From Lewinellaceae bacterium SD302 (GTDB lineage: Bacteria; Bacteroidota; Bacteroidia; Chitinophagales; Saprospiraceae), in contig PDLQ01000023.1 in the NCBI GenBank assembly GCA_002591745.1, positions 1 to 64,000 on the forward strand: DNA of 64,000 nucleotides. The letters run 5' to 3'. The notes under the pieces were generated by a model. The model ran no database searches. It was given only the letters and a program-made list of their open reading frames with translations, and was not told the DNA's origin. Positions within the stretch are counted from its first letter, which is position 1. Each line of letters starts with the position of its first letter. Made by a program: the position numbers and the translations under genes. This document shows, one piece after another, positions 1-64,000 of the stretch.

Positions 1-428
1 CGACTGAAACTCTGGTGGTATACGAAGCATGATCAAGATGTCAGATACCTTAATCTACTTCACATCAGAGTTTCTTTAAAATACTGGCCGGTTAGCAAAC
101 CGCTAAAGTCCAGCTTAGAGCTTGTTTGGGAATTGCTATGAACTGAAAAACAATGATTTATGGTTCTGACTATACCATAAAATTGTGAGCTTGGCGGGTC
201 ATGCGATCTATTTTTGGCGACGCCCCAGGTTCATAAATGCTTGTTTTTCAGGAAATAGAAATCCAAACAAGCTCTTATTTCGCAATAAGCATTGCTACTT
301 TGTTAGCCATGATGACACAAATTCACTGTTCGTCCTTTGCCCTTCGAGTTGAAGCCAGGATAATTGAACATTCAGAATTTGCCGAACACCGGTATATTTC
401 AATTGAGCAAAATCTACATTATAGATTT
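1..428. other. Gene-free left edge with a MITE-like element
   Basis: I find no convincing gene here. The stretch holds a candidate short inverted-repeat element (about 118-274) and one copy of the dispersed word GCTACTTTG (294-302) pointing toward the 3' end of the YihY gene. Short open frames in this stretch have no recognisable protein features. Confidence 0.6.
118..274. mobile_element. Candidate MITE with GAGCTTGTTTGG ends
   Basis: The two ends are GAGCTTGTTTGG and its perfect complement CCAAACAAGCTC, and each is flanked by TTA, which could be a 3-bp target duplication. The interior of about 130 bp has no gene. A related start, AGAGCTTGTTCG, occurs near 60658. A 3-bp TNA duplication with such ends would fit an IS5-type parent, but that parent is not in the window. 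Confidence 0.45.
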
Positions 429-1394
429 CTATCGCTTCGCCAAAGAAGCCTTAGTCACCCCCAAATCCTTCCGGGCCTCCTCCGGCTCCTGGGTGACCAC
501 CTCTTTCACCACCCGGACGGCATGGTCTCCCGGTAAAATGGGGTGGCCACTACGACTGGCCCAAACGTAAGTGAATTCCGCACCCAGAAAAATGATCTGA
601 CTGTTGTAGTAGGTCCAGACAAGTAAGGTGATCAATGCCCCGGCTGCGCCGTAGGTAGTACTGAAGTCGCTATTACCAATGTAGAGACCGATGAGAAATT
701 TACCGATCATAAAAAGAAAGGAGGTAAAGAAGGCACCGACCCAAATGTCGCGCCATCTGGCCCTGGCATCCGGTAGAAAACGAAAAAGGCAGGCGAAGAT
801 GATGGCCGTTATGATTAGATCGAGCCCCAACGTAAAGGCCCGTAAAACCGCCGGCCCCAGCAAAGTAATAGCTTCGGCGATCTGCTCTACGAATCCTCCG
901 ACGATGGCGTTGACGACGAGAGTCACCAGTAGCATGAATCCCAATACGAGCACCATTCCAAAACTTAGTACCCGATTAAGCAGGAAAGATTTTATGGTGC
1001 TTTCGGGGCGATTTTCGATCTCCCAGATACGGTTGAGGCTGGTCTTCAGGGAATTGAACACTGTGGTAGCTGCGAATAACAATGTTCCGATCCCCAGGAG
1101 GGTTGCCCAGATACTATCGCCGGTGCGGTAAGCGCTTTCCACGATCCCCTGAAGCGTTTCGGCGGCGTCGGCTCCCAGCAGGCCATTCAATTGGTTGTAT
1201 AATTGACCGGTCACCGCTTCACGTCCCATAAAAATACTAGCTGCCGAGATTATTACGACCAGCATGGGGCCAAAAGAAAATACGGTGTAGTAAGCCAAAG
1301 AAGCTCCCAAAGTAAAAGCATCGTCCTTACCATAGTTGGTAAAGAGTTCCTTAGAGAAACTGACGATACGCTGCATCCACCGGGGTAATTTCAT
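429..1394 (-). CDS. YihY/BrkB-family inner membrane protein
   Basis: This 321-residue protein looks like a full-length member of the YihY/virulence factor BrkB family of inner-membrane proteins, once mis-assigned as ribonuclease BN. The family is multi-pass and its biochemical role is unresolved. Seen here are the N-terminal DDAFTLGASLAYYTVFSF-type segment, about six hydrophobic segments (roughly 27-55, 90-115, 140-170, 180-205, 215-240, 245-270) and the family's YYNSQIIFLGAEFTYVWA signature near the C-terminus, followed by a charged cytoplasmic tail. It starts with ATG, without a clear Shine-Dalgarno site, and is divergent from the methylmalonyl-CoA mutase gene 90 bp away. Family assignment is secure; function is not. 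Confidence 0.9.
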   Translation of the reverse strand: MKLPRWMQRIVSFSKELFTNYGKDDAFTLGASLAYYTVFSFGPMLVVIISAASIFMGREAVTGQLYNQLNGLLGADAAETLQGIVESAYRTGDSIWATLLGIGTLLFAATTVFNSLKTSLNRIWEIENRPESTIKSFLLNRVLSFGMVLVLGFMLLVTLVVNAIVGGFVEQIAEAITLLGPAVLRAFTLGLDLIITAIIFACLFRFLPDARARWRDIWVGAFFTSFLFMIGKFLIGLYIGNSDFSTTYGAAGALITLLVWTYYNSQIIFLGAEFTYVWASRSGHPILPGDHAVRVVKEVVTQEPEEARKDLGVTKASLAKR

Positions 1395-1458
1395 GCTATT
1401 AACTTGTTGGTTATTGATTAAACCGTGGTGACCGCCTTCCGTGTTCGCCGCAGTTCCG

Positions 1459-1465
1459 TAATTTG
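1459..1465 (+). promoter_or_regulatory. Putative -7 element of the mutase gene
   Basis: TAATTTG resembles the Bacteroidota -7 box (TAnnTTTG) with one base less in the spacer. It lies 18 bp before the ATG at 1484, which argues for that ATG over the upstream TTG at 1463 that overlaps the box. Confidence 0.4.
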
Positions 1466-1483
1466 CCGGTCCAACCCAAGTAT

Positions 1484-3535
1484 ATGCCCAACCGCCCCGA
1501 TTTTTCCACCACTCTCGAATGGAGCGTAATGACCGACGCCCCTAAACGCCCCAAAGTCACGCCGGGTGCCCCGCCTTTCCGTCGTGGTCCCTACGGCAGC
1601 ATGTATTCCGTGCGCCCCTGGACGATCCGCCAGTACGCAGGTTTCAGCACGGCTGAGGAAAGTAACGCCTTTTACCGTCGCAACCTGGCCGCCGGGCAAA
1701 AGGGGTTAAGCGTGGCCTTCGACCTGCCTACCCACCGGGGTTACGACAGCGACCACGAACGGGTGAAGGGAGATGTCGGCAAGGCCGGCGTGGCCATCGA
1801 CTCCGTGGAAGACATGAAGTTGCTATTCGACCAGATCCCGCTGGACAAAATGTCGGTGAGCATGACCATGAACGGAGCCGTACTGCCCATTATGTCTTTC
1901 TATATCGTAGCGGCCGAGGAGCAGGGTGTGGCCCCGGATCAGTTGGCGGGTACCATCCAGAATGATATTCTTAAGGAGTTCATGGTGCGCAATACCTACA
2001 TCTATCCGCCGGCTCCGAGCATGCGCATTATTGCCGACATCTTCGGTTATACAGCCAAAAATATGCCGCGTTTCAACAGCATCAGCATCAGCGGTTACCA
2101 CATGCACGAGGCGGGTGCGCCGGCGGCAATGGAACTGGCCTATACCCTGGCGGATGGTTTGGCTTACATAGAAGCAGGCTTGGCTGCCGGACTGGCCATC
2201 GACGACTTTGCTCCGCGACTCTCCTTCTTCTGGGGGATTGGCATGAAACACTTTACCGAAATTGCCAAGTTGCGGGCCGGAAGGCAATTATGGGCCGAAT
2301 TGGTCCAGCGCTTCGAGCCCAAAAACCGCAAAAGCCTGATGCTGCGCACCCACTGCCAGACCAGTGGTTATTCATTAACTGAACAAGACCCGTTCAACAA
2401 CGTAGCCAGAACCTGTATCGAAGCCGCAGCGGCCGTATTCGGTGGCACCCAAAGTCTGCACACCAATGCCCTGGACGAGGCCATCGCCCTGCCTACGGAC
2501 TTCAGCGCCAAGATCGCCCGTGACACCCAACTGTTCCTGCAAAAAGACACGGACATCACCAGGGCCATCGATCCCTGGGGAGGCAGTCATTACGTAGAAA
2601 AACTTACCGAGGAACTGATCAGCGAGGCACGTCAGTTGATGGAGGAGATCAAGGAAGCCGGCGGCATGTCTAAAGCCCTGGAAGCCGGTATTCCCAAACT
2701 CCGTATCGAAGAAGCCGCCGCCCGCAAACAAGCCCGGATCGATGCCGGTACGGAGCAGGTGGTGGGCGTCAACGTTTTTCAGACCAGCGAAGCCTCGGAA
2801 ATGGAACTGCTGGAAGTGGACAACGAAAGCGTCCGCAAGGGGCAAATCGAACGGCTAAAAAAACTCCGAGCCGAACGGGATGAAACCGCCGTGCAAAAAT
2901 CGCTGGCCGCCCTGACCGCAGGGGCTAACAGTGATGCCAACCTCCTGGAACTGGCCGTTACCGCCGCCCGCCAACGCGCCAGCCTGGGTGAGATCAGTGA
3001 TGCACTGGAGGAGGTATTCGGCCGCTACCGAGCCAACAACAGAATCATCAGCGGCGTTTACGCGGGTGAGATGACGAATAAAGACCGACTGGAAGCCGTG
3101 CGCGCCCAGGCCGCCCGTTTTCAAGAACTGGATGGCCGCCGCCCGCGCATTATGATCGCCAAACTCGGTCAGGACGGCCACGACCGAGGCGCCAAGGTGA
3201 TTGCCACCGGCTTCGCCGATCTCGGTTTTGACGTGGACGTTGGGCCACTTTTCCAGACGCCGGCCGAAGCCGCCCGTCAGGCGGTGGAAAACGATGTCCA
3301 TCTACTGGGCATCTCCAGCCTGGCGGCGGGCCACAAAACCCTGGTGCCGGAAACCATCGCCGAACTAAAAAAGTACGGACGGGAGGACATGCTCGTGATC
3401 GTCGGCGGCGTCATACCTCCGGCAGATTACGAATTCCTCTACGACCGTGGGGTCGCCGGGGTGTTTGGGCCCGGGACGAATATCGCGAAGGCAGCGGAGG
3501 ATATCCTGGGGATTATGCTGGCGGGTTACGGATAA
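1484..3535 (+). CDS. Methylmalonyl-CoA mutase, catalytic B12-binding subunit
   Basis: The enzyme interconverts (R)-methylmalonyl-CoA and succinyl-CoA using adenosylcobalamin, linking propionate and odd-chain metabolism to the citric acid cycle. The N-terminal barrel carries the substrate-binding YGSM and YAGFST signatures and the [12 protein letters not shown] block. The C-terminal cobalamin domain has the base-off motif D564-x-H566-D-R-G569, followed by GxxS and GGV/GxG loops. From the ATG at 1484 the protein has 683 residues, slightly shorter than the usual 710-730 because the N-terminal extension is short; an in-frame ATG at 1529 is an alternative start. No small subunit (MutA), MeaB or epimerase gene is adjacent, so the partner is encoded elsewhere or the enzyme is a homodimer. 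Assignment to the mutase family is firm; isobutyryl-CoA mutase is less likely because the protein keeps the fused barrel-plus-B12 layout. Confidence 0.93.
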
Positions 3536-3610
3536 TTGATTTTCGGCCTGTAACATTGTCCATCTAAGCGCATAAAGAGGTGTTGTTAACCCAAGTAATA
3601 AATACCCCCG

Positions 3611-4366
3611 ATGCGAATACTCGCTTTATTGTTCCTACTGACCGGTCTGCTGGCTTGCGGCGGCGAATCCGCCGCTTCCAAAACCGGAAACTACTTGAAC
3701 GAAACGATGACCGAAGCCGAAGCCGCACTCGGCTACTCCGCTTCCAGTTTCGGCTGCCTGACTGAAGAAGGGCCGTCGCTTTGCACTTTTCTTGACGAGA
3801 CCCTGATCCGTAAATACCTCGGTGACGACTACGAGGAAATGCCATACAAAGCAACTGAACGCGGGATGCTTTCCACTTGTAGCTACCAACGGGAAGACCA
3901 AGACCGAATGGTGACCGTAAAAGCCGGAACGATGAGCATGGAAGTGCCCGCCACGCTGACCATCAGCCTGAACGGTGTCCGGGAGATGAAGGGAGACGCC
4001 CTGTCTCGCTTCAAAAACGAATACCGTACCCTCACGGAAAAAGAGACCGAAAGAGTGCAAACGGAAATGAAAGCCGCCCTGGCGGAAAAAGTGAAGCGGG
4101 GCGAGATCACCGAAGAACAGGCCGAAATGGCCGGTTCATTTGGCGGTGCCATCGGCAAAGCCCGCTACGCGCCCGTGGACGGATTGGGCGACCACGCCGT
4201 TTGGGGCAACGCCCTGCCGGACCGGGAGCCGGAAAGTTCAGGTTCGCTCTACGTATTGAGTGGCAACACCACCTTCGCCGTCAACGTGGACCTGACCACT
4301 ACCAAGGAAGAAGCCAGGGCCGCGGCCATTGAAATTGCGCGTTCGGTGATGGGGAAGTGTGATTAG
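3611..4366 (+). CDS. Hypothetical lipoprotein
   Basis: A 251-residue protein of unknown function. The first 17 residues form a lipoprotein signal peptide ending in a lipobox (TGLLAC), so it is probably anchored to the periplasmic or outer-membrane face. The mature part is mixed charged and polar, with a helical, Glu/Lys-rich stretch around residues 130-170 and three or four further cysteines in the first half that could form disulfides. It follows the mutase gene by 75 bp on the same strand and ends at a strong hairpin. I recognise no family. Confidence 0.75.
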   Translation: MRILALLFLLTGLLACGGESAASKTGNYLNETMTEAEAALGYSASSFGCLTEEGPSLCTFLDETLIRKYLGDDYEEMPYKATERGMLSTCSYQREDQDRMVTVKAGTMSMEVPATLTISLNGVREMKGDALSRFKNEYRTLTEKETERVQTEMKAALAEKVKRGEITEEQAEMAGSFGGAIGKARYAPVDGLGDHAVWGNALPDREPESSGSLYVLSGNTTFAVNVDLTTTKEEARAAAIEIARSVMGKCD

Positions 4367-4403
4367 CAAAAGACGACCTTCCTCCTCTGTTGGTCACAAA
4401 ATT

Positions 4404-4440
4404 TTATCGGCCGTGGAAAAGTATATTTCACGGCCGATAA
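4404..4440. terminator. Bidirectional hairpin between convergent genes
   Basis: Perfect 12-bp arms TTATCGGCCGTG and CACGGCCGATAA surround a 13-base loop. The hairpin lies between a plus-strand lipoprotein gene and a minus-strand lipoprotein gene that converge, so it probably stops both transcripts. Confidence 0.7.
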
Positions 4441-4479
4441 TGTTGTTTAAAGCTTGATCCACTATATGATGGCACTGTT

Positions 4480-5067
4480 TTATTCCAGGTGCCGGGCGTT
4501 GATGTATTTGACCTGGCAACTGTCGTTGCTTAAAATAAGGTCATACTCCGCGAAGTCCACGTAGCGAATGATTCCAACGATAGAATCTTCCGCATAAACT
4601 CTACCCGTAAAATAAGGCATAGCTGAGACTCCGCTGATCATATAATTTGGATCTCCCGATAAAGGAAAAGCAATTCCATCAGTAGAATCTTGCACGGCGA
4701 ATCTTCGGGCCCGACCTCTTTCCAGGAGCCGAATTGTTGTGTTATATCTATACACATAAGAAGTGTACTCTCCCAGATCGTTCAACCAAATACTATCTTC
4801 AATGGTGACGAGGTGCTCTAGTGCAACCACGCATCCTTCCATAGTTGAGTAGTATTGACCATCCATTATTTCTGAACAGATAAACTCACCGATTGGTAAT
4901 TGTGGCGTGTCACAAATACAACTGTCCTGAGGCGTAAGCGTAAATCCGGGGAGGCAAATAACGGGTTGCTCTTCTTCGATTTCCGGGGTAATCGGTGTTT
5001 CCCGGCAGCCGTAGGCTAATAAGATAGCAATAAGGATAAGCCCGGACTTTTTAACAAGTTGATTCAT
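4480..5067 (-). CDS. Tandem-duplicated lipoprotein, second copy
   Basis: This 195-residue lipoprotein has a signal peptide ending in LLAYGC and a mature N-terminus beginning RETPITPEIEEEQP. It is closely similar to the protein encoded immediately upstream (5064-5654): both share the RETPITPEIEEEQPV start, the GFTLTPQDSCIC segment, the MPYFTG block, IIRYVD and the C-terminal DSCQVKYINA ending. Six cysteines in the mature part are conserved between the two and may form disulfides. The two genes overlap by four bases, so they are translationally coupled. Function unknown; I do not recognise a domain. Confidence 0.75.
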   Translation of the reverse strand: MNQLVKKSGLILIAILLAYGCRETPITPEIEEEQPVICLPGFTLTPQDSCICDTPQLPIGEFICSEIMDGQYYSTMEGCVVALEHLVTIEDSIWLNDLGEYTSYVYRYNTTIRLLERGRARRFAVQDSTDGIAFPLSGDPNYMISGVSAMPYFTGRVYAEDSIVGIIRYVDFAEYDLILSNDSCQVKYINARHLE

Positions 5068-5654
5068 TCTAGATGTTGAGCGTTAATGTATTTGACCTGA
5101 CAGCTGTCGTCATCTACAATGAGATCATAATCCGTAATATCTACGTATCGTATTATTCCAATGATAGAGTCTTCAGCATAGATTTTACCAGTGAAATAGG
5201 GCATGGCAAAGTTTTCCTGGGAAATGTAATTGGATTCCGCCGCTACGGGAAACCCTATACCGTCGGCAGTCCCATCAATAGAAAATCTTTTTGCCTGCCT
5301 ACGAGACATATTCATTAGTGAAGAATTGTACAAGTAGATATAACTCCATAATTGTCCAGCATTATCATTGGTCCAAACACTATCCCCAACTGCAATAACG
5401 TGCTCTAATTCAACTAAGCAACCTTGCATTGTAGCGTAATATTCATCATCCGCAATTTCCGTACAAATGAACTCTCCCACTGTTTGGCGCGGACTGTTAC
5501 AAATACAACTGTCTTGTGGGGTAAGCGTGAAGCCCTGAAGACAAGTAACTGGTTGCTCCTCTTCTATCTCCGGGGTTATGGGTGTTTCCCGGCAGGCCAG
5601 GACGCAAAAGACGATCAGATTCACGAAAAACAGCTGGCTGATGTGTAATTTCAT
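5064..5654 (-). CDS. Tandem-duplicated lipoprotein, first copy
   Basis: A 196-residue lipoprotein with a signal peptide ending in VLAC, paralogous to its downstream neighbour along its whole length. The arms that differ most are the signal peptides and the middle third, while the first 25 mature residues and the C-terminal 15 are nearly identical. This suggests a tandem duplication followed by divergence. It is the promoter-proximal gene of a two-gene unit; no clear TAnnTTTG box is visible upstream. Function unknown. Confidence 0.75.
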   Translation of the reverse strand: MKLHISQLFFVNLIVFCVLACRETPITPEIEEEQPVTCLQGFTLTPQDSCICNSPRQTVGEFICTEIADDEYYATMQGCLVELEHVIAVGDSVWTNDNAGQLWSYIYLYNSSLMNMSRRQAKRFSIDGTADGIGFPVAAESNYISQENFAMPYFTGKIYAEDSIIGIIRYVDITDYDLIVDDDSCQVKYINAQHLE

Positions 5655-6024
5655 GTCGATATAATTTTTGTAGAGCGATAGTAAATTAGCAATTAATTGC
5701 CCACGACTACAAGCGGGATGTTTTATTAACCTGAGTTTAACGGTTCAAGTAATCTGATAGAGCTCTTCGGCTGAACGGACGTTGACGGTCTGGTTCGTCC
5801 GCCGAGTGGGTTTCAACATCTTACTGGTTGATTATCAAGAGATAGAAACACTATAAGAGGAATAATCTTTCGGCCGACGCCAGCCGCGTCTGACTCAGTC
5901 AAGCCGGATACACTCCTCCGTGGTGTTTCGATGGACGATTTTATCGGTCCTTCCCCATCACCCTTCGGTCAAAAGTTAACCCTGCTACTTTGCCAGTCAA
6001 AAAGATGCCAGTACCTTTGGCCCC
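5655..6024. other. Divergent intergenic region before tatC
   Basis: No gene is visible. The region separates the lipoprotein pair from tatC and carries one dispersed word at 5984-5992 close to the tatC start. Short GC-rich inverted segments around 5768-5805 are too weak to name. Confidence 0.5.
5984..6000 (+). promoter_or_regulatory. Dispersed word before tatC, promoter-like
   Basis: GCTACTTTGCCAGTCAA is a copy of the word found 24 times in this window. Its TACTTTG portion resembles a Bacteroidota -7 box and stands about 33 bp before the tatC ATG at 6025, in the sense direction. Promoter function is an inference from position. Confidence 0.45.
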
Positions 6025-6891
6025 ATGCCACTAGATCAGGTAGACGTAGATAAATGGGAATACGACGATGCGGGGAAACCCGTACTCGCCCAGGAGACCG
6101 AAATGTCCTTTCTCGATCACCTGGAAGAACTGCGCTGGCACATCATCCGGGCGTTGATCGCCATTGCCGTATGCGGGGTGGTGCTGTTCATCTTCCGGGA
6201 GTGGTATTTCCGCCACATCCTCTTTGGCACCAACTACGACGACTTCCTTAGTTATCAGTGGTTTTGCCAGCTTTCTAACTGGTTGGGTACGGGAGACGCG
6301 CTGTGCATGACCGGGCCAAACGTTGCCATCCAGGCCACGGAGTTTGGTGAGCAGTTCATTACGGCCATCAAAATGTCGTTTGTGGGGGGATTCGTACTGG
6401 CCTTCCCTTACGTATTTTACCAGGTCTGGCTATTCATCCGGCCGGGGCTTTACGAGGAAGAGCAAAAGGCCACGCGGGGCGTGATCTTCGTCTGCTCCCT
6501 ACTTTTTTTCATCGGTATCGCCTTTGGGTATTTCGTCATCGCGCCCTTCGGCACCAACTTTTTGATGGGCTTCCAGGTGGGCGGTGCCGTGAACCAGCCC
6601 AAGATGGGCTCCATGATCAATTATATGGTCATGTTTACCCTGCCCGCAGCCCTCATCTTCGAGTTGCCGGTATTGATCCATTTCCTGTCCCGTTTCGGGC
6701 TGGTTACGGCCCAGGCGATGCGGACCTACCGTCGCCATAGCCTAGTGGGCATTCTCGTCCTGGCCAGCGTCCTTACACCGCCGGACGTGGTAACCCAGGT
6801 ACTGATTGCCATTCCGCTCTACTTGCTATACGAGATCAGTATTTTCATCGCCAAACGGGGAGAAAAGGCTTATCAGCAATCTCTGGAGTAA
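6025..6891 (+). CDS. tatC: Sec-independent protein translocase TatC
   Basis: TatC is the integral membrane core of the twin-arginine translocase and, with TatB/TatA, recognises RR signal peptides and exports folded proteins. This 288-residue protein shows the diagnostic start EMSFLDHLEELRWHIIRA, followed by six hydrophobic segments (roughly 35-55, 115-145, 157-180, 195-225, 240-258, 260-275) and the family's FxxFEFPVLIHFL-like segment in the form LIFELPVLIHFLSRFG. A 95-residue periplasmic first loop with two cysteines is longer than in E. coli TatC, as is usual in Bacteroidota. The ATG at 6006 is out of frame, so the ATG at 6025 is the start. No tatA is adjacent. Confidence 0.95.
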   Translation: MPLDQVDVDKWEYDDAGKPVLAQETEMSFLDHLEELRWHIIRALIAIAVCGVVLFIFREWYFRHILFGTNYDDFLSYQWFCQLSNWLGTGDALCMTGPNVAIQATEFGEQFITAIKMSFVGGFVLAFPYVFYQVWLFIRPGLYEEEQKATRGVIFVCSLLFFIGIAFGYFVIAPFGTNFLMGFQVGGAVNQPKMGSMINYMVMFTLPAALIFELPVLIHFLSRFGLVTAQAMRTYRRHSLVGILVLASVLTPPDVVTQVLIAIPLYLLYEISIFIAKRGEKAYQQSLE

Positions 6892-6898
6892 GTCATTC

Positions 6899-6981
6899 AA
6901 CAATTCTGACTCAACATTTTGCTCACGTGATGTATATGTGTGATGATTAAGTGAGAGTGACAAGTGTTGAACCAGAATTGC
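6899..6981. terminator. Imperfect long hairpin between tatC and the regulator
   Basis: The segment beginning CAATTCTGACTCAACA is matched, imperfectly, by the complement ending TGTTGAACCAGAATTG about 35 bp later. The two genes here converge, so the structure may end both transcripts. A dispersed word follows at 6999-7007. Confidence 0.4.
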
Positions 6982-7015
6982 CAAATGAATCTTGACTTCA
7001 AAGTAGCAGTGGTTT

Positions 7016-7672
7016 TCAGACCAGTCCGTTCCGCACCGCGTAAAGTACCAGCCCCGCAATATTTTTCGCCCCGATCTTATCCTGAAGATTCCGCCGGTGA
7101 CCATCTACGGTCCGGACGCTGATGTAGAGTTTCTCGGCGATTTCCTTACTGGTCAATTCCTTGCAGATGAGGTCCAGCACTTCGAACTCGCGATCGCTGA
7201 GTTTCTGATGAATGAAGCCATTGGAAGGCAACTCCACTTTTTTGCGGCCACTTTTGAGCAGTGCCTTGGAGACGTAGTCCCGAAAGTAGATGCCGTTTTC
7301 GCAGACTTGGTGGATAGCCTTGCGCACGATCTTGGGGTGCTCATCTTTGAGCAAGAAGCCCGAAGCGCCGGCGTTCATCAGGTGAGCGATGAGGCGTTCG
7401 CTCTCGTGCATGGTGAGCATAATGACCTTGGTGTCGGGCGCGTCGATCTGGAGACGATCCAGGGTTTCCATCCCGTCCATAATGGGCATTTCCACGTCGA
7501 GTAGCACTACGTCAACCGGTTCGAAGCGGAGGCGTTCAAAGAATTGACGGCCGTGATCGGCTTCGAATACGACGTCGAAGGCGGGGTCCTCTGCCAGAAT
7601 TAGTTTGAGGCCACCACGGAAAAGTTGCTGATCATCGACCAGCGCAATACGAATTTTACTTGCTTGTTCCAT
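7016..7672 (-). CDS. NarL/FixJ-family response regulator
   Basis: A 218-residue DNA-binding response regulator. The receiver domain (about 1-125) has the acidic pair DD near residue 13, the phosphoacceptor Asp in VVLLDVEMP, the conserved Thr in IMLTMHES and the Lys in FLLKDE. The C-terminal LuxR-type helix-turn-helix (about 150-215) reads LSDREFEVLDLICKELTSKE with TVDGHRRNLQDKIG as recognition helix. It is the last gene of a four-gene minus-strand cluster and lies about 100 bp downstream of a NarX-type histidine kinase, its obvious partner. Targets are unknown. Its 3' end is overlapped by nothing, but a dispersed word lies just beyond the stop. Confidence 0.93.
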   Translation of the reverse strand: MEQASKIRIALVDDQQLFRGGLKLILAEDPAFDVVFEADHGRQFFERLRFEPVDVVLLDVEMPIMDGMETLDRLQIDAPDTKVIMLTMHESERLIAHLMNAGASGFLLKDEHPKIVRKAIHQVCENGIYFRDYVSKALLKSGRKKVELPSNGFIHQKLSDREFEVLDLICKELTSKEIAEKLYISVRTVDGHRRNLQDKIGAKNIAGLVLYAVRNGLV

Positions 7673-7774
7673 ATCAAAAGCATTATGGGTTTTATAACTA
7701 AGGGAAAAGGGTAAAGGAGCTTATCTAACTAATAAATTGGGGTCTTTCGAAGGAAACTATAATTCAAGTCAGCT

Positions 7775-8626
7775 CTAATCTTCTTTCCAATGAGATATGG
7801 GAACGCTTACGTTTAATTTGAGGCCTTGGCCGGGAGCGCTGATAAATTCAAACTTGCCACCGACAAGGGTGACGCGGGTTTCGATATTCTTGAGCCCCAG
7901 CCCGGGCTTGAGGTCTTTGGTTTCAATACCAGTACCGTCGTCCTGGTAGGTGAATAATAGCTGATTGTCCCGACGGTGAAAGGCAACCAGGATGTTTTGG
8001 GCATTAGCGTGTTTGATCGTGTTGTTGATCATTTCCTGCAACACCCGGTAGAGCGCCAGTTCGGTCTTTTTCGGAACCCGGACGCTGGCGGGCAATTCGA
8101 GGGGGCCGCTTTCGGCTCCATTTTCCAGCACTGCTACTTTGCTAGTCACACTGATCTTTCCTCCCCGGTCGATCCGTTCACACAAATCCTCGGCGGCGGC
8201 GAAAAGCCCGAACTTTTGCAACTCCGGCGGAAAGAGATCGTGGGTGATCCGTCGGGCACTATTGAGGATGTTACCCAGGATATCCAGCGAGTCATTGCGG
8301 AGTTCAACGTTTTCCTTTCGTTGCTCATCCAGCGTGAGTTGACCGATAAAGAGTCTCACCGCGCTGAGCTTGCTACCGATCTCGTCGTGGAGGTCGGCGG
8401 CGATGCGGCTGCGCTCTTCTTCCTGCACGTCGATAGCGGCTTTGAGCAATTCTTTCTGGTGCTTTTTTTCTTCCTCCTGGCGCAACCGTTGTTGCTCCTG
8501 GATACGCCGTTGGTAGACGATGAAGAAGATCACCAGACTGACCGCCAGCACCAACATCCCGACGACTCCGCTCAGCAGCAAGGTCAGTGGAAGGTCAGTT
8601 GTGGGGGTGGTCGTTTGCGAATCCAT
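7775..8626 (-). CDS. NarX-type sensor histidine kinase (HisKA_3)
   Basis: A 283-residue kinase with one N-terminal membrane helix (about 14-36), a charged coiled-coil linker rich in Glu, Gln and Arg, a HisKA_3 dimerisation domain with the H-box EEERSRIAADLHDEIG, and an HATPase domain with N-box QEMINNTIKHANAQN, G1 DDGTGIE and G2 GLGLKNIETR. It has no extracellular sensor domain of its own. The upstream membrane protein overlaps its first 43 bases in another frame, and may therefore supply sensing. A copy of the dispersed word (8143-8151) sits inside this gene and encodes the peptide TSKVAV. The expected partner is the response regulator at 7016-7672. Confidence 0.92.
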   Translation of the reverse strand: MDSQTTTPTTDLPLTLLLSGVVGMLVLAVSLVIFFIVYQRRIQEQQRLRQEEEKKHQKELLKAAIDVQEEERSRIAADLHDEIGSKLSAVRLFIGQLTLDEQRKENVELRNDSLDILGNILNSARRITHDLFPPELQKFGLFAAAEDLCERIDRGGKISVTSKVAVLENGAESGPLELPASVRVPKKTELALYRVLQEMINNTIKHANAQNILVAFHRRDNQLLFTYQDDGTGIETKDLKPGLGLKNIETRVTLVGGKFEFISAPGQGLKLNVSVPISHWKED

Positions 8627-9273
8627 AGGATGATGGTGAATAAAATGAGCGCTACGATAGAGAGAATGCTGTGAATGCCATACAGGGCGACTAGTAATTC
8701 AGGTTGTGAGATAAAGTAATTCGAGCCAAGGAAAACGAAAAAGCTTCCCGAGAAGTAGAGCAAAACGAAGGCACTGAACCAGAAAAGCGGATCGGTTTCC
8801 AGCTTCGTCAGTTCAGCCTTGCGCAGTAAGCTCAGCAGATAGCCGATGGCCACCGGCAAAAGCATGAAACTTTGCAACGCCCTGGCGTGAGGGTTGAGGC
8901 GAAAGATGCCGTCGTAAAAAACCGCATTTCCGGCTGCGAAAAGGATGAAGCCAGTGACCATTAGCCAGTACATCTTCCGGCCGACGGTCTCGTCTAAATA
9001 ATCCCGGTAACAGCGGAGGACAAACCAGGTCTGCAGTGCGGTAAAAACGTGCAAGAGAGGTAGGTTCGTCCGACTACCGAAAATGTGAACCCAAATGTTA
9101 TCGATTATGAATCTGCTTGCTAATATTTCCGTGCCCGCGTAAAGTATAACGAGCCAATACACCCGTTTTTGTACTAAACTGAGTTGGCCAAAACGAGCTA
9201 CTCCGATCAGAAAAGGGATGATAGTTACCCATTTAACCAAATCGGATATGATAACGTAGCTCTCCTGGCTCAT
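8584..9273 (-). CDS. Multi-pass membrane protein, putative sensor subunit
   Basis: A 229-residue protein with about seven hydrophobic helices (roughly 9-25, 36-52, 66-84, 100-120, 130-150, 163-185, 195-218) and a short basic C-terminus. I recognise no named family. Its last 43 bases overlap the start of the histidine kinase gene, and its start lies 9 bp after the preceding gene's stop, so it is co-translated with the kinase. Since the kinase has a single membrane helix and no input domain, this protein may be the input module of the system; that is inference from gene order. Confidence 0.75.
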   Translation of the reverse strand: MSQESYVIISDLVKWVTIIPFLIGVARFGQLSLVQKRVYWLVILYAGTEILASRFIIDNIWVHIFGSRTNLPLLHVFTALQTWFVLRCYRDYLDETVGRKMYWLMVTGFILFAAGNAVFYDGIFRLNPHARALQSFMLLPVAIGYLLSLLRKAELTKLETDPLFWFSAFVLLYFSGSFFVFLGSNYFISQPELLVALYGIHSILSIVALILFTIILWIRKRPPPQLTFH

Positions 9274-9282
9274 CGGCTCGTA

Positions 9283-10041
9283 TTAGCCACCTGCCGGATA
9301 AGGCGGGGTGGGGTTGGAAAAATCAAAGTAAGCATTGGTTTTCTTTCCCAGCATCTGTCCACGCCCGCTGCCCGAAGCTACCTCTATGACCGGCCGGAAG
9401 GCCACCGGATGGCTAGCCACTACGAAGCTGCTGCCCAGGTGAATGGATACTTGGGGAGTATCGGATTTTACCGCGTCGAGCGCATTGTAAAACGCCTGAC
9501 TTTCGTCCTTGCTGAATTTATAACTGACCACCCGTTGGTTGTTGTGGCTGGCGGTGAGGGTGAAAACATCGGCCAGGTCATTATGGTCTTCGGCGAGCCA
9601 GTTTTCCACAAAAAGGTAAGCACCGGCACCGGGGATTTCGTCTACGTTGCTATCCGTACTATGATCAATCTTGGGGTTGGGGTCCCAATCAGGAATAAAG
9701 GCATTTTCGTTGTCGAGTCCGCGTGAATTGGTGGAAGCTACCTGGATCAGGGGGTAGAAGAATGGTGTCTCGGGAATCATTTCCTGGTCACGATAGCCAG
9801 GTTTGAGGACCAGTCTGATGTAGAAGCGGAAATCGGTTCCAAAAGACTCGGTAGCCGTTAGCAGATCGGCAACGGTCGTACCACTGATGCGAAAGCTACT
9901 GATGCGTTCCGTCATTCCCTCGCTCTGGTCGAAAGCATAAAAAAGATCCGGAATGTCTTCGTTCAGGCAACGCTGCCAATTTTCCGCATAAGCAGCCACA
10001 TCGCTTTCATCAATGGCGTGGCCATAATTATTAGTAGGCAT
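9283..10041 (-). CDS. Hypothetical protein, first gene of sensor cluster
   Basis: A 252-residue protein with no signal peptide or membrane segment, acidic and rich in aromatic residues, starting MPTNNYGHAIDES. It looks cytosolic. I do not recognise a domain. Two segments have similar themes, FRFYIRLVLKPGY..FFYPLIQVAS and VSIHLGSSFVVAS..FRPVIEVASGSGRG, which hints at an internal repeat. It is the promoter-proximal gene of a minus-strand cluster with a membrane protein, a histidine kinase and a response regulator, with only 9 bp before the next gene, so a role with that signalling system is plausible. Confidence 0.7.
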   Translation of the reverse strand: MPTNNYGHAIDESDVAAYAENWQRCLNEDIPDLFYAFDQSEGMTERISSFRISGTTVADLLTATESFGTDFRFYIRLVLKPGYRDQEMIPETPFFYPLIQVASTNSRGLDNENAFIPDWDPNPKIDHSTDSNVDEIPGAGAYLFVENWLAEDHNDLADVFTLTASHNNQRVVSYKFSKDESQAFYNALDAVKSDTPQVSIHLGSSFVVASHPVAFRPVIEVASGSGRGQMLGKKTNAYFDFSNPTPPYPAGG

Positions 10042-10556
10042 AAGGAAAGTTTATGGGTTCGAAATACTATGGAGAATACCTACTTGATAGAGAGCTAATA
10101 TCTTCTTGTGGTAGCGAATATAGCCAATTATTGAGCGCTTTAGTAGGAAATCTCCCGATTTGAACCCAAATAACCGATCCACCGGCACGCTGGCAAGAAA
10201 AACGCAGCGGTATAGGTAGTTATACCTATGGTAGCAGGTAGTTTCACCCAGAATATCGATACCTCCTCTATTTAGTTCAAGACGCGATACCCGGCGAGAT
10301 AAAGCTCACAGATCAGGATTTCAATCGAAGGACATTGAAATGTGTATTGATGGCATCTCCCGGTTTCAGAGACAAGCACGGTGCCAGCTAAAGAGCCGTT
10401 AAGTAATCTAATCTCCGGGAACATCGGGATTGGGTTTGGTCTCACATAAAGTTCTCCTCTCTCCTGCCCAGCTTCCTGAAATTCATCCAACCCGTTAAAT
10501 TCCCGGCATTCTACTATGCCTGCGATTGCTTATCTTTGCCGCCCAAATCTCCTTGT
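10042..10556. other. Divergent intergenic region, no clear gene
   Basis: This 515-bp region separates the sensor cluster from a plus-strand TPR-like gene. A 72-codon minus-strand frame (10272-10490) starts with TTG and has no recognisable features, so I do not call it. The right end holds the promoter of the next gene. Confidence 0.5.
10531..10538 (+). promoter_or_regulatory. -7 promoter box TATCTTTG
   Basis: TATCTTTG is a perfect match to the Bacteroidota -7 consensus TAnnTTTG and lies 18 bp before the ATG at 10557. This supports that ATG rather than the upstream in-frame TTG at 10536, which overlaps the box. Confidence 0.6.
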
Positions 10557-11168
10557 ATGTTCGTCATTAATCCTTACCTCCGTTTCGCCCTCATCGCCCT
10601 CGGCTTCGTGCTGGGCATCGGTTTGTGGGTCACCTTCGGTTTTTGGTACGGTTTCATTTTCCTGCTGGCCGGCATTATTCTGCTCGTCAGCTATGTGTTA
10701 CTCGGCACCGTCGGCCCCGCCGCCAAGGCCGTGCAGGTGCAGGACTTCGACAAAGCCGAAGAGCTTCTTAACCTCACCTGGAAGCCAGAATGGCTCTACA
10801 GCGCTAATAAGGCCTTCTACTACATGATGCGCGGCAACATCGCTCTGAGCCGCAAGGACATGAACGGTGGTGAAATGTGGCTTAAAAAGGCCGAGGAGGT
10901 CGACATCCCCACCCCCAACGAAAGAGCCGCGCTTTTCCTCCAACTCGCTCAGCTGGAAGCTAATCGCCAGCGCTGGACACCTGCCAAGAATTACTTAAAA
11001 AAGGCCAAGGAAACTAAAGTAACCCTCCCCCAGATCAAAGAACAGATCGCCATGGTCGATGCAGCCCTCAAAAACTCCGGCCAGGTCAAAGCCGCTCAGC
11101 GGATGGGGCGTCAGGGGCACGGGATGATGCAACGGGGAAGTAAGCGCCGTCGTCCGAAAAACCGATAG
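10557..11168 (+). CDS. Membrane protein with TPR-like cytoplasmic domain
   Basis: A 203-residue protein. Two membrane helices (about 8-30 and 33-52) are followed by a soluble helical part in which at least two TPR-like helix pairs can be seen, around YSANKAFYYMMRGNIALSRK and ERAALFLQLAQLEANRQRW. The C-terminal 30 residues are strongly basic with a GRQGHGMMQRGSKRRR-like tail that could bind nucleic acid or acidic lipid. The start at 10557 is chosen from the TATCTTTG box just upstream. No specific function is known to me. It is followed by an array of palindromic units before hemW. Confidence 0.75.
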   Translation: MFVINPYLRFALIALGFVLGIGLWVTFGFWYGFIFLLAGIILLVSYVLLGTVGPAAKAVQVQDFDKAEELLNLTWKPEWLYSANKAFYYMMRGNIALSRKDMNGGEMWLKKAEEVDIPTPNERAALFLQLAQLEANRQRWTPAKNYLKKAKETKVTLPQIKEQIAMVDAALKNSGQVKAAQRMGRQGHGMMQRGSKRRRPKNR

Positions 11169-11173
11169 GGTTA

Positions 11174-11398
11174 GACGCTCGGCTTCGCCTCTTTTTGGAC
11201 GTCGCAAGCTCCTTTTAGACGGCCTATGGCCTTTTGGACGCTTCGCTCTTTGACGATTGCTGAAGCGATCTTTTGGGTCCAGAAAATTGAAGCCATTTTT
11301 TAATGTCGGCCCTTCCAAAAGCTAGAAATGAGCGTCTAAAAGGAGCTTGCGACGTCCAAAAGGCCATAGGCCGTCCAAAAGGGCTTCGGCCGTCCAAT
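11174..11398. repeat. Array of palindromic GACG...CTTTTG units before hemW
   Basis: Five tandem units of about 15-26 bp, each starting GACG, holding a small palindrome (for example GGCCTATGGCC) and ending in a CTTTT-type run, start at 11174, 11198, 11218, 11237 and 11252. A second cluster at 11333-11396 holds inverted units. Two left units match right units perfectly as inverted repeats: 11198-11221 with 11333-11356 (24 bp), and 11218-11240 with 11353-11375 (23 bp). The array occupies the whole gap and ends directly at the hemW ATG. Confidence 0.75.
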
Positions 11399-12598
11399 AT
11401 GCTTTACCTACACATCCCCTTCTGTAAACAGGCTTGCTCCTACTGCAACTTTCACTTCAGCACCTCCAGCCGGGGGCGGGATGAGCTCTTGCTGGCCCTG
11501 CACCAGGAAATTCGGCTGCGTAAAGAGGAAATTCAGCGGGCAGGAACGGAGACGATCTACCTCGGGGGCGGCACGCCTTCTTTACTGACGGAACGGGAAC
11601 TGGCCGATATTTTTCGGGTACTGGCGGAGGTTTCTGATTTTGACTATCAAAGTAGCAAGGTCGGTAAAGAACACAGTAAAAACGCTAACGGACCAACCGA
11701 CAAACGCGAGATCACCCTGGAAGCCAATCCGGACGACCTCACCGAAGCTACCGTAGAGATACTGGCGGCCAGCCCGGTCAACCGACTCAGCATTGGCTTA
11801 CAATCTTTTCAGGAAAAGGACTTGCGTTATATGAACCGGGCCCACTCGGCCAAAGAATCGACCCTGGCTATGCAGCGGGTCTTAAAAGCCGGCTTTACTG
11901 ACCTGAGCGTGGACCTGATCTACGGCTCCCCTACTACCAGTGACGCGGATTGGGACGACAACATCAGCCGGGTACTTGATTTTGGGGTCGGCCACGTTTC
12001 CGCCTACGCTTTAACGGTGGAGGAAAAGACGGCTCTGGCTCACCGCATTAAAACCGGCCAGTTGCCCGCTCCGGACGAAGATCGCTTTGCCCGCCAATTC
12101 GATCGACTCGTGGAGCGACTCACCCTGGCCGGTTTTGAACATTACGAGATCAGCAACTTTGCCAAGCCAGGTCAGTACAGTCGCCACAACACCGGTTACT
12201 GGCAGGGCAAACCTTACGTCGGGCTGGGACCTAGCGCCCATGGATTCAACGGCTTCGACCAACGTAACTGGAACATCGCCAACAACGCCCTCTATACCAG
12301 GTTGCTTACCGGAGCAACGTCCATTCCCGCTGGACTGACCGAAACGGAGCAGCTCTCCCCTACCGACCGCTACAACGAGTTTGTCATGACCGGCCTGAGG
12401 ACCCAGTGGGGTGTTCGTCGCACGGACCTGGCAAGTAAGTTCGGTACTTCGCTGGCCGAATATTTTTCCACGACCGTCAGGGAGGAACAATTGCTTTGCT
12501 ACTTTGACAGTCAAAAAATAGAATCCGAAGGGCGCTACCAGCTTAATCAATCGGGGAAAAGATTGGCAGATGGGATTGCGGCGGCTTTGTTTCGGTAA
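11399..12598 (+). CDS. hemW: Radical SAM heme chaperone HemW
   Basis: HemW (formerly annotated oxygen-independent coproporphyrinogen III oxidase-like) is a radical SAM protein that binds heme and an iron-sulfur cluster and is thought to deliver heme to target proteins. The radical SAM cluster motif is CKQACSYCNF (CxxxCxxC plus F) at residues 10-18, followed by the YLGGGTPS SAM-binding motif. HemW lacks the extra N-terminal cysteine-rich features of true HemN, as here. The protein has 399 residues from the ATG at 11399; the upstream reading frame continues through palindromic repeats and is not credible coding sequence. Two copies of the dispersed word lie inside the gene (11648-11656 and 12498-12506), the first in a non-conserved insert after residue 80. 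Confidence 0.92.
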   Translation: MLYLHIPFCKQACSYCNFHFSTSSRGRDELLLALHQEIRLRKEEIQRAGTETIYLGGGTPSLLTERELADIFRVLAEVSDFDYQSSKVGKEHSKNANGPTDKREITLEANPDDLTEATVEILAASPVNRLSIGLQSFQEKDLRYMNRAHSAKESTLAMQRVLKAGFTDLSVDLIYGSPTTSDADWDDNISRVLDFGVGHVSAYALTVEEKTALAHRIKTGQLPAPDEDRFARQFDRLVERLTLAGFEHYEISNFAKPGQYSRHNTGYWQGKPYVGLGPSAHGFNGFDQRNWNIANNALYTRLLTGATSIPAGLTETEQLSPTDRYNEFVMTGLRTQWGVRRTDLASKFGTSLAEYFSTTVREEQLLCYFDSQKIESEGRYQLNQSGKRLADGIAAALFR

Positions 12599-12700
12599 TC
12601 CTTAAGCTATGAACATTCAGACAAACCCAGGTTCGAGGACCTCCGGTCTGAGTGTCGCTTTCGCCGCTCTAACGAGTACCTCGGACTGCGCGACTAATTA

Positions 12701-14260
12701 TTGAATGCAACCATCAGAAAATTGAAACTACTCTACTGCCTACTCTTTCCAACGCTGCTTGCGGCCCAGTTCACGACCAAGGAAATCCCACTTTTATCCG
12801 GCGAAAAATGGTACGGGGGCCGCACGGCGGATGCTCACTTGATGCCTTTCGAAGCGGGTTATTCTGCGGATTTGCGACGCAGTGACGGTGGCTCAGTGCA
12901 GCCGATCTTGCTCAGCAACAAAGGGCGTTACGTTTATGCCGCCAAGCCTTTTCAACTGGCCCTCACGGATTCTACGCTGGAACTAACCACACGAACGCAC
13001 GAAACCGTGAATATGGCACGCTCCGGCAAGACCCTGGCCTCGGCCCAGGAATTCGTGGGTCATTATTTACTGGAACGCAAGCGTGAATTTCCTGACTCCG
13101 CCTGGTTTTCAGGACCTGTCTACGTTCTGCGGCCACCCTATAGTCAAGAAAAATTACTGACGTTTGCAGCGGCCATTGTGGAAAAAAACCTGCCCCCCGG
13201 CCTCATTAGCATAGCGGATGGCTGGCAGGCAGGTCACGGCGACTGGAAATTCGATGCTGCCAATTTCCCTGCTCCCGCCGCAATGATTAACCGACTGCAC
13301 GACTTGGGATTTCAACTGCAGCTTGCGGTTTCTCCGTTTATCAGCATTCCGGAGAAGCAGCGGTTAGATGAAATTAATTCCACTCCACCGCTTTTACTTA
13401 ATCCTAACCGCCCTGCGGAAGCCAAGATTATTGAGCATGAAGGAAGGGAATTTCACCTTATTGATTTCAGTCACCCGGCGGGCAAAGCGTTTCTGAGAAA
13501 CGCATTGGACAAACTGGTAGCGGAAGACGGGGTGGACGGTTTTCATTTCGCCCACGGTGATTTTGAGCATTTCGATTTTGTGATCAGTCACCGTAAAAAT
13601 TTACCGGCCTGGTCACTCAGTAACCGTTACGCGGATTTGGCCCGGCTGGACCGACCAGACCGTATCTCGGCCGACTTCGGGCGCGGTGGCAAAGTGGTGG
13701 TACGTAGCTTACCCGTAACTCTGACGGACTGGGAGCAATTGCCCCGGCTCCTGGCCACTGTCTCCACCGTCGGGCTCTATGGGTTCCCGATCTTTTGCGT
13801 TCCAGCCATCGTCCGGTCGGATACATTCGACGCGGAACTGTACATTCGCCACGTCCAGCTACAGTCACTACTACCGATACTGACACTGAGCGAAGAAATC
13901 TTACTACTGGATAAAGACCAACTCGCCGCTATCCGGGGCGTGCTTAGCCGGCGAGCCGTTACTTCCAACTTATTTTCCATGCAACGGAGCGCAATTGTTG
14001 CTAATTTTCCTCCCGTATGCCTTCCTACGTATCATTATCCAACTGAGGGCATGGACGAAATCCGGAATATATATTTGCTAAACAGCAACATCATGTTCGC
14101 CCCCGTGCTACAGCAAGGCCGGAATAGCCGCAGGGTGAAATTTCCTCCCGGCTCCTGGAGACTTTTACCAACGGGAGATGTTTTCGAGGGGAGTAAGGAA
14201 ACCGAGGTCGTCTTACCTCTGAGATCCGGAATGTTCTTCAGCAGAATGCAGGATAAATAG
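12701..14260 (+). CDS. Secreted GH31-like protein lacking the nucleophile
   Basis: About 519 residues with a signal peptide ending LLAAQ. The fold can be traced to glycoside hydrolase family 31: LPPGLISIADGWQ and FPAPAAMINRLHDLGFQLQLAVSPF match the barrel strands, and GVDGFHFAHGDFE aligns with the GVDGF-x-x-D nucleophile block. In active GH31 enzymes that block carries a catalytic Asp; here the position is Ala. The following RS...G..W region is also shortened and lacks a clear acid/base GD. It is therefore probably not a hydrolase, and may bind carbohydrate. The start is a TTG at 12701 or 12722; no ATG is in frame before the signal peptide. It precedes an acyltransferase gene by 57 bp. Confidence 0.7.
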   Translation: MNATIRKLKLLYCLLFPTLLAAQFTTKEIPLLSGEKWYGGRTADAHLMPFEAGYSADLRRSDGGSVQPILLSNKGRYVYAAKPFQLALTDSTLELTTRTHETVNMARSGKTLASAQEFVGHYLLERKREFPDSAWFSGPVYVLRPPYSQEKLLTFAAAIVEKNLPPGLISIADGWQAGHGDWKFDAANFPAPAAMINRLHDLGFQLQLAVSPFISIPEKQRLDEINSTPPLLLNPNRPAEAKIIEHEGREFHLIDFSHPAGKAFLRNALDKLVAEDGVDGFHFAHGDFEHFDFVISHRKNLPAWSLSNRYADLARLDRPDRISADFGRGGKVVVRSLPVTLTDWEQLPRLLATVSTVGLYGFPIFCVPAIVRSDTFDAELYIRHVQLQSLLPILTLSEEILLLDKDQLAAIRGVLSRRAVTSNLFSMQRSAIVANFPPVCLPTYHYPTEGMDEIRNIYLLNSNIMFAPVLQQGRNSRRVKFPPGSWRLLPTGDVFEGSKETEVVLPLRSGMFFSRMQDK

Positions 14261-14317
14261 CTACCTTCCTGCTTGCTTAGCGCCCATTACTTCCATCTAC
14301 TCGCTTAACAACTAACC

Positions 14318-15445
14318 ATGTCCTCCACCCTTGGCCAATCCCGTCTACTTTCCCTGGATATGTTTCGTGGCCTAACGATTGCGGGCATGATATTGGTCAA
14401 TGATCCGGGCAGCTGGTCCCACGTCTACGCCCCGTTGCGCCACGCCAGCTGGGACGGTTGCACGCCCACCGACCTGGTCTTTCCTTTTTTCGTATTCATT
14501 GTCGGCGTATCCATGTTCTTTTCGCTGGGGAAGTACGACCACCAGTTGAATGGAGAAGCATTGCGAAAGATCGGCAAGCGAACAGTCCTGATCTTCCTGA
14601 TCGGGCTATTCCTCACCTGGTTTCCGTTCTATCAAAAGCCATTTTCGGAATACCGGATCATGAATGTACTACAGCGCATCGCACTGGCTTACGGGTTTGG
14701 TTCGGTGATTGCTTTACTGGTGCCGGCCAGGGCATTATGGTCGGTCATTGGGGGCATCCTGCTGTTTTACTGGGGTAGTATGTGGGCACTGGGTTCCATT
14801 GGCGATCCCTTTTCTTTGGAGGGCAACTTCGCCCGGTGGCTCGACCTGTCCATTATGGGGCCGGACCACCTTTACCAGGGCTACGGTATTCCCTTCGATC
14901 CGGAAGGTCTCTTCCACAGCATTCCGGCCGTAGCCACCGCCCTGCTTGGCTACCAAACCGGCCGACTGATCAAAAGCACGCCGGAGCGTACGGACCTCGT
15001 TCGCTATCTCTTAATTGCCGGCACATTGGCCTGCGGACTGGGCTTGTTCTGGGATTTAGGTTTCCCGATCAATAAACCGATCTGGAGCAGTAGTTACGTC
15101 GTCTATACTGCCGGACTGGCCGCCATCGTACTGGGGCTTTGCGTTCAATACTACGATGTGTACGGCGGCCGCATCGGCAGAACTTTCCTGGAAGTTTTCG
15201 GTACTAACGCCCTGTTCGCCTACGTACTCCACGGTTTTATCGCCAAAATCAGTTATTCTCTACTCAGCTGGGAAGATGCCGATGGTGGTAGTAGCCATCC
15301 GCTGAACTGGATTTACCAAAAAGTCTTCGCCGGCCTCTTCGGAGATGGAAATTTCGCTTCCCTGCTTTACGCGATCTGCTACGTTCTACTCTGCTGGGGG
15401 ATAACTTATTTGCTCTATCGGAAGCGAATCTTTGTGAAGATATAG
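14318..15445 (+). CDS. HGSNAT-like membrane acyltransferase (DUF5009 type)
   Basis: A 375-residue multi-pass membrane protein with about ten hydrophobic helices. The N-terminal RLLSLDMFRGLTIAGMILVND and the WDGCTPTDLVFPFFVFIVGVSM block are diagnostic of the bacterial relatives of heparan-alpha-glucosaminide N-acetyltransferase, which transfer acetyl groups from acetyl-CoA across a membrane onto glucosamine-type sugars. The conserved Asp of the DLVFPFF segment is present. It starts with ATG and closely follows the GH31-like gene on the same strand, so both may act on extracellular or envelope sugars. Substrate is unknown. The gene ends at a long inverted repeat shared with a convergent lipoprotein gene. 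Confidence 0.85.
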   Translation: MSSTLGQSRLLSLDMFRGLTIAGMILVNDPGSWSHVYAPLRHASWDGCTPTDLVFPFFVFIVGVSMFFSLGKYDHQLNGEALRKIGKRTVLIFLIGLFLTWFPFYQKPFSEYRIMNVLQRIALAYGFGSVIALLVPARALWSVIGGILLFYWGSMWALGSIGDPFSLEGNFARWLDLSIMGPDHLYQGYGIPFDPEGLFHSIPAVATALLGYQTGRLIKSTPERTDLVRYLLIAGTLACGLGLFWDLGFPINKPIWSSSYVVYTAGLAAIVLGLCVQYYDVYGGRIGRTFLEVFGTNALFAYVLHGFIAKISYSLLSWEDADGGSSHPLNWIYQKVFAGLFGDGNFASLLYAICYVLLCWGITYLLYRKRIFVKI

Positions 15446-15568
15446 GGGGGAGTCGGAAGTCAATAGTCAGGAGTCGAAAGTCGGGAGTCAGTTAGTAGTA
15501 GGAATGGTTATACAATTAAAGTAACTACTGACTCCCGACTTTCGACTATCCGACTCCCGACTCCCAAC
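15446..15568. repeat. AGTCGGGAGTC inverted repeat at convergent gene ends
   Basis: Heptamer-like units (AGTCGGGAGTC, AGTCGAAAGTC) are repeated on the left and their complements (GACTCCCGACT, GACTTTCGACT) on the right, giving an imperfect inverted repeat of about 45 bp per arm with a 25-30 bp loop. It fills the gap between two convergent genes, so it probably acts as a bidirectional terminator. The same kind of repeat occurs at 44220-44350. Confidence 0.7.
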
Positions 15569-17005
15569 CTACTCCTTATCCCGCGCAATCACTTCCGCCA
15601 CTTGTCCGGCTTTCAGATTTTTACCGATGATCTCACGATCGGGATTCAAGAGATAAAGCTCCGGTGTGTGGTCAACGTAGTAAGTTTTGTAGATGGCTCG
15701 GTTAGTGGGGTCATAAACATTAGTAAATTCACTCATGCCGTATTCCTGAACGAATTTTTTCCAGGCCTTCTCCTCCGTATCGATGGCGATGGCGTACAGT
15801 CCTACTTCTCCATTCCGGCTTTTCACGAAGTCCCGCACTTTGGGCGTTTGCTCGATGCAGTGCTCGCAGGTAGGGTTGTAGAGGTAGACGATTAGATAAG
15901 GTGCCTGCTCGTCGTAGAGAGTTCGGGGGTTACCGTTGATATCATTGACCGTGATATTGGGGCCGGGCTGTCCTTTCAGACTTTGTGCCATTTCTCCGGC
16001 GCGTTGCTGGAGGCCGTAAATGGTCATACTATCACTCCAAAAAGCTAATTCGGGGGTGAAGTAATTCTGAATCATGTGTACGTAAACCGCCTCTCCATCC
16101 ATCAAATTGGTTTTGCCGGGTTCGTACTTCAGGGTGATCCAGTTGGCGAAATAACGCAGATACTCGGGTTTGTCGATCACCCTTTGCAATAGATCATCGG
16201 CACTTTCCTTGACTGCGTCGGCATTCCGTGGCGTCAGTTCCTCCATGTAGCGCTTCAGCTTATTGAAAACTACCGGCGTCCGCAACAGCGCCGTATCGTT
16301 GAAATCGACGTTCGACCAAAAATCCTTGCGGTAGGCCGCTACCTGAGCCTCATTATCCGGACTGCCGTCGGGTAGCGTCAGGTCTTTACGGATTTCCGGA
16401 TTTTGGCCGGCGCGTTTGAAGCGGGCGTAAAAATTATCCTGATTATTAGCGAACAGCTCTTCCAGGTATTGTTTGCGGCGGGCCAATAATTCGTCCAGTT
16501 CCTTTTGAGCCGCTTCCCGTTCGGGGGTATTCGCGGCCAGTCCGTTCAGTTTTTGATTGGCGGCTTTGATTTGAGGCTGCAGATTCACTTCAAAACGGCG
16601 GGTATCGTAAAACAGCTCGTTAGCCCGGCTACCATCCACGGCCATACTGTTGGGAATGTCGTCTTTTTTGGTAGTCAGGCTAAACTCCTGGTCACCGTCC
16701 ATCATGAATTGCACGGCTGTTTTATCCGGATAATAGGCCAGGTATACTCCCCGTGAGTAAGGCTCGGCGCGACTAAACACGGCTACGTCGCCTTCCATAG
16801 TCGCAGTATCCTGAATGAATTGTTGGTCGCCAATGGAGGCAACTAGCAAAACGTCTCCCGTAATACTGGCGCCTTCTACTTTTACCCGGATTTCGGGCTG
16901 GGCGCTGGCATTGGCATCAGCAGAACTCTGAGCGCCGGAGTTGGAGCAGGCGATGAGTAGCAGCGTCAGGAAAAGGAATCCGAGTAATTTGGTTTGGACT
17001 GGCAA
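15569..17005 (-). CDS. Thioredoxin-fold lipoprotein (TlpA/DUF5106-like)
   Basis: A 478-residue lipoprotein: the signal peptide ends LLLIACSN, so the mature chain is lipid-anchored. The N-terminal half (about 30-330) is a beta-rich then helical DUF4369/DUF5106-like region typical of Bacteroidota TlpA-like proteins. The C-terminal third (about 345-478) has a thioredoxin fold with the active-site CEHC in YLYNPTCEHCIEQTPK and a cis-Pro region DHTPELYLL. It probably reduces or isomerises envelope disulfides. The only available start before the signal peptide is a TTG at 17005; this TTG is part of a dispersed word (17003-17011), an unusual arrangement. Start confidence is low, family confidence good. 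Confidence 0.82.
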   Translation of the reverse strand: MPVQTKLLGFLFLTLLLIACSNSGAQSSADANASAQPEIRVKVEGASITGDVLLVASIGDQQFIQDTATMEGDVAVFSRAEPYSRGVYLAYYPDKTAVQFMMDGDQEFSLTTKKDDIPNSMAVDGSRANELFYDTRRFEVNLQPQIKAANQKLNGLAANTPEREAAQKELDELLARRKQYLEELFANNQDNFYARFKRAGQNPEIRKDLTLPDGSPDNEAQVAAYRKDFWSNVDFNDTALLRTPVVFNKLKRYMEELTPRNADAVKESADDLLQRVIDKPEYLRYFANWITLKYEPGKTNLMDGEAVYVHMIQNYFTPELAFWSDSMTIYGLQQRAGEMAQSLKGQPGPNITVNDINGNPRTLYDEQAPYLIVYLYNPTCEHCIEQTPKVRDFVKSRNGEVGLYAIAIDTEEKAWKKFVQEYGMSEFTNVYDPTNRAIYKTYYVDHTPELYLLNPDREIIGKNLKAGQVAEVIARDKE

Positions 17006-17014
17006 AGTAGCAAT
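16998..17014 (-). promoter_or_regulatory. Dispersed word overlapping a TTG start
   Basis: Read on the minus strand this is ATTGCTACTTTGCCAGT. It includes both a -7-like TACTTTG and the TTG that is the only in-frame start before the lipoprotein signal peptide. If the box is a promoter, the real start or transcript start must be reconsidered. Confidence 0.4.
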
Positions 17015-17275
17015 GTTTTTAGCGAGGTAAAGTAGCAGTATCTACATAGTGACAAAAATACTAATCTTCGGAGATAAGCATCTAATCCATTACTTAAATA
17101 GATCATTTTAGGAAGGCATGGAACGTAGACTCTTCAACTAACGATTATTGCTTCTTTAAAGACTCAAAGCGGCATGTACGAATGTTAAGCAAAATCAAGA
17201 ATCAAATTTCGAGAACTGCTAATCGCCAATCTACCTCTCTTCAAACAATTACAAAAACTGGCCGGTACTAGCTAC

Positions 17276-18244
17276 ATGAAAACCTCAATCTTTTTTCCAG
17301 CAAACGCCCACGAAGGCTGCGTTTGGGTAGCGGCCCAACAACGTCTGTATTTTACAACCTTACCCGATTTAGATAACAACCGAGTGGCCCTCCGGCACCT
17401 CGATTTCGCCGGTCAGGAATTGCGATCGGAAGAGAACTGGTCTGAACTGATCAACATTGACCCAACGACCGTCTCCGTCGAAACTTTCCTGGGCAACATT
17501 AACATGGCCAATAGCTTTTGTCTGAGCGCGGACGGAGGGCATTTCCTAGTTTGCGAGCAAGGGGCAGAACGCCAATTATCCGTCCTCAGCAGGATTGACA
17601 TCTTCACCAAAAAGCGAGAAGTACTGATCGACAACTACCTCGACCAGCCCTTCAATTCTTTAAATAAGGTCATCGTAAGTCGCCTTGGCCACTTGATCTT
17701 CACCGATCCGGATTACGGCTTCCGCCAGGGATTCCGCCCACCGCCCGAACTGGAACCCGCGCTTTACGTGAGGCCCACAGGACAAGATGAAATCTTTCAA
17801 GCAAACGAAGAATACTTCGAAATGCCCCACGGCATCGTCCTGAGCAGCGATGAAAGGTCCCTGTTCGTCACTGACACCAGCAGCGATGGCCAGCACGACG
17901 ATGAAGTCGATCTGGATCGCTGTCAGGATGTATATCGTCTGCCGTTCGATCCTCAAAATGGCATCATCAAAGGAAAACCGAAACACTGTTTTCGCGTAGA
18001 TCAGGGTGTGCCCGACGGGATGGTTTTCGTCAACAATCACTTACTGGTCTGCGCCGGCGATGGTATTTACATTGGTGATGAAAACGGCGAATTCCTGCGA
18101 AAAATAGAAATGAACAAAAGCCCGGTCAACCTGGACGCGGTCGGTCCACAAGGGGAGCACCTCTTCGTTACTGTGGATGATGGGGTGGTGTTTTTGCCGG
18201 ACTGGATAGAGACCGGACTGGATAGAGAGATGACATTAAATTAG
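17276..18244 (+). CDS. SMP-30/gluconolactonase-like protein
   Basis: A 322-residue six-bladed beta-propeller protein of the SMP-30/gluconolactonase/LRE family, which hydrolyses sugar lactones or related esters with a bound divalent metal. Seen here are the N-terminal EGCVW metal-ligand Glu region, the substrate-binding FNSLNKVIVSRLGHLIFTDP block (usually NDxxxDxxGxxxFTDP), the EMPHGIVLSSDERSLFVTDTS blade and the late VPDGMVF blade with its metal-binding Asp. The Asn-Asp of the usual first motif is replaced by NK, so metal or substrate use may differ. No signal peptide. Only 18 bp separate its stop from the convergent Lrp gene. Pathway unknown. Confidence 0.85.
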   Translation: MKTSIFFPANAHEGCVWVAAQQRLYFTTLPDLDNNRVALRHLDFAGQELRSEENWSELINIDPTTVSVETFLGNINMANSFCLSADGGHFLVCEQGAERQLSVLSRIDIFTKKREVLIDNYLDQPFNSLNKVIVSRLGHLIFTDPDYGFRQGFRPPPELEPALYVRPTGQDEIFQANEEYFEMPHGIVLSSDERSLFVTDTSSDGQHDDEVDLDRCQDVYRLPFDPQNGIIKGKPKHCFRVDQGVPDGMVFVNNHLLVCAGDGIYIGDENGEFLRKIEMNKSPVNLDAVGPQGEHLFVTVDDGVVFLPDWIETGLDREMTLN

Positions 18245-18262
18245 GCATCTTCCTATACTCTT

Positions 18263-18751
18263 CTACAAAGTTACTGCTGTCGTACTCTTCAGTTCACTCA
18301 ATACGAAGGTGCTGTTTACATTTCCAATGTGCGGTAAGCTGGCCAGCTTTTTAGAAGCGAATTCGTAGTACCCATCCAGGTCGGGAACGATTACTTTCAG
18401 GTGAAAATCAGTGCCCCCACCCACTGCGTAGGCTTCCAATACTTCGGGTAAGGCCGTAATAGCCGTTTTAAGGGTGTTGAAAAATTCGATCTTTTGCTGC
18501 TCCAGGCGCAGGGTGACGAAAACGAGAATTCCAGCCTGTACTTGCCGCTTATTTACCAGCGCGACGTATCGCTCAATTCGCCCTTCCGTTTCCAGCCGAC
18601 GGATACGTTCGTAGACCGGTGTTTTGGTCAGTTTCAGGCGATTAGCTAGCTCCTGTATCGGCATTTTAGCGTCTCGCTGCAGTAAATTCAGCAAGCGACG
18701 ATCAATAGCATCCAGGGGGCGGGGCGGAATATTTCCTTTACCCTTATTCAT
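18263..18751 (-). CDS. Lrp/AsnC-family transcriptional regulator
   Basis: A 162-residue regulator of the feast/famine type. The N-terminal winged helix-turn-helix (about 12-60) reads LDAIDRRLLNLLQRDAKMPIQELANRLKLTKTPVYERIRRLE; the C-terminal RAM domain (about 75-155) binds amino acids and mediates oligomerisation, with the GGGTDFHLKV strand characteristic of the effector site. It is divergent from a DUF3291 gene, and both genes carry a dispersed word just upstream in their own sense direction. Target genes are not evident from the context; Lrp proteins often regulate their divergent neighbour. Confidence 0.93.
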   Translation of the reverse strand: MNKGKGNIPPRPLDAIDRRLLNLLQRDAKMPIQELANRLKLTKTPVYERIRRLETEGRIERYVALVNKRQVQAGILVFVTLRLEQQKIEFFNTLKTAITALPEVLEAYAVGGGTDFHLKVIVPDLDGYYEFASKKLASLPHIGNVNSTFVLSELKSTTAVTL

Positions 18752-18772
18752 CTTTGAGGAGTTTCAGTTATT

Positions 18773-18791
18773 ATGACTTCAAAGTAGCAAT
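18773..18791 (-). promoter_or_regulatory. Dispersed word before the Lrp gene, promoter-like
   Basis: On the minus strand it reads ATTGCTACTTTGAAGTCAT and lies about 28 bp before the Lrp ATG. TACTTTG resembles the -7 box. It is the short-spacer variant (one base between TTTG and AG). Confidence 0.45.
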
Positions 18792-18968
18792 ATTTCAGTT
18801 TTAATTCCCGCAATAACCCGAAAACACTACATCAATTATCTATACATCCTACATTTGCTATACAGTTTTAGTGAGAATTTAGTGGTGGGGCGAAAAACAG
18901 ATTTGCGTTTTTCGCCCTCCTTTTTGACAGGTCGCCGAGCTTTGAATTTTTGATTTCACCCACCAACC

Positions 18969-18985
18969 TTGCTACTTTGCCAGCC
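18969..18985 (+). promoter_or_regulatory. Dispersed word directly before the DUF3291 start
   Basis: TTGCTACTTTGCCAGCC ends at the base before the ATG at 18986. If TACTTTG is the -7 box, transcription would begin at or next to the start codon, giving a leaderless mRNA. Confidence 0.45.
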
Positions 18986-19456
18986 ATGAAAAGCAACTAC
19001 CACCTCGCACAGATCAATATCGCTGAACTCAAAGCCCCGATTGACGACCCGCTGGTTGCCGAATTCCGGGAATCCATCGATTTCGTGAACGAGACCAGTC
19101 GCAGAAGTCCCGGTTTCGTCTGGCTATACCAGGCCGAAGATGGCCAATCTTCTTCCTACGAAGAGCCCCATTTCCCCAATCCACTGATCGTAGTCAATTA
19201 CTCCCTTTGGGAAGACTACATTTCCCTGCATCACTTCGTGTACAATACGGTGCACAGCTATTTTTTAAAAAACCGTAAACGCTGGATGAGCGCAATGGAC
19301 CGACCACACGCGGCCATGTGGTGGGTAAAAGCCGGGGAGATCCCGACGATCAAACAGGCCATTGAAAAATTAAAGCAACTGGAGCAGCATGGCCCCGGAC
19401 CCGAAGTTTTCAACCTGCGCCAACGTTTTAATGCGGATGGAAGTCCCGTTAAGTAA
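18986..19456 (+). CDS. DUF3291-family protein
   Basis: A 156-residue soluble protein. The start YHLAQINIAELKAPIDDPLVAEF and the SPGFVWLYQAE segment match the DUF3291 family, small dimeric alpha/beta-barrel proteins resembling monooxygenase-like folds, often found with quinol or lipid enzymes but without a settled function. HHFVYNTVHSYFLKNRKRW and HAAMWWVKAGEIPT complete the family pattern. I choose the ATG at 18986 because the upstream 12 codons lie within the dispersed word/promoter. It stands alone between the Lrp gene (divergent) and a DUF1569 gene. Confidence 0.85.
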   Translation: MKSNYHLAQINIAELKAPIDDPLVAEFRESIDFVNETSRRSPGFVWLYQAEDGQSSSYEEPHFPNPLIVVNYSLWEDYISLHHFVYNTVHSYFLKNRKRWMSAMDRPHAAMWWVKAGEIPTIKQAIEKLKQLEQHGPGPEVFNLRQRFNADGSPVK

Positions 19457-19655
19457 GCGGCGACAAAAGGCAGCTTTTCTAAAGCCCCTAACTCTTTAGC
19501 CAAGTTCAGATAGAGGTGCTCAGTGCCGGAAACCGGACTCGGGCTTACGACAATTAAACAGCTGGCTATCTTGATTTACCCCAAGGCTAAGAGTCTGGCA
19601 AAATGGTTAGATTTGAAGGTGATTTTTTATAGAATTTCATAACCAACTAATTGCA

Positions 19656-20117
19656 ATGGCTACTTACGCATCCATCTTCGAGCCCGGCGTAACCGATACA
19701 CTCGTTGGCCGAATCAACCAACTGACCGCCACTACCCAGCCCGAGTGGGGTAAAATGAACGTCGGACAAATGTTGGCCCACTGCAATGTGGCTTACGACA
19801 TGGAAACTGGTGAGTTGGCGGTAAAAAACAATTTTCTGACCCGCTGGATGCTGAAGACTTTCGTAAAAAAAGGGGTCGTCAACGACGTTCCCTATCCCAA
19901 AAACGGGCGTACTGCCCCCATCTTCGTCATCACCGATGAGCGGGATTTCACGGCCGAGCAACGTAAGCTAATCAATCACCTCCGACGGGTAGCTGCTCAG
20001 GGAGCCGATTACTACGAGGGCAAGGAAAATGTCTCTTTCGGCCCCATGACTGCCAAGGAGTGGAGCAATATGTACCATAAACACCTGGATCATCACCTGA
20101 CGCAATTTGGCGTATAA
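19656..20117 (+). CDS. DUF1569-family protein (DinB/YfiT-like fold)
   Basis: A 153-residue protein. The RINQLTATTQPEWGKMNVGQMLAHCN segment is the signature of DUF1569, a branch of the DinB/YfiT four-helix superfamily that binds a divalent metal through three histidines; candidate ligands here are the His of AHCN and those of the C-terminal YHKHLDHHLTQF. Members may be thiol-dependent transferases, but the substrate is not known. It begins with ATG, ends 49 bp before a small membrane-anchored protein gene, and carries no signal peptide. Confidence 0.85.
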   Translation: MATYASIFEPGVTDTLVGRINQLTATTQPEWGKMNVGQMLAHCNVAYDMETGELAVKNNFLTRWMLKTFVKKGVVNDVPYPKNGRTAPIFVITDERDFTAEQRKLINHLRRVAAQGADYYEGKENVSFGPMTAKEWSNMYHKHLDHHLTQFGV

Positions 20118-20139
20118 TTAAATAGCCAACAAAAGTGCG

Positions 20140-20147
20140 TATCTTGG
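20140..20147 (+). promoter_or_regulatory. -7-like box TATCTTGG
   Basis: TATCTTGGCCA matches the Bacteroidota -7 consensus except for one base and lies 19 bp before the ATG at 20167. The same TATCTTGGC string precedes the gene at 28254. Confidence 0.4.
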
Positions 20148-20166
20148 CCAAACAAAATACTCGGCC

Positions 20167-20586
20167 ATGATCCGTACCCTCCTCAAACTCGGCGTTTTCT
20201 TGGTAATTGCCGTGCTCGGTTACAATTATTTCCTCGGTGATGAGGCCGAAAAAGCCCAGAGCCGTGAGATCGTGGGCAAAGCCGCCGACCTGGGCAAGGA
20301 TGCCTGGAATCTGCTGCGTGCCGAAAAAGAAAAAATGGACGAGGGCAAATACGACGGTGCCCTGGACAAACTCAAAGGCCTCTACGGCGAATTGCGGGAG
20401 ACGGCGGGAAACCTGAAGGATAGTGACGCTCTGGAGCAGATAAGCAAGCTGGAAGAAAAGCGAAAAGAACTCAGCGAAAAACTGGAAAACGCTACCGCCG
20501 CCGAAAAAGAGGCTACCGCCCGCGAAGTGGAAGAGTTGACTGAGGAAACGGAAGAAGTGATGAAAAAGCTTGAAAAAGGTAACTAA
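20167..20586 (+). CDS. Small membrane-anchored coiled-coil protein
   Basis: A 139-residue protein with an N-terminal membrane helix (about 4-24) and a highly charged, probably coiled-coil remainder rich in Glu, Lys and Ala (LEEKRKELSEKLENATAAEKE and similar). It is probably tethered to the inner membrane with the coil in the periplasm or cytoplasm. I recognise no family. Its end overlaps the start of dinB by 17 bases, so the two are translationally coupled, although no functional link is known. Confidence 0.7.
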   Translation: MIRTLLKLGVFLVIAVLGYNYFLGDEAEKAQSREIVGKAADLGKDAWNLLRAEKEKMDEGKYDGALDKLKGLYGELRETAGNLKDSDALEQISKLEEKRKELSEKLENATAAEKEATAREVEELTEETEEVMKKLEKGN

Positions 20587-21676
20587 ACCCCAAGCGCTGC
20601 GCAAGATCATCCACATCGACATGGATGCCTTTTTTGCTTCCGTAGAGCAGCGGGACAATCCGAAATTACGGGGTAAGCCCGTGGCCGTGGGGGGTGGTAG
20701 TATGCGAGGTGTAGTGGCTGCGGCCAGTTACGAAGCCCGCGTTTTCGGAGTGCGCTCAGCCATGCCGAGCGTGACGGCCAAGCGACTCTGCCCCAACCTG
20801 ATCTTTGTAAAGGGGCGTTTTCCGGCCTACCGGGAAGTCTCCGAGCAAATTCGCTCCATCTTCCTTAGTTACACTGACTTGGTACAACCCCTCAGCCTCG
20901 ACGAGGCTTACCTCGACGTGACCGAGCACAAGCGCGGCCCGGCCTCAGCTACCTTGATCGCCAAAGCTATCCGCCAGGAAATTTTTGCAACCACCCAACT
21001 GACCGCCTCGGCCGGCGTGAGTTTCAACAAATTCCTGGCCAAGGTAGCCAGCGACATCAATAAGCCCAACGGTATGAAAGTGATCATGCCCGAGGAAGCC
21101 CTGGACTTCCTGGCGAAACTGCCGGTGGAAAAATTTCACGGCATCGGCAAAAAAACTGCCGCCCGGATGCACAAAATGGGCTTTCGCACCGGGGGAGATC
21201 TACGGGAACTCAGTGAAGTTGAATTGGCCAGTCGCTTCGGCAAGGCCGGCCGGCACTACTACCGCATTGTGCGTGCCGAAGACCATCGGCTCGTAGACCC
21301 TAACCGCGTACGCAAAAGCGTGGGCGCCGAACGAACCTTCAGCGAAAATCTGACCGAAGTAAAGGAAATGAAGGAAAAACTGGATTTTCTGGCCGAACGC
21401 ATCTACGGCTATATGGTCGATAAGAACAACTTCGGTCGTACCGTTACCCTGAAGATGAAGGACCCCGATTTTCAAATCAACACCCGTTCGCGCAGTTTCG
21501 GGGGGGAAGTCCGTGAATTGACAAGACTTCAGGAGATTGCCCACCAATTGCTGGATGAGAACGTAGCGGAGATGCCGGTCGTGAGATTGCTGGGTATAAG
21601 CGTTTCCAATCTGGAAAAGGAGCACGAAGGAGAAGGGGTGCAGTTGCTGTTACCTTTCCCAGAGGATGCAAAATAA
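20570..21676 (+). CDS. dinB: DNA polymerase IV (Y family)
   Basis: Pol IV carries out translesion DNA synthesis. The 368-residue protein shows the catalytic IIHIDMDAFFASVEQRDNP block (first metal-binding Asp), SYEARVFGVRSAMPS, the second acidic motif SLDEAYLDVT, the helix-hairpin-helix region KFHGIGKKTAARMHKMG and the little-finger domain from about residue 245. The C-terminus ends LLLPFP, which resembles a beta-clamp binding peptide (QxxLF type: VQLLLPF). Start is a TTG at 20570 within the preceding gene; no other start lies before the essential first motif. No LexA-type box was identified. A strong hairpin follows the stop. Confidence 0.95.
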   Translation: MKKVTKPQALRKIIHIDMDAFFASVEQRDNPKLRGKPVAVGGGSMRGVVAAASYEARVFGVRSAMPSVTAKRLCPNLIFVKGRFPAYREVSEQIRSIFLSYTDLVQPLSLDEAYLDVTEHKRGPASATLIAKAIRQEIFATTQLTASAGVSFNKFLAKVASDINKPNGMKVIMPEEALDFLAKLPVEKFHGIGKKTAARMHKMGFRTGGDLRELSEVELASRFGKAGRHYYRIVRAEDHRLVDPNRVRKSVGAERTFSENLTEVKEMKEKLDFLAERIYGYMVDKNNFGRTVTLKMKDPDFQINTRSRSFGGEVRELTRLQEIAHQLLDENVAEMPVVRLLGISVSNLEKEHEGEGVQLLLPFPEDAK

Positions 21677-21708
21677 AAAAGCCTTGAACGAATACGTTCA
21701 AGGCTTTT
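21675..21708. terminator. Bidirectional terminator between dinB and tRNA-Lys
   Basis: The arms AAAAAAGCCTTGAACG and CGTTCAAGGCTTTT enclose a 4-base loop (AATA), with A-tract and T-tract on either side. The hairpin serves the converging dinB and tRNA-Lys transcripts. Confidence 0.85.
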
Positions 21709-21715
21709 AAGAGTG

Positions 21716-21789
21716 TGATTCCTCTGGGGCTCGAACCCAGGACCCCCTCATTAAAAGTGAGGTGCTCTAGCCAACTGAGCTAAGGAATC
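21716..21789 (-). tRNA. tRNA-Lys (anticodon TTT)
   Basis: The minus strand folds into a standard cloverleaf: acceptor GATTCCT/AGGAATC, D-arm with AGCTCAGTTGG, anticodon stem CCTCA/TGAGG with loop CTTTTAA (anticodon TTT), T-arm CTGGG/CCCAG with the GGTTCGAGC loop, discriminator A. CCA is not encoded. It reads AAA and AAG codons. Confidence 0.96.
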
Positions 21790-21957
21790 ATCGGTTGGCT
21801 TTTCAATAAAGCGATGCAAATGTACGGCCAAAACGTCTAACCTCGCAAGTTTTAGGAATAAAATTTTGTCTCAATATCCCTTGTAGCAGATTAACCCAAA
21901 AAGCAACCCGAAGGTTCCGCAAAAATGGCCTGACACCAAATTTTATCTGGTGAATAG

Positions 21958-22359
21958 TTATTCACAGTCATGCCCCGTCTGAACAATCATGGGGTTAGAC
22001 CAGAAAGTGGCGTAGGCATTCGTGGTGGTAAGGTTAACGTAGAGTACCTGACAACGCATGGTATAGTCTCCACTGAAGACCAATTTAAAGGATCGGGCCG
22101 AGCTATTCGTCTGGTAAGCCCAATCTCCATTTTCGTGGGTAATGAGCCAATAGTATTCAATCCGGGTATTGGGGGCCGGGGTAAGTGGAGGCATATTCAC
22201 CACATCGATAATGACGGTATTGGCTTCATCATCGTAACCGGGGCAGAGTTCATCGTTGTAACCTGAGCGTAACTCCAAGCTTAATTGAGCACTCAGGGCG
22301 CCCATAAAGCCGCAGCAAATAAAGGAAACCAACAGCAAGTATTTCATAAAGTTGTTCAT
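21958..22359 (-). CDS. Small secreted protein, immunoglobulin/PKD-like
   Basis: About 133 residues with a signal peptide ending GALSAQ. The mature part is a single beta-rich domain: EANTVIIDVVNMPPLTP..TRIEYYWLITH...GDYTMRCQVLYVN resembles the Ig/PKD-like domains of Bacteroidota surface proteins. Three cysteines (in ELCPGYDD, TMRCQV, GHDCE) may form a disulfide. There is no T9SS sorting domain. I choose the ATG at 22359 because the seven preceding codons are polar and basic and the signal peptide begins at MNNFMKYLLL. Function unknown. Confidence 0.65.
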   Translation of the reverse strand: MNNFMKYLLLVSFICCGFMGALSAQLSLELRSGYNDELCPGYDDEANTVIIDVVNMPPLTPAPNTRIEYYWLITHENGDWAYQTNSSARSFKLVFSGDYTMRCQVLYVNLTTTNAYATFWSNPMIVQTGHDCE

Positions 22360-22587
22360 GGTGTGGCGGGGTAATGGCATTAAATATTAGTGGCAGCAAA
22401 TGCTACACACTGTAAGAATGTTATGCTCGATGTCAATCCCGGTAAAATGTCCTCCCATTCATCCAAAAAACGCAAATCTGGGATATGGGTGGTAGTAGAT
22501 ATACTCAATACAGTTACGTAAAGGTAGGGCCAATGGTTCCTTTTTCGCAAGGAACGGTAGCACTTTACCCATAACTGGTAAACGTAA

Positions 22588-22626
22588 GACGCCGTTTGAG
22601 AGTGTTAGTCACTCCCAAACGGCGTC
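22588..22626 (-). terminator. Hairpin downstream of pgk
   Basis: Arms GACGCCGTTTGAGAGTG and CACTCCCAAACGGCGTC (one mismatch) surround a 5-base loop, 25 bp past the pgk stop. No strong T-tract follows on the minus strand. Confidence 0.6.
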
Positions 22627-22650
22627 TAAATATATAAAAAACAGCTAATA

Positions 22651-23865
22651 CTACCCGTTTACAGCCTTGATGCCGGGCAATTCCTTGCCTTCCAGCAATT
22701 CCAGCATGGCTCCACCACCGGTAGAAACGAAGCTCACCTCTTCGGCCAGTCCAGCCTGATTAATAGCAGAAACGGAATCGCCCCCCCCGATGAGGGTGTA
22801 GGCCCCATTGTCCCTGGTTGCCGCGGCAACGGCCTCGGCAATGGCGTTGGTACCAATAGCAAAATTACTCATCTCAAAAACCCCCATCGGGCCGTTCCAG
22901 AGAATTGATTTGCTCTCGGCAATCACGCCTTTAAACAGTTCGATCGTTTCCGGACCAATATCCAGGCCTTCCCATTCGTCGCCGATCTCTCCGGATGCTA
23001 CGATTTCAGAAACGGTATCATTACTGAACTCCTTACCTACTTTGGTATCGACGGGCAATACGATACGTACGCCCTTTACTTCGGCTTTCTTCAGTAGCTC
23101 GAGAGCCAGTTCCTGCTTATCGGCCTCCACGAGGCTATTGCCCACTTTTCCACCCTGGGCCAGACTAAAGGTGTAGGCCATTGCGCCACCCACCAGCACA
23201 TTATCAGCCAGGTCCAGTAGTTTTTCAAGCAGTTGAATTTTATCACTCACTTTGGCACCGCCAACGATTGCGGTTACCGGGCGGGCCGGGTCGTGCAGTA
23301 GTTTCTTAGCTCCTTCGAGCTCAGCTTCCATTAGTTTGCCAAAAGCCTTTTTATCCGTTGTAAAGAAAGAAGCTACGGTAGCCGTAGACGCATGCTCGCG
23401 GTGAGCGGTGCCAAAGGCATCGTTCACGTAAACTTCGCCCAATGCAGCCATTTTCTCAGCCAGATCACGGTCACCTTTTTCTTCCCCGGCATAAAAGCGG
23501 GTGTTTTCCAGCAACAATACCTGGCCCGGTTCAATGGCTTCCACTGCTTCTTTGGCAGTTTCGCCAATCGTGTCTTCCACGAAGGCGACCTGACAACCAA
23601 TGAGTTCTTCCAGGTGATTCACTACTGGTTTCAGGCTAAACGACTGTCGATCGATACTACCATCTTCCAGTTTTTTCTTCTGAGGCCGCCCCAGATGACT
23701 CATCAGAATTACGGAAGCGCCGTTCTCCAACAGGTATTTGATGGTCGGTACGGCGCCACGCAGGCGGGTATCGTCAGTTACTTTTTGTTCTTGGTCCAGT
23801 GGCACGTTAAAATCTACGCGCACCAGTACTTTTTTGTCCTTTACGTCCAGTTGTTCGAGTTGCAT
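22651..23865 (-). CDS. pgk: Phosphoglycerate kinase
   Basis: Glycolytic and gluconeogenic enzyme that transfers phosphate between 1,3-bisphosphoglycerate and ADP. The 404-residue protein has the N-terminal signature KKVLVRVDFNVPL, substrate-binding SHLGRPQ, the basic-patch HREHAS, the hinge and nucleotide-binding GGAKVSDKIQLL, and the C-terminal GGGDSVSAI and STGGGAMLELLEGK. Length is normal. It lies about 190 bp downstream of gap on the same strand; between them is an inverted-repeat element whose ends are dispersed words, and the right-hand word points toward pgk. Cytosolic. Confidence 0.97.
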   Translation of the reverse strand: MQLEQLDVKDKKVLVRVDFNVPLDQEQKVTDDTRLRGAVPTIKYLLENGASVILMSHLGRPQKKKLEDGSIDRQSFSLKPVVNHLEELIGCQVAFVEDTIGETAKEAVEAIEPGQVLLLENTRFYAGEEKGDRDLAEKMAALGEVYVNDAFGTAHREHASTATVASFFTTDKKAFGKLMEAELEGAKKLLHDPARPVTAIVGGAKVSDKIQLLEKLLDLADNVLVGGAMAYTFSLAQGGKVGNSLVEADKQELALELLKKAEVKGVRIVLPVDTKVGKEFSNDTVSEIVASGEIGDEWEGLDIGPETIELFKGVIAESKSILWNGPMGVFEMSNFAIGTNAIAEAVAAATRDNGAYTLIGGGDSVSAINQAGLAEEVSFVSTGGGAMLELLEGKELPGIKAVNG

Positions 23866-23920
23866 GGGGTCGTGGGTTGGGGTTGTTTCTTTCGGGAGCT
23901 ATGTTATTGGATTGGTGGGC

Positions 23921-24043
23921 ATTGCTACTTTGAAGCCAAAACGATGCCAGAAATCAGACGCTAGTCACTAGATTTCCAAGTGAGACACGCTAAAGCGGCA
24001 GTCTAACAGCAGCGAAGTGGTCTTCTGACTTCAAAGTAGCAAT
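23921..24043. repeat. Inverted-repeat element between gap and pgk
   Basis: A 123-bp element whose two ends are converging dispersed words (ATTGCTACTTTGAAGCCA on the left; TGACTTCAAAGTAGCAAT on the right). The interior has AGACGCTAG and CAGCGAAGTGGTCT motifs also found in the element at 30813-30967. It looks like a non-autonomous intergenic cassette; no gene lies inside. Confidence 0.6.
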
Positions 24044-24057
24044 GCTAAAAACACCAC

Positions 24058-25155
<1,098 letters not shown>

Positions 25156-25225
25156 TTAACAACAGCTAGTGGGGACACACGTTGTGCATGCCTGGCATAT
25201 TTTTGCAAAAAAATCTGCCGTGGCA

Positions 25226-25258
25226 TTTGCACTTTTCAAATTGGTGCGCGTATATTTG
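25226..25258 (+). promoter_or_regulatory. Promoter of tRNA-Glu
   Basis: TTTG (25226-25229) and TATATTTG (25251-25258) are separated by 21 bp and match the Bacteroidota -33/-7 consensus. The tRNA starts 40 bp after the -7 box. The best-formed promoter in the window. Confidence 0.75.
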
Positions 25259-25298
25259 CATCGCCTTACGAAACAGGTGCGGTTGAAAGCAACCACAT

Positions 25299-25370
25299 GG
25301 CCCGTTCGTCTAGGGGTTAGGACGCCAGGTTTTCATCCTGGTAACACGGGTTCGATTCCCGTACGGGCTA
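25299..25370 (+). tRNA. tRNA-Glu (anticodon TTC)
   Basis: Cloverleaf with acceptor GGCCCGT/ACGGGCT (first pair G-T), D-arm TCGTCTAGGGGTTAGGA, anticodon stem CCAGG/CCTGG with loop TTTTCAT (anticodon TTC), T-arm with GGTTCGATTCC and discriminator A. CCA is not encoded. It is followed at once by a terminator. Confidence 0.95.
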
Positions 25371-25372
25371 CT

Positions 25373-25404
25373 AAAGGTCATCGCATTTGCGGTGACCTTT
25401 TTTT
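25373..25404 (+). terminator. Terminator of tRNA-Glu
   Basis: Arms AAAGGTCA and TGACCTTT with inner CGC/GCG pairing around ATTT, followed by a run of seven or more T. A classic intrinsic terminator directly after the tRNA. Confidence 0.85.
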
Positions 25405-25408
25405 GTTG

Positions 25409-25456
25409 GACCTCTCCCCTAACCCCTCTCCTCCGGGGAGGGCAGGTGGAGAGGTC
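25409..25456. repeat. CCTCTCC palindrome at a gene end
   Basis: GACCTCTCC (25409-25417) and GGAGAGGTC (25448-25456) form a 9-bp inverted repeat with an inner CCTCCGGGGAGG palindrome. The right arm touches the stop codon of the minus-strand gene, so it may also end that transcript. This CT-rich string is common between genes in many bacteria. Confidence 0.5.
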
Positions 25457-26127
25457 TACCCCAATAAATTTTTCAGTTTTCTCCGCAGCGCCTCCGTATG
25501 GTCGAGGTCTTCACTGCCGCTGGCCCGATGAGTGAGCTCGCTGATGGTATCCAGCTGCGTCTTCTCGCGTTCAATCCGGTCTTTCATCTCTTCCATATCC
25601 GCTACGTCCACGTAATTGGCCGTGCGCCAACGTTCCAGATCGGCTTCTCCGTTGATAAGTTCCTGGTGCAACTTGCGGGTCTCAAGTAGTGCTTTGAGTT
25701 GCTGTTCTGACTCTTCGAAGAAAATGGCTTTCGCCAGGCGCAAGCCGAGTTCCTGGTCCAGGGCACTTAATATTTTCTCTGCCTTTTTCCGGGCCGATGG
25801 CTCGGGGCTCTTACTTTTCTCCAATTGATCAGATAATCGACGGTGACGATTACGAATAGCCTCCGCTTCGGTACGGTAGACATCGGACTTGTGCCGGCAA
25901 GCGGCAATTTCATTTTCAATCCTCGCCAGTGTGTCGTCTCGGGAAACCGGGGACGTTTTTTTCGACAGCGCACGATAAAGTCCGTAGCCCAAAACCCCAA
26001 CGATCGTCACCAGGGCAAAAAGAATCAGACTCCCCCACAACGCCGGCACGAAACGCAGCAACAGCAAGACAAGCACCGCTATAATGGCGATCCGAATCAA
26101 CTGACTTTCCCGACGGTCTGCTTTCAT
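25456..26127 (-). CDS. Membrane-anchored coiled-coil protein
   Basis: A 223-residue protein with two adjacent hydrophobic segments (about 9-28 and 30-52) and a long charged helical remainder with several heptad-like stretches (IENEIAACRHKSDVYRTEAE, EESEQQLKALLETRKLHQE, MEEMKDRIEREKTQLDTI). It is likely an inner-membrane protein with a cytoplasmic coiled coil. I recognise no family. It is divergent from nhaD across a 340-bp region rich in palindromes. The start ATG is clear; the stop lies in a CT-rich palindrome. Confidence 0.7.
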   Translation of the reverse strand: MKADRRESQLIRIAIIAVLVLLLLRFVPALWGSLILFALVTIVGVLGYGLYRALSKKTSPVSRDDTLARIENEIAACRHKSDVYRTEAEAIRNRHRRLSDQLEKSKSPEPSARKKAEKILSALDQELGLRLAKAIFFEESEQQLKALLETRKLHQELINGEADLERWRTANYVDVADMEEMKDRIEREKTQLDTISELTHRASGSEDLDHTEALRRKLKNLLG

Positions 26128-26466
26128 GCCTGAATATAATTGGGTTAAAAATTTTCAATAATATCTAAACCGTATTTAAACAGAGGCGTTAGGCGACTAT
26201 ATTAAAATACCAAGTCCGAAAACGGGCATAAACCACCCCGTTTTCGGTCCTTTGGCCCGGGCCAAAGGCAAGATGAATGTTTTTTGTTTGTTTATATATA
26301 CGGTGTTCTCATCTTTATGGGAACACCTTTTTATATAACAACCCAAAGTCGCTTAAGATGTGCACCCAGCGTTAATCAATAATCTTTTTTCCGCCGAACT
26401 ATCCTCTGCACAAACATCTTTGCGTATAATAGCGATTAGTATACATACCCCCTCATCCAGCTATCT
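26128..26466. other. Palindrome-rich leader region before nhaD
   Basis: No gene. Three palindromes follow one another on the way to nhaD: CCGAAAACGGG/CCCGTTTTCGG (26216-26247), the perfect 20-bp palindrome starting CCTTTGGCCC (26249-26268), and GGTGTTC/GAACACC with a T-run (26302-26332). ACATCTTTG near 26414 may be a -7 box for nhaD. Confidence 0.5.
26302..26332 (+). terminator. Terminator-like hairpin 135 bp before nhaD
   Basis: GGTGTTC and GAACACC enclose a 12-base loop and are followed by TTTTT. On the plus strand no gene ends here, because the upstream neighbour is divergent, so this may be an attenuator in the nhaD leader or a leftover element. Confidence 0.5.
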
Positions 26467-27873
26467 ATGTTAACAGCCGTTGTACTCTGTTTTATTCTAG
26501 GTTATATCGTAATCGTTTTTGAGCATCCCCTCCGACTCGATAAAACCGTTCCCGCATTACTTATGGGCGCCATCTGTTGGGCCCTCATTTCAGTCGGTTT
26601 TCACAAGGGCTGGATCAGCGTAATTGACACCCACGATCACATCTACAACCTTTTCACCGGCGAGCACTTAGCCGTAGGCGAAGACGGTGTTGACCACCCC
26701 AACGCCAACGAAGGATTTACGAACACTCTCCTTCACCATCTGGGTAAAACGGCCGAGATCCTGATCTTCCTGATCGGCGCCATGACCATTGTTGAGATCG
26801 TCGACCTTCACCGGGGATTCGACATTCTCAAGGGATGGGTAAAAACCCGCTCAAAGAAAAAACTGCTGTGGATCGTTGGTATCCTCGGCTTCATTTTATC
26901 CGCCATCATCGACAACCTTACGGCCACGATCGTATTGGTTACGCTGCTTCGCAAACTGATTCCGGACCGCGAACAACGCCTTTGGTACGTAGCCCTGATC
27001 GTGGTGGCCGCCAACGCCGGCGGAGCCTGGTCACCCATTGGTGATGTAACAACCACTATGCTGTGGATTGGTAAACGGGTAACCACAATGGGACTGGTGG
27101 AATACCTGATCCTTCCTTCACTGGTCTGTTTCGTGGTGCCCTTCCTGGTGGCTACATTCCTTAAGCCGTTCCAGGGGGAGATTGCCTTGCCGGAGCAGGG
27201 AGAGGTAAAGGACGAGCGACTGCTCTCCAGTAAAACCATGCTTTTCCTCGGATTGGGAATGATCGTTTTCGTCCCGATCTTCAAGACCATTACCCACCTT
27301 CCACCCTACGTAGGTATGATGCTCAGCCTGGGCGTCGTCTGGCTGGTATCGGAATACATTCACCCAGAAGAAGACTTCAAAGAAGAACGTAAGGCCGCCT
27401 ATTCAGCTCATAAAGCTCTATCGAGGATCGAGATGTCGTCTATCCTCTTCTTCCTCGGTATCCTGATGGCCGTAGCCGCCCTGGAGACAATCGTGGTCGG
27501 CGACGTGGGTGCCCTGCGCAGCGTAGCGGAGAAATTAGACTCCGTAGTACCCAACCAGGATGTAGTGATCATTATCCTCGGTTTCCTCTCCGCCATCATC
27601 GATAATGTCCCGCTGGTAGCCGCCAGTATGGGTATGTACGACCTCAAGACCTTCGCCGTAGACAGTAAACTCTGGCATTTCATTGCTTACAGTGCCGGTA
27701 CCGGAGGTAGTATGCTCATCATCGGATCAGCTGCGGGAGTAGCGGCCATGGGCATGGAGCGAATCGATTTCATCTGGTACCTCAAAAAGATCGCCTGGCT
27801 GGCGCTCATCGGTTTTATTGCCGGCGCACTGGTCTTCCTGGTCTGGGAAAGTATATTGGGCAGTGCGATCTAG
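26467..27873 (+). CDS. nhaD: NhaD-type sodium/proton antiporter
   Basis: A 468-residue integral membrane antiporter of the NhaD/ArsB superfamily that exports sodium in exchange for protons, typical of marine and halotolerant bacteria. About twelve hydrophobic helices are visible. The two repeated half-membrane motifs are IIDNLTATIVLVTLLRKL (first half) and IIDNVPLVAASMGMY (second half), with the conserved NAGGAWSPIGDVTTTMLW segment and the C-terminal GSAAGVAAMGME. A large cytoplasmic or periplasmic loop with HDHIYNLFTGEHLAVGED is near the N-terminus. The gene overlaps the next, a small lipoprotein gene, by 11 bp. The unusual palindrome-rich leader may regulate it. Confidence 0.93.
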   Translation: MLTAVVLCFILGYIVIVFEHPLRLDKTVPALLMGAICWALISVGFHKGWISVIDTHDHIYNLFTGEHLAVGEDGVDHPNANEGFTNTLLHHLGKTAEILIFLIGAMTIVEIVDLHRGFDILKGWVKTRSKKKLLWIVGILGFILSAIIDNLTATIVLVTLLRKLIPDREQRLWYVALIVVAANAGGAWSPIGDVTTTMLWIGKRVTTMGLVEYLILPSLVCFVVPFLVATFLKPFQGEIALPEQGEVKDERLLSSKTMLFLGLGMIVFVPIFKTITHLPPYVGMMLSLGVVWLVSEYIHPEEDFKEERKAAYSAHKALSRIEMSSILFFLGILMAVAALETIVVGDVGALRSVAEKLDSVVPNQDVVIIILGFLSAIIDNVPLVAASMGMYDLKTFAVDSKLWHFIAYSAGTGGSMLIIGSAAGVAAMGMERIDFIWYLKKIAWLALIGFIAGALVFLVWESILGSAI

Positions 27874-28225
27874 TGGCTTACTGATATTGATCCTCGCTTT
27901 AGCGGCTTGCACCGAAGAACCCGACCACCTCATCGGGAATTGGCGAGCCGTGGACATCAGTGAACAGGGCGACAGTATGCGGCTGGTCCCGGCGGAAGTG
28001 ACTTTTAACTTCCTCGACAACAGCCGCTACCGCTATACCTCCACGCTACGCTACGAAGAGGCGGGCACCTACCGGTTACAGGATAATTACCTGGTGGCCC
28101 GCGATACCACCCGCCCCGGCTCTACTGACCGGATCGTGGAAGTCGAATTACTCAATGCCGATAGTTTAAGATTGAAAATGCGGGAGGCCGACAAAGAGCG
28201 ACGATTGTTATTCCTTAAAGAGTAA
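27863..28225 (+). CDS. Small lipocalin-like lipoprotein
   Basis: About 120 residues beginning with a GTG at 27863, inside the end of nhaD. The signal peptide ends in LALAAC and is followed by TEEPDHLIGNWRAVDIS, a pattern of the lipocalin-like domain common in Bacteroidota (HLxGxWxxxxI, later YRYTSTLRYEEAGTYRLQDNYLV and VEVELLNADSLRLKMRE). It is probably a lipid-anchored beta-barrel of unknown ligand. Longer upstream starts would place coding sequence inside nhaD without adding a signal. The overlap suggests coupled translation with nhaD. Confidence 0.7.
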   Translation: MRSSGLLILILALAACTEEPDHLIGNWRAVDISEQGDSMRLVPAEVTFNFLDNSRYRYTSTLRYEEAGTYRLQDNYLVARDTTRPGSTDRIVEVELLNADSLRLKMREADKERRLLFLKE

Positions 28226-28253
28226 GTATCTTGGCAAGTCTCAAGGTTTGCCT

Positions 28254-30761
28254 ATGCTTCATCGTTTTCTCTTTCCATTTTTCGCATTACTTTTTTGCTT
28301 TACCAGCGGATGGTTGACGGCTCAGGTCGTAGACATTCAGACTTATAGCGTTGGTGAAGACGGGCGCGTACAGCTTAGCATTGACTCCGACACCGACCAT
28401 TATTACGTACTGAGGGTTCGTCATTCGGCCACAGGAAGCTTCGGGCCTCCGGTATCCATTACCCCCGGGCAGGAAGAAACGACCATTATCTCCGAAAGCC
28501 TGGCTGCCTACCCCGTCGAACACTATCAGGTAATGGCCTACCCCAAAGACAATCCCGCGGATTCCGACGGCGACGGGATTGATGACCTGAGCGAACTGGA
28601 TCAGTGGCCCCACCTTAACCCACTCAACGCCGCCTTTGAAATTTCTCCGGCGGACGGCGTAATGACCCTGGACAGCTTCGCTACTTTTCAGCGCCTTTCA
28701 CTCGTAGATGATCACGTTGCCTGGTCCGAATACCTGAACGGCAAGGGTTACCTCAAGTACATCATCACCGATTTTCATACGGACCGGCCGTTGATCTACT
28801 TTTTTGACACCAGGGTACACGATCTTCACGCTGATTTTGCCGCTGCCGTCGGCGTAGAAGGTCTCGGCGAACAGGTGAGGAAAGGGCAAATTATTTTTCA
28901 CCCGACCACCATTTCAGAAAACGGTACTTTAGGCACCTTCGCATTTACCTACAGCAATGGCCACGGCGATGAATTCACCACCGTGCAGCGTACCCACGAA
29001 CTTCTGGCCGCTAATATTCCGTTTCTGCGCAACAATCTTTCCTACTTCGTTACCGAGCGCAGCGAAGACGAATATGAGCGCGACCAGGATCTATACGAAT
29101 CCTCCAGGGTTGCGGTCCTGTTCGAAGCTGACGTGTTTGCCGAGATCGATTACTGGGGCCTCAACGCCGCCGAAGGTTACGGCTTCTTCCGTCAGATCGG
29201 GCCGGACGAACTGCCGGGGCCACGCGATATTTTGCTCTACGAATCTCTCCCCAACGACCTGCCCAGGGTGGCCGGCATAATGACCTCGGTGCTCCAGACG
29301 CCACTTTCTCACGTGAACCTGCGCGCCAAGCAGAACAACGTGCCAAATGCCTTCATCAGAAATCCTTTGGAGATTGATTCGATTGCCACGTTACTGAATG
29401 GCCCGGTATACTTCAAAGTAGCAGTGGATAGGTATGAGCTGAGAGCCGCCACTCTCGATGAGGTCAACAACTGGTTTGATGACCAACGACCGACCGAGCC
29501 GCAGACACCTCCCCTGAACCTCAGCTACGAAGAGATTTTACCGCTGGACGAGCTTGAATTCGGGATGTTCGACGGTTTTGGAGCTAAGTGTACCAACGTA
29601 GCGACCATGCGTACTTTCGGTTTTCCGGAAGGGACGATTCCGGATGGTTTCGGGGTACCCTTTTATTTCTACCACGAGTTTATGCGCTTCAATGACTTTT
29701 TTGAGGAGGCCGCAACGATACTAGAAGACGCTGATTTTCGCAACAACCGCGCCGTACGTGAAGAAAGACTCAAGGCATTTCGCCGCCGCATCAAAGACGC
29801 CGAGATGCCGGACTGGATGTTGGACCGATTGGCTGAAATGCACGCTGCTTTCCCCGCAGGCACCTCGGTGCGTTGCCGATCGAGTACTAACAATGAAGAT
29901 CTGCCGGGCTTCAACGGAGCGGGACTTTACGACTCCAAGACCCAGCATCCGGACGAGGGCCACATCTCCAAGTCCATCAAACAGGTTTACGCCAGTCTCT
30001 GGAACCTCCGGGCCTACGAGGAGAGAGAATATTTTCGCATCGATCATTTCGTAGCGGCTATGGGTGTGCTCTGTCACCCCAATTATTCAGACGAAAAAGT
30101 CAATGGCGTTGGCGTCAGTGCCGATCCACTTTACAATACCCAGCACACCTATTATCTGAATTCGCAACTCGGTGAGGACTTGATCACGAATCCTTCCAAC
30201 AATTCACTGCCCGAAGAAATTTTACTGGACCGCAGTATCACCGGGGAAAACGGATATATTCTGGTCCAACGTTCCAGCCTGGCCCCAGCCGATGAAAAGG
30301 TGATGAGCGACGAATACCTGGGCCTGATGCGTGATTACCTCACCGTCATCCACGAAGAATTTGCCATCCTTTATTCTACCGAAGACGACCCCAATTTCGC
30401 TATGGACATCGAATACAAGGTTACCAGTGATGACCGGCTAAGCATCAAACAAGCTCGTCCCTGGGTAGCTTACGTCACTTCCCAGGCTCCGGAAACCGGA
30501 GGGGAAATCATTGAAGGGGGCCTCACTGTTTACCCTGTCCCCGCCAGTTCATCGATCACCGTTAACAGTACGAGTCCCGAACTGCAACAACTATTGATAA
30601 CCGACGTGAACGGACGGTTTTTACGTCAAATTTCCGTTAGTGACAACGAATCACTTCGTCAGGAAATTAATATTTCGGGCCTTCCGATCGGGACCTACTT
30701 CGTTGTCGCTATTACTACGGAAGGTAAAGTACTGGCTGCGAAAAAAATGATCAAACAGTAA
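28254..30761 (+). CDS. Secreted water-dikinase-like protein with T9SS domain
   Basis: An 835-residue protein with a signal peptide (ending WLTAQ) and a C-terminal type IX secretion sorting domain (about 755-835: LTVYPVPASSSITV ... INISGLPIGTYFVVA). Between them lies a PEP-utilising-type phosphohistidine domain with TPLSHVNLRA (H353) and, after it, a PEP/pyruvate-binding ATP-grasp domain starting at about residue 440 (DGFGAKCTNVATM, later VRCRSSTNNEDLPGFNGAGLYDS). The order histidine domain before ATP domain, and the motifs LSHV-x-x-RA and GAGLYDS, are those of glucan water dikinases rather than PEP synthase. A DSDGDGIDDLSEL calcium-binding-like segment lies near residue 105. It appears to be an exported phosphotransferase-like protein; its substrate and phosphate donor outside the cell are unknown. 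One dispersed word lies within the gene (29414-29422). Confidence 0.82.
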   Translation: MLHRFLFPFFALLFCFTSGWLTAQVVDIQTYSVGEDGRVQLSIDSDTDHYYVLRVRHSATGSFGPPVSITPGQEETTIISESLAAYPVEHYQVMAYPKDNPADSDGDGIDDLSELDQWPHLNPLNAAFEISPADGVMTLDSFATFQRLSLVDDHVAWSEYLNGKGYLKYIITDFHTDRPLIYFFDTRVHDLHADFAAAVGVEGLGEQVRKGQIIFHPTTISENGTLGTFAFTYSNGHGDEFTTVQRTHELLAANIPFLRNNLSYFVTERSEDEYERDQDLYESSRVAVLFEADVFAEIDYWGLNAAEGYGFFRQIGPDELPGPRDILLYESLPNDLPRVAGIMTSVLQTPLSHVNLRAKQNNVPNAFIRNPLEIDSIATLLNGPVYFKVAVDRYELRAATLDEVNNWFDDQRPTEPQTPPLNLSYEEILPLDELEFGMFDGFGAKCTNVATMRTFGFPEGTIPDGFGVPFYFYHEFMRFNDFFEEAATILEDADFRNNRAVREERLKAFRRRIKDAEMPDWMLDRLAEMHAAFPAGTSVRCRSSTNNEDLPGFNGAGLYDSKTQHPDEGHISKSIKQVYASLWNLRAYEEREYFRIDHFVAAMGVLCHPNYSDEKVNGVGVSADPLYNTQHTYYLNSQLGEDLITNPSNNSLPEEILLDRSITGENGYILVQRSSLAPADEKVMSDEYLGLMRDYLTVIHEEFAILYSTEDDPNFAMDIEYKVTSDDRLSIKQARPWVAYVTSQAPETGGEIIEGGLTVYPVPASSSITVNSTSPELQQLLITDVNGRFLRQISVSDNESLRQEINISGLPIGTYFVVAITTEGKVLAAKKMIKQ

Positions 30762-30812
30762 CGGTATTAGGTGCTTCGTCCGAAGAAACCGGATTCGTAC
30801 TGAATCTTTAAC

Positions 30813-30967
30813 ATGGCTACTTTGTTAGTCAAAAAAGGCACTGGATTTTAGACGCTAGATACTGGATTCTCCAATCAGACGTGCGTTACATTAGCAGTTT
30901 AGCAGCGAAACGGTCTAGTATCTAATATCTAGTAGCGCAGCGGTTTTCTGACTTCAAAGTAGCAATG
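30813..30967. repeat. Inverted-repeat element with dispersed-word ends
   Basis: A 155-bp element bounded by converging dispersed words (ATGGCTACTTTGTTAGTCA left; TGACTTCAAAGTAGCAAT right). The interior has GACGCTAGATACTGG and its partial complement TCTAGTATCTAATATCTAG, so it can fold. Related to 23921-24043 and to 41500-41588. Confidence 0.6.
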
Positions 30968-31024
30968 ATCAATAAAGCTGAAACATTAGCGTTTTAGACG
31001 GACCTTCTTACCTTCACCCCACTT

Positions 31025-33058
31025 ATGCAATTTCTTTATCCTTCCTTTCTCTGGGCGCTGGCCTTACTGGCCGTCCCGATCATCATTCACCTGTTCTATT
31101 TCCGCCGGTTTCGGAAGGTCTACTTCAGCAACGTCAAGTTTCTCAAGGAAGTAAAGGAAGAAACCAGTATGCGGAGCAGGCTTCGTAATCTGCTGGTACT
31201 TCTGGCACGCTGTCTGGCTCTGGCCGGCTTGGTCTTCGCCTTTGCCCAACCTTTTTTACCCGCTGAGAACCAGAATGTGCTCAGGGGCCGCAAGTCTGTG
31301 TCAGTTTACGTGGACAACAGTTTTAGTATGGGGGCGGAAAACGACCGCGCACCTTTGCTGGAGGTAGCCAAAGACCGTGCCCGGGAAGTGATCAACGCTT
31401 ATGGGGTGGAAGATCGTTTTCAATTACTGACCAATGAATTTGCGGGCCGTCAACAACGGCTCCTGGGTAAGGAGGAAGTCTTGACGCTGATTGATGAGAT
31501 CAAGGTCAGCCCCGCCTCCCGCAGTTTATCTCAGGCTCTGGATCGCCAGATCAATACTATGAATCAGGGCAGCGCCCCCAACCGCGTAGCTTACCAGATC
31601 TCTGATTTTCAACGCTCGGTGACTGACCTGAATGCCCCTGAAGACACCAGTTTACAACTTAACCTGCTTCCGTTACAGGCTGTCCGCGAAAGAAACGTAA
31701 GCATCGATTCAGCCTGGTTCGAAGCCCCCATTCCGCAACTAAACCAGAATAATTTACTGCTGGTAAGGGTTCGTAACCATAGCGATGAAGACCTGGACAA
31801 CATCCGCCTGAGCCTCCGCTACGACGGACAGACCAAGCCGGAAGGTATTCTGAGCATCCCCGCTAACTCCTACGTTTTGGACAGTGTTTTCATCAACATA
31901 TCCAAAGCCGGCGTTGGGAAAGCTGAACTTCAGATTACGGATTACCCTATCCAGTTCGATGATCGCTATTTCCTGACCTTCAACATCCTGGAAAAAGTAA
32001 AGGTATTGAACATCAACAATGGCAACCAGGACCGAAACTTAGCGGCTGCTCTACGTGGATTGAGTATTTTTGAAGCCGATTTCAGCAGCGACCGTCAACT
32101 AGATTACGGCAGCCTGGGCGAGCAGCAATTGATTATTCTCTCCCAACTACCGGAAGTGAGCAGTGGCCTGGCCGCCAGACTGACCGAATACGTCCGCAAC
32201 GGCGGTAATCTGCTGGTATTCCCACCCCGCGCGGCCAATCTGAACAGCTACCGTAACTTCCTGAATAATTTTCCCGCCGATGAGTTAGGCACCTTTGACC
32301 AAAACGCCCGGGAGGTCGATTACATCAACACCTCGGAATTTGTTTTTAAAGATGTTTTCGATAATCGCCGCGCCGCTCTGCGCTTACCGACTACCCAGGG
32401 AAATTTTCCACTCAGCCGCTTCGGCAGCCGCCGCCAGGAAGCCTTACTGCGTTATCGAGATGGTAGCACCGCACTAGCAAAATATAATATAGATCAGGGT
32501 AACCTCTACCTTAGCGCCGCCCCGCTGGATAACGAACTGAGCAACCTATCGCTGAATGCGGAGGTCTTCATCCCCATGCTCTATAAAATGGCCATCAGTA
32601 CCGGCAAACGCCGTCCGGTGGCCTACACCATCGGCAACGATGAAGTGATCGAAACACCTCGCCGCCAGGCTACCGCCGAGCTTGTCTATCGTCTGAGTGG
32701 TCCGGAAGGTGAATTTATACCCGGCCAGCGCATCATCGGTAATCGCATCTTTTTGAGCCTGGATAATCAGGTGCCAGCCGCCGGCTTCTACGATCTGCTG
32801 CTACAGGACGATGAAGCCAGCGACGCTTTTGCCTTTAATTACTCCCGCGACGAGAGCCAACTCGACTACTATAGTCCCGACGAGCTACAGGAGTTGGTCG
32901 GCCAGCGCGTAAACCTCATCGAGGCGGACAATGAAGCAGCCTTTGCGGCCCAGATCGAGACGGGCAGCCAGGGTACGCCGCTGTGGCGATACGGAATCTG
33001 GGCGGCCTTACTTTTTCTGCTGGTGGAAGTGCTCCTCCTGCGGTTCTGGAAAACTTAG
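31025..33058 (+). CDS. BatA-type VWA-domain membrane protein
   Basis: A 677-residue protein. The N-terminal MQFLYPSFLWALALLAVPIIIHLFYFRRFRKVYFSNVKFL... region is the BatA domain typical of Bacteroidota aerotolerance-type proteins, with membrane helices at about 8-25 and 58-78. A VWA domain follows, with a MIDAS metal site D97-N-S99-F-S101. The remainder is a large, beta-rich periplasmic region and a C-terminal membrane helix (about 655-672). Such proteins sit in the inner membrane with a big periplasmic part; their exact role is not settled. No MoxR-type ATPase or other Bat gene is adjacent, so it stands outside a Bat operon. Confidence 0.88.
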   Translation: MQFLYPSFLWALALLAVPIIIHLFYFRRFRKVYFSNVKFLKEVKEETSMRSRLRNLLVLLARCLALAGLVFAFAQPFLPAENQNVLRGRKSVSVYVDNSFSMGAENDRAPLLEVAKDRAREVINAYGVEDRFQLLTNEFAGRQQRLLGKEEVLTLIDEIKVSPASRSLSQALDRQINTMNQGSAPNRVAYQISDFQRSVTDLNAPEDTSLQLNLLPLQAVRERNVSIDSAWFEAPIPQLNQNNLLLVRVRNHSDEDLDNIRLSLRYDGQTKPEGILSIPANSYVLDSVFINISKAGVGKAELQITDYPIQFDDRYFLTFNILEKVKVLNINNGNQDRNLAAALRGLSIFEADFSSDRQLDYGSLGEQQLIILSQLPEVSSGLAARLTEYVRNGGNLLVFPPRAANLNSYRNFLNNFPADELGTFDQNAREVDYINTSEFVFKDVFDNRRAALRLPTTQGNFPLSRFGSRRQEALLRYRDGSTALAKYNIDQGNLYLSAAPLDNELSNLSLNAEVFIPMLYKMAISTGKRRPVAYTIGNDEVIETPRRQATAELVYRLSGPEGEFIPGQRIIGNRIFLSLDNQVPAAGFYDLLLQDDEASDAFAFNYSRDESQLDYYSPDELQELVGQRVNLIEADNEAAFAAQIETGSQGTPLWRYGIWAALLFLLVEVLLLRFWKT

Positions 33059-33184
33059 AACTGGTTGATTTAGCGGATTGTAAGACTACTTTAACATTCA
33101 GAATGTACCCGAAGGCCGATCAATTGCGTCATAAGTATGGTTATCTTAGCGAAGCCCCCCATTAACTATTCGTTAACCGGTATT

Positions 33185-33217
33185 TTTGGCGGTCGGCGGC
33201 TAAATGGCTTATCTTTG
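33185..33217 (+). promoter_or_regulatory. Promoter of the DUF1573 gene
   Basis: TTTG (33185-33188) and TATCTTTG (33210-33217) with a 21-bp spacer match the Bacteroidota -33/-7 consensus, 25 bp before the ATG at 33243. Confidence 0.7.
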
Positions 33218-33242
33218 TTATTGTAAATCATACAAATCTATT

Positions 33243-33728
33243 ATGCAGCGTACTTTAATTCTTGCGCTTCTGATCATTGGACTGGGACTCAACCTCAGCG
33301 CTCAGGAGCTTAGCACCACCCCAACGATCTCCACCGAAGCGGTGGAAGGCGGTCCGGTAATGGAAGTTGAAGCTATGGAAGTCGATTTCGGCACCATCGA
33401 GCAAGACTCCGATCCTATCCGTGTTTTCCGTATCACCAATACCGGCGACGCCCCTCTATTGATTACAAATGCCCGCGGTTCCTGCGGTTGTACTACGCCA
33501 CAGCGCGAGGATTGGAATACTCCAATCGGTATCGGTGAAACCCGTGAACTGCGGGTTCGTTACGACACCCACCGCGTAGGTCCTTTCCGCAAGCGCGTCA
33601 CCCTGACGCACAACGCCAGCGAAGATCCTACCGTTCTGACCATCAAAGGTAAAGTGAATGCCAAGGCTGCTGCTCCGGAAGCTGTTCCGTCCAGCGAGCA
33701 GGGTCTGTTCAACGGCGGCGAGAAGTAG
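33243..33728 (+). CDS. DUF1573 (ASPM-SPD-2-Hydin-like) secreted protein
   Basis: About 161 residues with a signal peptide ending LNLSAQ. The single Ig-like DUF1573 domain (about 45-145) has the family pattern VDFGTIEQDSDPIRVFRITNTGDAPLLITNARGSCGCTTP, with the characteristic SCGCT cysteines. Such domains are frequent in exported Bacteroidota proteins, with unknown function. The ATG at 33243 is chosen over upstream codons because the promoter boxes overlap those codons. A strong terminator follows. Confidence 0.85.
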   Translation: MQRTLILALLIIGLGLNLSAQELSTTPTISTEAVEGGPVMEVEAMEVDFGTIEQDSDPIRVFRITNTGDAPLLITNARGSCGCTTPQREDWNTPIGIGETRELRVRYDTHRVGPFRKRVTLTHNASEDPTVLTIKGKVNAKAAAPEAVPSSEQGLFNGGEK

Positions 33729-33748
33729 TTTTTCTCCTACGCCTCTAT

Positions 33749-33783
33749 AAAAAGCCGATCGCCGTTAGCGATCGGCTTTTTTT
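33749..33783 (+). terminator. Intrinsic terminator after DUF1573 gene
   Basis: Arms AAAAAGCCGATCGC and GCGATCGGCTTTTT around CGTTA, followed by a T-run: a strong terminator usable in both directions. Confidence 0.9.
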
Positions 33784-33830
33784 GTGCCCGCGTAACAGGC
33801 GTATTATTCTGTCGTTCCTGGTAATAAAAC

Positions 33831-33856
33831 AGCCCCCGCGCAAAGGCACGGGGGCT
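33831..33856. terminator. Second GC-rich hairpin
   Basis: AGCCCCCG and CGGGGGCT with a 10-base loop, about 50 bp after the first terminator. No T-run follows. Confidence 0.4.
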
Positions 33857-34219
33857 TCTAACCCAAACAAATAAACACAAATTCTATAGCTCTCTGATTG
33901 ATTCCGCAGGTTATGGTTTTAAGCTGAGAATACTCAGCTTCCTTCCACGGATAATCAGAGGAGAAATGTCTTCACGCAAAGAGGCTAGTGGCTTCTTTGC
34001 GATGTTTAATGATATATAACTGAGAAGTTGTTACGGTAGAATTTAAAAAAGTGATCCATCGAGATATATCAATGATTGCTAAATACACTTTAGTTTGTTG
34101 CCGTTCATTCTAAAATTAGTACCGTTCCCCTAGAAAAACAAATATTCAGGAAACATTTAACACTCAAATAAAATGTTGCAACAACTGTTGTTTTGACACA
34201 TTCCAAATAGCCCTGAAGG

Positions 34220-34753
34220 TCAATCACCGTTAGTTAATCTAAGGTAATCGGCAATAGTTTCTCTTAAAGCCAATCGATAGGGGCTTTCGGCCGGGAGACA
34301 ATCGGACACCGTGGCAGAAACATTGCGCCGGCAGATTTCATAGGATGCAGCCAACCGATCTGCGAACACTTTGACAGTAGCCAAATCGCCGACCTGTCCA
34401 CTCTCAAAAAGCAGCATCTCTTCCTTTTCCACCCCGATGCGATAAAATATGGCTTCTTCCGATTCAGCTAACTCCAACCAGCTAAGGTCGTTTAGCCAGT
34501 CGTCGACCAGTCGTAGTTTCCAGCCCACCGGTGCACCCTGAGCTTTCTTATGCACGTAGGCGGTACGGTGTTCTACGTGATCGTCTGTGCTGGAGTAGCG
34601 GGAGGCTCTGATGTTCTTGAAATAAATACGGTCGGGCGCAATGACCTGGCGTGAGCCAACGGGCGCATCCGGTGTTTTTTTCGGGGGTGGCGAGCAAGCT
34701 TCAAACAGGGCGAATAGTAAAGTAACGAAGACTAACGTTTTGAAGTGAGCCAT
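34220..34753 (-). CDS. Hypothetical lipoprotein
   Basis: About 177 residues from the ATG at 34753 (an upstream TTG adds eight polar residues). The signal peptide ends in ALFEAC, followed by a Pro/Lys-rich linker SPPPKKTPDAP. The remainder is predicted soluble and mixed alpha/beta, with two further cysteines (ICRR, DCLPAES) near the C-terminus. I recognise no family. It is divergent from the penicillin acylase gene, with only 39 bp between the two starts, so the promoters must overlap. Confidence 0.7.
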   Translation of the reverse strand: MAHFKTLVFVTLLFALFEACSPPPKKTPDAPVGSRQVIAPDRIYFKNIRASRYSSTDDHVEHRTAYVHKKAQGAPVGWKLRLVDDWLNDLSWLELAESEEAIFYRIGVEKEEMLLFESGQVGDLATVKVFADRLAASYEICRRNVSATVSDCLPAESPYRLALRETIADYLRLTNGD

Positions 34754-34792
34754 GAAGTATTTTAAGTATTTTGCCAAAAAGAAAATAACCCG

Positions 34793-37282
34793 ATGCGCTG
34801 GATATTGTTGGCCCTGGCGGCCCTAACTTTCGGAGGCTGGTGTTGGCTGGGTAGTACCGCCGGCCCCTTTGGTCTTCCCGTCCCTGCCCTGGGCGAGTTT
34901 TATCACCCCAGTCGTGGTCTATGGCGCAATGCTACCGCTGGGTTGACTGGCCCACCTGAGGGAAAAATCAGCATTGATCATCCGCTGGCCGAAGGTCGGG
35001 TTTTTTACGACGAGCGCAACGTGCCCCATATTTTCACTGATGACATTCACCAGGCCTTATTCCTGCAGGGCTACGTAACCGCCCGTGACCGCTTATGGCA
35101 GATGGACATCAGTACCCGCAGTACCGGGGGTGAGTTATCCGAAGTACTGGGAGAGCGTACCCTGGTTCGCGATCGACGTCAAATCCGCCACGGTTTCCGA
35201 GCCGCCGCCGAATTAGCGGTGGAAACCTGGAAAACCGATTTCCCCGAAGATTACGCCCTCGTAAAAGCCTACTGCGCCGGTGTCAATGCCTATATTGATC
35301 AGCTAGCCCCCGAAGACTACCCGGTAGAGTATAAATTACTCGACCAAAAACCCCGCAAGTGGTTACCCTACCACAGCGCCCTGATGCTAAAAGGGATGAC
35401 CCAAAGCATGACGGATCGCAGCTCGGATGCCTCCTTTGCCCACGCGCTGGCAACATTGGGGCCGCAGAAATTTAAAGAACTCTACCCCCAGTGGAATCGT
35501 AAACAGACTCCGATCGTACCCAGTGGCACCAACTTCCAACTCCCCGCCGCTGAGCCAAGGCGTCGATCTCCACTGCCAAGCACTGCTACTTTGCCAGCCC
35601 AAAAGAATGACCTCTCCAACCAAGAAGAAAGTGTCATTGAACCAGACTTTTTCGACTACCGCTCTGGCAACGGCTCCAACAACTGGGCCATTGCCGGAAG
35701 CAAGAGTATCACCCGTCGCCCGATTTTGGCCGGTGACCCCCACCTCGGGCTGAGCCTGCCGAGTATCTGGTACGAGATCCAGCTGCATACTGGCGAGAGC
35801 AATTGTCGTGGCGTCAGTCTGCCCGGCCTCCCGATGATCGTGATCGGTTTTAACGAGAACATTGCCTGGAGCATGACCAACGGTAGTGAGGATGTAGTGG
35901 ATTATTATCGCATGGCCTGGACTGACGAAAGTCATAGCAGCTATCGGATCGGGCAAAAAATTATAGAAGCCACCGTTCGCCGTGACACCCTCAAAGTTAA
36001 AGGTGAGGCCCCGGAAATCATCGAAACCACCTGGACCGAGCGTGGTCCAATTTCCGTAGTGGATGAGTCTTCCCCCTATTTCGGCCTGGCAAAGGACGCT
36101 ATTTATCTTTACACCCAAACTGACCGGCCGGCCACCGAACTCACCACCATGCGGCAGATGATGCAGGCAAAAGACCATAGTGACTTCAAAGTAGCATTGC
36201 GGTCATACTCGGAGCCAATTATGAATTTTGCCTACGCCGACAAACACGGTGACATCGCCATCCAGGCAAATGGATTTTGGCCAAACCGGGGAAAATCGCC
36301 CGCCATAGACAGCAATGGCGTGGTAAACTACGCTGGCTTAACGATTTCCGATGGCAGCAAAGAACAGCCAAACTGGAATAATTATCTTCCCTATCAACAT
36401 CTGCCTCAGGTTTTAAATCCCCAGCGTGGCTTTGTCTCCAGTGCCAACCAGGAACCGACTGATGACAAATTTCCTTACCTCTACTATGGCAGTTTTCCCG
36501 ACTGGCGTGGCCGCTACATCAACCGACGGCTGGCCCAGGGAAAACGACTTGGCAACGAAGAAATGAAGGAACTTCAGCTGGATGCCCACAGCATGTTGGC
36601 CGAGGAAATGCTACCGCTGTTGCTGGCCAGAATTAATCGGCGACAACTGACCGACCAGGGACTACAGTGGTTCCAACTCCTGGCTGATTGGGATTATGCC
36701 TACGTCAAAGACAGCAAAGCTCCCGCTTTCTTCGAAGCCTGGCGCAAAAAATTCTACGAGTTGACCACCGACGAAATCAACCCCGAAGACGGCTTTCCCA
36801 GCTTTGCTTATTGGCGGCTGATCGAGCTATTACGCAGCCAGCCCCGTCACGAACTCTTTGATATCCAAGCCACCGCCAGTAAAGAAACTGCGGCCATTAT
36901 CACCCAGCGTGCTTTTGACGAATTACTGGAGCAAGACGCCGAACAGCCCATCGGCAAATGGGTGGACGAGCGTGATAGTCAACTCCGGCACGTAGGCAGA
37001 ATTCCCGGCTTCGGGGCGGGCATGCTCAATGCAGACGGCCACAACAGTACGCCTAATGCCCTGAACGGCAGCCACGGCCCGAGTTGGCGAATGGTTGTCG
37101 AACTGGGCGAGCGGCCACGCGCCTGGGGTGTATTCCCCGGAGGTGCATCCGGCAATCCGGCCAGCCCGAATTTCGTAAGAGGAGTGGAAGAGTGGTCGCG
37201 CGGTCGTTATTTCGATCTGCCGCTTTACACCAGCCCACGGGAAGCATCCGTTAAGGCCTACTCTACCCTAATTTTTGAATAG
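34793..37282 (+). CDS. Penicillin acylase family amidase (Ntn hydrolase)
   Basis: An 829-residue precursor of the penicillin acylase/acyl-homoserine-lactone acylase family, exported and cleaved by itself into alpha and beta chains. The new N-terminus of the beta chain is the catalytic Ser295 in GNGSNNWAIAG; GDPHLGLSLPSIWYEIQLH and FNENIAWSMTNGSEDVVDYY are family hallmarks. An N-terminal hydrophobic segment (about 2-22) is a signal or anchor. The spacer just before Ser295 contains a copy of the dispersed word (35585-35593), and a second lies at 36187-36195 in the beta chain. The substrate could be N-acyl amino acids, quorum signals or lactams. Confidence 0.9.
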   Translation: MRWILLALAALTFGGWCWLGSTAGPFGLPVPALGEFYHPSRGLWRNATAGLTGPPEGKISIDHPLAEGRVFYDERNVPHIFTDDIHQALFLQGYVTARDRLWQMDISTRSTGGELSEVLGERTLVRDRRQIRHGFRAAAELAVETWKTDFPEDYALVKAYCAGVNAYIDQLAPEDYPVEYKLLDQKPRKWLPYHSALMLKGMTQSMTDRSSDASFAHALATLGPQKFKELYPQWNRKQTPIVPSGTNFQLPAAEPRRRSPLPSTATLPAQKNDLSNQEESVIEPDFFDYRSGNGSNNWAIAGSKSITRRPILAGDPHLGLSLPSIWYEIQLHTGESNCRGVSLPGLPMIVIGFNENIAWSMTNGSEDVVDYYRMAWTDESHSSYRIGQKIIEATVRRDTLKVKGEAPEIIETTWTERGPISVVDESSPYFGLAKDAIYLYTQTDRPATELTTMRQMMQAKDHSDFKVALRSYSEPIMNFAYADKHGDIAIQANGFWPNRGKSPAIDSNGVVNYAGLTISDGSKEQPNWNNYLPYQHLPQVLNPQRGFVSSANQEPTDDKFPYLYYGSFPDWRGRYINRRLAQGKRLGNEEMKELQLDAHSMLAEEMLPLLLARINRRQLTDQGLQWFQLLADWDYAYVKDSKAPAFFEAWRKKFYELTTDEINPEDGFPSFAYWRLIELLRSQPRHELFDIQATASKETAAIITQRAFDELLEQDAEQPIGKWVDERDSQLRHVGRIPGFGAGMLNADGHNSTPNALNGSHGPSWRMVVELGERPRAWGVFPGGASGNPASPNFVRGVEEWSRGRYFDLPLYTSPREASVKAYSTLIFE

Positions 37283-37291
37283 CCACCGCTG

Positions 37292-37645
37292 ATGAATCGT
37301 TTCTTCTACCTAATCCTTCTTTTCGCCGCAGCCATCGGCAGTATTGCTTTCTCCCTACCCTGGTACGTGATCGGGTTACTGGCGATTGTAGCAGCCCTGC
37401 CTTTTCGTTTACGGCGGCGTTCGGGTTTCTGGTTTCCTTACATCGCTACCCTATTCGTTTACGGCACCTACCTCACTTACGTACAGATTCGTAATGAAGG
37501 CATTATGGCTGACCGCATGGGCGAACTATTCCAGGTCGGCTCCGGCTGGATCATGGTGATTATCGCAGCGGTTTGGGGGGCCTTTACAGCGGGGCTCGGG
37601 GGCTGGTTAGGGGTTTGTTTGCGGAAGGCGGTGATGGAGAAGTAG
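37292..37645 (+). CDS. Small integral membrane protein
   Basis: A 117-residue protein with about four hydrophobic helices (roughly 3-20, 22-42, 47-67, 85-112) and short basic loops (RLRRRSGFW). It begins 9 bp after the penicillin acylase stop, so it is cotranscribed with it. No family recognised; the pattern resembles small membrane proteins found beside Bacteroidota hydrolases. Function unknown. Confidence 0.65.
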   Translation: MNRFFYLILLFAAAIGSIAFSLPWYVIGLLAIVAALPFRLRRRSGFWFPYIATLFVYGTYLTYVQIRNEGIMADRMGELFQVGSGWIMVIIAAVWGAFTAGLGGWLGVCLRKAVMEK

Positions 37646-37743
37646 GACTTGGTACCGCTATGCTAACGTGCTTCGCTAAGCGAAGTGCCTTCGGCGACTT
37701 CATTTTTTGGCATCGCCCCAAAAAACGAAGCAAAAAAAGTCTA

Positions 37744-37948
37744 GGACTTACGCGCTGGCTTAACGCTCAAACCGCACCGAAAAGGCTAAAATGAATAAAC
37801 TTGCCTAATGATTTTCGCTTCGTCAAGAGCGTTTAAGTTGACCGACGTTTTTTATCTCCGAAAAAAAGCTTTTAGACCGCTCAAACAGTATTCATTTCTT
37901 AACGCCTTTTCGGCACGTTTTGAGCTACCAGCGCTAATGTCCGGTCCT
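37744..37948. repeat. Long imperfect inverted repeat
   Basis: The left arm (about 37744-37795, with GCGCTGG, CGCTCAAA and CCGAAAAGGC) is matched in reverse complement by the right arm (about 37893-37948, with GCCTTTTCGG, TTTTGAGC and CCAGCGC). The arms are about 45-50 bp with several mismatches, and about 100 bp apart. Confidence 0.6.
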
Positions 37949-38004
37949 CCAAAAACTTAATCGTTAGTGGTTGTTCTTATCCGCCCTTTAGGTTCGGAGC
38001 TCAA

Positions 38005-38172
38005 GTCTGCCGCTTTGAGCAGTTCTCACGCTCGACGAAAGCATTAGTTCGGAGCACCCGTTTTGAATACTGTCTGAGCGAAGCGAGTTTAGCTGCGCTG
38101 ATCGTCCTTCGTCCTCAGAGTTATTCAAAACTAGGGTTTTTTGCTACTTTTTTTGCCAATGCAAAAAAGTAG
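38005..38172. repeat. Dispersed hairpin element, copy 1
   Basis: Reverse-complement relative of 60275-60410. Shared parts are the T-rich hairpin (38144-38172), the 10-bp stem arms GTTTTGAATA (38060-38069) and TATTCAAAAC (38122-38131), the AAGCGAGTTTA-type block (38066-38091), and CCGCTTTGAGCAGTTCTC (38016-38034). Confidence 0.65.
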
Positions 38173-38384
38173 GGCAAGAGCGGCATTCAAGAGCAGAAAA
38201 TCACTTTGAGCAGCTCTTTTTTGCGCCAAAATACTGATCCAAGGCACACGTTTAGGTGAGAAATTGCCAGTGCTTACCGCCTAAGCTTGGTTTAGCCGGT
38301 TGATGAGATTGCCGGTGCTTGCCGCATGGTAATCTCACCAACCAATATTTTTTGTTTCTTTAGGGGTCTAAACAAATACCACCA

Positions 38385-40181
38385 ATGGATAATACTTTAC
38401 CGAACAACGGTAACATTTTCGGGCACAAGCCCGGTTTGTTCGTACTCTTCTTCACCGAAATGTGGGAGCGCTTCAGTTACTACGGCATGCGAGTGCTACT
38501 CGTGGTCTTCCTCGTAGAAGTCGCTTTTGATGACCAATGGAGCCGGGCTGACGCTTTAGCTCTTTACGGTATCTATACCGGTTTCGTTTATTTTACCCCG
38601 ATGATCGGTGGTATCCTGGCTGATAAGAAGTTAGGCTATCGTAAAGCGGTACTTCTCGGCGCGTTGATTATGACCCTCGGCCATGCCTCCATGGCTATGG
38701 AAACCGAGATGACCTTTTACCTCGGCTTGTTACTGTTGATCATTGGTAATGGTTTGTTCAAACCAAATATTTCATCCATTGTAGGTCAGCTCTACTCCAA
38801 GGAACCGGAACTAAAAGATGGTGCCTACACCATTTTCTACATGGGTATTAATGCGGGCGCTTTCCTGGGGATCGGCTTGTGTAGCTACTACGGCGAGCAG
38901 ATCAGCTATTCCCTCGGCTTCGGTCTGGCGGGTATCTTCATGTTTGTTGGCTTGCTGCAATTTTACTTCTCACAGAACATTTTCGGCCGCATCGGCCTGG
39001 CTCCTTCTCACCCTGATTATCTCGATCCGGCTCAGGAAGCACCCGCAGACACCGCCGTGGCTACCCACTACGAAGATCAGGTGATCGACGAACACATGGC
39101 TGCGGGCGGAGCGGAGAACCTGACCAACAACGACCAGCAACGCGCCTACAAATGGGGCGGTATCGGACTGGCCATCGGCGCGGTTTTCTATTTCCTGATC
39201 TCTTACTTTGGGGCAGAGCAAGCTAACGCACTACAAACCTTCAGCCGGGAGCTAATGCCACCGATCATCATCGCATCTGTAATCGGCTTCATCGGTTGGA
39301 TTGTTTCCGATCAGACGCTATCTAAAGTTGAAAAAGACCGTGTCTGGGTGATCGTTATCCTCAGTTTCTTCATTGTCTTCTTTTGGTGGGCCTTCGAGCA
39401 AGCCGGTGGTTCCATGACTATTTTTGCACTAGACTACACCGACCGTAGCCTCACCGGTTCAGAGGCCAATATGTTCCGCTGGGGTAACGCCATTCTGAAC
39501 ATCGTACCGATGGTGGTCCTTACCTGGGTGCTTTTCAAATTATTCCGGGTCACCTTCTCCCGTTTTTCTACCGGCAATACCCTCTTGGGCCTCGGCTTCG
39601 TAGGCGTTTGGGGCCTGATCGGCTACATGCTTTACCAGCAGTTTACTGCCGATAGCAATGAAGTACCAGCCGGTTGGTTCCAGATTTTCAACAGTCTGTT
39701 CATCATCTGTTTAGCCCCTACTTTCTCCAAGCTTTGGGCAAAAAATATACCGGCGCTGCGGAGTGGCCCGATCAAATTTGCGTTGGGTCTGACTTTGTTG
39801 GGTCTCGGTTTCGCCATTCTGGCCTTCGGTGCAATGAGTATTCCAGACGGAGCAAAGACTGCCAGCGTGAGTATGTTCTGGCTAATCGCAGCTTACCTCT
39901 TCCATACCCTGGGTGAGCTTTGTATCTCGCCGGTGGGACTCAGCTACGTGTCCAAGTTAGCTCCGCTGCGCTTGGTAGGTCTGATGTTCGGTGTCTTTTT
40001 CGTCGCCAACTTCATCGCCAACTTTGCCGGTGGTCTTACGGGCTCCTACATTGAGCCCATTGCCGAAGAGATTGGTCTCAGTGGTTTCTTCCTGATCTTC
40101 GCCGCCGTACCGATCGGTGCAGCCATCGTATTGGTTTTGATCAATCCATGGATGAAGAAAATGATGCACGGCATCGAATAG
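38385..40181 (+). CDS. POT/PTR2-family peptide:proton symporter
   Basis: A 598-residue inner-membrane transporter of the proton-dependent oligopeptide family (major facilitator superfamily). The N-terminal GHKPGLFVLFFTEMWERFSYYGMRVLLVVFL carries the ExxER-like E-R signature (EMWERFSYYGMR), and ADKKLGYRKAV is the following loop. About 12-14 membrane helices are visible, with a longer cytoplasmic or inter-domain segment around residues 210-260 rich in acidic residues. The C-terminal FHTLGELCISPVGLSYVSKLAP helix is also typical. It imports di- and tripeptides with protons. A strong hairpin follows the stop. Confidence 0.94.
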   Translation: MDNTLPNNGNIFGHKPGLFVLFFTEMWERFSYYGMRVLLVVFLVEVAFDDQWSRADALALYGIYTGFVYFTPMIGGILADKKLGYRKAVLLGALIMTLGHASMAMETEMTFYLGLLLLIIGNGLFKPNISSIVGQLYSKEPELKDGAYTIFYMGINAGAFLGIGLCSYYGEQISYSLGFGLAGIFMFVGLLQFYFSQNIFGRIGLAPSHPDYLDPAQEAPADTAVATHYEDQVIDEHMAAGGAENLTNNDQQRAYKWGGIGLAIGAVFYFLISYFGAEQANALQTFSRELMPPIIIASVIGFIGWIVSDQTLSKVEKDRVWVIVILSFFIVFFWWAFEQAGGSMTIFALDYTDRSLTGSEANMFRWGNAILNIVPMVVLTWVLFKLFRVTFSRFSTGNTLLGLGFVGVWGLIGYMLYQQFTADSNEVPAGWFQIFNSLFIICLAPTFSKLWAKNIPALRSGPIKFALGLTLLGLGFAILAFGAMSIPDGAKTASVSMFWLIAAYLFHTLGELCISPVGLSYVSKLAPLRLVGLMFGVFFVANFIANFAGGLTGSYIEPIAEEIGLSGFFLIFAAVPIGAAIVLVLINPWMKKMMHGIE

Positions 40182-40201
40182 TGCCCGAGTAACATTCATA
40201 A

Positions 40202-40247
40202 AAATAACAAAGCGCGGATTTCCTCGGAAATCCGCGCTTTGTTATTT
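40202..40247. terminator. Bidirectional terminator after the POT transporter gene
   Basis: Perfect arms of about 20 bp (core GCGCGGATTTC/GAAATCCGCGC, extended by AAATAACAAA and TTTGTTATTT) around CTCG. It lies between convergent genes. Confidence 0.9.
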
Positions 40248-40265
40248 CAATACGATTAGATAGTA

Positions 40266-40871
40266 CTAATCGGCGGGTGCCAATAAATCTAACAGGCGGG
40301 TGTTTTGGGCGGCGGGTTTACTGCCGTTCGGGAGCGGTACGCTGTCTGGGCCGGGACGGTACACCGTGTCGGTTAGGTAGACATAGCGGGGTTCAGAGGG
40401 CAGATAGCGGATTACGGTATCTACTTGATCGCGGTAAACCACTTTTTCCACCGTACGATCCAGGTAGATGGTGTCGGCCAATAAGACGGGGTCTGGAACC
40501 GGAGCTGAAACCAATTTATAGATGATTTTTTCTTTGGACTGCCAAAGTATCAGGGTAAGTGTTGTGGCGGCCAAAAATAAACTCGCAGCCAGAGACAGAC
40601 GATATCTCCAATTCGCCTGAACAATCTTGGCACCACCACCGGCCGCCCTCGATGTTGTCGCTTCCGAATCAGCAGAAATTGACTGACGCTTTCGGTAAGC
40701 TTCACTTACGCCCACTGGTAAAACCATCGGTAGCGACGTGCTGGCTTCCGTAAGCGAAATTTCGGTGGCCAGTAGTTGGCAACCGGCGTAATCCGCCTCG
40801 GTGATCGATGCTTTTACTTCCTCCGGCAATTCCTCGTAGGGAGTATCGGGCAGGTAATCGAGGTAGTCCAT
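40266..40871 (-). CDS. Putative anti-sigma factor
   Basis: About 201 residues with a soluble acidic N-terminal part, one membrane helix (about 95-115, LSLAASLFLAATTLTLILW) and a periplasmic C-terminal part rich in TVEKVVYRDQVDTV-type segments. It begins two bases after the stop of an ECF sigma factor gene, so the two are co-translated; the layout (cytoplasmic N-terminus, one helix, periplasmic part) is that of an anti-sigma factor. The zinc-binding HxxxCxxC motif of classic anti-sigmas is not present. Role inferred from context. Confidence 0.7.
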   Translation of the reverse strand: MDYLDYLPDTPYEELPEEVKASITEADYAGCQLLATEISLTEASTSLPMVLPVGVSEAYRKRQSISADSEATTSRAAGGGAKIVQANWRYRLSLAASLFLAATTLTLILWQSKEKIIYKLVSAPVPDPVLLADTIYLDRTVEKVVYRDQVDTVIRYLPSEPRYVYLTDTVYRPGPDSVPLPNGSKPAAQNTRLLDLLAPAD

Positions 40872-40873
40872 GA

Positions 40874-41425
40874 TCAATTAATTTTGGTGGTTTTGGCCAA
40901 CATCTTTCTAAGCTTCCCTAGTCCGTAATGGATACGGGATTTTACCGTTCCCTCCGGTTTGCCGATCAATTCGGCGATCTCCAGGATAGACATGCCCCGT
41001 ACAAAACGGAGTCGTAGGCAGAGTTGCTGTTCCTCGGGTAGCTTGGTCAGGGCGTGGGTCAGAGCGGTGCGGTCAATCATCACCTCTTCGGGGATTTCGG
41101 CAATGGAGCGGGTTTCCCGGTAGACATCTTCTCTACGCTGGCGGCGCTCCCTGCTCCGGTAAGTATTCTTCAATAAGTTGGCCGCAATGGTGAATAACAG
41201 ACTGGACAAATTGTCCCTCGCCTCACCATTTTCTGCCGCCGTATATACTTTGCTCTCCAGTAACTGTAAGAATACCTGCTGCAGCAAGTCGCCAGCCAGC
41301 GCACGATCATGGTTACAACGTGGCAAAAAATAGGCCAGCAATTTTCTTTCGTAGCGTCCGTACAAACTCGCGAAGGCGGCTTCCTCCCCGGCTGCGGCAC
41401 GTAGCAATAAGGCTCCGTCAGTCAC
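40874..41425 (-). CDS. ECF-type RNA polymerase sigma factor
   Basis: About 183 residues from the GTG at 41425. Region 2 (FASLYGRYERKLLAYFLPRCNHDRALAGDLLQQVFLQLLE) binds the -10 region and core polymerase, and region 4 (LTKLPEEQQLCLRLRFVRGMSILEIAELIGKPEGTVKSRIHYGLGKLRKML) binds the -35 region. A longer frame extends to a TTG at 41518, but that extension runs through a copy of the dispersed word (41502-41510) and a low-complexity stretch, so I prefer the GTG; the true start is uncertain. The membrane protein downstream is its likely anti-sigma. The signal it answers is unknown. Confidence 0.82.
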   Translation of the reverse strand: MTDGALLLRAAAGEEAAFASLYGRYERKLLAYFLPRCNHDRALAGDLLQQVFLQLLESKVYTAAENGEARDNLSSLLFTIAANLLKNTYRSRERRQRREDVYRETRSIAEIPEEVMIDRTALTHALTKLPEEQQLCLRLRFVRGMSILEIAELIGKPEGTVKSRIHYGLGKLRKMLAKTTKIN

Positions 41426-41499
41426 GGCATTACTTTCCCGCGGGGCTGGTTTTGCCGCCGCAAGTCCGGTAGAAGTCGACTTTTGGGTGAATGAAAACA

Positions 41500-41588
41500 C
41501 TGCTACTTTGTTAGTCAAAAATAGATACTGGATCGCTACGCTGTTAGATACCGGAGGCTAGACTTGCTGGCTGCTCTGCGGTATAATA
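41500..41588. repeat. Partial repeat element with one dispersed word
   Basis: Begins with CACTGCTACTTTGTTAGTCA and continues with GATACTGGAT, GTTAGATACCGGA and TAATATCTAG, all related to the interior of the element at 30813-30967. The right-hand word is missing; the element runs up to the stop codon of the next gene, which may be supplied by its TAG. Confidence 0.55.
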
Positions 41589-41589
41589 T

Positions 41590-43614
41590 CTAGTCCACGT
41601 ACTCCATGACCAGGCGGAAACCCACTGCCGGATGGGGCGTAGTACGTTTCTGCCGTCGACCGATTTCCATATCCAGGGCGTGGTCGGCCCAACTCCCACC
41701 GACATCGACACCATCTTGGCTAGTCATTTCGGCGGCGTTTCCGCTGAGGTTATAGATGCCGTAGTCATTAGGAAAATAGGCATCTACGGGAACAGTGAGC
41801 AGACCGCCGTCACTGGCGAAATCACAGCCTGGTTCGGAAGAGGGGTTACGGAGCGCTTTTTCTTTGTCGACCATATCCCAAAGACTTTTCCCGTTAATCG
41901 GGTGTTCAATCAGGGAAGTATTGAAATTGGCCAAGAAACATCCCTTGGCGTTGGCTACAGATGGGCCGCCCCAGGGGTAAGGGCTATACTTGCGCCCTCC
42001 ACGAGCGGCGTAGGCTATTTCATCAGCCGTGGGCAGTCGAAAACGAACGGTGACCTGGTCCTTGCGCTTAGGATCTTGATTATAAACTTCGGTGAGCCAG
42101 GTGGCGTAAAGTTCGGCTGCCCGGTGTGAGATACTGGTCACGGGGTGGTTGTGCAGTAATTCTACTCTTTCGCGGTAGAGGCTATTGATGCTGGGGTCGC
42201 GTTGACCTTCGGGTAAGAACTGGTTATAATCCGCCTCGGCAATGGCTACGGTATCCAGTAGATCGAAGTAACGTTGCCTGAGTAAATCCTCCAAAAAGAG
42301 TTGATAGTCCGCATTGGAGACTTCTGTTTCTTGGAGCCAGAATCCCGACAGTTTAATGGTTTTTATTCCCTCTTTTCTAATTGGAAACGTGGAGATAAAG
42401 TTGCCCTTTTCATCTAACTGATACTGATAATTTCCCGCTGGAATTTCACGAAAATTCTTAGCGATTTGCCTGGCCTTCAGGGCTACATTTTCCGAGGCGA
42501 TATTATGTGGTGGCGGAGCCAGAAATTCTTCGATCCTATCTTCCAATCCACTACGATTGGCAATTCTTCTTACGGCTACTTCCAGCCTTTTGGCTTCGCC
42601 GGGATCCTGAATCTGGTAGTATTCCCGCAACTCCAACAGCGCCGGCAGGTAATTCTGATTGAGCTGATCGGCCACAGCCTGGCGCGGCCCCGTTCCCAAG
42701 GGAGCGAACAAATCATTTTGCCGCCACTGATCCCGGTAATTATGAACCAGGGGCAGGAGATTATTAAAAGAATCGGCGGCGTAGCGGAAGGTCAGGCCAG
42801 TCAGGTAGAGTTTGTGAGCTTGCTCGGCAACCAGGTTATCGTGGGCACCTACACCGAGATAAACCGGACGGGGACCGGCCGTGATAATTTCCAGTAGATC
42901 GGAATATAAAAGCTGATCTTCCGTAGGAGTTGCCAGATTCAATTCATTGACAATCCGCTTTCGGTAAGTCGGAAAATTGGCCAATAATGGCAAGTTTACC
43001 ACACTGACATCGGGACGGACCTCATGAACCGCCTGCAAAAGCAAGGTGGCGTAGGTGTCGTTATCCCCGTGGGTAATCAGCACCCCATTTTTGCCGACGG
43101 ATTGTAGTTGGTTGTAGCTCCATTCCATGACGCCACGAGGAAAGGGGTTGCGGGCGTCAATCTTCCGCATGAACTCTCGGTATTGAACCATATCACCTTC
43201 GATGAGGTAATAAGTTGCCAGACCAGGGTAGGATTCAACTTGGTCCGGAGCCGCGGCGTAAGCAGCTCTAAGATTGTCAAACCGCTGTTTTGAAGTCGTG
43301 GATTGACGGCAGCGCAGGTAGTGAAGCGCAAAATCATTTTCACCCAACACCTCTTCGGCCGCAAGATGAATAGCCGAAACATTGAAGGAAGGCTCGTAGC
43401 CATAAATATTCGCGAAGTGGGCCGCCAAGTAGTAATGGTACCAAGCCATGTCATCGCAGGTCGTCGGGTCTTCGGCGACCACTTTCCACTCTCTCGCTTG
43501 CTGGGCGTAATAATCAGCCTCGTGGTATTCATGAGTAATCGGCTGGATGTAACGCGGCGTAGCGGTCAGTACATTTAGGAGAGTGACTAAAATCAGCAAA
43601 AGAACGGGGCGCAT
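41590..43614 (-). CDS. SUMF1/FGE-like protein with unusual N-terminal half
   Basis: A 674-residue exported protein (signal peptide about 1-19, ending LTATP). The C-terminal part (about 380-674) is a formylglycine-generating-enzyme-like (SUMF1) domain: IKLSGFWLQETEVSNADYQLFLED, HPVTSISHRAAELYATWL, FRLPTADEIAYAARGG, YPWGG, GIYNLSGNAAEM, VGGSW and VGFRLV. The FGE catalytic cysteine pair is not evident in the RxxxxGxR region, as in many Bacteroidota SUMF1-fold proteins such as GldK/J. The N-terminal half contains GVLITHGDNDTYATLLLQAVHEVRPDVSVVNLPLL, which resembles the C-terminal module of DUF2723 glycosyltransferases. It is transcribed toward the sigma factor gene. Confidence 0.75.
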   Translation of the reverse strand: MRPVLLLILVTLLNVLTATPRYIQPITHEYHEADYYAQQAREWKVVAEDPTTCDDMAWYHYYLAAHFANIYGYEPSFNVSAIHLAAEEVLGENDFALHYLRCRQSTTSKQRFDNLRAAYAAAPDQVESYPGLATYYLIEGDMVQYREFMRKIDARNPFPRGVMEWSYNQLQSVGKNGVLITHGDNDTYATLLLQAVHEVRPDVSVVNLPLLANFPTYRKRIVNELNLATPTEDQLLYSDLLEIITAGPRPVYLGVGAHDNLVAEQAHKLYLTGLTFRYAADSFNNLLPLVHNYRDQWRQNDLFAPLGTGPRQAVADQLNQNYLPALLELREYYQIQDPGEAKRLEVAVRRIANRSGLEDRIEEFLAPPPHNIASENVALKARQIAKNFREIPAGNYQYQLDEKGNFISTFPIRKEGIKTIKLSGFWLQETEVSNADYQLFLEDLLRQRYFDLLDTVAIAEADYNQFLPEGQRDPSINSLYRERVELLHNHPVTSISHRAAELYATWLTEVYNQDPKRKDQVTVRFRLPTADEIAYAARGGRKYSPYPWGGPSVANAKGCFLANFNTSLIEHPINGKSLWDMVDKEKALRNPSSEPGCDFASDGGLLTVPVDAYFPNDYGIYNLSGNAAEMTSQDGVDVGGSWADHALDMEIGRRQKRTTPHPAVGFRLVMEYVD

Positions 43615-43796
43615 TTCCTGTAGTTTTTGAGTATTAAACCGTGGGAAGTAAGGGGTTCAAAATTTTGAGAAAAAAAAACAGGAAGGCACAGGGTCTTTTA
43701 CCTTTAAGTGCATTAAGGTTAAACTTGTGCTGCTTGGTGGCTTTGTGGTTTTCCCCTCCCACCCAACTATTCCTCCCGAATCCGCATTTCCTTAGC

Positions 43797-44219
43797 ATGC
43801 CTACTCGTTCCACCTTTCTGATCTTTTACGTACTGCTCGGTCTGCAACTTACTTATGGGATCATGACCTGGTACCTGATTTACGTGCGTAGTGAATTCGG
43901 TCCCGGATTGGGTGATGGCGAACTGATCTACCTTCCCGCTCTACTCATTACCCTGAGTGCCGCTGCCGCCTGGTTCATTGACTCCTCCCGCGCCAAACAG
44001 GCTAAGCGCTACCAACTCACCGAAGCAGTCGGTTACCGTCGCTACCGCACTACCGTACTGCTGCGACTGGCCATCGTACAAGCCGCCAATCTGATGGCAC
44101 TCACCCTGGCGCTTTCCGCCCGCCGGATGGATGTGATGAGCCTACTGGCGCCAGGCCTGTTGGTATTTATGTTTTTTCGGCCTAGTATCGGACAGTTTCG
44201 GGAGAGGTATGTTGGTTAG
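43797..44219 (+). CDS. Small four-helix membrane protein
   Basis: About 140 residues from the ATG at 43797, preceded by a long in-frame stretch that contains a non-coding repeat-like string (TTAAGTGCATTAAGGTTAAAC, 43705-43725, and GGTGGCTTTGTGGTTT). Four hydrophobic helices (about 6-28, 42-60, 80-105, 110-130) and a loop with basic residues SSRAKQAKRYQLTEAVGYRRYR. I recognise no family. It stands alone, convergent with an NTF2-like protein gene through an AGTCGGGAGTC repeat. Confidence 0.6.
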   Translation: MPTRSTFLIFYVLLGLQLTYGIMTWYLIYVRSEFGPGLGDGELIYLPALLITLSAAAAWFIDSSRAKQAKRYQLTEAVGYRRYRTTVLLRLAIVQAANLMALTLALSARRMDVMSLLAPGLLVFMFFRPSIGQFRERYVG

Positions 44220-44350
44220 TCGAGAGTTGAGAGTCAGGAGTCGAGAGTTAGGAGTCAGGAGTTATTTAGTTAAAACCAACAACAGCCCCCTGTCTCCACG
44301 ACTCCCGACTCCCGACTATTTGACTTCCGACTAAATCACTCCCGACTAGA
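44220..44350. repeat. AGTC-type inverted repeat at convergent gene ends
   Basis: Units like GTCAGGAGTCGAGAGTTAGG on the left and CGACTCCCGACTCCCGACTA on the right form an imperfect inverted repeat around a 40-bp centre. It is the same family and in the same kind of place as 15446-15568. Confidence 0.65.
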
Positions 44351-45355
44351 TCACTCCCCGAGTTTCAAGAACGCCTTAATCTGATCGTTCGGGACCGTCA
44401 CGCTCAGGGTATAATGCAGGAGTTTCCAGCTTCCGTCAGTTTGTCTTTTTACGATTCCGGTGCCGCGGCAAGGGCCCATCCAAGTGTTGAGCAGCTCGTC
44501 CCAGTAAGCGATGTTTTCGTCAGGATTAACGAAGAGGTGACGTTCCCTGGCCGTGAAGTCCCAGGCTTTCCCCTTGTCAAAATAGGGCTTGGCGAAGGTG
44601 TAGAATTCTTTTTTGGTCCAGTGTTCACCTGCGTCGGTGCCAATGTAAATCGCCCCATCAGCCATGCTGCCGAAGAACTGTTCGGCGTCCGTTATAGCAG
44701 CGGCCCGATGCCAGGCGGTGGCGAAGGCATCGAGTGACTCTTCGGGGCTTTCGTCGGAATAGTCGGGACAGGGCTCAGGACTGCGATTATCAGTAATACG
44801 AATGATCTGCCAGCTATTTTCCTCTCCGGTTCTGGCCAGTTGAAAAGCGTTGGTACCGCAATGGGAGATTTTATCTTGGAAGTGAAAAACGTAGGGCGTC
44901 CAGACCGTAGCCAGGTCGTTATCAATGCGGACTTCAAAGTAGCAAAGTTCCTCACGCAGCTGATTCGGCTGGGCCCGCGATAAAGATTGAATAAAGGCTG
45001 GAATAGCTGTCTGGCGAAGTTTGGATTGTCCCTGCTCGTCCGTCATTACCGTCATCAGTTGGGCGGTAGGGTGAAAGAGATCGGACAAGCCGGTGGTATC
45101 GGCGGCCAGCATACCGGCAAAGAGTGCTTTGATGGGAGCCAATACCGCCGCCCGGTCATCCGGCAATGCTACTTTGTAGTCAAAAGAAATTTTATTTAAA
45201 CCGACAAAGGCATTCTTCAGACTCGCACGTGCCTCGACAATTCTAGTGAAGTCCGGGATCGAAGTCGGACCAGAGGTCCCTGCCTCTGAAATTCCAGCCG
45301 AAAGTTCGAGTGAAAACAAAAGCAGCATAGCCACTACTAGATTTAAATAACGCAT
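44351..45355 (-). CDS. Secreted protein with two NTF2/SnoaL-like domains
   Basis: About 334 residues from the ATG at 45355 (the longer frame adds a polar stretch before the signal peptide MRYLNLVVAMLLLFSLELSAG). The mature part contains two NTF2-like domains, about 60-190 and 205-330, the second with FATAWHRAAAITDAEQFFGSM, the first with APIKALFAGMLAADTTGLSDLFHPTAQLMTV. Such domains are cone-like and may bind small ligands or act as steroid-isomerase-like enzymes; no catalytic residue set is certain here. Two dispersed words (44935-44943, 45168-45176) lie within the gene. Function unknown. Confidence 0.75.
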   Translation of the reverse strand: MRYLNLVVAMLLLFSLELSAGISEAGTSGPTSIPDFTRIVEARASLKNAFVGLNKISFDYKVALPDDRAAVLAPIKALFAGMLAADTTGLSDLFHPTAQLMTVMTDEQGQSKLRQTAIPAFIQSLSRAQPNQLREELCYFEVRIDNDLATVWTPYVFHFQDKISHCGTNAFQLARTGEENSWQIIRITDNRSPEPCPDYSDESPEESLDAFATAWHRAAAITDAEQFFGSMADGAIYIGTDAGEHWTKKEFYTFAKPYFDKGKAWDFTARERHLFVNPDENIAYWDELLNTWMGPCRGTGIVKRQTDGSWKLLHYTLSVTVPNDQIKAFLKLGE

Positions 45356-45389
45356 AAGCCCTTTATTTTCGAAGGTAATAAAATGAAAC

Positions 45390-45421
45390 CGCCCGGCTTC
45401 CAGAGCGGAAACCAGGCGGTT
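45390..45421. terminator. Hairpin between two co-directional genes
   Basis: Complementary arms ACCGCC and GGCGGT, with inner GGCTTCC/GGAAACC partly paired. It follows the beta-barrel gene on the minus strand and may end that transcript. Confidence 0.4.
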
Positions 45422-45443
45422 CATATCTTAATAATCGTATGAA

Positions 45444-45935
45444 CTAGAGATTGTAGAGAATCCCGGCAAAGAGGCCGAGACCATCGAAATCACTAATTAC
45501 GTACTTGGCTTCACCGAATACGGAAATGTTGTCCGAGAGGCCCAGGTTGATACCTGCGCCGATGTTGAGTCCGGTTTCGGTTGAACTGGCACCGTCAATA
45601 ACGATACCTCCAACGTTGATGTCATCGAATCCGACGCGGAAGAAGTTGATACCCGCCAACGCGTAGATCAGGGTGCCGTCTCCGTTATCGGAGAAAACGT
45701 AGTTGGCGTTGAGGTTAAACTCCGAGAAGTTTATCCCCTCTCCGGCGAGGTAGTAGGTGAATCCGGCCTGGCCGCGCCAGGTTTCGTTGAATCCGTACAC
45801 ACCGCGTACGTTGATGCCGAGTTCTTCGGCTTCGAGGTTGTAGCCCAAACCGCCTCCGAGGCTAAGTTGAGCAGAAGCAGTGAGGCCGAATCCGGCAAAG
45901 AGCAATAGGAATAAGGAATAGCGAAGTGCTTTCAT
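45444..45935 (-). CDS. Outer-membrane beta-barrel protein
   Basis: A 163-residue protein with a signal peptide ending LTASAQ and a small, regular, alternating beta-strand pattern (LSLGGGLGYNLEAEE, RGVYGFNETWRGQAGFTYYL, NLNANYVFSDNGD, LIYALAGINFFRVG, GLNIGAGINLGLSD, SVFGEAKYVISDFDG) ending in an aromatic/hydrophobic residue (YNL), typical of eight-stranded outer-membrane barrels. It is not a TonB receptor. Its role is unknown; it may be a small porin-like protein or an adhesion-related barrel. Confidence 0.82.
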   Translation of the reverse strand: MKALRYSLFLLLFAGFGLTASAQLSLGGGLGYNLEAEELGINVRGVYGFNETWRGQAGFTYYLAGEGINFSEFNLNANYVFSDNGDGTLIYALAGINFFRVGFDDINVGGIVIDGASSTETGLNIGAGINLGLSDNISVFGEAKYVISDFDGLGLFAGILYNL

Positions 45936-46064
45936 AACAAAATGGGTTGTTTAGTGATTGATTCCGTAAAAACTAAAGGTGTTACGTTGCTAGTTGCCTT
46001 TCTGCAAAAAAAGTTGAAGAGGAAGTGCTATTCCTTCCCCTTCGTTGTTCATAAAGATCGTAAA

Positions 46065-47606
46065 TTAATTCGAAACCGCGGCGTAAGCATCCACTATCCC
46101 CCAGCCGAAATTGCCATCGCGCGCCGGGTAGATGGAGGCAGCATTCTTCATCCTGTTCAATACCTGACTACGGCTCTGGCCAAGATTAGTACCCCAGACC
46201 AGGGCAGCGATTCCGGCGGTAGTGGCCGTGGCGGCACTGGAACCACCTACGTAGCTGGGCTGATTGCCACTCATGGCCAGAGTAAGGCTTGTACGATCTG
46301 AATTGCTGGCGCGTTGCATGACGGCAACGAAATCAACCTCACTGCCATCGTGGCAAGTGTTACAGCGTTGTAGGCTACTACCATCCCGTACACCGGTTAC
46401 GGCTACGGTATTCCAACGGTTGGCCGGGAAAATAACGCCCCACCAACTGGTCCAGCTGAGACTGGTACCTGCGGCGGCGAAGATGAGCTTGCCTTTGTTG
46501 TAGGCGAAGTTGATACCGTCGTTTACCGTGCCGCTATAAAACACATCACCGATACTCATACTGATGATATTGACGTCGCTACGGTTACCGGCCAATACCA
46601 GGGCATCTTTCACGCCGTTCTTTTCGCGGCTGCTGTTTACTATTACGTCGCTAGTACCGCGTACGGAGATCAGGTCGGCCTGGTAGGCCACGCCGATGCT
46701 GCTGCCACCACTAACGCGGGGGGCCGTAGCCAGACCGGCCATTTGGGTGCCGTGCCCACACTGATCGTTGGGACCGTCCGGGCTAGCCCAGGGCCACCAG
46801 CTACTAACGTAAGTTCCATACTTATTGCGGTAGCGGCCGGTGCTGTTTCCACTACTAAAGGTACCGTTAAGGCGGCTCTGGCTTCCGGAGATGCCCGTGT
46901 CGATGATGCAGACCCCGACGTTATCGCCCCGGCTGACGTTCCAGGCCTGAGGGATATTCGCGTTGTAGAAATTCCAGGGAATCTTACTTCCCGGACTGAC
47001 GTTGGTGTAATCGGCCGAAGAAATACCGTAGTCCGGATCGTTACTACAGCCGGAATCGGACCGCAGACTCACTTCCGCCGGCTCATAACCGCTGGGTTCC
47101 AGGTAGCGGACCTCGGGAAGTTCGCGCAGGATCTTTACCAATTCCGGGTGGTTGATCTTTACCTCCAGGATAGGCAGTACCCCGTCTTCGGGAGCAGCCA
47201 GCAGATCCTCTTCGGTCAGGGTTTCGCCGGTGAGTCGAGCAGTTTCCGAGATGATCCGCTCAATCAGGGCATTACGGGTGGCCAGCCAGGCTCCTTTGGT
47301 TACCTCGATCTCGTGAATACGGGTATCTACGTCGGCGAAGCCGGCGGGCTGATAACCCAGGGCAGCTTCCTGCTGGTTATGGGTCATGGCACTGTAGACC
47401 AGGAAGGGGTCGGCCTCATTCCAGTTGAAAACGGTATTGGTGCTAAAGAGGTGATCTTCTACGATAGCGTTAATTTCCGCCTTAGTCAGCACGTCGCGTT
47501 CCGGAGCGGCAGGCGTTTCGTTTTGTTGCTGGGCCAGATCATCGGCACAAGAAAAGTTGAGGGCGAGCAGGAACAGGCCCAGTGAAAAAAGTAAAATTCT
47601 TTGCAT
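46065..47606 (-). CDS. Subtilisin-like (S8) serine protease, lipoprotein
   Basis: A 513-residue protease. The signal peptide ends in ALNFSC, giving a lipid-anchored N-terminus. After a propeptide-like region (about 20-180), the catalytic domain has the triad: Asp in GVCIIDTGIS, His in CGHGTQMAGL and Ser in GGSSAATATTAGIAALVW. The oxyanion Asn region (GNRSDVNIISMSIGD.. AAAG) is also present. It is probably exposed on the cell surface or in the periplasm. Four cysteines in NDQCGHG, RCNTC and CSNDPD suggest disulfides. It is divergent from the sortilin-repeat protein gene across a region with an inverted-repeat element. Confidence 0.92.
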   Translation of the reverse strand: MQRILLFSLGLFLLALNFSCADDLAQQQNETPAAPERDVLTKAEINAIVEDHLFSTNTVFNWNEADPFLVYSAMTHNQQEAALGYQPAGFADVDTRIHEIEVTKGAWLATRNALIERIISETARLTGETLTEEDLLAAPEDGVLPILEVKINHPELVKILRELPEVRYLEPSGYEPAEVSLRSDSGCSNDPDYGISSADYTNVSPGSKIPWNFYNANIPQAWNVSRGDNVGVCIIDTGISGSQSRLNGTFSSGNSTGRYRNKYGTYVSSWWPWASPDGPNDQCGHGTQMAGLATAPRVSGGSSIGVAYQADLISVRGTSDVIVNSSREKNGVKDALVLAGNRSDVNIISMSIGDVFYSGTVNDGINFAYNKGKLIFAAAGTSLSWTSWWGVIFPANRWNTVAVTGVRDGSSLQRCNTCHDGSEVDFVAVMQRASNSDRTSLTLAMSGNQPSYVGGSSAATATTAGIAALVWGTNLGQSRSQVLNRMKNAASIYPARDGNFGWGIVDAYAAVSN

Positions 47607-47949
47607 GATAGATAAAAGCTTGTGCCCGGGCGCTGGTAGAGTCGTTCAATTTTTGCGCATAGTTGCTCACAAGGAAAAGTATCCGGGCGGTTAGGTAATT
47701 TTTCGTCTACTAGATACGGAATTTCTGGCGTTTTGGAAATAAGAGATAAGATCGCCGTGGCCGCTGTGCTGTCCCGACTTTGGAAAATAGGAGCCAAGCC
47801 CGGTGCGTTCCGGGGGCACGTGGGTAGGCTGCGCTCTATTCCTACCTGAAGGTTAGACCGTACAGCGGTCAACTGTCACGCGGGCTCCTATTTCCAAAAG
47901 CGCAGCGCTCCTACCTCCTATTTCCAACAATGATTATTAACTTTACTGG
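47607..47949. other. Intergenic region with a 195-bp inverted-repeat element
   Basis: No gene. The region is mostly filled by the element at 47733-47927 (see repeat). The remainder has no recognisable promoter boxes. Confidence 0.55.
47733..47927 (-). repeat. Nested inverted-repeat element, copy X
   Basis: On the minus strand it begins TTGGAAATAGGAGGTAGGAG and ends CTCTTATTTCCAAA, with an inner pair TTTTGGAAATAGGAGC ... GCTCCTATTTTCCAAAG. It matches the element at 54884-55064 along its length, with about 70-75% identity by eye. No gene. Confidence 0.65.
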
Positions 47950-50457
47950 ATGAAGAATTTTACGCTCTATCTCTCTACAATCTTGGTTGCCCTTCTATTA
48001 GCAGCTTGCCAGAAAGCTGAAACCGTTTCAACAAGCCAGAAAACGGAGCATGCAAAAACCAGTCCCACCAGCTACTTCTACCAACAACGCACCTATCCAG
48101 ACGGCCGCATGAATCGCAATGCCGTCCGCCAGGCCAGTGAAGCCTACGTGCTGGAGCAAAAGCTTAAAAATTCTACGGATAGTTGGTTGCCCATCGGGCC
48201 GACCGGCATCGGTGGGCGGATCAGCGCACTCGCCGTTCGCCAGACCCCCAATACGGAAACCATTTACGTCGGAGCCGCTTCCGGGGGTATTTTCCGCTCC
48301 AGTGACGGCGGCGGTAACTGGACGCCGATTTTTGATGAGCAACCCTCCCTGGCCATCGGGACCATTACCCTTGATCCACACGATGGCCAGACCATTTACG
48401 TCGGCACCGGTGAGATCAACGGTGGTGGAGGCTCCATCGCTTACGAAGGCACCGGGGTATATAAGTCTACCGATGGTGGCGACAATTGGACCAACATCGG
48501 CCTGCCCAACTCCGGCAGCATCGGCAAAATATCCGTTCACCCCACCGACCCCGACATCATTTACGTAGCCGCCATGGGGCAGTTCTACGCCGAAAGCGAA
48601 GACCGCGGCATCTACCGCACCATGGACGGCGGCGAAAACTGGGAACGTATTCTTTACCTCGGCCCCAACACCGGTGGGCTCACCGTATTGATCGACCCGG
48701 ACAACCCACAAATCGTCTATGCCAGTACCTGGGAACGCTTCCGCCGCCCTACCGAACGTGCGTACGCCGGCGAAAACTCAGATCTGCACCGTAGCGAAGA
48801 CGGTGGTGACACCTGGACGGAGATTACACCGGTGCAAGGCGTGCTCGGTAAGATCAGTCTGGCCATGTCACCGGCCAATAATCAACGGCTTTTCGCTTCC
48901 GTCACCAATCAGAATGACGGCCTTCAGGGTGTTTATACGTCAAGCGATGGCGGCAGCAATTGGACGGCCGCCGTCAACAATGTAAACAGCCTCAACCCCG
49001 TACCCTTCGAATGGTGGTTCAACGAAATTTTTCCTCACCCTACGGAAGAGACTGAATTTTACCGTTTAGGATTTAACGCTCACCGGGTGAACGCCGCCAA
49101 TCAATCCGTTACCGGTGTCTTCCCGAACGTACACGTAGACCAACATGCCCTGTGGATCGACCCGATGAATCCCCAACGTCTCTACCTGGGCAATGATGGC
49201 GGTCTTTTCTTCTCCACCAACGCGGGCCAGAGCTATGAGCATATCAACAATCTGCCGATCACCCAGGTCTATAATCTGGACGTGGACCCCAACGACGAAA
49301 CCGTCCGCTTCATCGGCAGTCAGGATAACGGCAGCTGGGGAGAGAATTATTCCACCTTCCCCGGCTACCGGTTTTACAACGGTGGTGATGGTTTCCGCCC
49401 CGTCATCTTGCCGGATAACCTCAATCAGGTTTTGCTGGAGTCTCAGCGTGGAGACGTACGCCGCCTTGCTCCCAATGGACAAGTTACCAACCTGATCGAG
49501 CCAAACGACGATTACAATTGGAATACGCCCATTACCTTCGACCCGAACGACCCCAGCCGCGTCTTTATCGCCGGCACTCGCGTCTACCGCAGTGACAATT
49601 ACGGCATTGGCTTGGCAGCCGTCAGTCCCTCATTGATCGGTGAAAACCCGCCGACCGGCAATCTCGAATTCAACACCATTTACTCCCTGGCCGTCACCAA
49701 TACCGGAGGCGTCTGGGCCGGGCTAGACAATGGCCGCGTCTGGTTCAGCGCCGATGGAGAAACCAACTGGACGGACGTTTCCGCAGACTTGCCCCAGCGG
49801 TGGGTCAGCAGTATTCTACCCCACCCTAGCCTACCGGAAACAGCTTTTGTCACTTTTAGTGGATTTCGCTGGGATGACCAGACCGCCCACGTTTACCGCA
49901 CCGACGACAATGGACAAAGCTGGACCAGTCTGGAAGGCAACCTGCCCGACATCCCGGTCAATGAGATCGAGATTGACCCGCTGAACGACGAACTTTATCT
50001 GGCCACCGACGTCGGTGTCTATCGCAGCCTGGACGATGGCCAGACCTGGAGTGTGCTGGCCAATGGCTTGCCAGCCCTGGTCGTTTCTGACCTGGAAATC
50101 CACGAGGAAAGTCGTAAGCTCTTTGCCAGCACTTATGGCCGTTCTCTTTTTGAAATCGACCTGACCGCCATCAGTAACAATCGTACTACGAATCGCAATG
50201 AACTGACCTTTATACTAACTCCCAACCCGGCCGGAGATTTGGCCATTTTGGAAACTGAACTGCCGGCCACTGGTGATTACAGCATCAAGCTATATTCCGC
50301 CGTGGGGCAACTCGTCCGTCAGTACCAGCAACGAAATATGGCCGCTGGCCGGCAGCGAATAGAGCTGAATTTAGCGGGCCTTCCCGCCGGACCTTACCTC
50401 ATTGAGCTACGCGGCGTAAAAGGAAGCCGAGGAATCAGTCGGTTGATCAAGTCCTGA
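47950..50457 (+). CDS. Sortilin/BNR-repeat protein with T9SS sorting domain
   Basis: An 835-residue exported protein. It begins with a lipoprotein-type signal peptide ending LLLAAC and continues with many Asp-box/BNR-type repeats (SSDGGGNWT, STDGGDNWT, TMDGGENWE, SEDGGDTWT, SSDGGSNWT, TDDNGQSWT, SLDDGQTWS), the signature of beta-propellers of the sortilin/VPS10 or YCF48-like type. The last 80 residues (FILTPNPAGDLAIL ... LAGLPAGPYLIELRG ... SRLIKS) form a type IX secretion sorting domain. A lipoprotein signal together with a T9SS domain is unusual. A role in binding sugars or proteins at the surface is likely. Confidence 0.87.
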   Translation: MKNFTLYLSTILVALLLAACQKAETVSTSQKTEHAKTSPTSYFYQQRTYPDGRMNRNAVRQASEAYVLEQKLKNSTDSWLPIGPTGIGGRISALAVRQTPNTETIYVGAASGGIFRSSDGGGNWTPIFDEQPSLAIGTITLDPHDGQTIYVGTGEINGGGGSIAYEGTGVYKSTDGGDNWTNIGLPNSGSIGKISVHPTDPDIIYVAAMGQFYAESEDRGIYRTMDGGENWERILYLGPNTGGLTVLIDPDNPQIVYASTWERFRRPTERAYAGENSDLHRSEDGGDTWTEITPVQGVLGKISLAMSPANNQRLFASVTNQNDGLQGVYTSSDGGSNWTAAVNNVNSLNPVPFEWWFNEIFPHPTEETEFYRLGFNAHRVNAANQSVTGVFPNVHVDQHALWIDPMNPQRLYLGNDGGLFFSTNAGQSYEHINNLPITQVYNLDVDPNDETVRFIGSQDNGSWGENYSTFPGYRFYNGGDGFRPVILPDNLNQVLLESQRGDVRRLAPNGQVTNLIEPNDDYNWNTPITFDPNDPSRVFIAGTRVYRSDNYGIGLAAVSPSLIGENPPTGNLEFNTIYSLAVTNTGGVWAGLDNGRVWFSADGETNWTDVSADLPQRWVSSILPHPSLPETAFVTFSGFRWDDQTAHVYRTDDNGQSWTSLEGNLPDIPVNEIEIDPLNDELYLATDVGVYRSLDDGQTWSVLANGLPALVVSDLEIHEESRKLFASTYGRSLFEIDLTAISNNRTTNRNELTFILTPNPAGDLAILETELPATGDYSIKLYSAVGQLVRQYQQRNMAAGRQRIELNLAGLPAGPYLIELRGVKGSRGISRLIKS

Positions 50458-50603
50458 TTGCCCGGTGATTGTTTTATTTCGTCTATCAACAGAAGATCGA
50501 TCGGTCCGGTAACTTTGGTTAAAAACTCCGAGGAGCAACTTATATAAAAAGTCGTTCTTTTGACTACCAAAGTAGCAATGCTGGTTAATACCAGGATGGA
50601 TTC

Positions 50604-51239
50604 ATGGCTAAGCGAACCAATATGAATAAACATACTTATCTCGCTCTTGGCGATAGTTATACCATTGGCGAAAGCGTAGATGAAGCTGATCGCTGGCCGG
50701 TCATGCTCGCCGGTAAGATGACGAAAAACGGCCAGCCCGTTGCTTCGCCTACCATTATCGCGACCACCGGCTGGAAGACTTTCGAGTTGCAAGCCGCCAT
50801 CCGGGAGCGAGCAGAAGAATTGGATGAGCAATATGGTTTGGTTTCCCTGCTCATCGGCGTCAACAATCAGTACCGTAAGCTTCCACTGGAGCAGTACCGC
50901 AAAGAATTTACTGACTTACTGCAATACGCCATCAGCAAATGCGCTACTGGCGCTCAAGGGACCTTTGTTGTTTCCATTCCTGATTACGCCGCTACGCCAT
51001 TTGGCATCAAAGAAGAACGGCCGGAGATCAGTAAAGAAATCGACCTTTACAATGAAATTGCCCAAGGCATTTGTGAAAAATACGGTGTTTCATTTATCGA
51101 CATTACGCCCGTTTCCCGCCAGTCCGATCCCGCGCTGGTTGCCGAAGACGGCCTGCACCCGAGCGGAGAGCAATATCGCCAGTGGGTAGAGGTGATTGAA
51201 CCCGTGGTAAATGGAGTCCGCCGCTCTCCGAGCGACTAG
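50604..51239 (+). CDS. SGNH/GDSL-family hydrolase
   Basis: A 211-residue esterase/lipase-like enzyme without a signal peptide. Block I is LALGDSYTIGES (catalytic Ser), block II has the Gly around TTGWK, block III is LIGVNNQY (oxyanion Asn), and block V is AEDGLHPSGEQY with the catalytic Asp-His (DxxH). Start is the ATG at 50604 or the ATG at 50622 (MNKHTYLALG), which may be the better start. A dispersed word (50568-50576) lies upstream but points away from the gene. The stop lies in the left arm region of an inverted repeat. Substrate unknown. Confidence 0.88.
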   Translation: MAKRTNMNKHTYLALGDSYTIGESVDEADRWPVMLAGKMTKNGQPVASPTIIATTGWKTFELQAAIRERAEELDEQYGLVSLLIGVNNQYRKLPLEQYRKEFTDLLQYAISKCATGAQGTFVVSIPDYAATPFGIKEERPEISKEIDLYNEIAQGICEKYGVSFIDITPVSRQSDPALVAEDGLHPSGEQYRQWVEVIEPVVNGVRRSPSD

Positions 51240-51272
51240 AATCACGATCATGACCAGCCACTCGGAGAGCGG
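51221..51272. terminator. Inverted repeat at the end of the GDSL gene
   Basis: CCGCTCTCCGAG (overlapping the end of the coding sequence) and CTCGGAGAGCGG form perfect 12-bp arms with a 28-base loop. The loop is long for an intrinsic terminator. Confidence 0.5.
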
Positions 51273-51601
51273 CATATCCCATTTTTCAGCACTGCTATTA
51301 GTGGTCTGAAGCATCAAGCCTATTCAACCTGACTCGCAGGCATGACCATACTGACGACTGCCTGATCGCTTTACAGATATAAAGCAGTCTTCAGCCTATC
51401 TCCCTGATTAAGTGTACTTACGGCGTGGCCGCTCTAACGAGTATGTGACCCGTGAGTTCTTCCCCCAAGGGGAGCTTTCGATAGTCGGCTACTCTCTTGC
51501 TGCTGGAATTTCGCCGCTCCGTCTTAGCTGGCAGGCTGCTGAAATTCAAGCGATATTTCCCCGGAAACTTTGCTACTTTGCTAGCCATAACCCACAAGCC
51601 A
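51240..51601. other. Intergenic region before sdaA
   Basis: No gene. It holds the second arm of the inverted repeat, a 16-bp string (GCCGCTCTAACGAGTA, 51428-51443) also found at 12663-12678, and a dispersed word before sdaA. Confidence 0.5.
51570..51587 (+). promoter_or_regulatory. Dispersed word before sdaA, promoter-like
   Basis: TTTGCTACTTTGCTAGCC ends 14 bp before the sdaA ATG at 51602, in sense orientation. Confidence 0.4.
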
Positions 51602-53008
51602 ATGGCAGCCATCAGCGTATTCGATATTTTCAAGGTAGGCGTCGGCCCTTCAAGTTCTCATACACTGGGCCCCTGGAAGGCGGCAACGGATTTTACCGGC
51701 ACCCTGGCCGAATTATCTTTTGATCGGATCAAGGTGGACCTCTACGGCTCACTGTCCAAGACCGGACGAGGACACTGTACCGACCTGGCCGTTCAACTCG
51801 GACTGAACGGTTATGCGCCGGAAATCATCGATACTGACCTGATACCGATGATCATCCAAAATATTGCGGACGAACAGCTGCTGGTCGTTAAAGGATTACG
51901 AATTGTTTTCGACCCTGTCCGCGACGTCATTTTCCACCCCCACTCAGACCCGAACCACCCGAACACCCTGGCCTTTACAGCCTATTTGGATGGATTGCCG
52001 GTACACTCGGAAACTTACTATTCGTTAGGCGGCGGCTTCATCCAGCGGGCCGGGGAGGAGGATGAAGAGATTGGTCAGGATAAAAGTCTGCCTTACCCGA
52101 TCGAACTGGCCGAAGAGCTTTTCACCTACACCCAATCCCAGAACTGCCACATCAGTGATATCGTACTGGCCAACGAGCGAAAGTTACAGTCTCTGGCCGA
52201 CGTTAAAAGCGAACTTTCCACCATTTACCAAACCATGCTGGCCTGTGTTTACCGGGGCTGCACAACGGACGGAATTTTGCCCGGCGGGCTGAATGTAAAA
52301 CGCAGGGCCAAAAAATTGTGTAACGAACTACTGGGTGACGTTCCTTTCCGGGATCTGGAAGAATGGATGGACCTGATCGAGGAACAAAAGCCCGATTTTA
52401 ACCGCGTGAGTCGTTGGGTAAGTTGTTTTGCCCTGGCGGTCAATGAAGAAAATGCAGCACTGGGTCGGGTAGTCACTTCACCCACCAATGGGGCCGCCGG
52501 GGTGATTCCCGCCGTGATGCTGTACGCCTACTTTTTTGCCGGCCATAACACTACGGCCGAGATGCATCGCTTTTTGCTGACGGCCGGAGAGATCGGGTCC
52601 ATTTTCAAGAAAGGTGCCACCATTTCCGCGGCCGTTGGAGGCTGCCAGGCTGAGATCGGGGTATCCAGTGCTATGGCCGCCGCCGGTCTTACGGAGGTTA
52701 TGGGCGGTACCCCGGCCCAGAGTCTGATGGCCGCCGAGATCGCCATGGAGCATCATTTAGGGCTGACCTGCGACCCGATCGGTGGGCTGGTGCAAATCCC
52801 CTGTATCGAGCGTAATGCCATGGGGGCGATCAAAGCGATAACCGCCGCCCAGCTGGCCCTTTCCGGTGACCCTAAATCCGCCCTGGTCAACCTCGACGTA
52901 GTGGTGAAAACGATGTGGGATACGGCCCAGGCAATGAATTCGAAGTATAAGGAGACTTCGGAAGGAGGGCTGGCAATTAATTTGACGGTGGTTTATCCGG
53001 AGTGCTGA
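51602..53008 (+). CDS. sdaA: L-serine ammonia-lyase, iron-sulfur dependent
   Basis: Single-chain L-serine dehydratase, which uses a [4Fe-4S] cluster to deaminate serine to pyruvate and ammonia. The N-terminal beta domain starts ISVFDIFKVGVGPSSSHTLGPWKAA; the alpha domain has GGCQAEIGVSSAMAAAGLTEVMGGTP and LTCDPIGGLVQIPCIERN, supplying cluster-binding cysteines. From the ATG at 51602 it has 468 residues, the norm for the fused form; the upstream reading frame runs through the dispersed word and is not credible. Cytosolic, oxygen-sensitive. Confidence 0.96.
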   Translation: MAAISVFDIFKVGVGPSSSHTLGPWKAATDFTGTLAELSFDRIKVDLYGSLSKTGRGHCTDLAVQLGLNGYAPEIIDTDLIPMIIQNIADEQLLVVKGLRIVFDPVRDVIFHPHSDPNHPNTLAFTAYLDGLPVHSETYYSLGGGFIQRAGEEDEEIGQDKSLPYPIELAEELFTYTQSQNCHISDIVLANERKLQSLADVKSELSTIYQTMLACVYRGCTTDGILPGGLNVKRRAKKLCNELLGDVPFRDLEEWMDLIEEQKPDFNRVSRWVSCFALAVNEENAALGRVVTSPTNGAAGVIPAVMLYAYFFAGHNTTAEMHRFLLTAGEIGSIFKKGATISAAVGGCQAEIGVSSAMAAAGLTEVMGGTPAQSLMAAEIAMEHHLGLTCDPIGGLVQIPCIERNAMGAIKAITAAQLALSGDPKSALVNLDVVVKTMWDTAQAMNSKYKETSEGGLAINLTVVYPEC

Positions 53009-53042
53009 GTTTGGCGAACAAACGTAATGGTCCCCAGTTGAT

Positions 53043-53050
53043 TATATTTG
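53043..53050 (+). promoter_or_regulatory. -7 promoter box TATATTTG
   Basis: TATATTTG matches the Bacteroidota consensus and lies 19 bp before the bestrophin ATG at 53070. Confidence 0.6.
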
Positions 53051-53069
53051 CCACAGAACGCCCCGCAAA

Positions 53070-53996
53070 ATGATCAACTACCATACTAACGGCGACTGGT
53101 TCGGCGATATCCGCCACCTGTTTACCTCCTATACGATGACCAAGATCGTTCGTGCGACCATATTGATGGGCATCTACACTTTGGCGATGGCAGCTGCGGT
53201 GGAGCATTTCGAGATCATGAGCCTGATGTCGATCGACCCTACCTTTTTCTCCTTGATCGGGGTTGTTCTATCCATCTTCCTGGTTTTCCGGACCAACACC
53301 GCCTACGACCGTTGGTGGGAAGCCCGTAAGCAGTGGGGAGCGTTGGTCAACAACTGCCGCAACATGGCTATTTACGTGGATTCTATGTGGCCGGAGAACG
53401 ACCAGGGGATCCGTCGTTTCATGGCTAAGCACATCAGCAACTTCTGCCTGGCCCTTGCCGAACACCTCCGCGACGGTGCCAAACTCGATAAGTTGATCTA
53501 CATGCACGAGGAAGAGCATGCCTACTATGAGACCAAGAACCACATTCCCAATTTTATCGCCTTGCGCATTTTTCAACGCATGGCCGATGCCCACCGCCAG
53601 GGGCACATCAATGAAGGCGACTACATCAATATCAAGGCCCAGCACCAATCGCTGTTAGACATTCTCGGCGCCTGCGAGCGGATCAAAAAGACACCGATCC
53701 CCTTCAGTTATGCCGTGTACCTCAAACTCTTCATCACCGCATACGCTCTCCTGATGCCCATCGGACTGATCCAGGTCTTCGGCTGGCTGACCGTACCACT
53801 GGTGATGATCATTTTCTTTGCCCTTACCGGTATCGAAATGATGGGGCAGGAGATTGAGGACCCCTTCGGTCTCGACTGTAACGACCTGCCCACCGGCGAT
53901 ATCGCCCACACCATCAAACGCAACGTATTTGAAATTCTGGAAGACCGGATGACGGATGCGCCACGGGAGGCGGAACTGTATGAGAAGGTTTTTTAG
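53070..53996 (+). CDS. Bestrophin-family chloride-channel-like protein
   Basis: A 308-residue membrane protein of the bestrophin/UPF0187 family, which forms pentameric anion channels. The FRTNTAYDRWWEARKQWGALVNNCRNMA segment is the family's most conserved block; the C-terminal LTGIEMMGQEIEDPFGLDCNDLP is the second hallmark. Membrane helices are visible at about 27-50, 55-73, 210-230 and 232-252. Function is probably regulation of anion or voltage balance. It lies 61 bp after the sdaA stop, behind its own promoter box. Confidence 0.92.
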   Translation: MINYHTNGDWFGDIRHLFTSYTMTKIVRATILMGIYTLAMAAAVEHFEIMSLMSIDPTFFSLIGVVLSIFLVFRTNTAYDRWWEARKQWGALVNNCRNMAIYVDSMWPENDQGIRRFMAKHISNFCLALAEHLRDGAKLDKLIYMHEEEHAYYETKNHIPNFIALRIFQRMADAHRQGHINEGDYINIKAQHQSLLDILGACERIKKTPIPFSYAVYLKLFITAYALLMPIGLIQVFGWLTVPLVMIIFFALTGIEMMGQEIEDPFGLDCNDLPTGDIAHTIKRNVFEILEDRMTDAPREAELYEKVF

Positions 53997-54060
53997 AATT
54001 CATCTGTAACTTGGGCCTAACCCCCAACCCCTTTCCTCCGAAGAAGCCAAATCAATTACT

Positions 54061-54882
54061 ATGTCCATCCACAAACAAACAAAAGCCAAGAAAGTCACCA
54101 CCCACGTTCTCCAGGCTATGAAGTCACGGGGCGAAAAGATCGCCATGCTCACGGCCTATGACTATTCCATGGCCCGCATCCTTGATGCCGGCGGGGTGGA
54201 CGTATTGCTGGTCGGAGATTCAGCCAGTAACGTCATGGCGGGTTTTGAAACTACCCTGCCCATCACCCTGGACCACATGATCTACCACGCTGCATCGGTA
54301 GTGCGGGCCGTTGATCGGGCGCTAGTAGTTGTAGACCTGCCCTTTGGTTCTTACCAGGGCGATAGTAAACTGGCCCTCAAGAGCAGTATCCGCATTATGA
54401 AGGAAAGCGGTGGCCATGCCGTGAAACTGGAAGGCGGTCAGGAGATAGGTGAAAGTATCCGGCGAATCCTCAAAGCAGGAATTCCCGTGATGGGTCACCT
54501 GGGCCTCACGCCCCAGTCGATCTACAAATTTGGCACCTATACCGTGCGCGCCAAGGAAGAAGCCGAAGCCGAGAAACTTATTGAAGACGCCCTCTACCTA
54601 CAGGAATGTGGCTGCTTTAGTATCGTCCTGGAGAAAATTCCGGCAGAACTGGCGAAAAAGGTTAGTGAGCAACTCGTCATCCCCACCATCGGTATCGGCG
54701 GCGGAGGCGACTGTGACGGGCAAGTGCTGGTCACCCACGACATGCTCGGCATCACCAAAGATTTCCACCCTCGTTTTCTGCGCCGCTACGTAGAACTCTT
54801 CGAAGTCATCCAAAATGCAACGGAGGCCTACATTAGCGATGTGAAGTCAGGTGATTTCCCGAATGATCAGGAGCAGTACTGA
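54061..54882 (+). CDS. panB: 3-methyl-2-oxobutanoate hydroxymethyltransferase
   Basis: PanB catalyses the first step of pantothenate (vitamin B5/coenzyme A) synthesis: transfer of a hydroxymethyl group from methylenetetrahydrofolate to 2-oxoisovalerate, giving ketopantoate. The 273-residue protein shows [33 protein letters not shown], a metal-binding Asp in VGDS and another in [26 protein letters not shown] and IGIGGG. Normal length. PanC and PanD genes are not adjacent. The gene is followed at once by a 180-bp repeat element (54884-55064). Confidence 0.96.
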
Positions 54883-54883
54883 G

Positions 54884-55064
54884 AAATAGGAAATAAGAGC
54901 GCTGCGCTTTTGGAAATAGGAGCTCATATGACAGTAAACCACTGCGCCGTCTGACCTTTTGCAGGAATGGAGCGCAGCGTGTACACGTCCATGGAACGTA
55001 GCGCTTAGCTCTTATTTTTCAAAGCCGGGGCAGTGCAGCGCCCAACGGCGATCCTATTTCCTTT
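54884..55064 (+). repeat. Nested inverted-repeat element, copy Y
   Basis: Begins AAATAGGAAATAAGAG and ends near CGATCCTATTTCC, with inner inverted pair TTTTGGAAATAGGAGC and GCTCTTATTTTTCAAAG. Reverse-complement counterpart of 47733-47927. It fills the gap between convergent panB and the flavoprotein gene and may serve as a bidirectional terminator. Confidence 0.65.
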
Positions 55065-55085
55065 CGGGGCTTCAATGTAGCAGGC

Positions 55086-56759
55086 TTAAATAGTAGCCAG
55101 GTACTCGTGCACCAGCTTGATCGCCATGGCCCCCTCCCCCACAGCTGAGGCTACCCGATTCATTGCTCCGGAGCGGACGTCACCTGCAGCGAAGATGCCC
55201 GGCTGGCAGCTTTCCAACAAATAAGGAGTACGTTCCAGTCGCCAGCTTTTACGGCTTTCCGAGTTGGCCAGTAAGTCTCGGCCGGTTACGACGAAGCCGC
55301 GATCATCGCGCATGATTTGTCCGCTATCGAGCCACTCGGTCCGGGGGCGGGCGCCGATGAAGATGAACAGCGCGTCGACCTCTTCTTCGAAAGTGCTGTC
55401 GTCTTCGGTATTTTTGATGACCAGGCGACGCAAGCGTTCGTCTTCTCCACAGGCCTTGACTATTTCCCGATGGCCGATCACCTCGATATTGTCGATGGCA
55501 TCGATCTGATCGATGAGGTAGGAGGACATGCTGGAAGTCAGGTCGGGACGACGGATAAGGATGCTAACTTTTTCAGCGAACTTGGACAGGTAAACGGCCC
55601 CCTGGCCCGCACTGTTGCCACCGCCGACAACGAAGACCTTTTTGTTTCGGCAGGCATTGGCTTCCGTCATGGCTGCGCCGTAGTAAATGCCGGCGCCCGT
55701 ATAATTATCAACCCCTTCGGCCGGCAAGTGACGGTATTCCACCCCGGTGGTAACGATGAGGGCTTTCGTTTTTACGGTACTGTCGTCGTCCAGGGTCAGT
55801 ACTTTGTATTGGTCCTGTATATCTACGCTCACCACTTCCCGCGGATTGACCATCTCTACGCCGAAACGCAGGGTTTGCGCCATTGCCCGGCGAGTTAGTT
55901 CCGCCCCGGACAGGCCGCTGGGAAAGCCCAGATAATTTTCAATCCGGGAACTCGTACCGGCCTGGCCACCAGGAGCCCGTTTTTCAATAAGCAATGTCTT
56001 GAGACCTTCGGAACCACCGTAAACCGCTGCGGCCATACCCGCCGGCCCGGCTCCGATGATGACCACGTCGTATAAATCCTCACTGGCCTGAATGGACATA
56101 CCGAGTTGTTTGGCCAACTGATCGGCATCCGGGTTACGGAGTACTTCGCCGTCTTCCAAAATTACGGTGGGGTAATCGATGGTCTGCAGGCTGTGGACAT
56201 CGGTCAATTCCTGCCCTTTATCACTTTGCACATCCAGCCAGCGGTAGGGCATCAGGTTACCGCTCAGCCAGTCTTTGATCTCATGAGACTTGGGTGAATA
56301 TTGGTAACCGATCACTTTGATGCCCCGAAATTCCGGCCGGTAGCCCAGCTGCCAGTCTTCGAGCAATTCATCGAGGACCGGATAGAGTTTTTGCTCGGGC
56401 GGATCCCAAGGCTTGAGCAGGTAATAATCCAGCTGAACGTCATTGATGGCCTTGATGGCGGCACCGGTGTCGCTGTAAGCCGTTAACAGCGCGCGCTTGG
56501 CCCTGGGGAAAAACACCTTGGCCTTTTCCAGAAAATCAACGCCCAGCATTTCGGGCATTCGCTGATCGGACAGCAGCAACGCGATCGTCTCTCCCTTTTT
56601 CTTTAATTCTTCTACGGCCTCGATGGCTTGCTCAGCACTATCAGTACTGATGATGCGATAGTCATCTTTATATTGATTGCGTAGGTCTCGCTTAAGTGAA
56701 CGCAACACTTGCGGATCATCGTCGACGCTCAGAATAATGGGTTTGCTTGCTTTGGCCAT
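55086..56759 (-). CDS. Response regulator-glutaredoxin-like-thioredoxin-reductase-like fusion
   Basis: A 557-residue three-part protein. Residues 1-125: receiver domain with DDD (13-15), phosphoacceptor D65 in LLLSDQRMPEM, and the Lys in YLLKPWDP. Residues about 145-230: a glutaredoxin-like fold (IKVIGYQYSPKSHEIKDWL ... IDYPTVILEDGEVL) in which the usual CxxC is SPKS. Residues about 240-557: a thioredoxin-reductase-like flavoprotein with FAD motif VVIIGAGPAGMAAAVYGG, NADPH motif VFVVGGGNSAGQGAVYLS and FAAGDVRSG, but without the CxxC redox pair (GAGIYYGAAMTEA instead). It starts 5 bp after the stop of a histidine kinase gene. It may be a phosphorylation-controlled flavin oxidoreductase or flavin-based sensor. 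Confidence 0.88.
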   Translation of the reverse strand: MAKASKPIILSVDDDPQVLRSLKRDLRNQYKDDYRIISTDSAEQAIEAVEELKKKGETIALLLSDQRMPEMLGVDFLEKAKVFFPRAKRALLTAYSDTGAAIKAINDVQLDYYLLKPWDPPEQKLYPVLDELLEDWQLGYRPEFRGIKVIGYQYSPKSHEIKDWLSGNLMPYRWLDVQSDKGQELTDVHSLQTIDYPTVILEDGEVLRNPDADQLAKQLGMSIQASEDLYDVVIIGAGPAGMAAAVYGGSEGLKTLLIEKRAPGGQAGTSSRIENYLGFPSGLSGAELTRRAMAQTLRFGVEMVNPREVVSVDIQDQYKVLTLDDDSTVKTKALIVTTGVEYRHLPAEGVDNYTGAGIYYGAAMTEANACRNKKVFVVGGGNSAGQGAVYLSKFAEKVSILIRRPDLTSSMSSYLIDQIDAIDNIEVIGHREIVKACGEDERLRRLVIKNTEDDSTFEEEVDALFIFIGARPRTEWLDSGQIMRDDRGFVVTGRDLLANSESRKSWRLERTPYLLESCQPGIFAAGDVRSGAMNRVASAVGEGAMAIKLVHEYLATI

Positions 56760-56764
56760 GGGTC

Positions 56765-58183
56765 TTAAAGTTCTTGGTGGATGGGAAAACAGGCACGGAA
56801 ACAGGTACGGCCGGGAGTGGATTCAGCCTGGATGGTGCCGTTGTGCCGCTCAATGACCCGTTTGACAATGTCGAGCCCCATACCAGTGCCCTCACCGATT
56901 CCTTTGGTGGTAAAGAAGGGTTCGAAAATACGGGACTGGATATCTTTGGGGATACCGGAGCCATTGTCTTCGATCTCCACGCATACGCAATCCCGTTCCT
57001 GGAAAGTCCGGAGAGTAAGTTTGGGGTCTTTTTCCGGCATGGCATCCAGAGCGTTGACGATCAGGTTCGTCCAGACTTGGTTAAGCTCACCCGCCAGGGC
57101 CATGATCTTTGGTACTTTGAAGTCCAAATCCTTTTCCAGACTTACGTTACCCTTTTTAAACCTGAACTTGAGCATGGTGAGCGTAGATTTCAGGCCGGCA
57201 TTCACGTCTACCTTATCCATCGATGGCTCTTCGTCCATGTGGCTATAGGTTTTGATGGACTTTACCAGGTCACCGATCCGACAACTGGCGGTGTGGATTT
57301 CGCTGACGATCCGCTCGGTATCCAGATTCGTGGCCAGCCACCAGAGGACGGTACCTACGGATTCAGGGGGAATAAAGGAGGCTACCTCTTCCAACTGTTC
57401 TTCACCGAATTCGAATTCGACCAGCGTATCGGCCAGGTCTTCACTGCGCTCTACATTGTGATCGTCTAACCAGTCGATCAAATCGTCTTTCAGCGCTTCT
57501 TCTTCAAGGAGACTCAACTCACTCTTATCATAACTTTCCAGGGCCTTCACCAGGATGGAGGCGATCCGGTCCGCGTCTTCGGGCGTCACGCGCATGGTAA
57601 TAACCTTGCGAAAGCGTTCTGCCGTTTGCCCGAGGTGGTTCCTGAGTTCCTGGCTGGACCGCACCATGGCCGAAGCCGGGTTATTTAACTCGTGGGCCAG
57701 GCCGGCCGACATCTTACCGAGCGCCATCAGCTTTTCGTCCATCAATTGCATCTGCTGAAAATCCCGTACTCGGCTGGTCATCACCGCCACCAGTGCCTGG
57801 GTCAAGGAATAGCTTTCTCTGATCATTTCGACAAAGTGATCGCGGTGCAATTCCAGCAATGTACATTCCTTAAGGACTACACTATCTGCCCCGGATTCAG
57901 TCATTCGACTAAACGGCAATACGCCAGTAACCTGCCCCTCTCCCCAGATACCGAGTTCCCGTTTGCGTCCTTTGCGTTCGTAGCGGAGCACGTACTTCCC
58001 CTTCATGATCACTTGCAAATGATCGACGGTATCGCCCTCCCGGAAGATGTACTCGCCTTTGGGGATGACGCGGCAGGTGGACCGCCTGACCAGCCATTCC
58101 AGCGGCTCGGGTTCGACGTTGGCGAACACCTCGAAACTGGCCAATTTGGCTACTAATTCGGAAGTCGAAGGTGTTTTGGACAT
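56765..58183 (-). CDS. Histidine kinase with cyclic-nucleotide-binding-like domain
   Basis: A 472-residue soluble kinase with no membrane helix. Residues about 10-130 form a cNMP-binding-type (CAP_ED) beta roll (VIPKGEYIFREGDTVDHLQVIMKGKYVLRY), but the phosphate-binding GExxxxxxxxRxA motif is not conserved, so another ligand is likely. Next come a HisKA region with the H-box MSAGLAHELNNPASAM and an HATPase domain with N-box NQVWTNLIVNALDAMPE, G1 EIEDNGSGIP and G2 GTGMGLDIVKRV. The next gene, 5 bp away, encodes a receiver-flavoprotein fusion that is the evident phosphotransfer partner. Confidence 0.9.
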   Translation of the reverse strand: MSKTPSTSELVAKLASFEVFANVEPEPLEWLVRRSTCRVIPKGEYIFREGDTVDHLQVIMKGKYVLRYERKGRKRELGIWGEGQVTGVLPFSRMTESGADSVVLKECTLLELHRDHFVEMIRESYSLTQALVAVMTSRVRDFQQMQLMDEKLMALGKMSAGLAHELNNPASAMVRSSQELRNHLGQTAERFRKVITMRVTPEDADRIASILVKALESYDKSELSLLEEEALKDDLIDWLDDHNVERSEDLADTLVEFEFGEEQLEEVASFIPPESVGTVLWWLATNLDTERIVSEIHTASCRIGDLVKSIKTYSHMDEEPSMDKVDVNAGLKSTLTMLKFRFKKGNVSLEKDLDFKVPKIMALAGELNQVWTNLIVNALDAMPEKDPKLTLRTFQERDCVCVEIEDNGSGIPKDIQSRIFEPFFTTKGIGEGTGMGLDIVKRVIERHNGTIQAESTPGRTCFRACFPIHQEL

Positions 58184-58251
58184 ATGGGTTGTGTTGGCGG
58201 AGATGTAACGTCGGTAATAAGGTGAGGGTTTTGAAAAGGCGCACTTCCCCC

Positions 58252-58875
58252 TTACACCAGGTCAATTCGCCGCAAACTATGTACCTCCAGAGTATCCAGG
58301 TCCAGGGCCACCAAATAACCTAAGTTCCGTGCCTGAAAAGCACAGCCCGCATCGATACAAATGGCCGGCACTGTGTCCACGTTGTTTACGTCCCGGCGGG
58401 TTTCTAGATAAGACTGAGGCGTATGACCGTGTACGATCACCCGATCGCCCAACCAAAGCCGGTCGATGTCCTCGATCCAATAACGGATCCAGCGCATCTC
58501 CTTAGTGTCTTCCAGTGGGTTTTCTACGGCGAAGTTGAGTCCGGCGTGCACCAGAATGTAACCCGGTATTTCCAGGTAATCAGCCAGATTCATCATCCAT
58601 CGGATGTGCTGGTCGGAATAGCCGTGCCTGTGATAAGCCTGCCGCTGGTAAGCATCAATCGTCATCTCCTCGTGGTTACCCTTAAGGCACTGCACGTTGT
58701 AACCACGCTGCTGTAGGTCCATGATTTGCCCGATCACCCCTACGCTATCCGGCCCCCGGTCCACATAATCACCGAGCAGATAAAGTTCGTCAGATTTCTG
58801 GAGTTTTAGCCTGGCTAGCAAAGTAGCAAAGGTTTTGGAGCAACCGTGGATGTCTGAGATGGCGTATCGGGGCAT
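58252..58875 (-). CDS. Metallophosphoesterase (PrpA/ApaH-like)
   Basis: A 207-residue phosphatase of the calcineurin-like superfamily. All dinuclear-metal motifs are present: SDIHGC (1), LGDYVDRGPDS (2), KGNHEEM (3), VHAGLNF (4) and VHGHTPQS (5). The family includes protein phosphatases (PrpA/PrpB) and diadenosine tetraphosphatases; the short length and GDYVDRGPDSVGV favour the PrpA-like branch. It begins 5 bp after the der stop and is probably cotranscribed with it. A copy of the dispersed word (58819-58827) lies near the 5' end and encodes FATLLAR. Confidence 0.9.
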   Translation of the reverse strand: MPRYAISDIHGCSKTFATLLARLKLQKSDELYLLGDYVDRGPDSVGVIGQIMDLQQRGYNVQCLKGNHEEMTIDAYQRQAYHRHGYSDQHIRWMMNLADYLEIPGYILVHAGLNFAVENPLEDTKEMRWIRYWIEDIDRLWLGDRVIVHGHTPQSYLETRRDVNNVDTVPAICIDAGCAFQARNLGYLVALDLDTLEVHSLRRIDLV

Positions 58876-58880
58876 ATCCG

Positions 58881-60179
58881 CTACTTCTGCCGAAAAAAGA
58901 TCGACATCGGCACACCCTTGAAATCAAAGTGTTCCCGCAGCTTATTCTCTAAAAAGAGCTTGTAGCTATCACGGATGTGCTTGGGGTTATTACAGAAGAA
59001 AGCGAAAGCTGGATAAGCGATCGGCAATTGGGTCACGTACTTGATCTTAACGTAGCGGCCACGCTGGCTGGGCGGTGGATTGCGCTCCATGACCTCCTGC
59101 ATCACATCATTAAGTTTGCTGGTAGGTATACGACGGCTGCGGTTGGCGTAGACCTCGAGGGCGACGTCAACGGCTTTCATAATTCGCTGCTTTTCGGTTG
59201 CGCTCACGAAAATGACCGGCACATCCGTAAATGGAGCAAAGCGGCGGCGGACTTCCAGTTCCATATCGCGGGCCGTATTGGTTTCCTTCTCGACCAAATC
59301 CCACTTATTCATTACAATAACAATGCCCTTATTGCGCTTCTGGGCCAGGCGGAAGATGGACAGGTCCTGGGCCTCCACGCCCATGGTGGCGTCGATCATC
59401 AGTACGCAAACGTCGCTTTCGTCGATGGCCTTGATGGCCCGCATAACGGAGTAGAACTCCAGGTTTTCGTGCACCTTAGCTTTCTTACGCATTCCGGCGG
59501 TATCAATGAGGATGAACTCCTTATCGAATTTCTTGTAGTGGGTGTTGATGCTATCGCGGGTGGTGCCGGCCACATCAGTTACGATGTTTCGCTCTTCGCC
59601 CAGCAAAGCGTTGATGAGACTACTCTTACCGGCGTTGGGTTGGCCGACGATGGCCAGGTGAGGCAATTCAGGACGTTCAGGTTCTTCAGCGTCCAGGTAT
59701 TCCACGGCGGCATCCAGTACTTCGCCGGTACCAGATCCGGTGGCGGAACTGAGGAAGAAAGTTTGCTCGAAGCCCAGGCTCCAGAATTCGTTGGCTTCCA
59801 GCATTCTAGTACTGTTGTCCACTTTATTCACGGCCAGAATTACGGGTTTGTCCGTTTTCCGCAGCATCTGAGCCACTTGTTCATCCAGATCGGTCAGGCC
59901 GGTAGCTACGTCGACCATAAAGATGATCAGGGTAGCTTCTTCGATGGCGATCTCCACCTGAGTGCGAATGGCGGCTTCGAAGACGTCGTTGCTGTCGCGC
60001 ACGAAACCACCGGTATCTACCACGGTGAATTCTTTGCCATTCCAGTGGCTTTGGCCGTACTGGCGGTCGCGGGTTACGCCGCTCTGGTCATCAACGATGC
60101 TTTGGCGCTCTCCGATGAGGCGGTTGAAGAGGGTGGATTTGCCGACGTTTGGACGACCGACGATGGCGATGAGGTTCAT
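58881..60179 (-). CDS. der: GTPase Der (EngA)
   Basis: Essential ribosome-assembly GTPase acting on the 50S subunit. The 432-residue protein has two tandem G domains: first GRPNVGKSTLF, DTGGF and NKVD; second GQPNAGKSSL, DTAGMRKK and NKWD; followed by the KH-like C-terminal domain (SKLNDVMQEVMERNPPPSQRGRYVKIKYVTQL). Length and motif order are normal. The ATG at 60179 is clear. A dispersed word about 330 bp upstream (60509-60517) points toward it. Confidence 0.97.
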   Translation of the reverse strand: MNLIAIVGRPNVGKSTLFNRLIGERQSIVDDQSGVTRDRQYGQSHWNGKEFTVVDTGGFVRDSNDVFEAAIRTQVEIAIEEATLIIFMVDVATGLTDLDEQVAQMLRKTDKPVILAVNKVDNSTRMLEANEFWSLGFEQTFFLSSATGSGTGEVLDAAVEYLDAEEPERPELPHLAIVGQPNAGKSSLINALLGEERNIVTDVAGTTRDSINTHYKKFDKEFILIDTAGMRKKAKVHENLEFYSVMRAIKAIDESDVCVLMIDATMGVEAQDLSIFRLAQKRNKGIVIVMNKWDLVEKETNTARDMELEVRRRFAPFTDVPVIFVSATEKQRIMKAVDVALEVYANRSRRIPTSKLNDVMQEVMERNPPPSQRGRYVKIKYVTQLPIAYPAFAFFCNNPKHIRDSYKLFLENKLREHFDFKGVPMSIFFRQK

Positions 60180-60274
60180 AATTTATTTTTTCTGCTCTGA
60201 CGTGCTGCTGTCGCTTTAACTTGCCGTTCTGGCAGCCAATTTGGATGGCTACTTTAACAGCCGCTTTTACATGC

Positions 60275-60410
60275 CGCCCTTACTCTACTTTTTCCATTGA
60301 TGAAAAAGTAGCAAAAAATCTAGTCCAAAATAAACTCGCTTCGCTCAGACAGTATTTTGGACGACTGCTTCGATCTGATACTTTTATGCGAAATGAGAAC
60401 TACTCAAAGC
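60275..60410. repeat. Dispersed hairpin element, copy 2
   Basis: T-rich hairpin at 60285-60311 (CTACTTTTTC...GAAAAAGTAG), CTAG linker, stem arms GTCCAAAATA (60323-60332) and TATTTTGGAC (60353-60362), and GAGAACTACTCAAAGCGGC (60393-60411). It is the reverse-complement relative of 38005-38172. Confidence 0.65.
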
Positions 60411-60595
60411 GGCGTGCTCTCTTAGAGGGGTGCAAAAGTACGGGTAATCTTGGAAAGAGAGAGCTTATCCGTTTAATGGTATAGATTCATTATTCCATTC
60501 TTGGCTATCAAAGTAGCAGTTTGAGGAGTTTGCGACGATCAGTAAAGCTAATGCTAATGAATACACGGATGTTCACTGCTTTCGAGACATCCAGC

Positions 60596-60612
60596 ATTGC
60601 TACTTTGTTAGC
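60596..60612 (+). promoter_or_regulatory. Dispersed word before the tail-like secreted protein gene
   Basis: ATTGCTACTTTGTTAGC, about 150 bp before the ATG at 60763, sense orientation. Its partner at 60509-60517 points the other way, toward der. Confidence 0.35.
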
Positions 60613-60762
60613 CATCCTAAAAAAGGATTGAAGGAGCCTGGATTTACCCGCTTAGAGCTTAGAGCTTGTTCGATCACAAGTTGAGGCTGAGAACGGAAAA
60701 TATACATGGAATAAAGCCGTAAAATAATTATCGGTTACCGTAACGGATGCATTTGGCTCGGC

Positions 60763-61470
60763 ATGAAACGATGTATCCTTAAATGCAACTTCCTTATGTT
60801 CCGCTGTTTACTACTTATTTTTTCGCTCACTTTTGTTCTCGGTCTCACGGGGCAGGTTGGCGTGAATAACCCGAATCCGTCCCAGGCGCTCGACGTGGGC
60901 GGAAAAATCCAAATTTCCGATGACGCGGCCACCCCGGAAGAAGGAACCATTCGCTGGAATAATTCCAACGACGACTTCGAGGGCTACGACGGTGACGACT
61001 GGAAAAGTTTGACCGAAAGCAGTGATGTTTCTCCCACCGCCCGACCCGCAGCTATCTATCACTTTGGGTTGGACAACAACAGTACCTGGGCCTTTTTTGA
61101 ACAAGGAGCTTCCTGGCCGGCCGCAGATGTCCCGACCGACGATGGAGAACCTTTGTCTCCGAACCAGTTTTTCGTTGTCGAAAAAGTAACTTTCACGCCC
61201 ACCACGAAAAACACTGATAGTACGGACTCTTACTACTACGGTATTGCCCGCTCGATCGTCAGCGGCGCAAACTTCAATCCTCAACTTTACTACCGTTCAA
61301 ATGCCGGTAACGGAACGCTGGAGATCACAGGAGGGGGTAAGGCTCCCCTGCTCGTTGTCAACCCCGGTAGAACGTTACGGGTTTGGAACTCTTCCACTTC
61401 ACCGGGAGACGTGCGGGTGGTGGTCTTCGGGGTTTTTGTGGATGATGTAAACGACTATTTCGGCCTATAG
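60763..61470 (+). CDS. Secreted protein with tail-fibre-like N-terminal motif
   Basis: A 235-residue protein with an N-terminal signal peptide (the ATG at 60796, MFRCLLLIF, is an alternative start), cleaved after GLTGQ. The mature part starts VGVNNPNPSQALDVGGKIQISDDAATPEEGTIRWNNSNDDFEGYDGDDWKSLT, a motif common in Bacteroidota secreted proteins and reminiscent of phage-tail-fibre shaft repeats. The rest (about 105-235) is a beta-rich domain without recognisable family. No sorting domain is present. There are no phage genes nearby, so I do not call it phage. Function unknown. Confidence 0.65.
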   Translation: MKRCILKCNFLMFRCLLLIFSLTFVLGLTGQVGVNNPNPSQALDVGGKIQISDDAATPEEGTIRWNNSNDDFEGYDGDDWKSLTESSDVSPTARPAAIYHFGLDNNSTWAFFEQGASWPAADVPTDDGEPLSPNQFFVVEKVTFTPTTKNTDSTDSYYYGIARSIVSGANFNPQLYYRSNAGNGTLEITGGGKAPLLVVNPGRTLRVWNSSTSPGDVRVVVFGVFVDDVNDYFGL

Positions 61471-61543
61471 CAAAGCAGGTACATCCAGTTTTCAGCCTCC
61501 CTCTACTCATCCTCCAGTTCTGGATGGACGGCAGTGGCAAAAC

Positions 61544-61577
61544 AAAAGCGCAGCGGATAACCTCCCGCTGCGCTTTT
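61544..61577. terminator. Bidirectional terminator
   Basis: AAAAGCGCAGCGG and CCGCTGCGCTTTT arms around a 7-base loop, with A- and T-runs. Lies between convergent genes (secreted protein and aconitase). Confidence 0.85.
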
Positions 61578-61621
61578 TGCTTAGTGAATCTTGTGCTTCT
61601 TAGTGCACATGTGGTCTTTTA

Positions 61622-63895
61622 CTACCCCTTCACTTCTTCCCGAATTTTATTCAGGGCGCTACCGGCACGCACCCAGTCGATCTGGGCGGCGTTGTAGGTG
61701 TGGGCCACTTCGAATTCGTCGTTGGTACCGTCGTGGTGGTCCAGTTTGATGGTCAGGTTTTTACCCGGGGCCATCTGATCGAAGTCCTTGATGGTGACGA
61801 TGTCGTCTTGACGTACTTTGTCATAATCAGCTTTGTCCACAAAGGTCAGGGCCAGCATACCTTGCTTTTTCAGGTTCGTTTCGTGAATCCGTGCGAAAGA
61901 CTTCACGATCACCGCGTTGACGCCCAGGAAGCGAGGCTCCATGGCCGCATGCTCCCGCGAAGAACCCTCACCGAGGTTTTCCTCACCGAAGACTACGGTC
62001 CCGATGCCTTTAGCCTGGTAGGCTTTGGCCGAGTCCGGTACTGCCACGTAGTCGTTGTTGACGTAGTTGAGTACGGAATTCGCTTTTTCATTGAAGAAAT
62101 TGACCGCACCAGTGTAGCAGTTCTCGGAAATGTTCTCCAGGTGACCACGGTACTTCAGCCAGGGGCCGGCCATGGAGATGTGGTCCGTGGTACACTTGCC
62201 TTTCACTTTGATGAGGACGCGCATATCGGTCAGGTCATCCTGGGTGATCGGTTCGAAGGGTGTCAGCAATTGCAGACGGTCCGATTCGGGTGCTACCACT
62301 ACGCTCACACCACTACCGTCAGCGGCCGGGGCGTTGTAGCCTCGGTCTTCTACGGCAAATCCGTTTGGTGGCAGTTCAAAGCCGGTTGGTTCGTCAAGCA
62401 TGACTTCCTCGCCTTTGTCGTTGGTCAGAGTGTCGGTGACGGGGTTGAAGTCCAGCCGGCCGGCAATCGCAACGGCAGCTACCATTTCCGGGGAAGCTAC
62501 GAAAGCGTGGGTGTTCGGGTTACCGTCTGCCCGCTTAGAGAAGTTCCGGTTGAACGAGTGGATGATGCTGTTCTTCGGCGCATTCATCGGGTCGTTGTAA
62601 CGCGCCCACTGGCCGATACAGGGGCCACAGGCATTGGTGAAAATCTTGGCGTTCAAATCCTCAAAGATCTTAATGATCCCATCGCGCTCAGTAGTAAAAC
62701 GCACTTGTTCGGAACCTGGGTTAATCCCGAATTCCGCTTTAGTGGTCAATCCCTTATCAACGGCCTGCTTGGCGATAGAGGCGGCCCGTGAGAGATCTTC
62801 GTAGCTGGAGTTGGTACAGGAACCGATCAGGCCCCATTCTACGTCCAGCGGCCAGTCGTTGGCGGTAGCTTTTTCCGTCATTTCCTTACCGGCTTCCGTA
62901 GAAAGGTCCGGCGTGAATGGTCCGTTGATCAATGGCTTGAGTTCAGAGAGATTAATCTCGATCACCTGGTCGAAGTACTTCTCTGGTTCGGCGTAGCATT
63001 CGGCGTCGGCCGTCAGGTGCTCGCTCACTGCACGGGCGGCATCGGCTACGTCTTCGCGGCCGGTGGCGCGCAGGTAGCGGTCCATGCTGTCGTCGTACCC
63101 AAAAGTGGAGGTCGTCGCGCCGATCTCGGCACCCATGTTACAGATGGTACCTTTACCGGTACAGCTCAGATTCTTGGCTCCTTCGCCAAAGTATTCCACG
63201 ATAGCTCCGGTTCCACCTTTAACGGTCAGAATATCGGCTACTTTTAGAATGACGTCCTTCGGGGCGGACCAACCGGAAAGCTTACCGGTCAGTTTAACAC
63301 CGATCAGCTTGGGATTTTTTAGCTCCCAGGCCATACCGGCCATTACGTCAACGGCGTCGGCACCGCCAACACCAATGGCAATCATGCCTAGTCCACCGGC
63401 ATTAACCGTGTGGCTGTCGGTACCGATCATCATTCCACCCGGGAAGGCGTAATTTTCCAATACTACCTGGTGGATAATACCGGCACCCGGCTTCCAGAAA
63501 CCGATTCCGTACTTGTTGGAGACGGATTCCAGGAAATTAAAAACCTCGTTGCTCGTATTGATAGCGTGCTGCAAATCCGCATCCGCACCAATCTTGGCCT
63601 GAATTAAGTGATCACAGTGTACGGTAGATGGAACAGCTACCTTATCGCGGCCGGCCATCATAAATTGCAGCAGGGCCATCTGAGCGGTAGCGTCCTGCAT
63701 AGCCACGCGGTCCGGGGCAAACATCACGTAATCCTTACCACGGCCGTAGTTGGCCAGCGGGCTCTCTTCGTGCAGGTGAGCGTAAAGAATCTTTTCGGTC
63801 AGGGTCAGGGGGCGACCCAGAAAATTGCGGGCCCGCTCTACTTTGGCGGGCAATTCGGCGTACACCTGTTTGATCAGGTCGATATCGAAAGCCAT
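61622..63895 (-). CDS. Aconitate hydratase
   Basis: Aconitase interconverts citrate and isocitrate in the citric acid cycle using a [4Fe-4S] cluster. The 757-residue protein is of the mitochondrial-type single-chain class. Cluster cysteines are visible in [14 protein letters not shown] and [35 protein letters not shown] is the catalytic block, and [22 protein letters not shown] in the C-terminal swivel domain carries the catalytic Ser/Arg loop. The start ATG is clear and the stop lies about 45 bp from a strong terminator. It may also act as an RNA-binding regulator when the cluster is lost, as in other aconitases; that is not shown here. Confidence 0.95.
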
Positions 63896-63973
63896 ATATC
63901 TTGCTATTTTAAGCTAATGTTATTGTGTTCGTTACAGTCGCTACTTATAACACATAAGGACTGAAAAAGTCCA

Positions 63974-63981
63974 CAAATGTA
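63974..63981 (-). promoter_or_regulatory. Promoter box of the aconitase gene
   Basis: On the minus strand TACATTTG matches the -7 consensus, about 78 bp before the ATG, so the mRNA would have a leader of about 70 nt. A small hairpin GGACT/AGTCC lies at its 5' end. Confidence 0.5.
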
Positions 63982-64000
63982 AGGATTTATTGTGGTTGCA

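Follow-up and report, generated by a model that had tools for sequence, protein, structure and literature searches.

The chromosome of this bacterium carries a 9-base word, GCTACTTTG, that may act as a putative species-specific 'self' label akin to DNA-uptake signals, with each strand read separately; we give this reading an even chance. By the proposed mechanism, cells of the same kind would favour word-bearing DNA for acquisition, protection or recombination, and this preference would maintain the copies. The spacing of the copies suggests a reader that examines each strand by itself, probably once the DNA is single-stranded, at or beyond a channel of the ComEC type. The wider proposition, that a Bacteroidota genus labels its chromosomes with dialect words read on single strands, and so has self-recognition in DNA acquisition without a type IV pilus, is put forward more tentatively, at somewhat less than an even chance.

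Abundance and form of the word

In the window (the whole stretch of DNA analysed, 64 kb), GCTACTTTG occurs 24 times, 12 times per strand, against an expectation of 0.37 (mean of dinucleotide shuffles); none of 100 dinucleotide shuffles of the window reached 24 copies (maximum 2). This bears out the number and strand balance given in a preliminary description of the window, 23 of whose coordinates stand; the copy placed at 8143 lies at 8133. The form of the word was also correctly described: T directly precedes the core in 23/24 copies (exception: 30816), and one or two bases followed by AG-Y-C come after it in 23/24 (exception: 29414). The window adds three one-mismatch cores with good flanks (Table 1). 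The radical-SAM gene that holds the 11648 and 12498 cores is presumably HemW-like, and the gene that holds the 58819 core is one that we take to be phosphatase-like.

Table 1. Word cores and degenerate copies in the window.
Feature	Position	Strand	Basis or remark
Word core	294..302	+	exact match in window
Word core	5984..5992	+	exact match in window
Word core, 1-base spacer form	6999..7007	-	exact match in window
Word core within - strand gene	8133..8141	+	8143 in the preliminary description
Word core in radical-SAM gene, loop gapped vs. relatives	11648..11656	-	exact match, alignment
Word core near end of radical-SAM gene that holds 11648; gapped vs. a relative	12498..12506	+	
Word core	17003..17011	-	exact match in window
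Word core, divergent pair with 18971	18780..18788	-	exact match
Word core, divergent pair with 18780	18971..18979	+	exact match
Word core, convergent pair with 24032	23924..23932	+	exact match
Word core, convergent pair with 23924	24032..24040	-	exact match
Word core, weakest flanks of the 24 (AGTA)	29414..29422	-	
Word core, convergent pair with 30955; sole copy preceded by G	30816..30824	+	
Word core, convergent pair with 30816	30955..30963	-	exact match
Word core within gene, shared with 36187	35585..35593	+	exact match
Word core within gene that also holds 35585	36187..36195	-	exact match
Word core, best flanks in window (22.9 bits)	41502..41510	+	
Word core within gene, shared with 45168	44935..44943	-	exact match
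Word core within gene that also holds 44935	45168..45176	+	exact match
Word core	50568..50576	-	exact match in window
Word core just upstream of likely start of serine-deaminase-like gene	51572..51580	+	gene name and start by judgement
Word core in phosphatase-like gene, ungapped vs. G006	58819..58827	-	exact match, alignment
Word core, divergent pair with 60599	60509..60517	-	exact match
Word core, divergent pair with 60509	60599..60607	+	exact match
Degenerate copy GATACTTTG, good flanks	40543..40551	-	
Degenerate copy GCTACATTG, good flanks	55073..55081	-	
Degenerate copy GGTACTTTG, good flanks	57111..57119	+	

The enrichment holds genome-wide: GCTACTTTG is present 1533 times in the 5.48-Mb genome (770:763 by strand), far above the 80 copies (43 + 37 by strand) of a control consisting of GCTACTTTG read backwards, and its mean spacing is ~6.8 kb on each strand (about every seven kilobases). 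The full motif approximates A-R-C-A-Y-T-GCTACTTTG-(NY or A)-AGYC-AAAA, and is ~25 bases long, including a 1- or 2-base spacer. The core is sharp, with good flanks in 543/580 exact copies vs. 57/612 one-mismatch copies. A conserved hairpin (TTTG/CAAA) was considered and rejected, because the A-rich 3' part of the motif is too loose. A full-word scan of the genome contig collection, which may not include the own genome, gave no match; viral contigs gave five single matches to one word form (about the chance level by estimate) and none to the other form.

Placement and origin of the copies

Word density between genes is ~9 times that within genes. In the 100 bp preceding start codons, 98 words point toward the gene and 49 away, a bias that the self-label reading does not explain, and over the initial 100 bp of genes 38 words lie along the gene and 17 against it, as would suit a promoter or terminator element (TAxxTTTG-like). 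However, orientation is balanced within genes (129 along, 133 against) and between co-directional genes (96 along, 88 against), and the dialect of the congener G127 contains no TTTG. With a strand preference near start codons and none overall relative to genes, the promoter box suggested in the preliminary description fails as a general account, and such an element is scarcely probable.

Spread by insertion, as a mobile repeat or transposon end, would accord with an excess of inverted word pairs <300 bp apart and with a gap vs. a relative within five residues of the word in 4/16 alignable in-gene copies. Against this, 12/16 have no gap within ten residues (the alignable set being 16 of 164 in-gene copies in a 1.2-Mb set, of which 148 were not alignable to the relatives' stretches compared). 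Base composition is also close to background more than ~7 bases upstream and ~22 bases downstream of the word, and congeners hold respelled words rather than copies. The earlier suggestion of mobile-element ends is contradicted by the ungapped copies, and insertion is largely refuted and very improbable. Sequence comparison instead shows that most copies arose in the chromosome through substitutions at places able to accommodate them.

The strand of the word is uncorrelated with GC skew (r 0.04; 90 stretches), and the plus-strand fraction of words is 0.50 in high- and 0.48 in low-GC-skew stretches of this draft genome, GC skew standing in for replichores. A KOPS-like polar motif was rejected on these fractions, in agreement with the distinction from KOPS originally drawn. 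Word counts per 20 kb have a mean of 5.7 and a variance of 3.2 (90 stretches); this even density is consistent with a chromosome-organising site, by which a protein would bind the oriented word and anchor, load or stop a motor at regular intervals. Such a site is nonetheless improbable, given the lack of GC-skew polarity, the contrast between opposite-strand copies, which may be separated by only 23 bp, and same-strand copies, which are strongly depleted over kilobases (see below), and word-free stretches of up to 25.6 kb. Three of the 13 word-free stretches >11 kb were inspected: a defence island (the longest word-free stretch in the sequence analysed), a metal-efflux region, and a region that contains a pair of very large genes, one encoding an adhesin-like PKD protein. 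CHU_C and SprB domains occur together in one protein of the word-bearing genome, which supports its placement in Bacteroidota.

A genus-wide word family with dialects

The extended motif has 509 copies in this genome and none in 20 congeners. A related GC-rich word, GCWCCYGCG-NN-MSCGC (a merged pattern), is present at 63-1410 copies in 15 of the 16 congeners drawn; one congener, G129, has only 8 copies. Outside the genus, none of the 379 further genomes compared from the order exceeds 9 copies. Thus, the words constitute a genus-wide family with dialects, which, on a sequence comparison of three spellings, is built on C-x-Y-x-GCxxCYxxG-N-N, with GCxxCYxxG as the common core. The dialect of G127 comprises 545 copies of GCACCTGCGNCAGCGCC. 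The present species differs in its more AT-rich spelling, and may have respelled the word in that direction.

Among 50 reciprocal orthologues of the own genome and G127, association of word position was not significant (upstream 4/8 vs. 7/42, p 0.059; inside, p 0.12; downstream, p 1; any position, p 0.17). In two genes, the words of both genomes lie on the same strand and in the same loop, ~25 bp apart and never on the same base; in a third gene compared, they lie further apart.

Strand-dependent spacing, reading and machinery

Same-strand word pairs <2 kb apart number 34 vs. 167 expected, an exclusion that fades over ~5 kb, whereas opposite-strand copies show no mutual avoidance within 2 kb and may sit 23 bp apart. 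The exclusion recurs in G127, whose word differs (1 same-strand pair <2 kb vs. 29.2 expected; 0/2000 strand shuffles as low); in the congener G006, a small sample of 32 sites in 200 kb, no same-strand exclusion was found (4 pairs <2 kb vs. 5.2 expected). Exclusion confined to the same strand fits a reader acting on one strand at a time, for which a second same-strand copy within a few kilobases would add nothing and an opposite-strand copy would; it is not as predicted for a double-strand receptor, and may reflect a reader that works once the strands have come apart. In a toy simulation (two 1-Mb runs per model, parameters chosen by the analyst), the observed pair pattern arose only under single-strand reading; models of orientation-independent uptake or of one-direction tract uptake did not yield it. 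Divergent pairs <2 kb outnumber convergent pairs (135 vs. 81), an excess that the self-label reading does not explain. We know of no uptake-like signal with strand-only exclusion.

The main rival, which we regard as unlikely, is a Chi-like word, by which a directional helicase-nuclease acting on broken DNA would read one strand and switch from degradation to repair. Chi is read on one strand, in a direction-dependent manner and over a kilobase range; known Chi words are short (5-8 bases), unspaced and often replication-polar, and in E. coli Chi is biased toward one direction of replication. Because each direction would need its own copies, same-strand copies would be redundant and opposite-strand copies would not, and directional reading therefore predicts the strand-only exclusion that is seen to decay over ~5 kb. 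PDDEXK_1 nuclease-domain proteins are encoded in 21/21 genus genomes, and the own genome has a second such protein that appears AddB-like by inspection. However, unlike known Chi words, the motif here is ~25 bases long with a 1-2-base spacer, and it has no GC-skew correlation (r 0.04); there is no RecC match in any of the 21 genus genomes, and a dialect switch would be costly if repair needs each copy.

Against the self-label reading, a search for T2SSE (the type II/IV secretion or pilus ATPase, the only pilus component covered) across the genus gave no full-length match, leaving no evident sign of the known uptake machine. The best match in the own genome (24.9 bits, near the cut-off) spans 83 of the 370 positions, within a 946-aa frame, and matches in congeners are likewise partial. 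The ComEC family is present in 21/21 genus genomes, although it proves little, being present also in 10/14 control genomes. The likeness to uptake signals claimed in the preliminary description is upheld by the thousands-scale copy number, the strand balance, the predominance of substitution in genes, the congener dialects, and the absence of the word from the defence island and the metal-efflux region; it is weakened by the lack of a full-length pilus ATPase match and by strand-only exclusion, which is unexpected for a double-strand receptor.

Like the DUS of Neisseriaceae, the word is present in hundreds to thousands of copies, on both strands, in and between genes, and related species differ in spelling around a common core, which is CTG in DUS dialects (PMC3630211) and GCxxCYxxG in this genus. 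DUS spacing is about 1.1-1.5 kb overall (PMC2397512), compared with 6.8 kb per strand and same-strand-only exclusion here; furthermore, the host bacteria are unrelated and lack a full-length pilus ATPase match, and uptake is putative. With the USS of Pasteurellaceae, the word shares a 9-base core, looser flanks and occurrence in genes; USS also forms close inverted pairs (PMC7811141). It differs in having few one-mismatch cores (57 with good flanks vs. 543 exact) and in its strand-dependent spacing, the contrast being with orientation-independent uptake in Haemophilus influenzae (PMC1939737), not with USS spacing. Another Bacteroidota member, Riemerella columbina (Flavobacteriaceae), is reported to prefer its own DNA in transformation; that account mentions no comparable word and lists A/T-rich k-mers (PMC7965970).

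The uptake-signal literature compared here covers two families, Pasteurellaceae and Neisseriaceae. If the self-label reading is true, a set of dialects spanning a Bacteroidota genus would mean that genome self-labelling evolved again, in a lineage with no evident counterpart of the known pilus machine. Strand-only exclusion would then give a quantitative and testable indication of the mode of reading, and could separate models for the origin of such words (drive by uptake vs. selection for repair). The word system could also help the genetic tractability of these bacteria.

The repeated word and its proposed reader

The repetition of a 9-bp word in the SD302 window is a solid observation: all 24 copies listed in the preliminary description, 12 on each strand, are present (the one placed at 8143 lies at 8133), and 100 shuffles of the window gave a mean of 0.37 copies and a maximum of 2. 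The excess extends genome-wide, with 770 + 763 copies of the word against 43 + 37 of the same word read backwards. The motif, derived from 127 and later 355 copies, reads A-R-C-A-Y-T-GCTACTTTG, continued by either N-Y-AG-Y-C or A-AG-Y-C, with an A-rich tail. Among the 355 copies, the spacer has two bases in 247 and one base in 108, the single base being A in 98 of the latter. Outside a span reaching about 7 bases upstream and 22 bases downstream, composition is near background, except for a weak upstream T-richness.

The sharpness of the core was assessed in 37 percent of the genome (2,006,512 bases). Good flanks accompany 543 of 580 exact cores and 57 of 612 one-mismatch cores (2.5 expected); the flank matrix was trained on exact copies, so that the former number is not independent, and the low one-mismatch number is. 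Most of the 57 (47) are GCTAC[A/C/G]TTG or GCTACTTCG. Because well-flanked one-mismatch copies are scarce, the reader of the word is probably strict, with few decaying copies around.

Placement in the genome and word-free regions

With genes called by our own simple caller, 318 of the 580 copies are intergenic, where intergenic DNA makes up 11.7 percent (odds ratio 9.2). Without one copy located at the end of a contig, 579 could be placed; their in-gene orientation is even (129 along the gene, 133 against), as is that between co-directional genes (96 vs. 88), and no correlation of the word with GC skew was found in the SD302 genome. Orientation is biased close to starts: of the copies no more than 100 bp ahead of a start codon, 98 are directed at the gene and 49 face the other way, and those in the opening 100 bp of genes comprise 38 in the gene's direction and 17 opposed to it. 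A 1.2-Mb set holds 164 copies in 138 genes, and 16 of these copies are alignable to congener stretches. Since 12 of these (three in proteins of 70–75 percent identity) show no gap within ten residues, and four are gapped, the alignable in-gene copies mostly arose by substitution.

Thirteen word-free stretches exceed 11 kb in a 2.0-Mb sample; three were examined, with Pfam searches of 19 of their 29 predicted genes. The longest, adjoined by an efflux pump, carries TOTE conflict-system domains along with OLD-like TOPRIM, GmrSD, and SNF2 helicase genes, and is a predicted defence-type island lacking the exact word. A 15-kb region is of metal-efflux type, and a 21-kb region comprises two very large genes, one with PKD and type IX secretion domains. 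The three regions illustrate a possible lack of the word in acquired DNA and do not amount to a count.

Coordinates of the word-free island and of other features in the SD302 window and in congener G127
Feature	Sequence	Coordinates	Remarks
Word-free region, 25.6 kb (L126-L127)	SD302 genome (G000)	G000:C60:29237-54849	
Two nearly perfect inverted repeats (I4, I5)	window	11193-11240; 11333-11382	29-30 bp, 111-112 bp apart; flank ORF start of radical-SAM gene
Apparent tandem duplication (D1, D3)	window	4476-5595	two genes (195, 196 aa), ~585 bp apart; DNA 70-74 percent identical
AGTC-rich inverted repeat	window	15472-15547	resembles second G127 repeat
Second dispersed repeat, examples	G127:C14:600001-1000000	12038-12066; 80830-80897; 91107-91156	joined positions (L105-L124)

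Dialects across relatives

The exact 9-mer occurs 10 to 228 times in each of 119 other family genomes. The extended form has 509 copies in SD302 and none in 20 congeners; among 395 further members of the order, 15 have a single match each. Lengthening the form once more leaves 273 copies in SD302 and zero among 394 further genomes from the phylum. The congeners are distant (50–55 percent identity across most of one protein). In 400 kb of the congener G127, several top over-represented overlapping words merge into GCACCTGCG-N-C-AGCGCCC-AA, which agrees in frame with the SD302 motif (C at -4, Y at -2, GC, C, T or Y, G, spacer, AG). A third spelling, GCWCCYGCG-NN-CCCGC in G006, was found by a template search, a plain k-mer count having missed it. 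Of 16 congeners drawn, 15 have between 63 and 1410 copies of a merged pattern spanning both GC-rich spellings; SD302 has 4, and none of 379 further genomes from the order has more than 9. From these counts, we infer that the word family spans the genus, with G129 (8 copies) as a possible exception, and that SD302 has a dialect of its own; G129 and G137 (63 copies) may write the word in yet other dialects, or may no longer have the system.

Another over-represented G127 word is an unrelated intergenic repeat. The second dispersed repeat of this genome, TAGTCTGTAGTCTATAGTC, forms short tandem and inverted arrays, and of 22 copies of GTCTGTAGTC, 21 are intergenic by the gene calls.

The strand rule and candidate machines

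Pairs of copies on the same strand less than 2 kb apart number 34 in SD302, against 167 expected from density, and opposite-strand pairs 216 against about 168. Shuffling strand labels at fixed positions (500 times) gave z of -3.0 to -6.7 across six bins below 2 kb. In a pair-interaction fit allowing for the intergenic preference, factors below 1 apply to the same strand only: 0.01–0.04 below 1 kb, 0.10–0.14 at 1–2 kb, and up to 0.79 at 5–6 kb. Attraction is seen between opposite-strand copies at distances under 300 bp and, for divergent pairs, up to about 2 kb. Same-strand neighbours are spaced 6.8 kb apart on average (coefficient of variation 0.61), and strands alternate between 405 of 567 neighbours. 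Divergent pairs below 2 kb outnumber convergent ones 1.7-fold (135 vs. 81), an excess that the intergenic preference does not explain.

G127 has 108 sites in 400 kb, all above 18 bits (none with the reversed matrix), with 1 same-strand pair below 2 kb and 34 opposite-strand pairs, against 29.2 expected for each; 2000 strand shuffles gave a same-strand mean of 17.3 and a minimum of 8. The exclusion was not seen in G006 (4 pairs vs. 5.2 expected), a weak test with 32 sites that counts against the generality of the rule.

In a toy simulation in which copies are kept by their unique usefulness, a double-strand reader excluded all pair classes, a reader acting to one side excluded convergent as well as same-strand pairs, and exclusion of same-strand pairs alone arose only with a one-strand reader; the parameters were ours and the model is crude, and the simulated distinction is qualitative. 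Machines that read single strands are of two kinds: one acts on DNA after its strands have separated, during import or processing, and the other is a Chi-type helicase-nuclease. By the latter, the main rival reading would make the word Chi-like, which we consider rather improbable. RecC had no match in any of the 21 genus genomes, and PDDEXK_1 nuclease proteins are present in all 21; those of SD302 include a UvrD-like fusion and a second, AddB-like protein (names by inspection), a kind that, judged by length, also occurs in a few congeners. ComEC-family proteins occur in all 21, and also in 10 of 14 controls. T2SSE searches of SD302 and its congeners gave only partial and borderline matches; thus, a pilus or type II secretion ATPase is not evident.

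The literature covered, which includes PMC1939737, PMC7811141, PMC2397512, PMC5217627, and PMC3630211, describes uptake signals for Neisseriaceae and Pasteurellaceae, and for the Bacteroidota a self-DNA preference of Riemerella columbina, with A/T-rich k-mers listed (PMC7965970). No such word was reported for Bacteroidota in the literature searched, which takes in few subscription journals. The likeness to uptake signals proposed in the preliminary description holds for the genomics of the word; unlike them, its orientation appears to matter and no pilus ATPase was found, and for these two reasons we do not class it as an uptake signal proper. Our best reading, to which we give an even chance, is that the word is a putative uptake-signal-like label of self, written in dialects and recognised by a one-strand reader.
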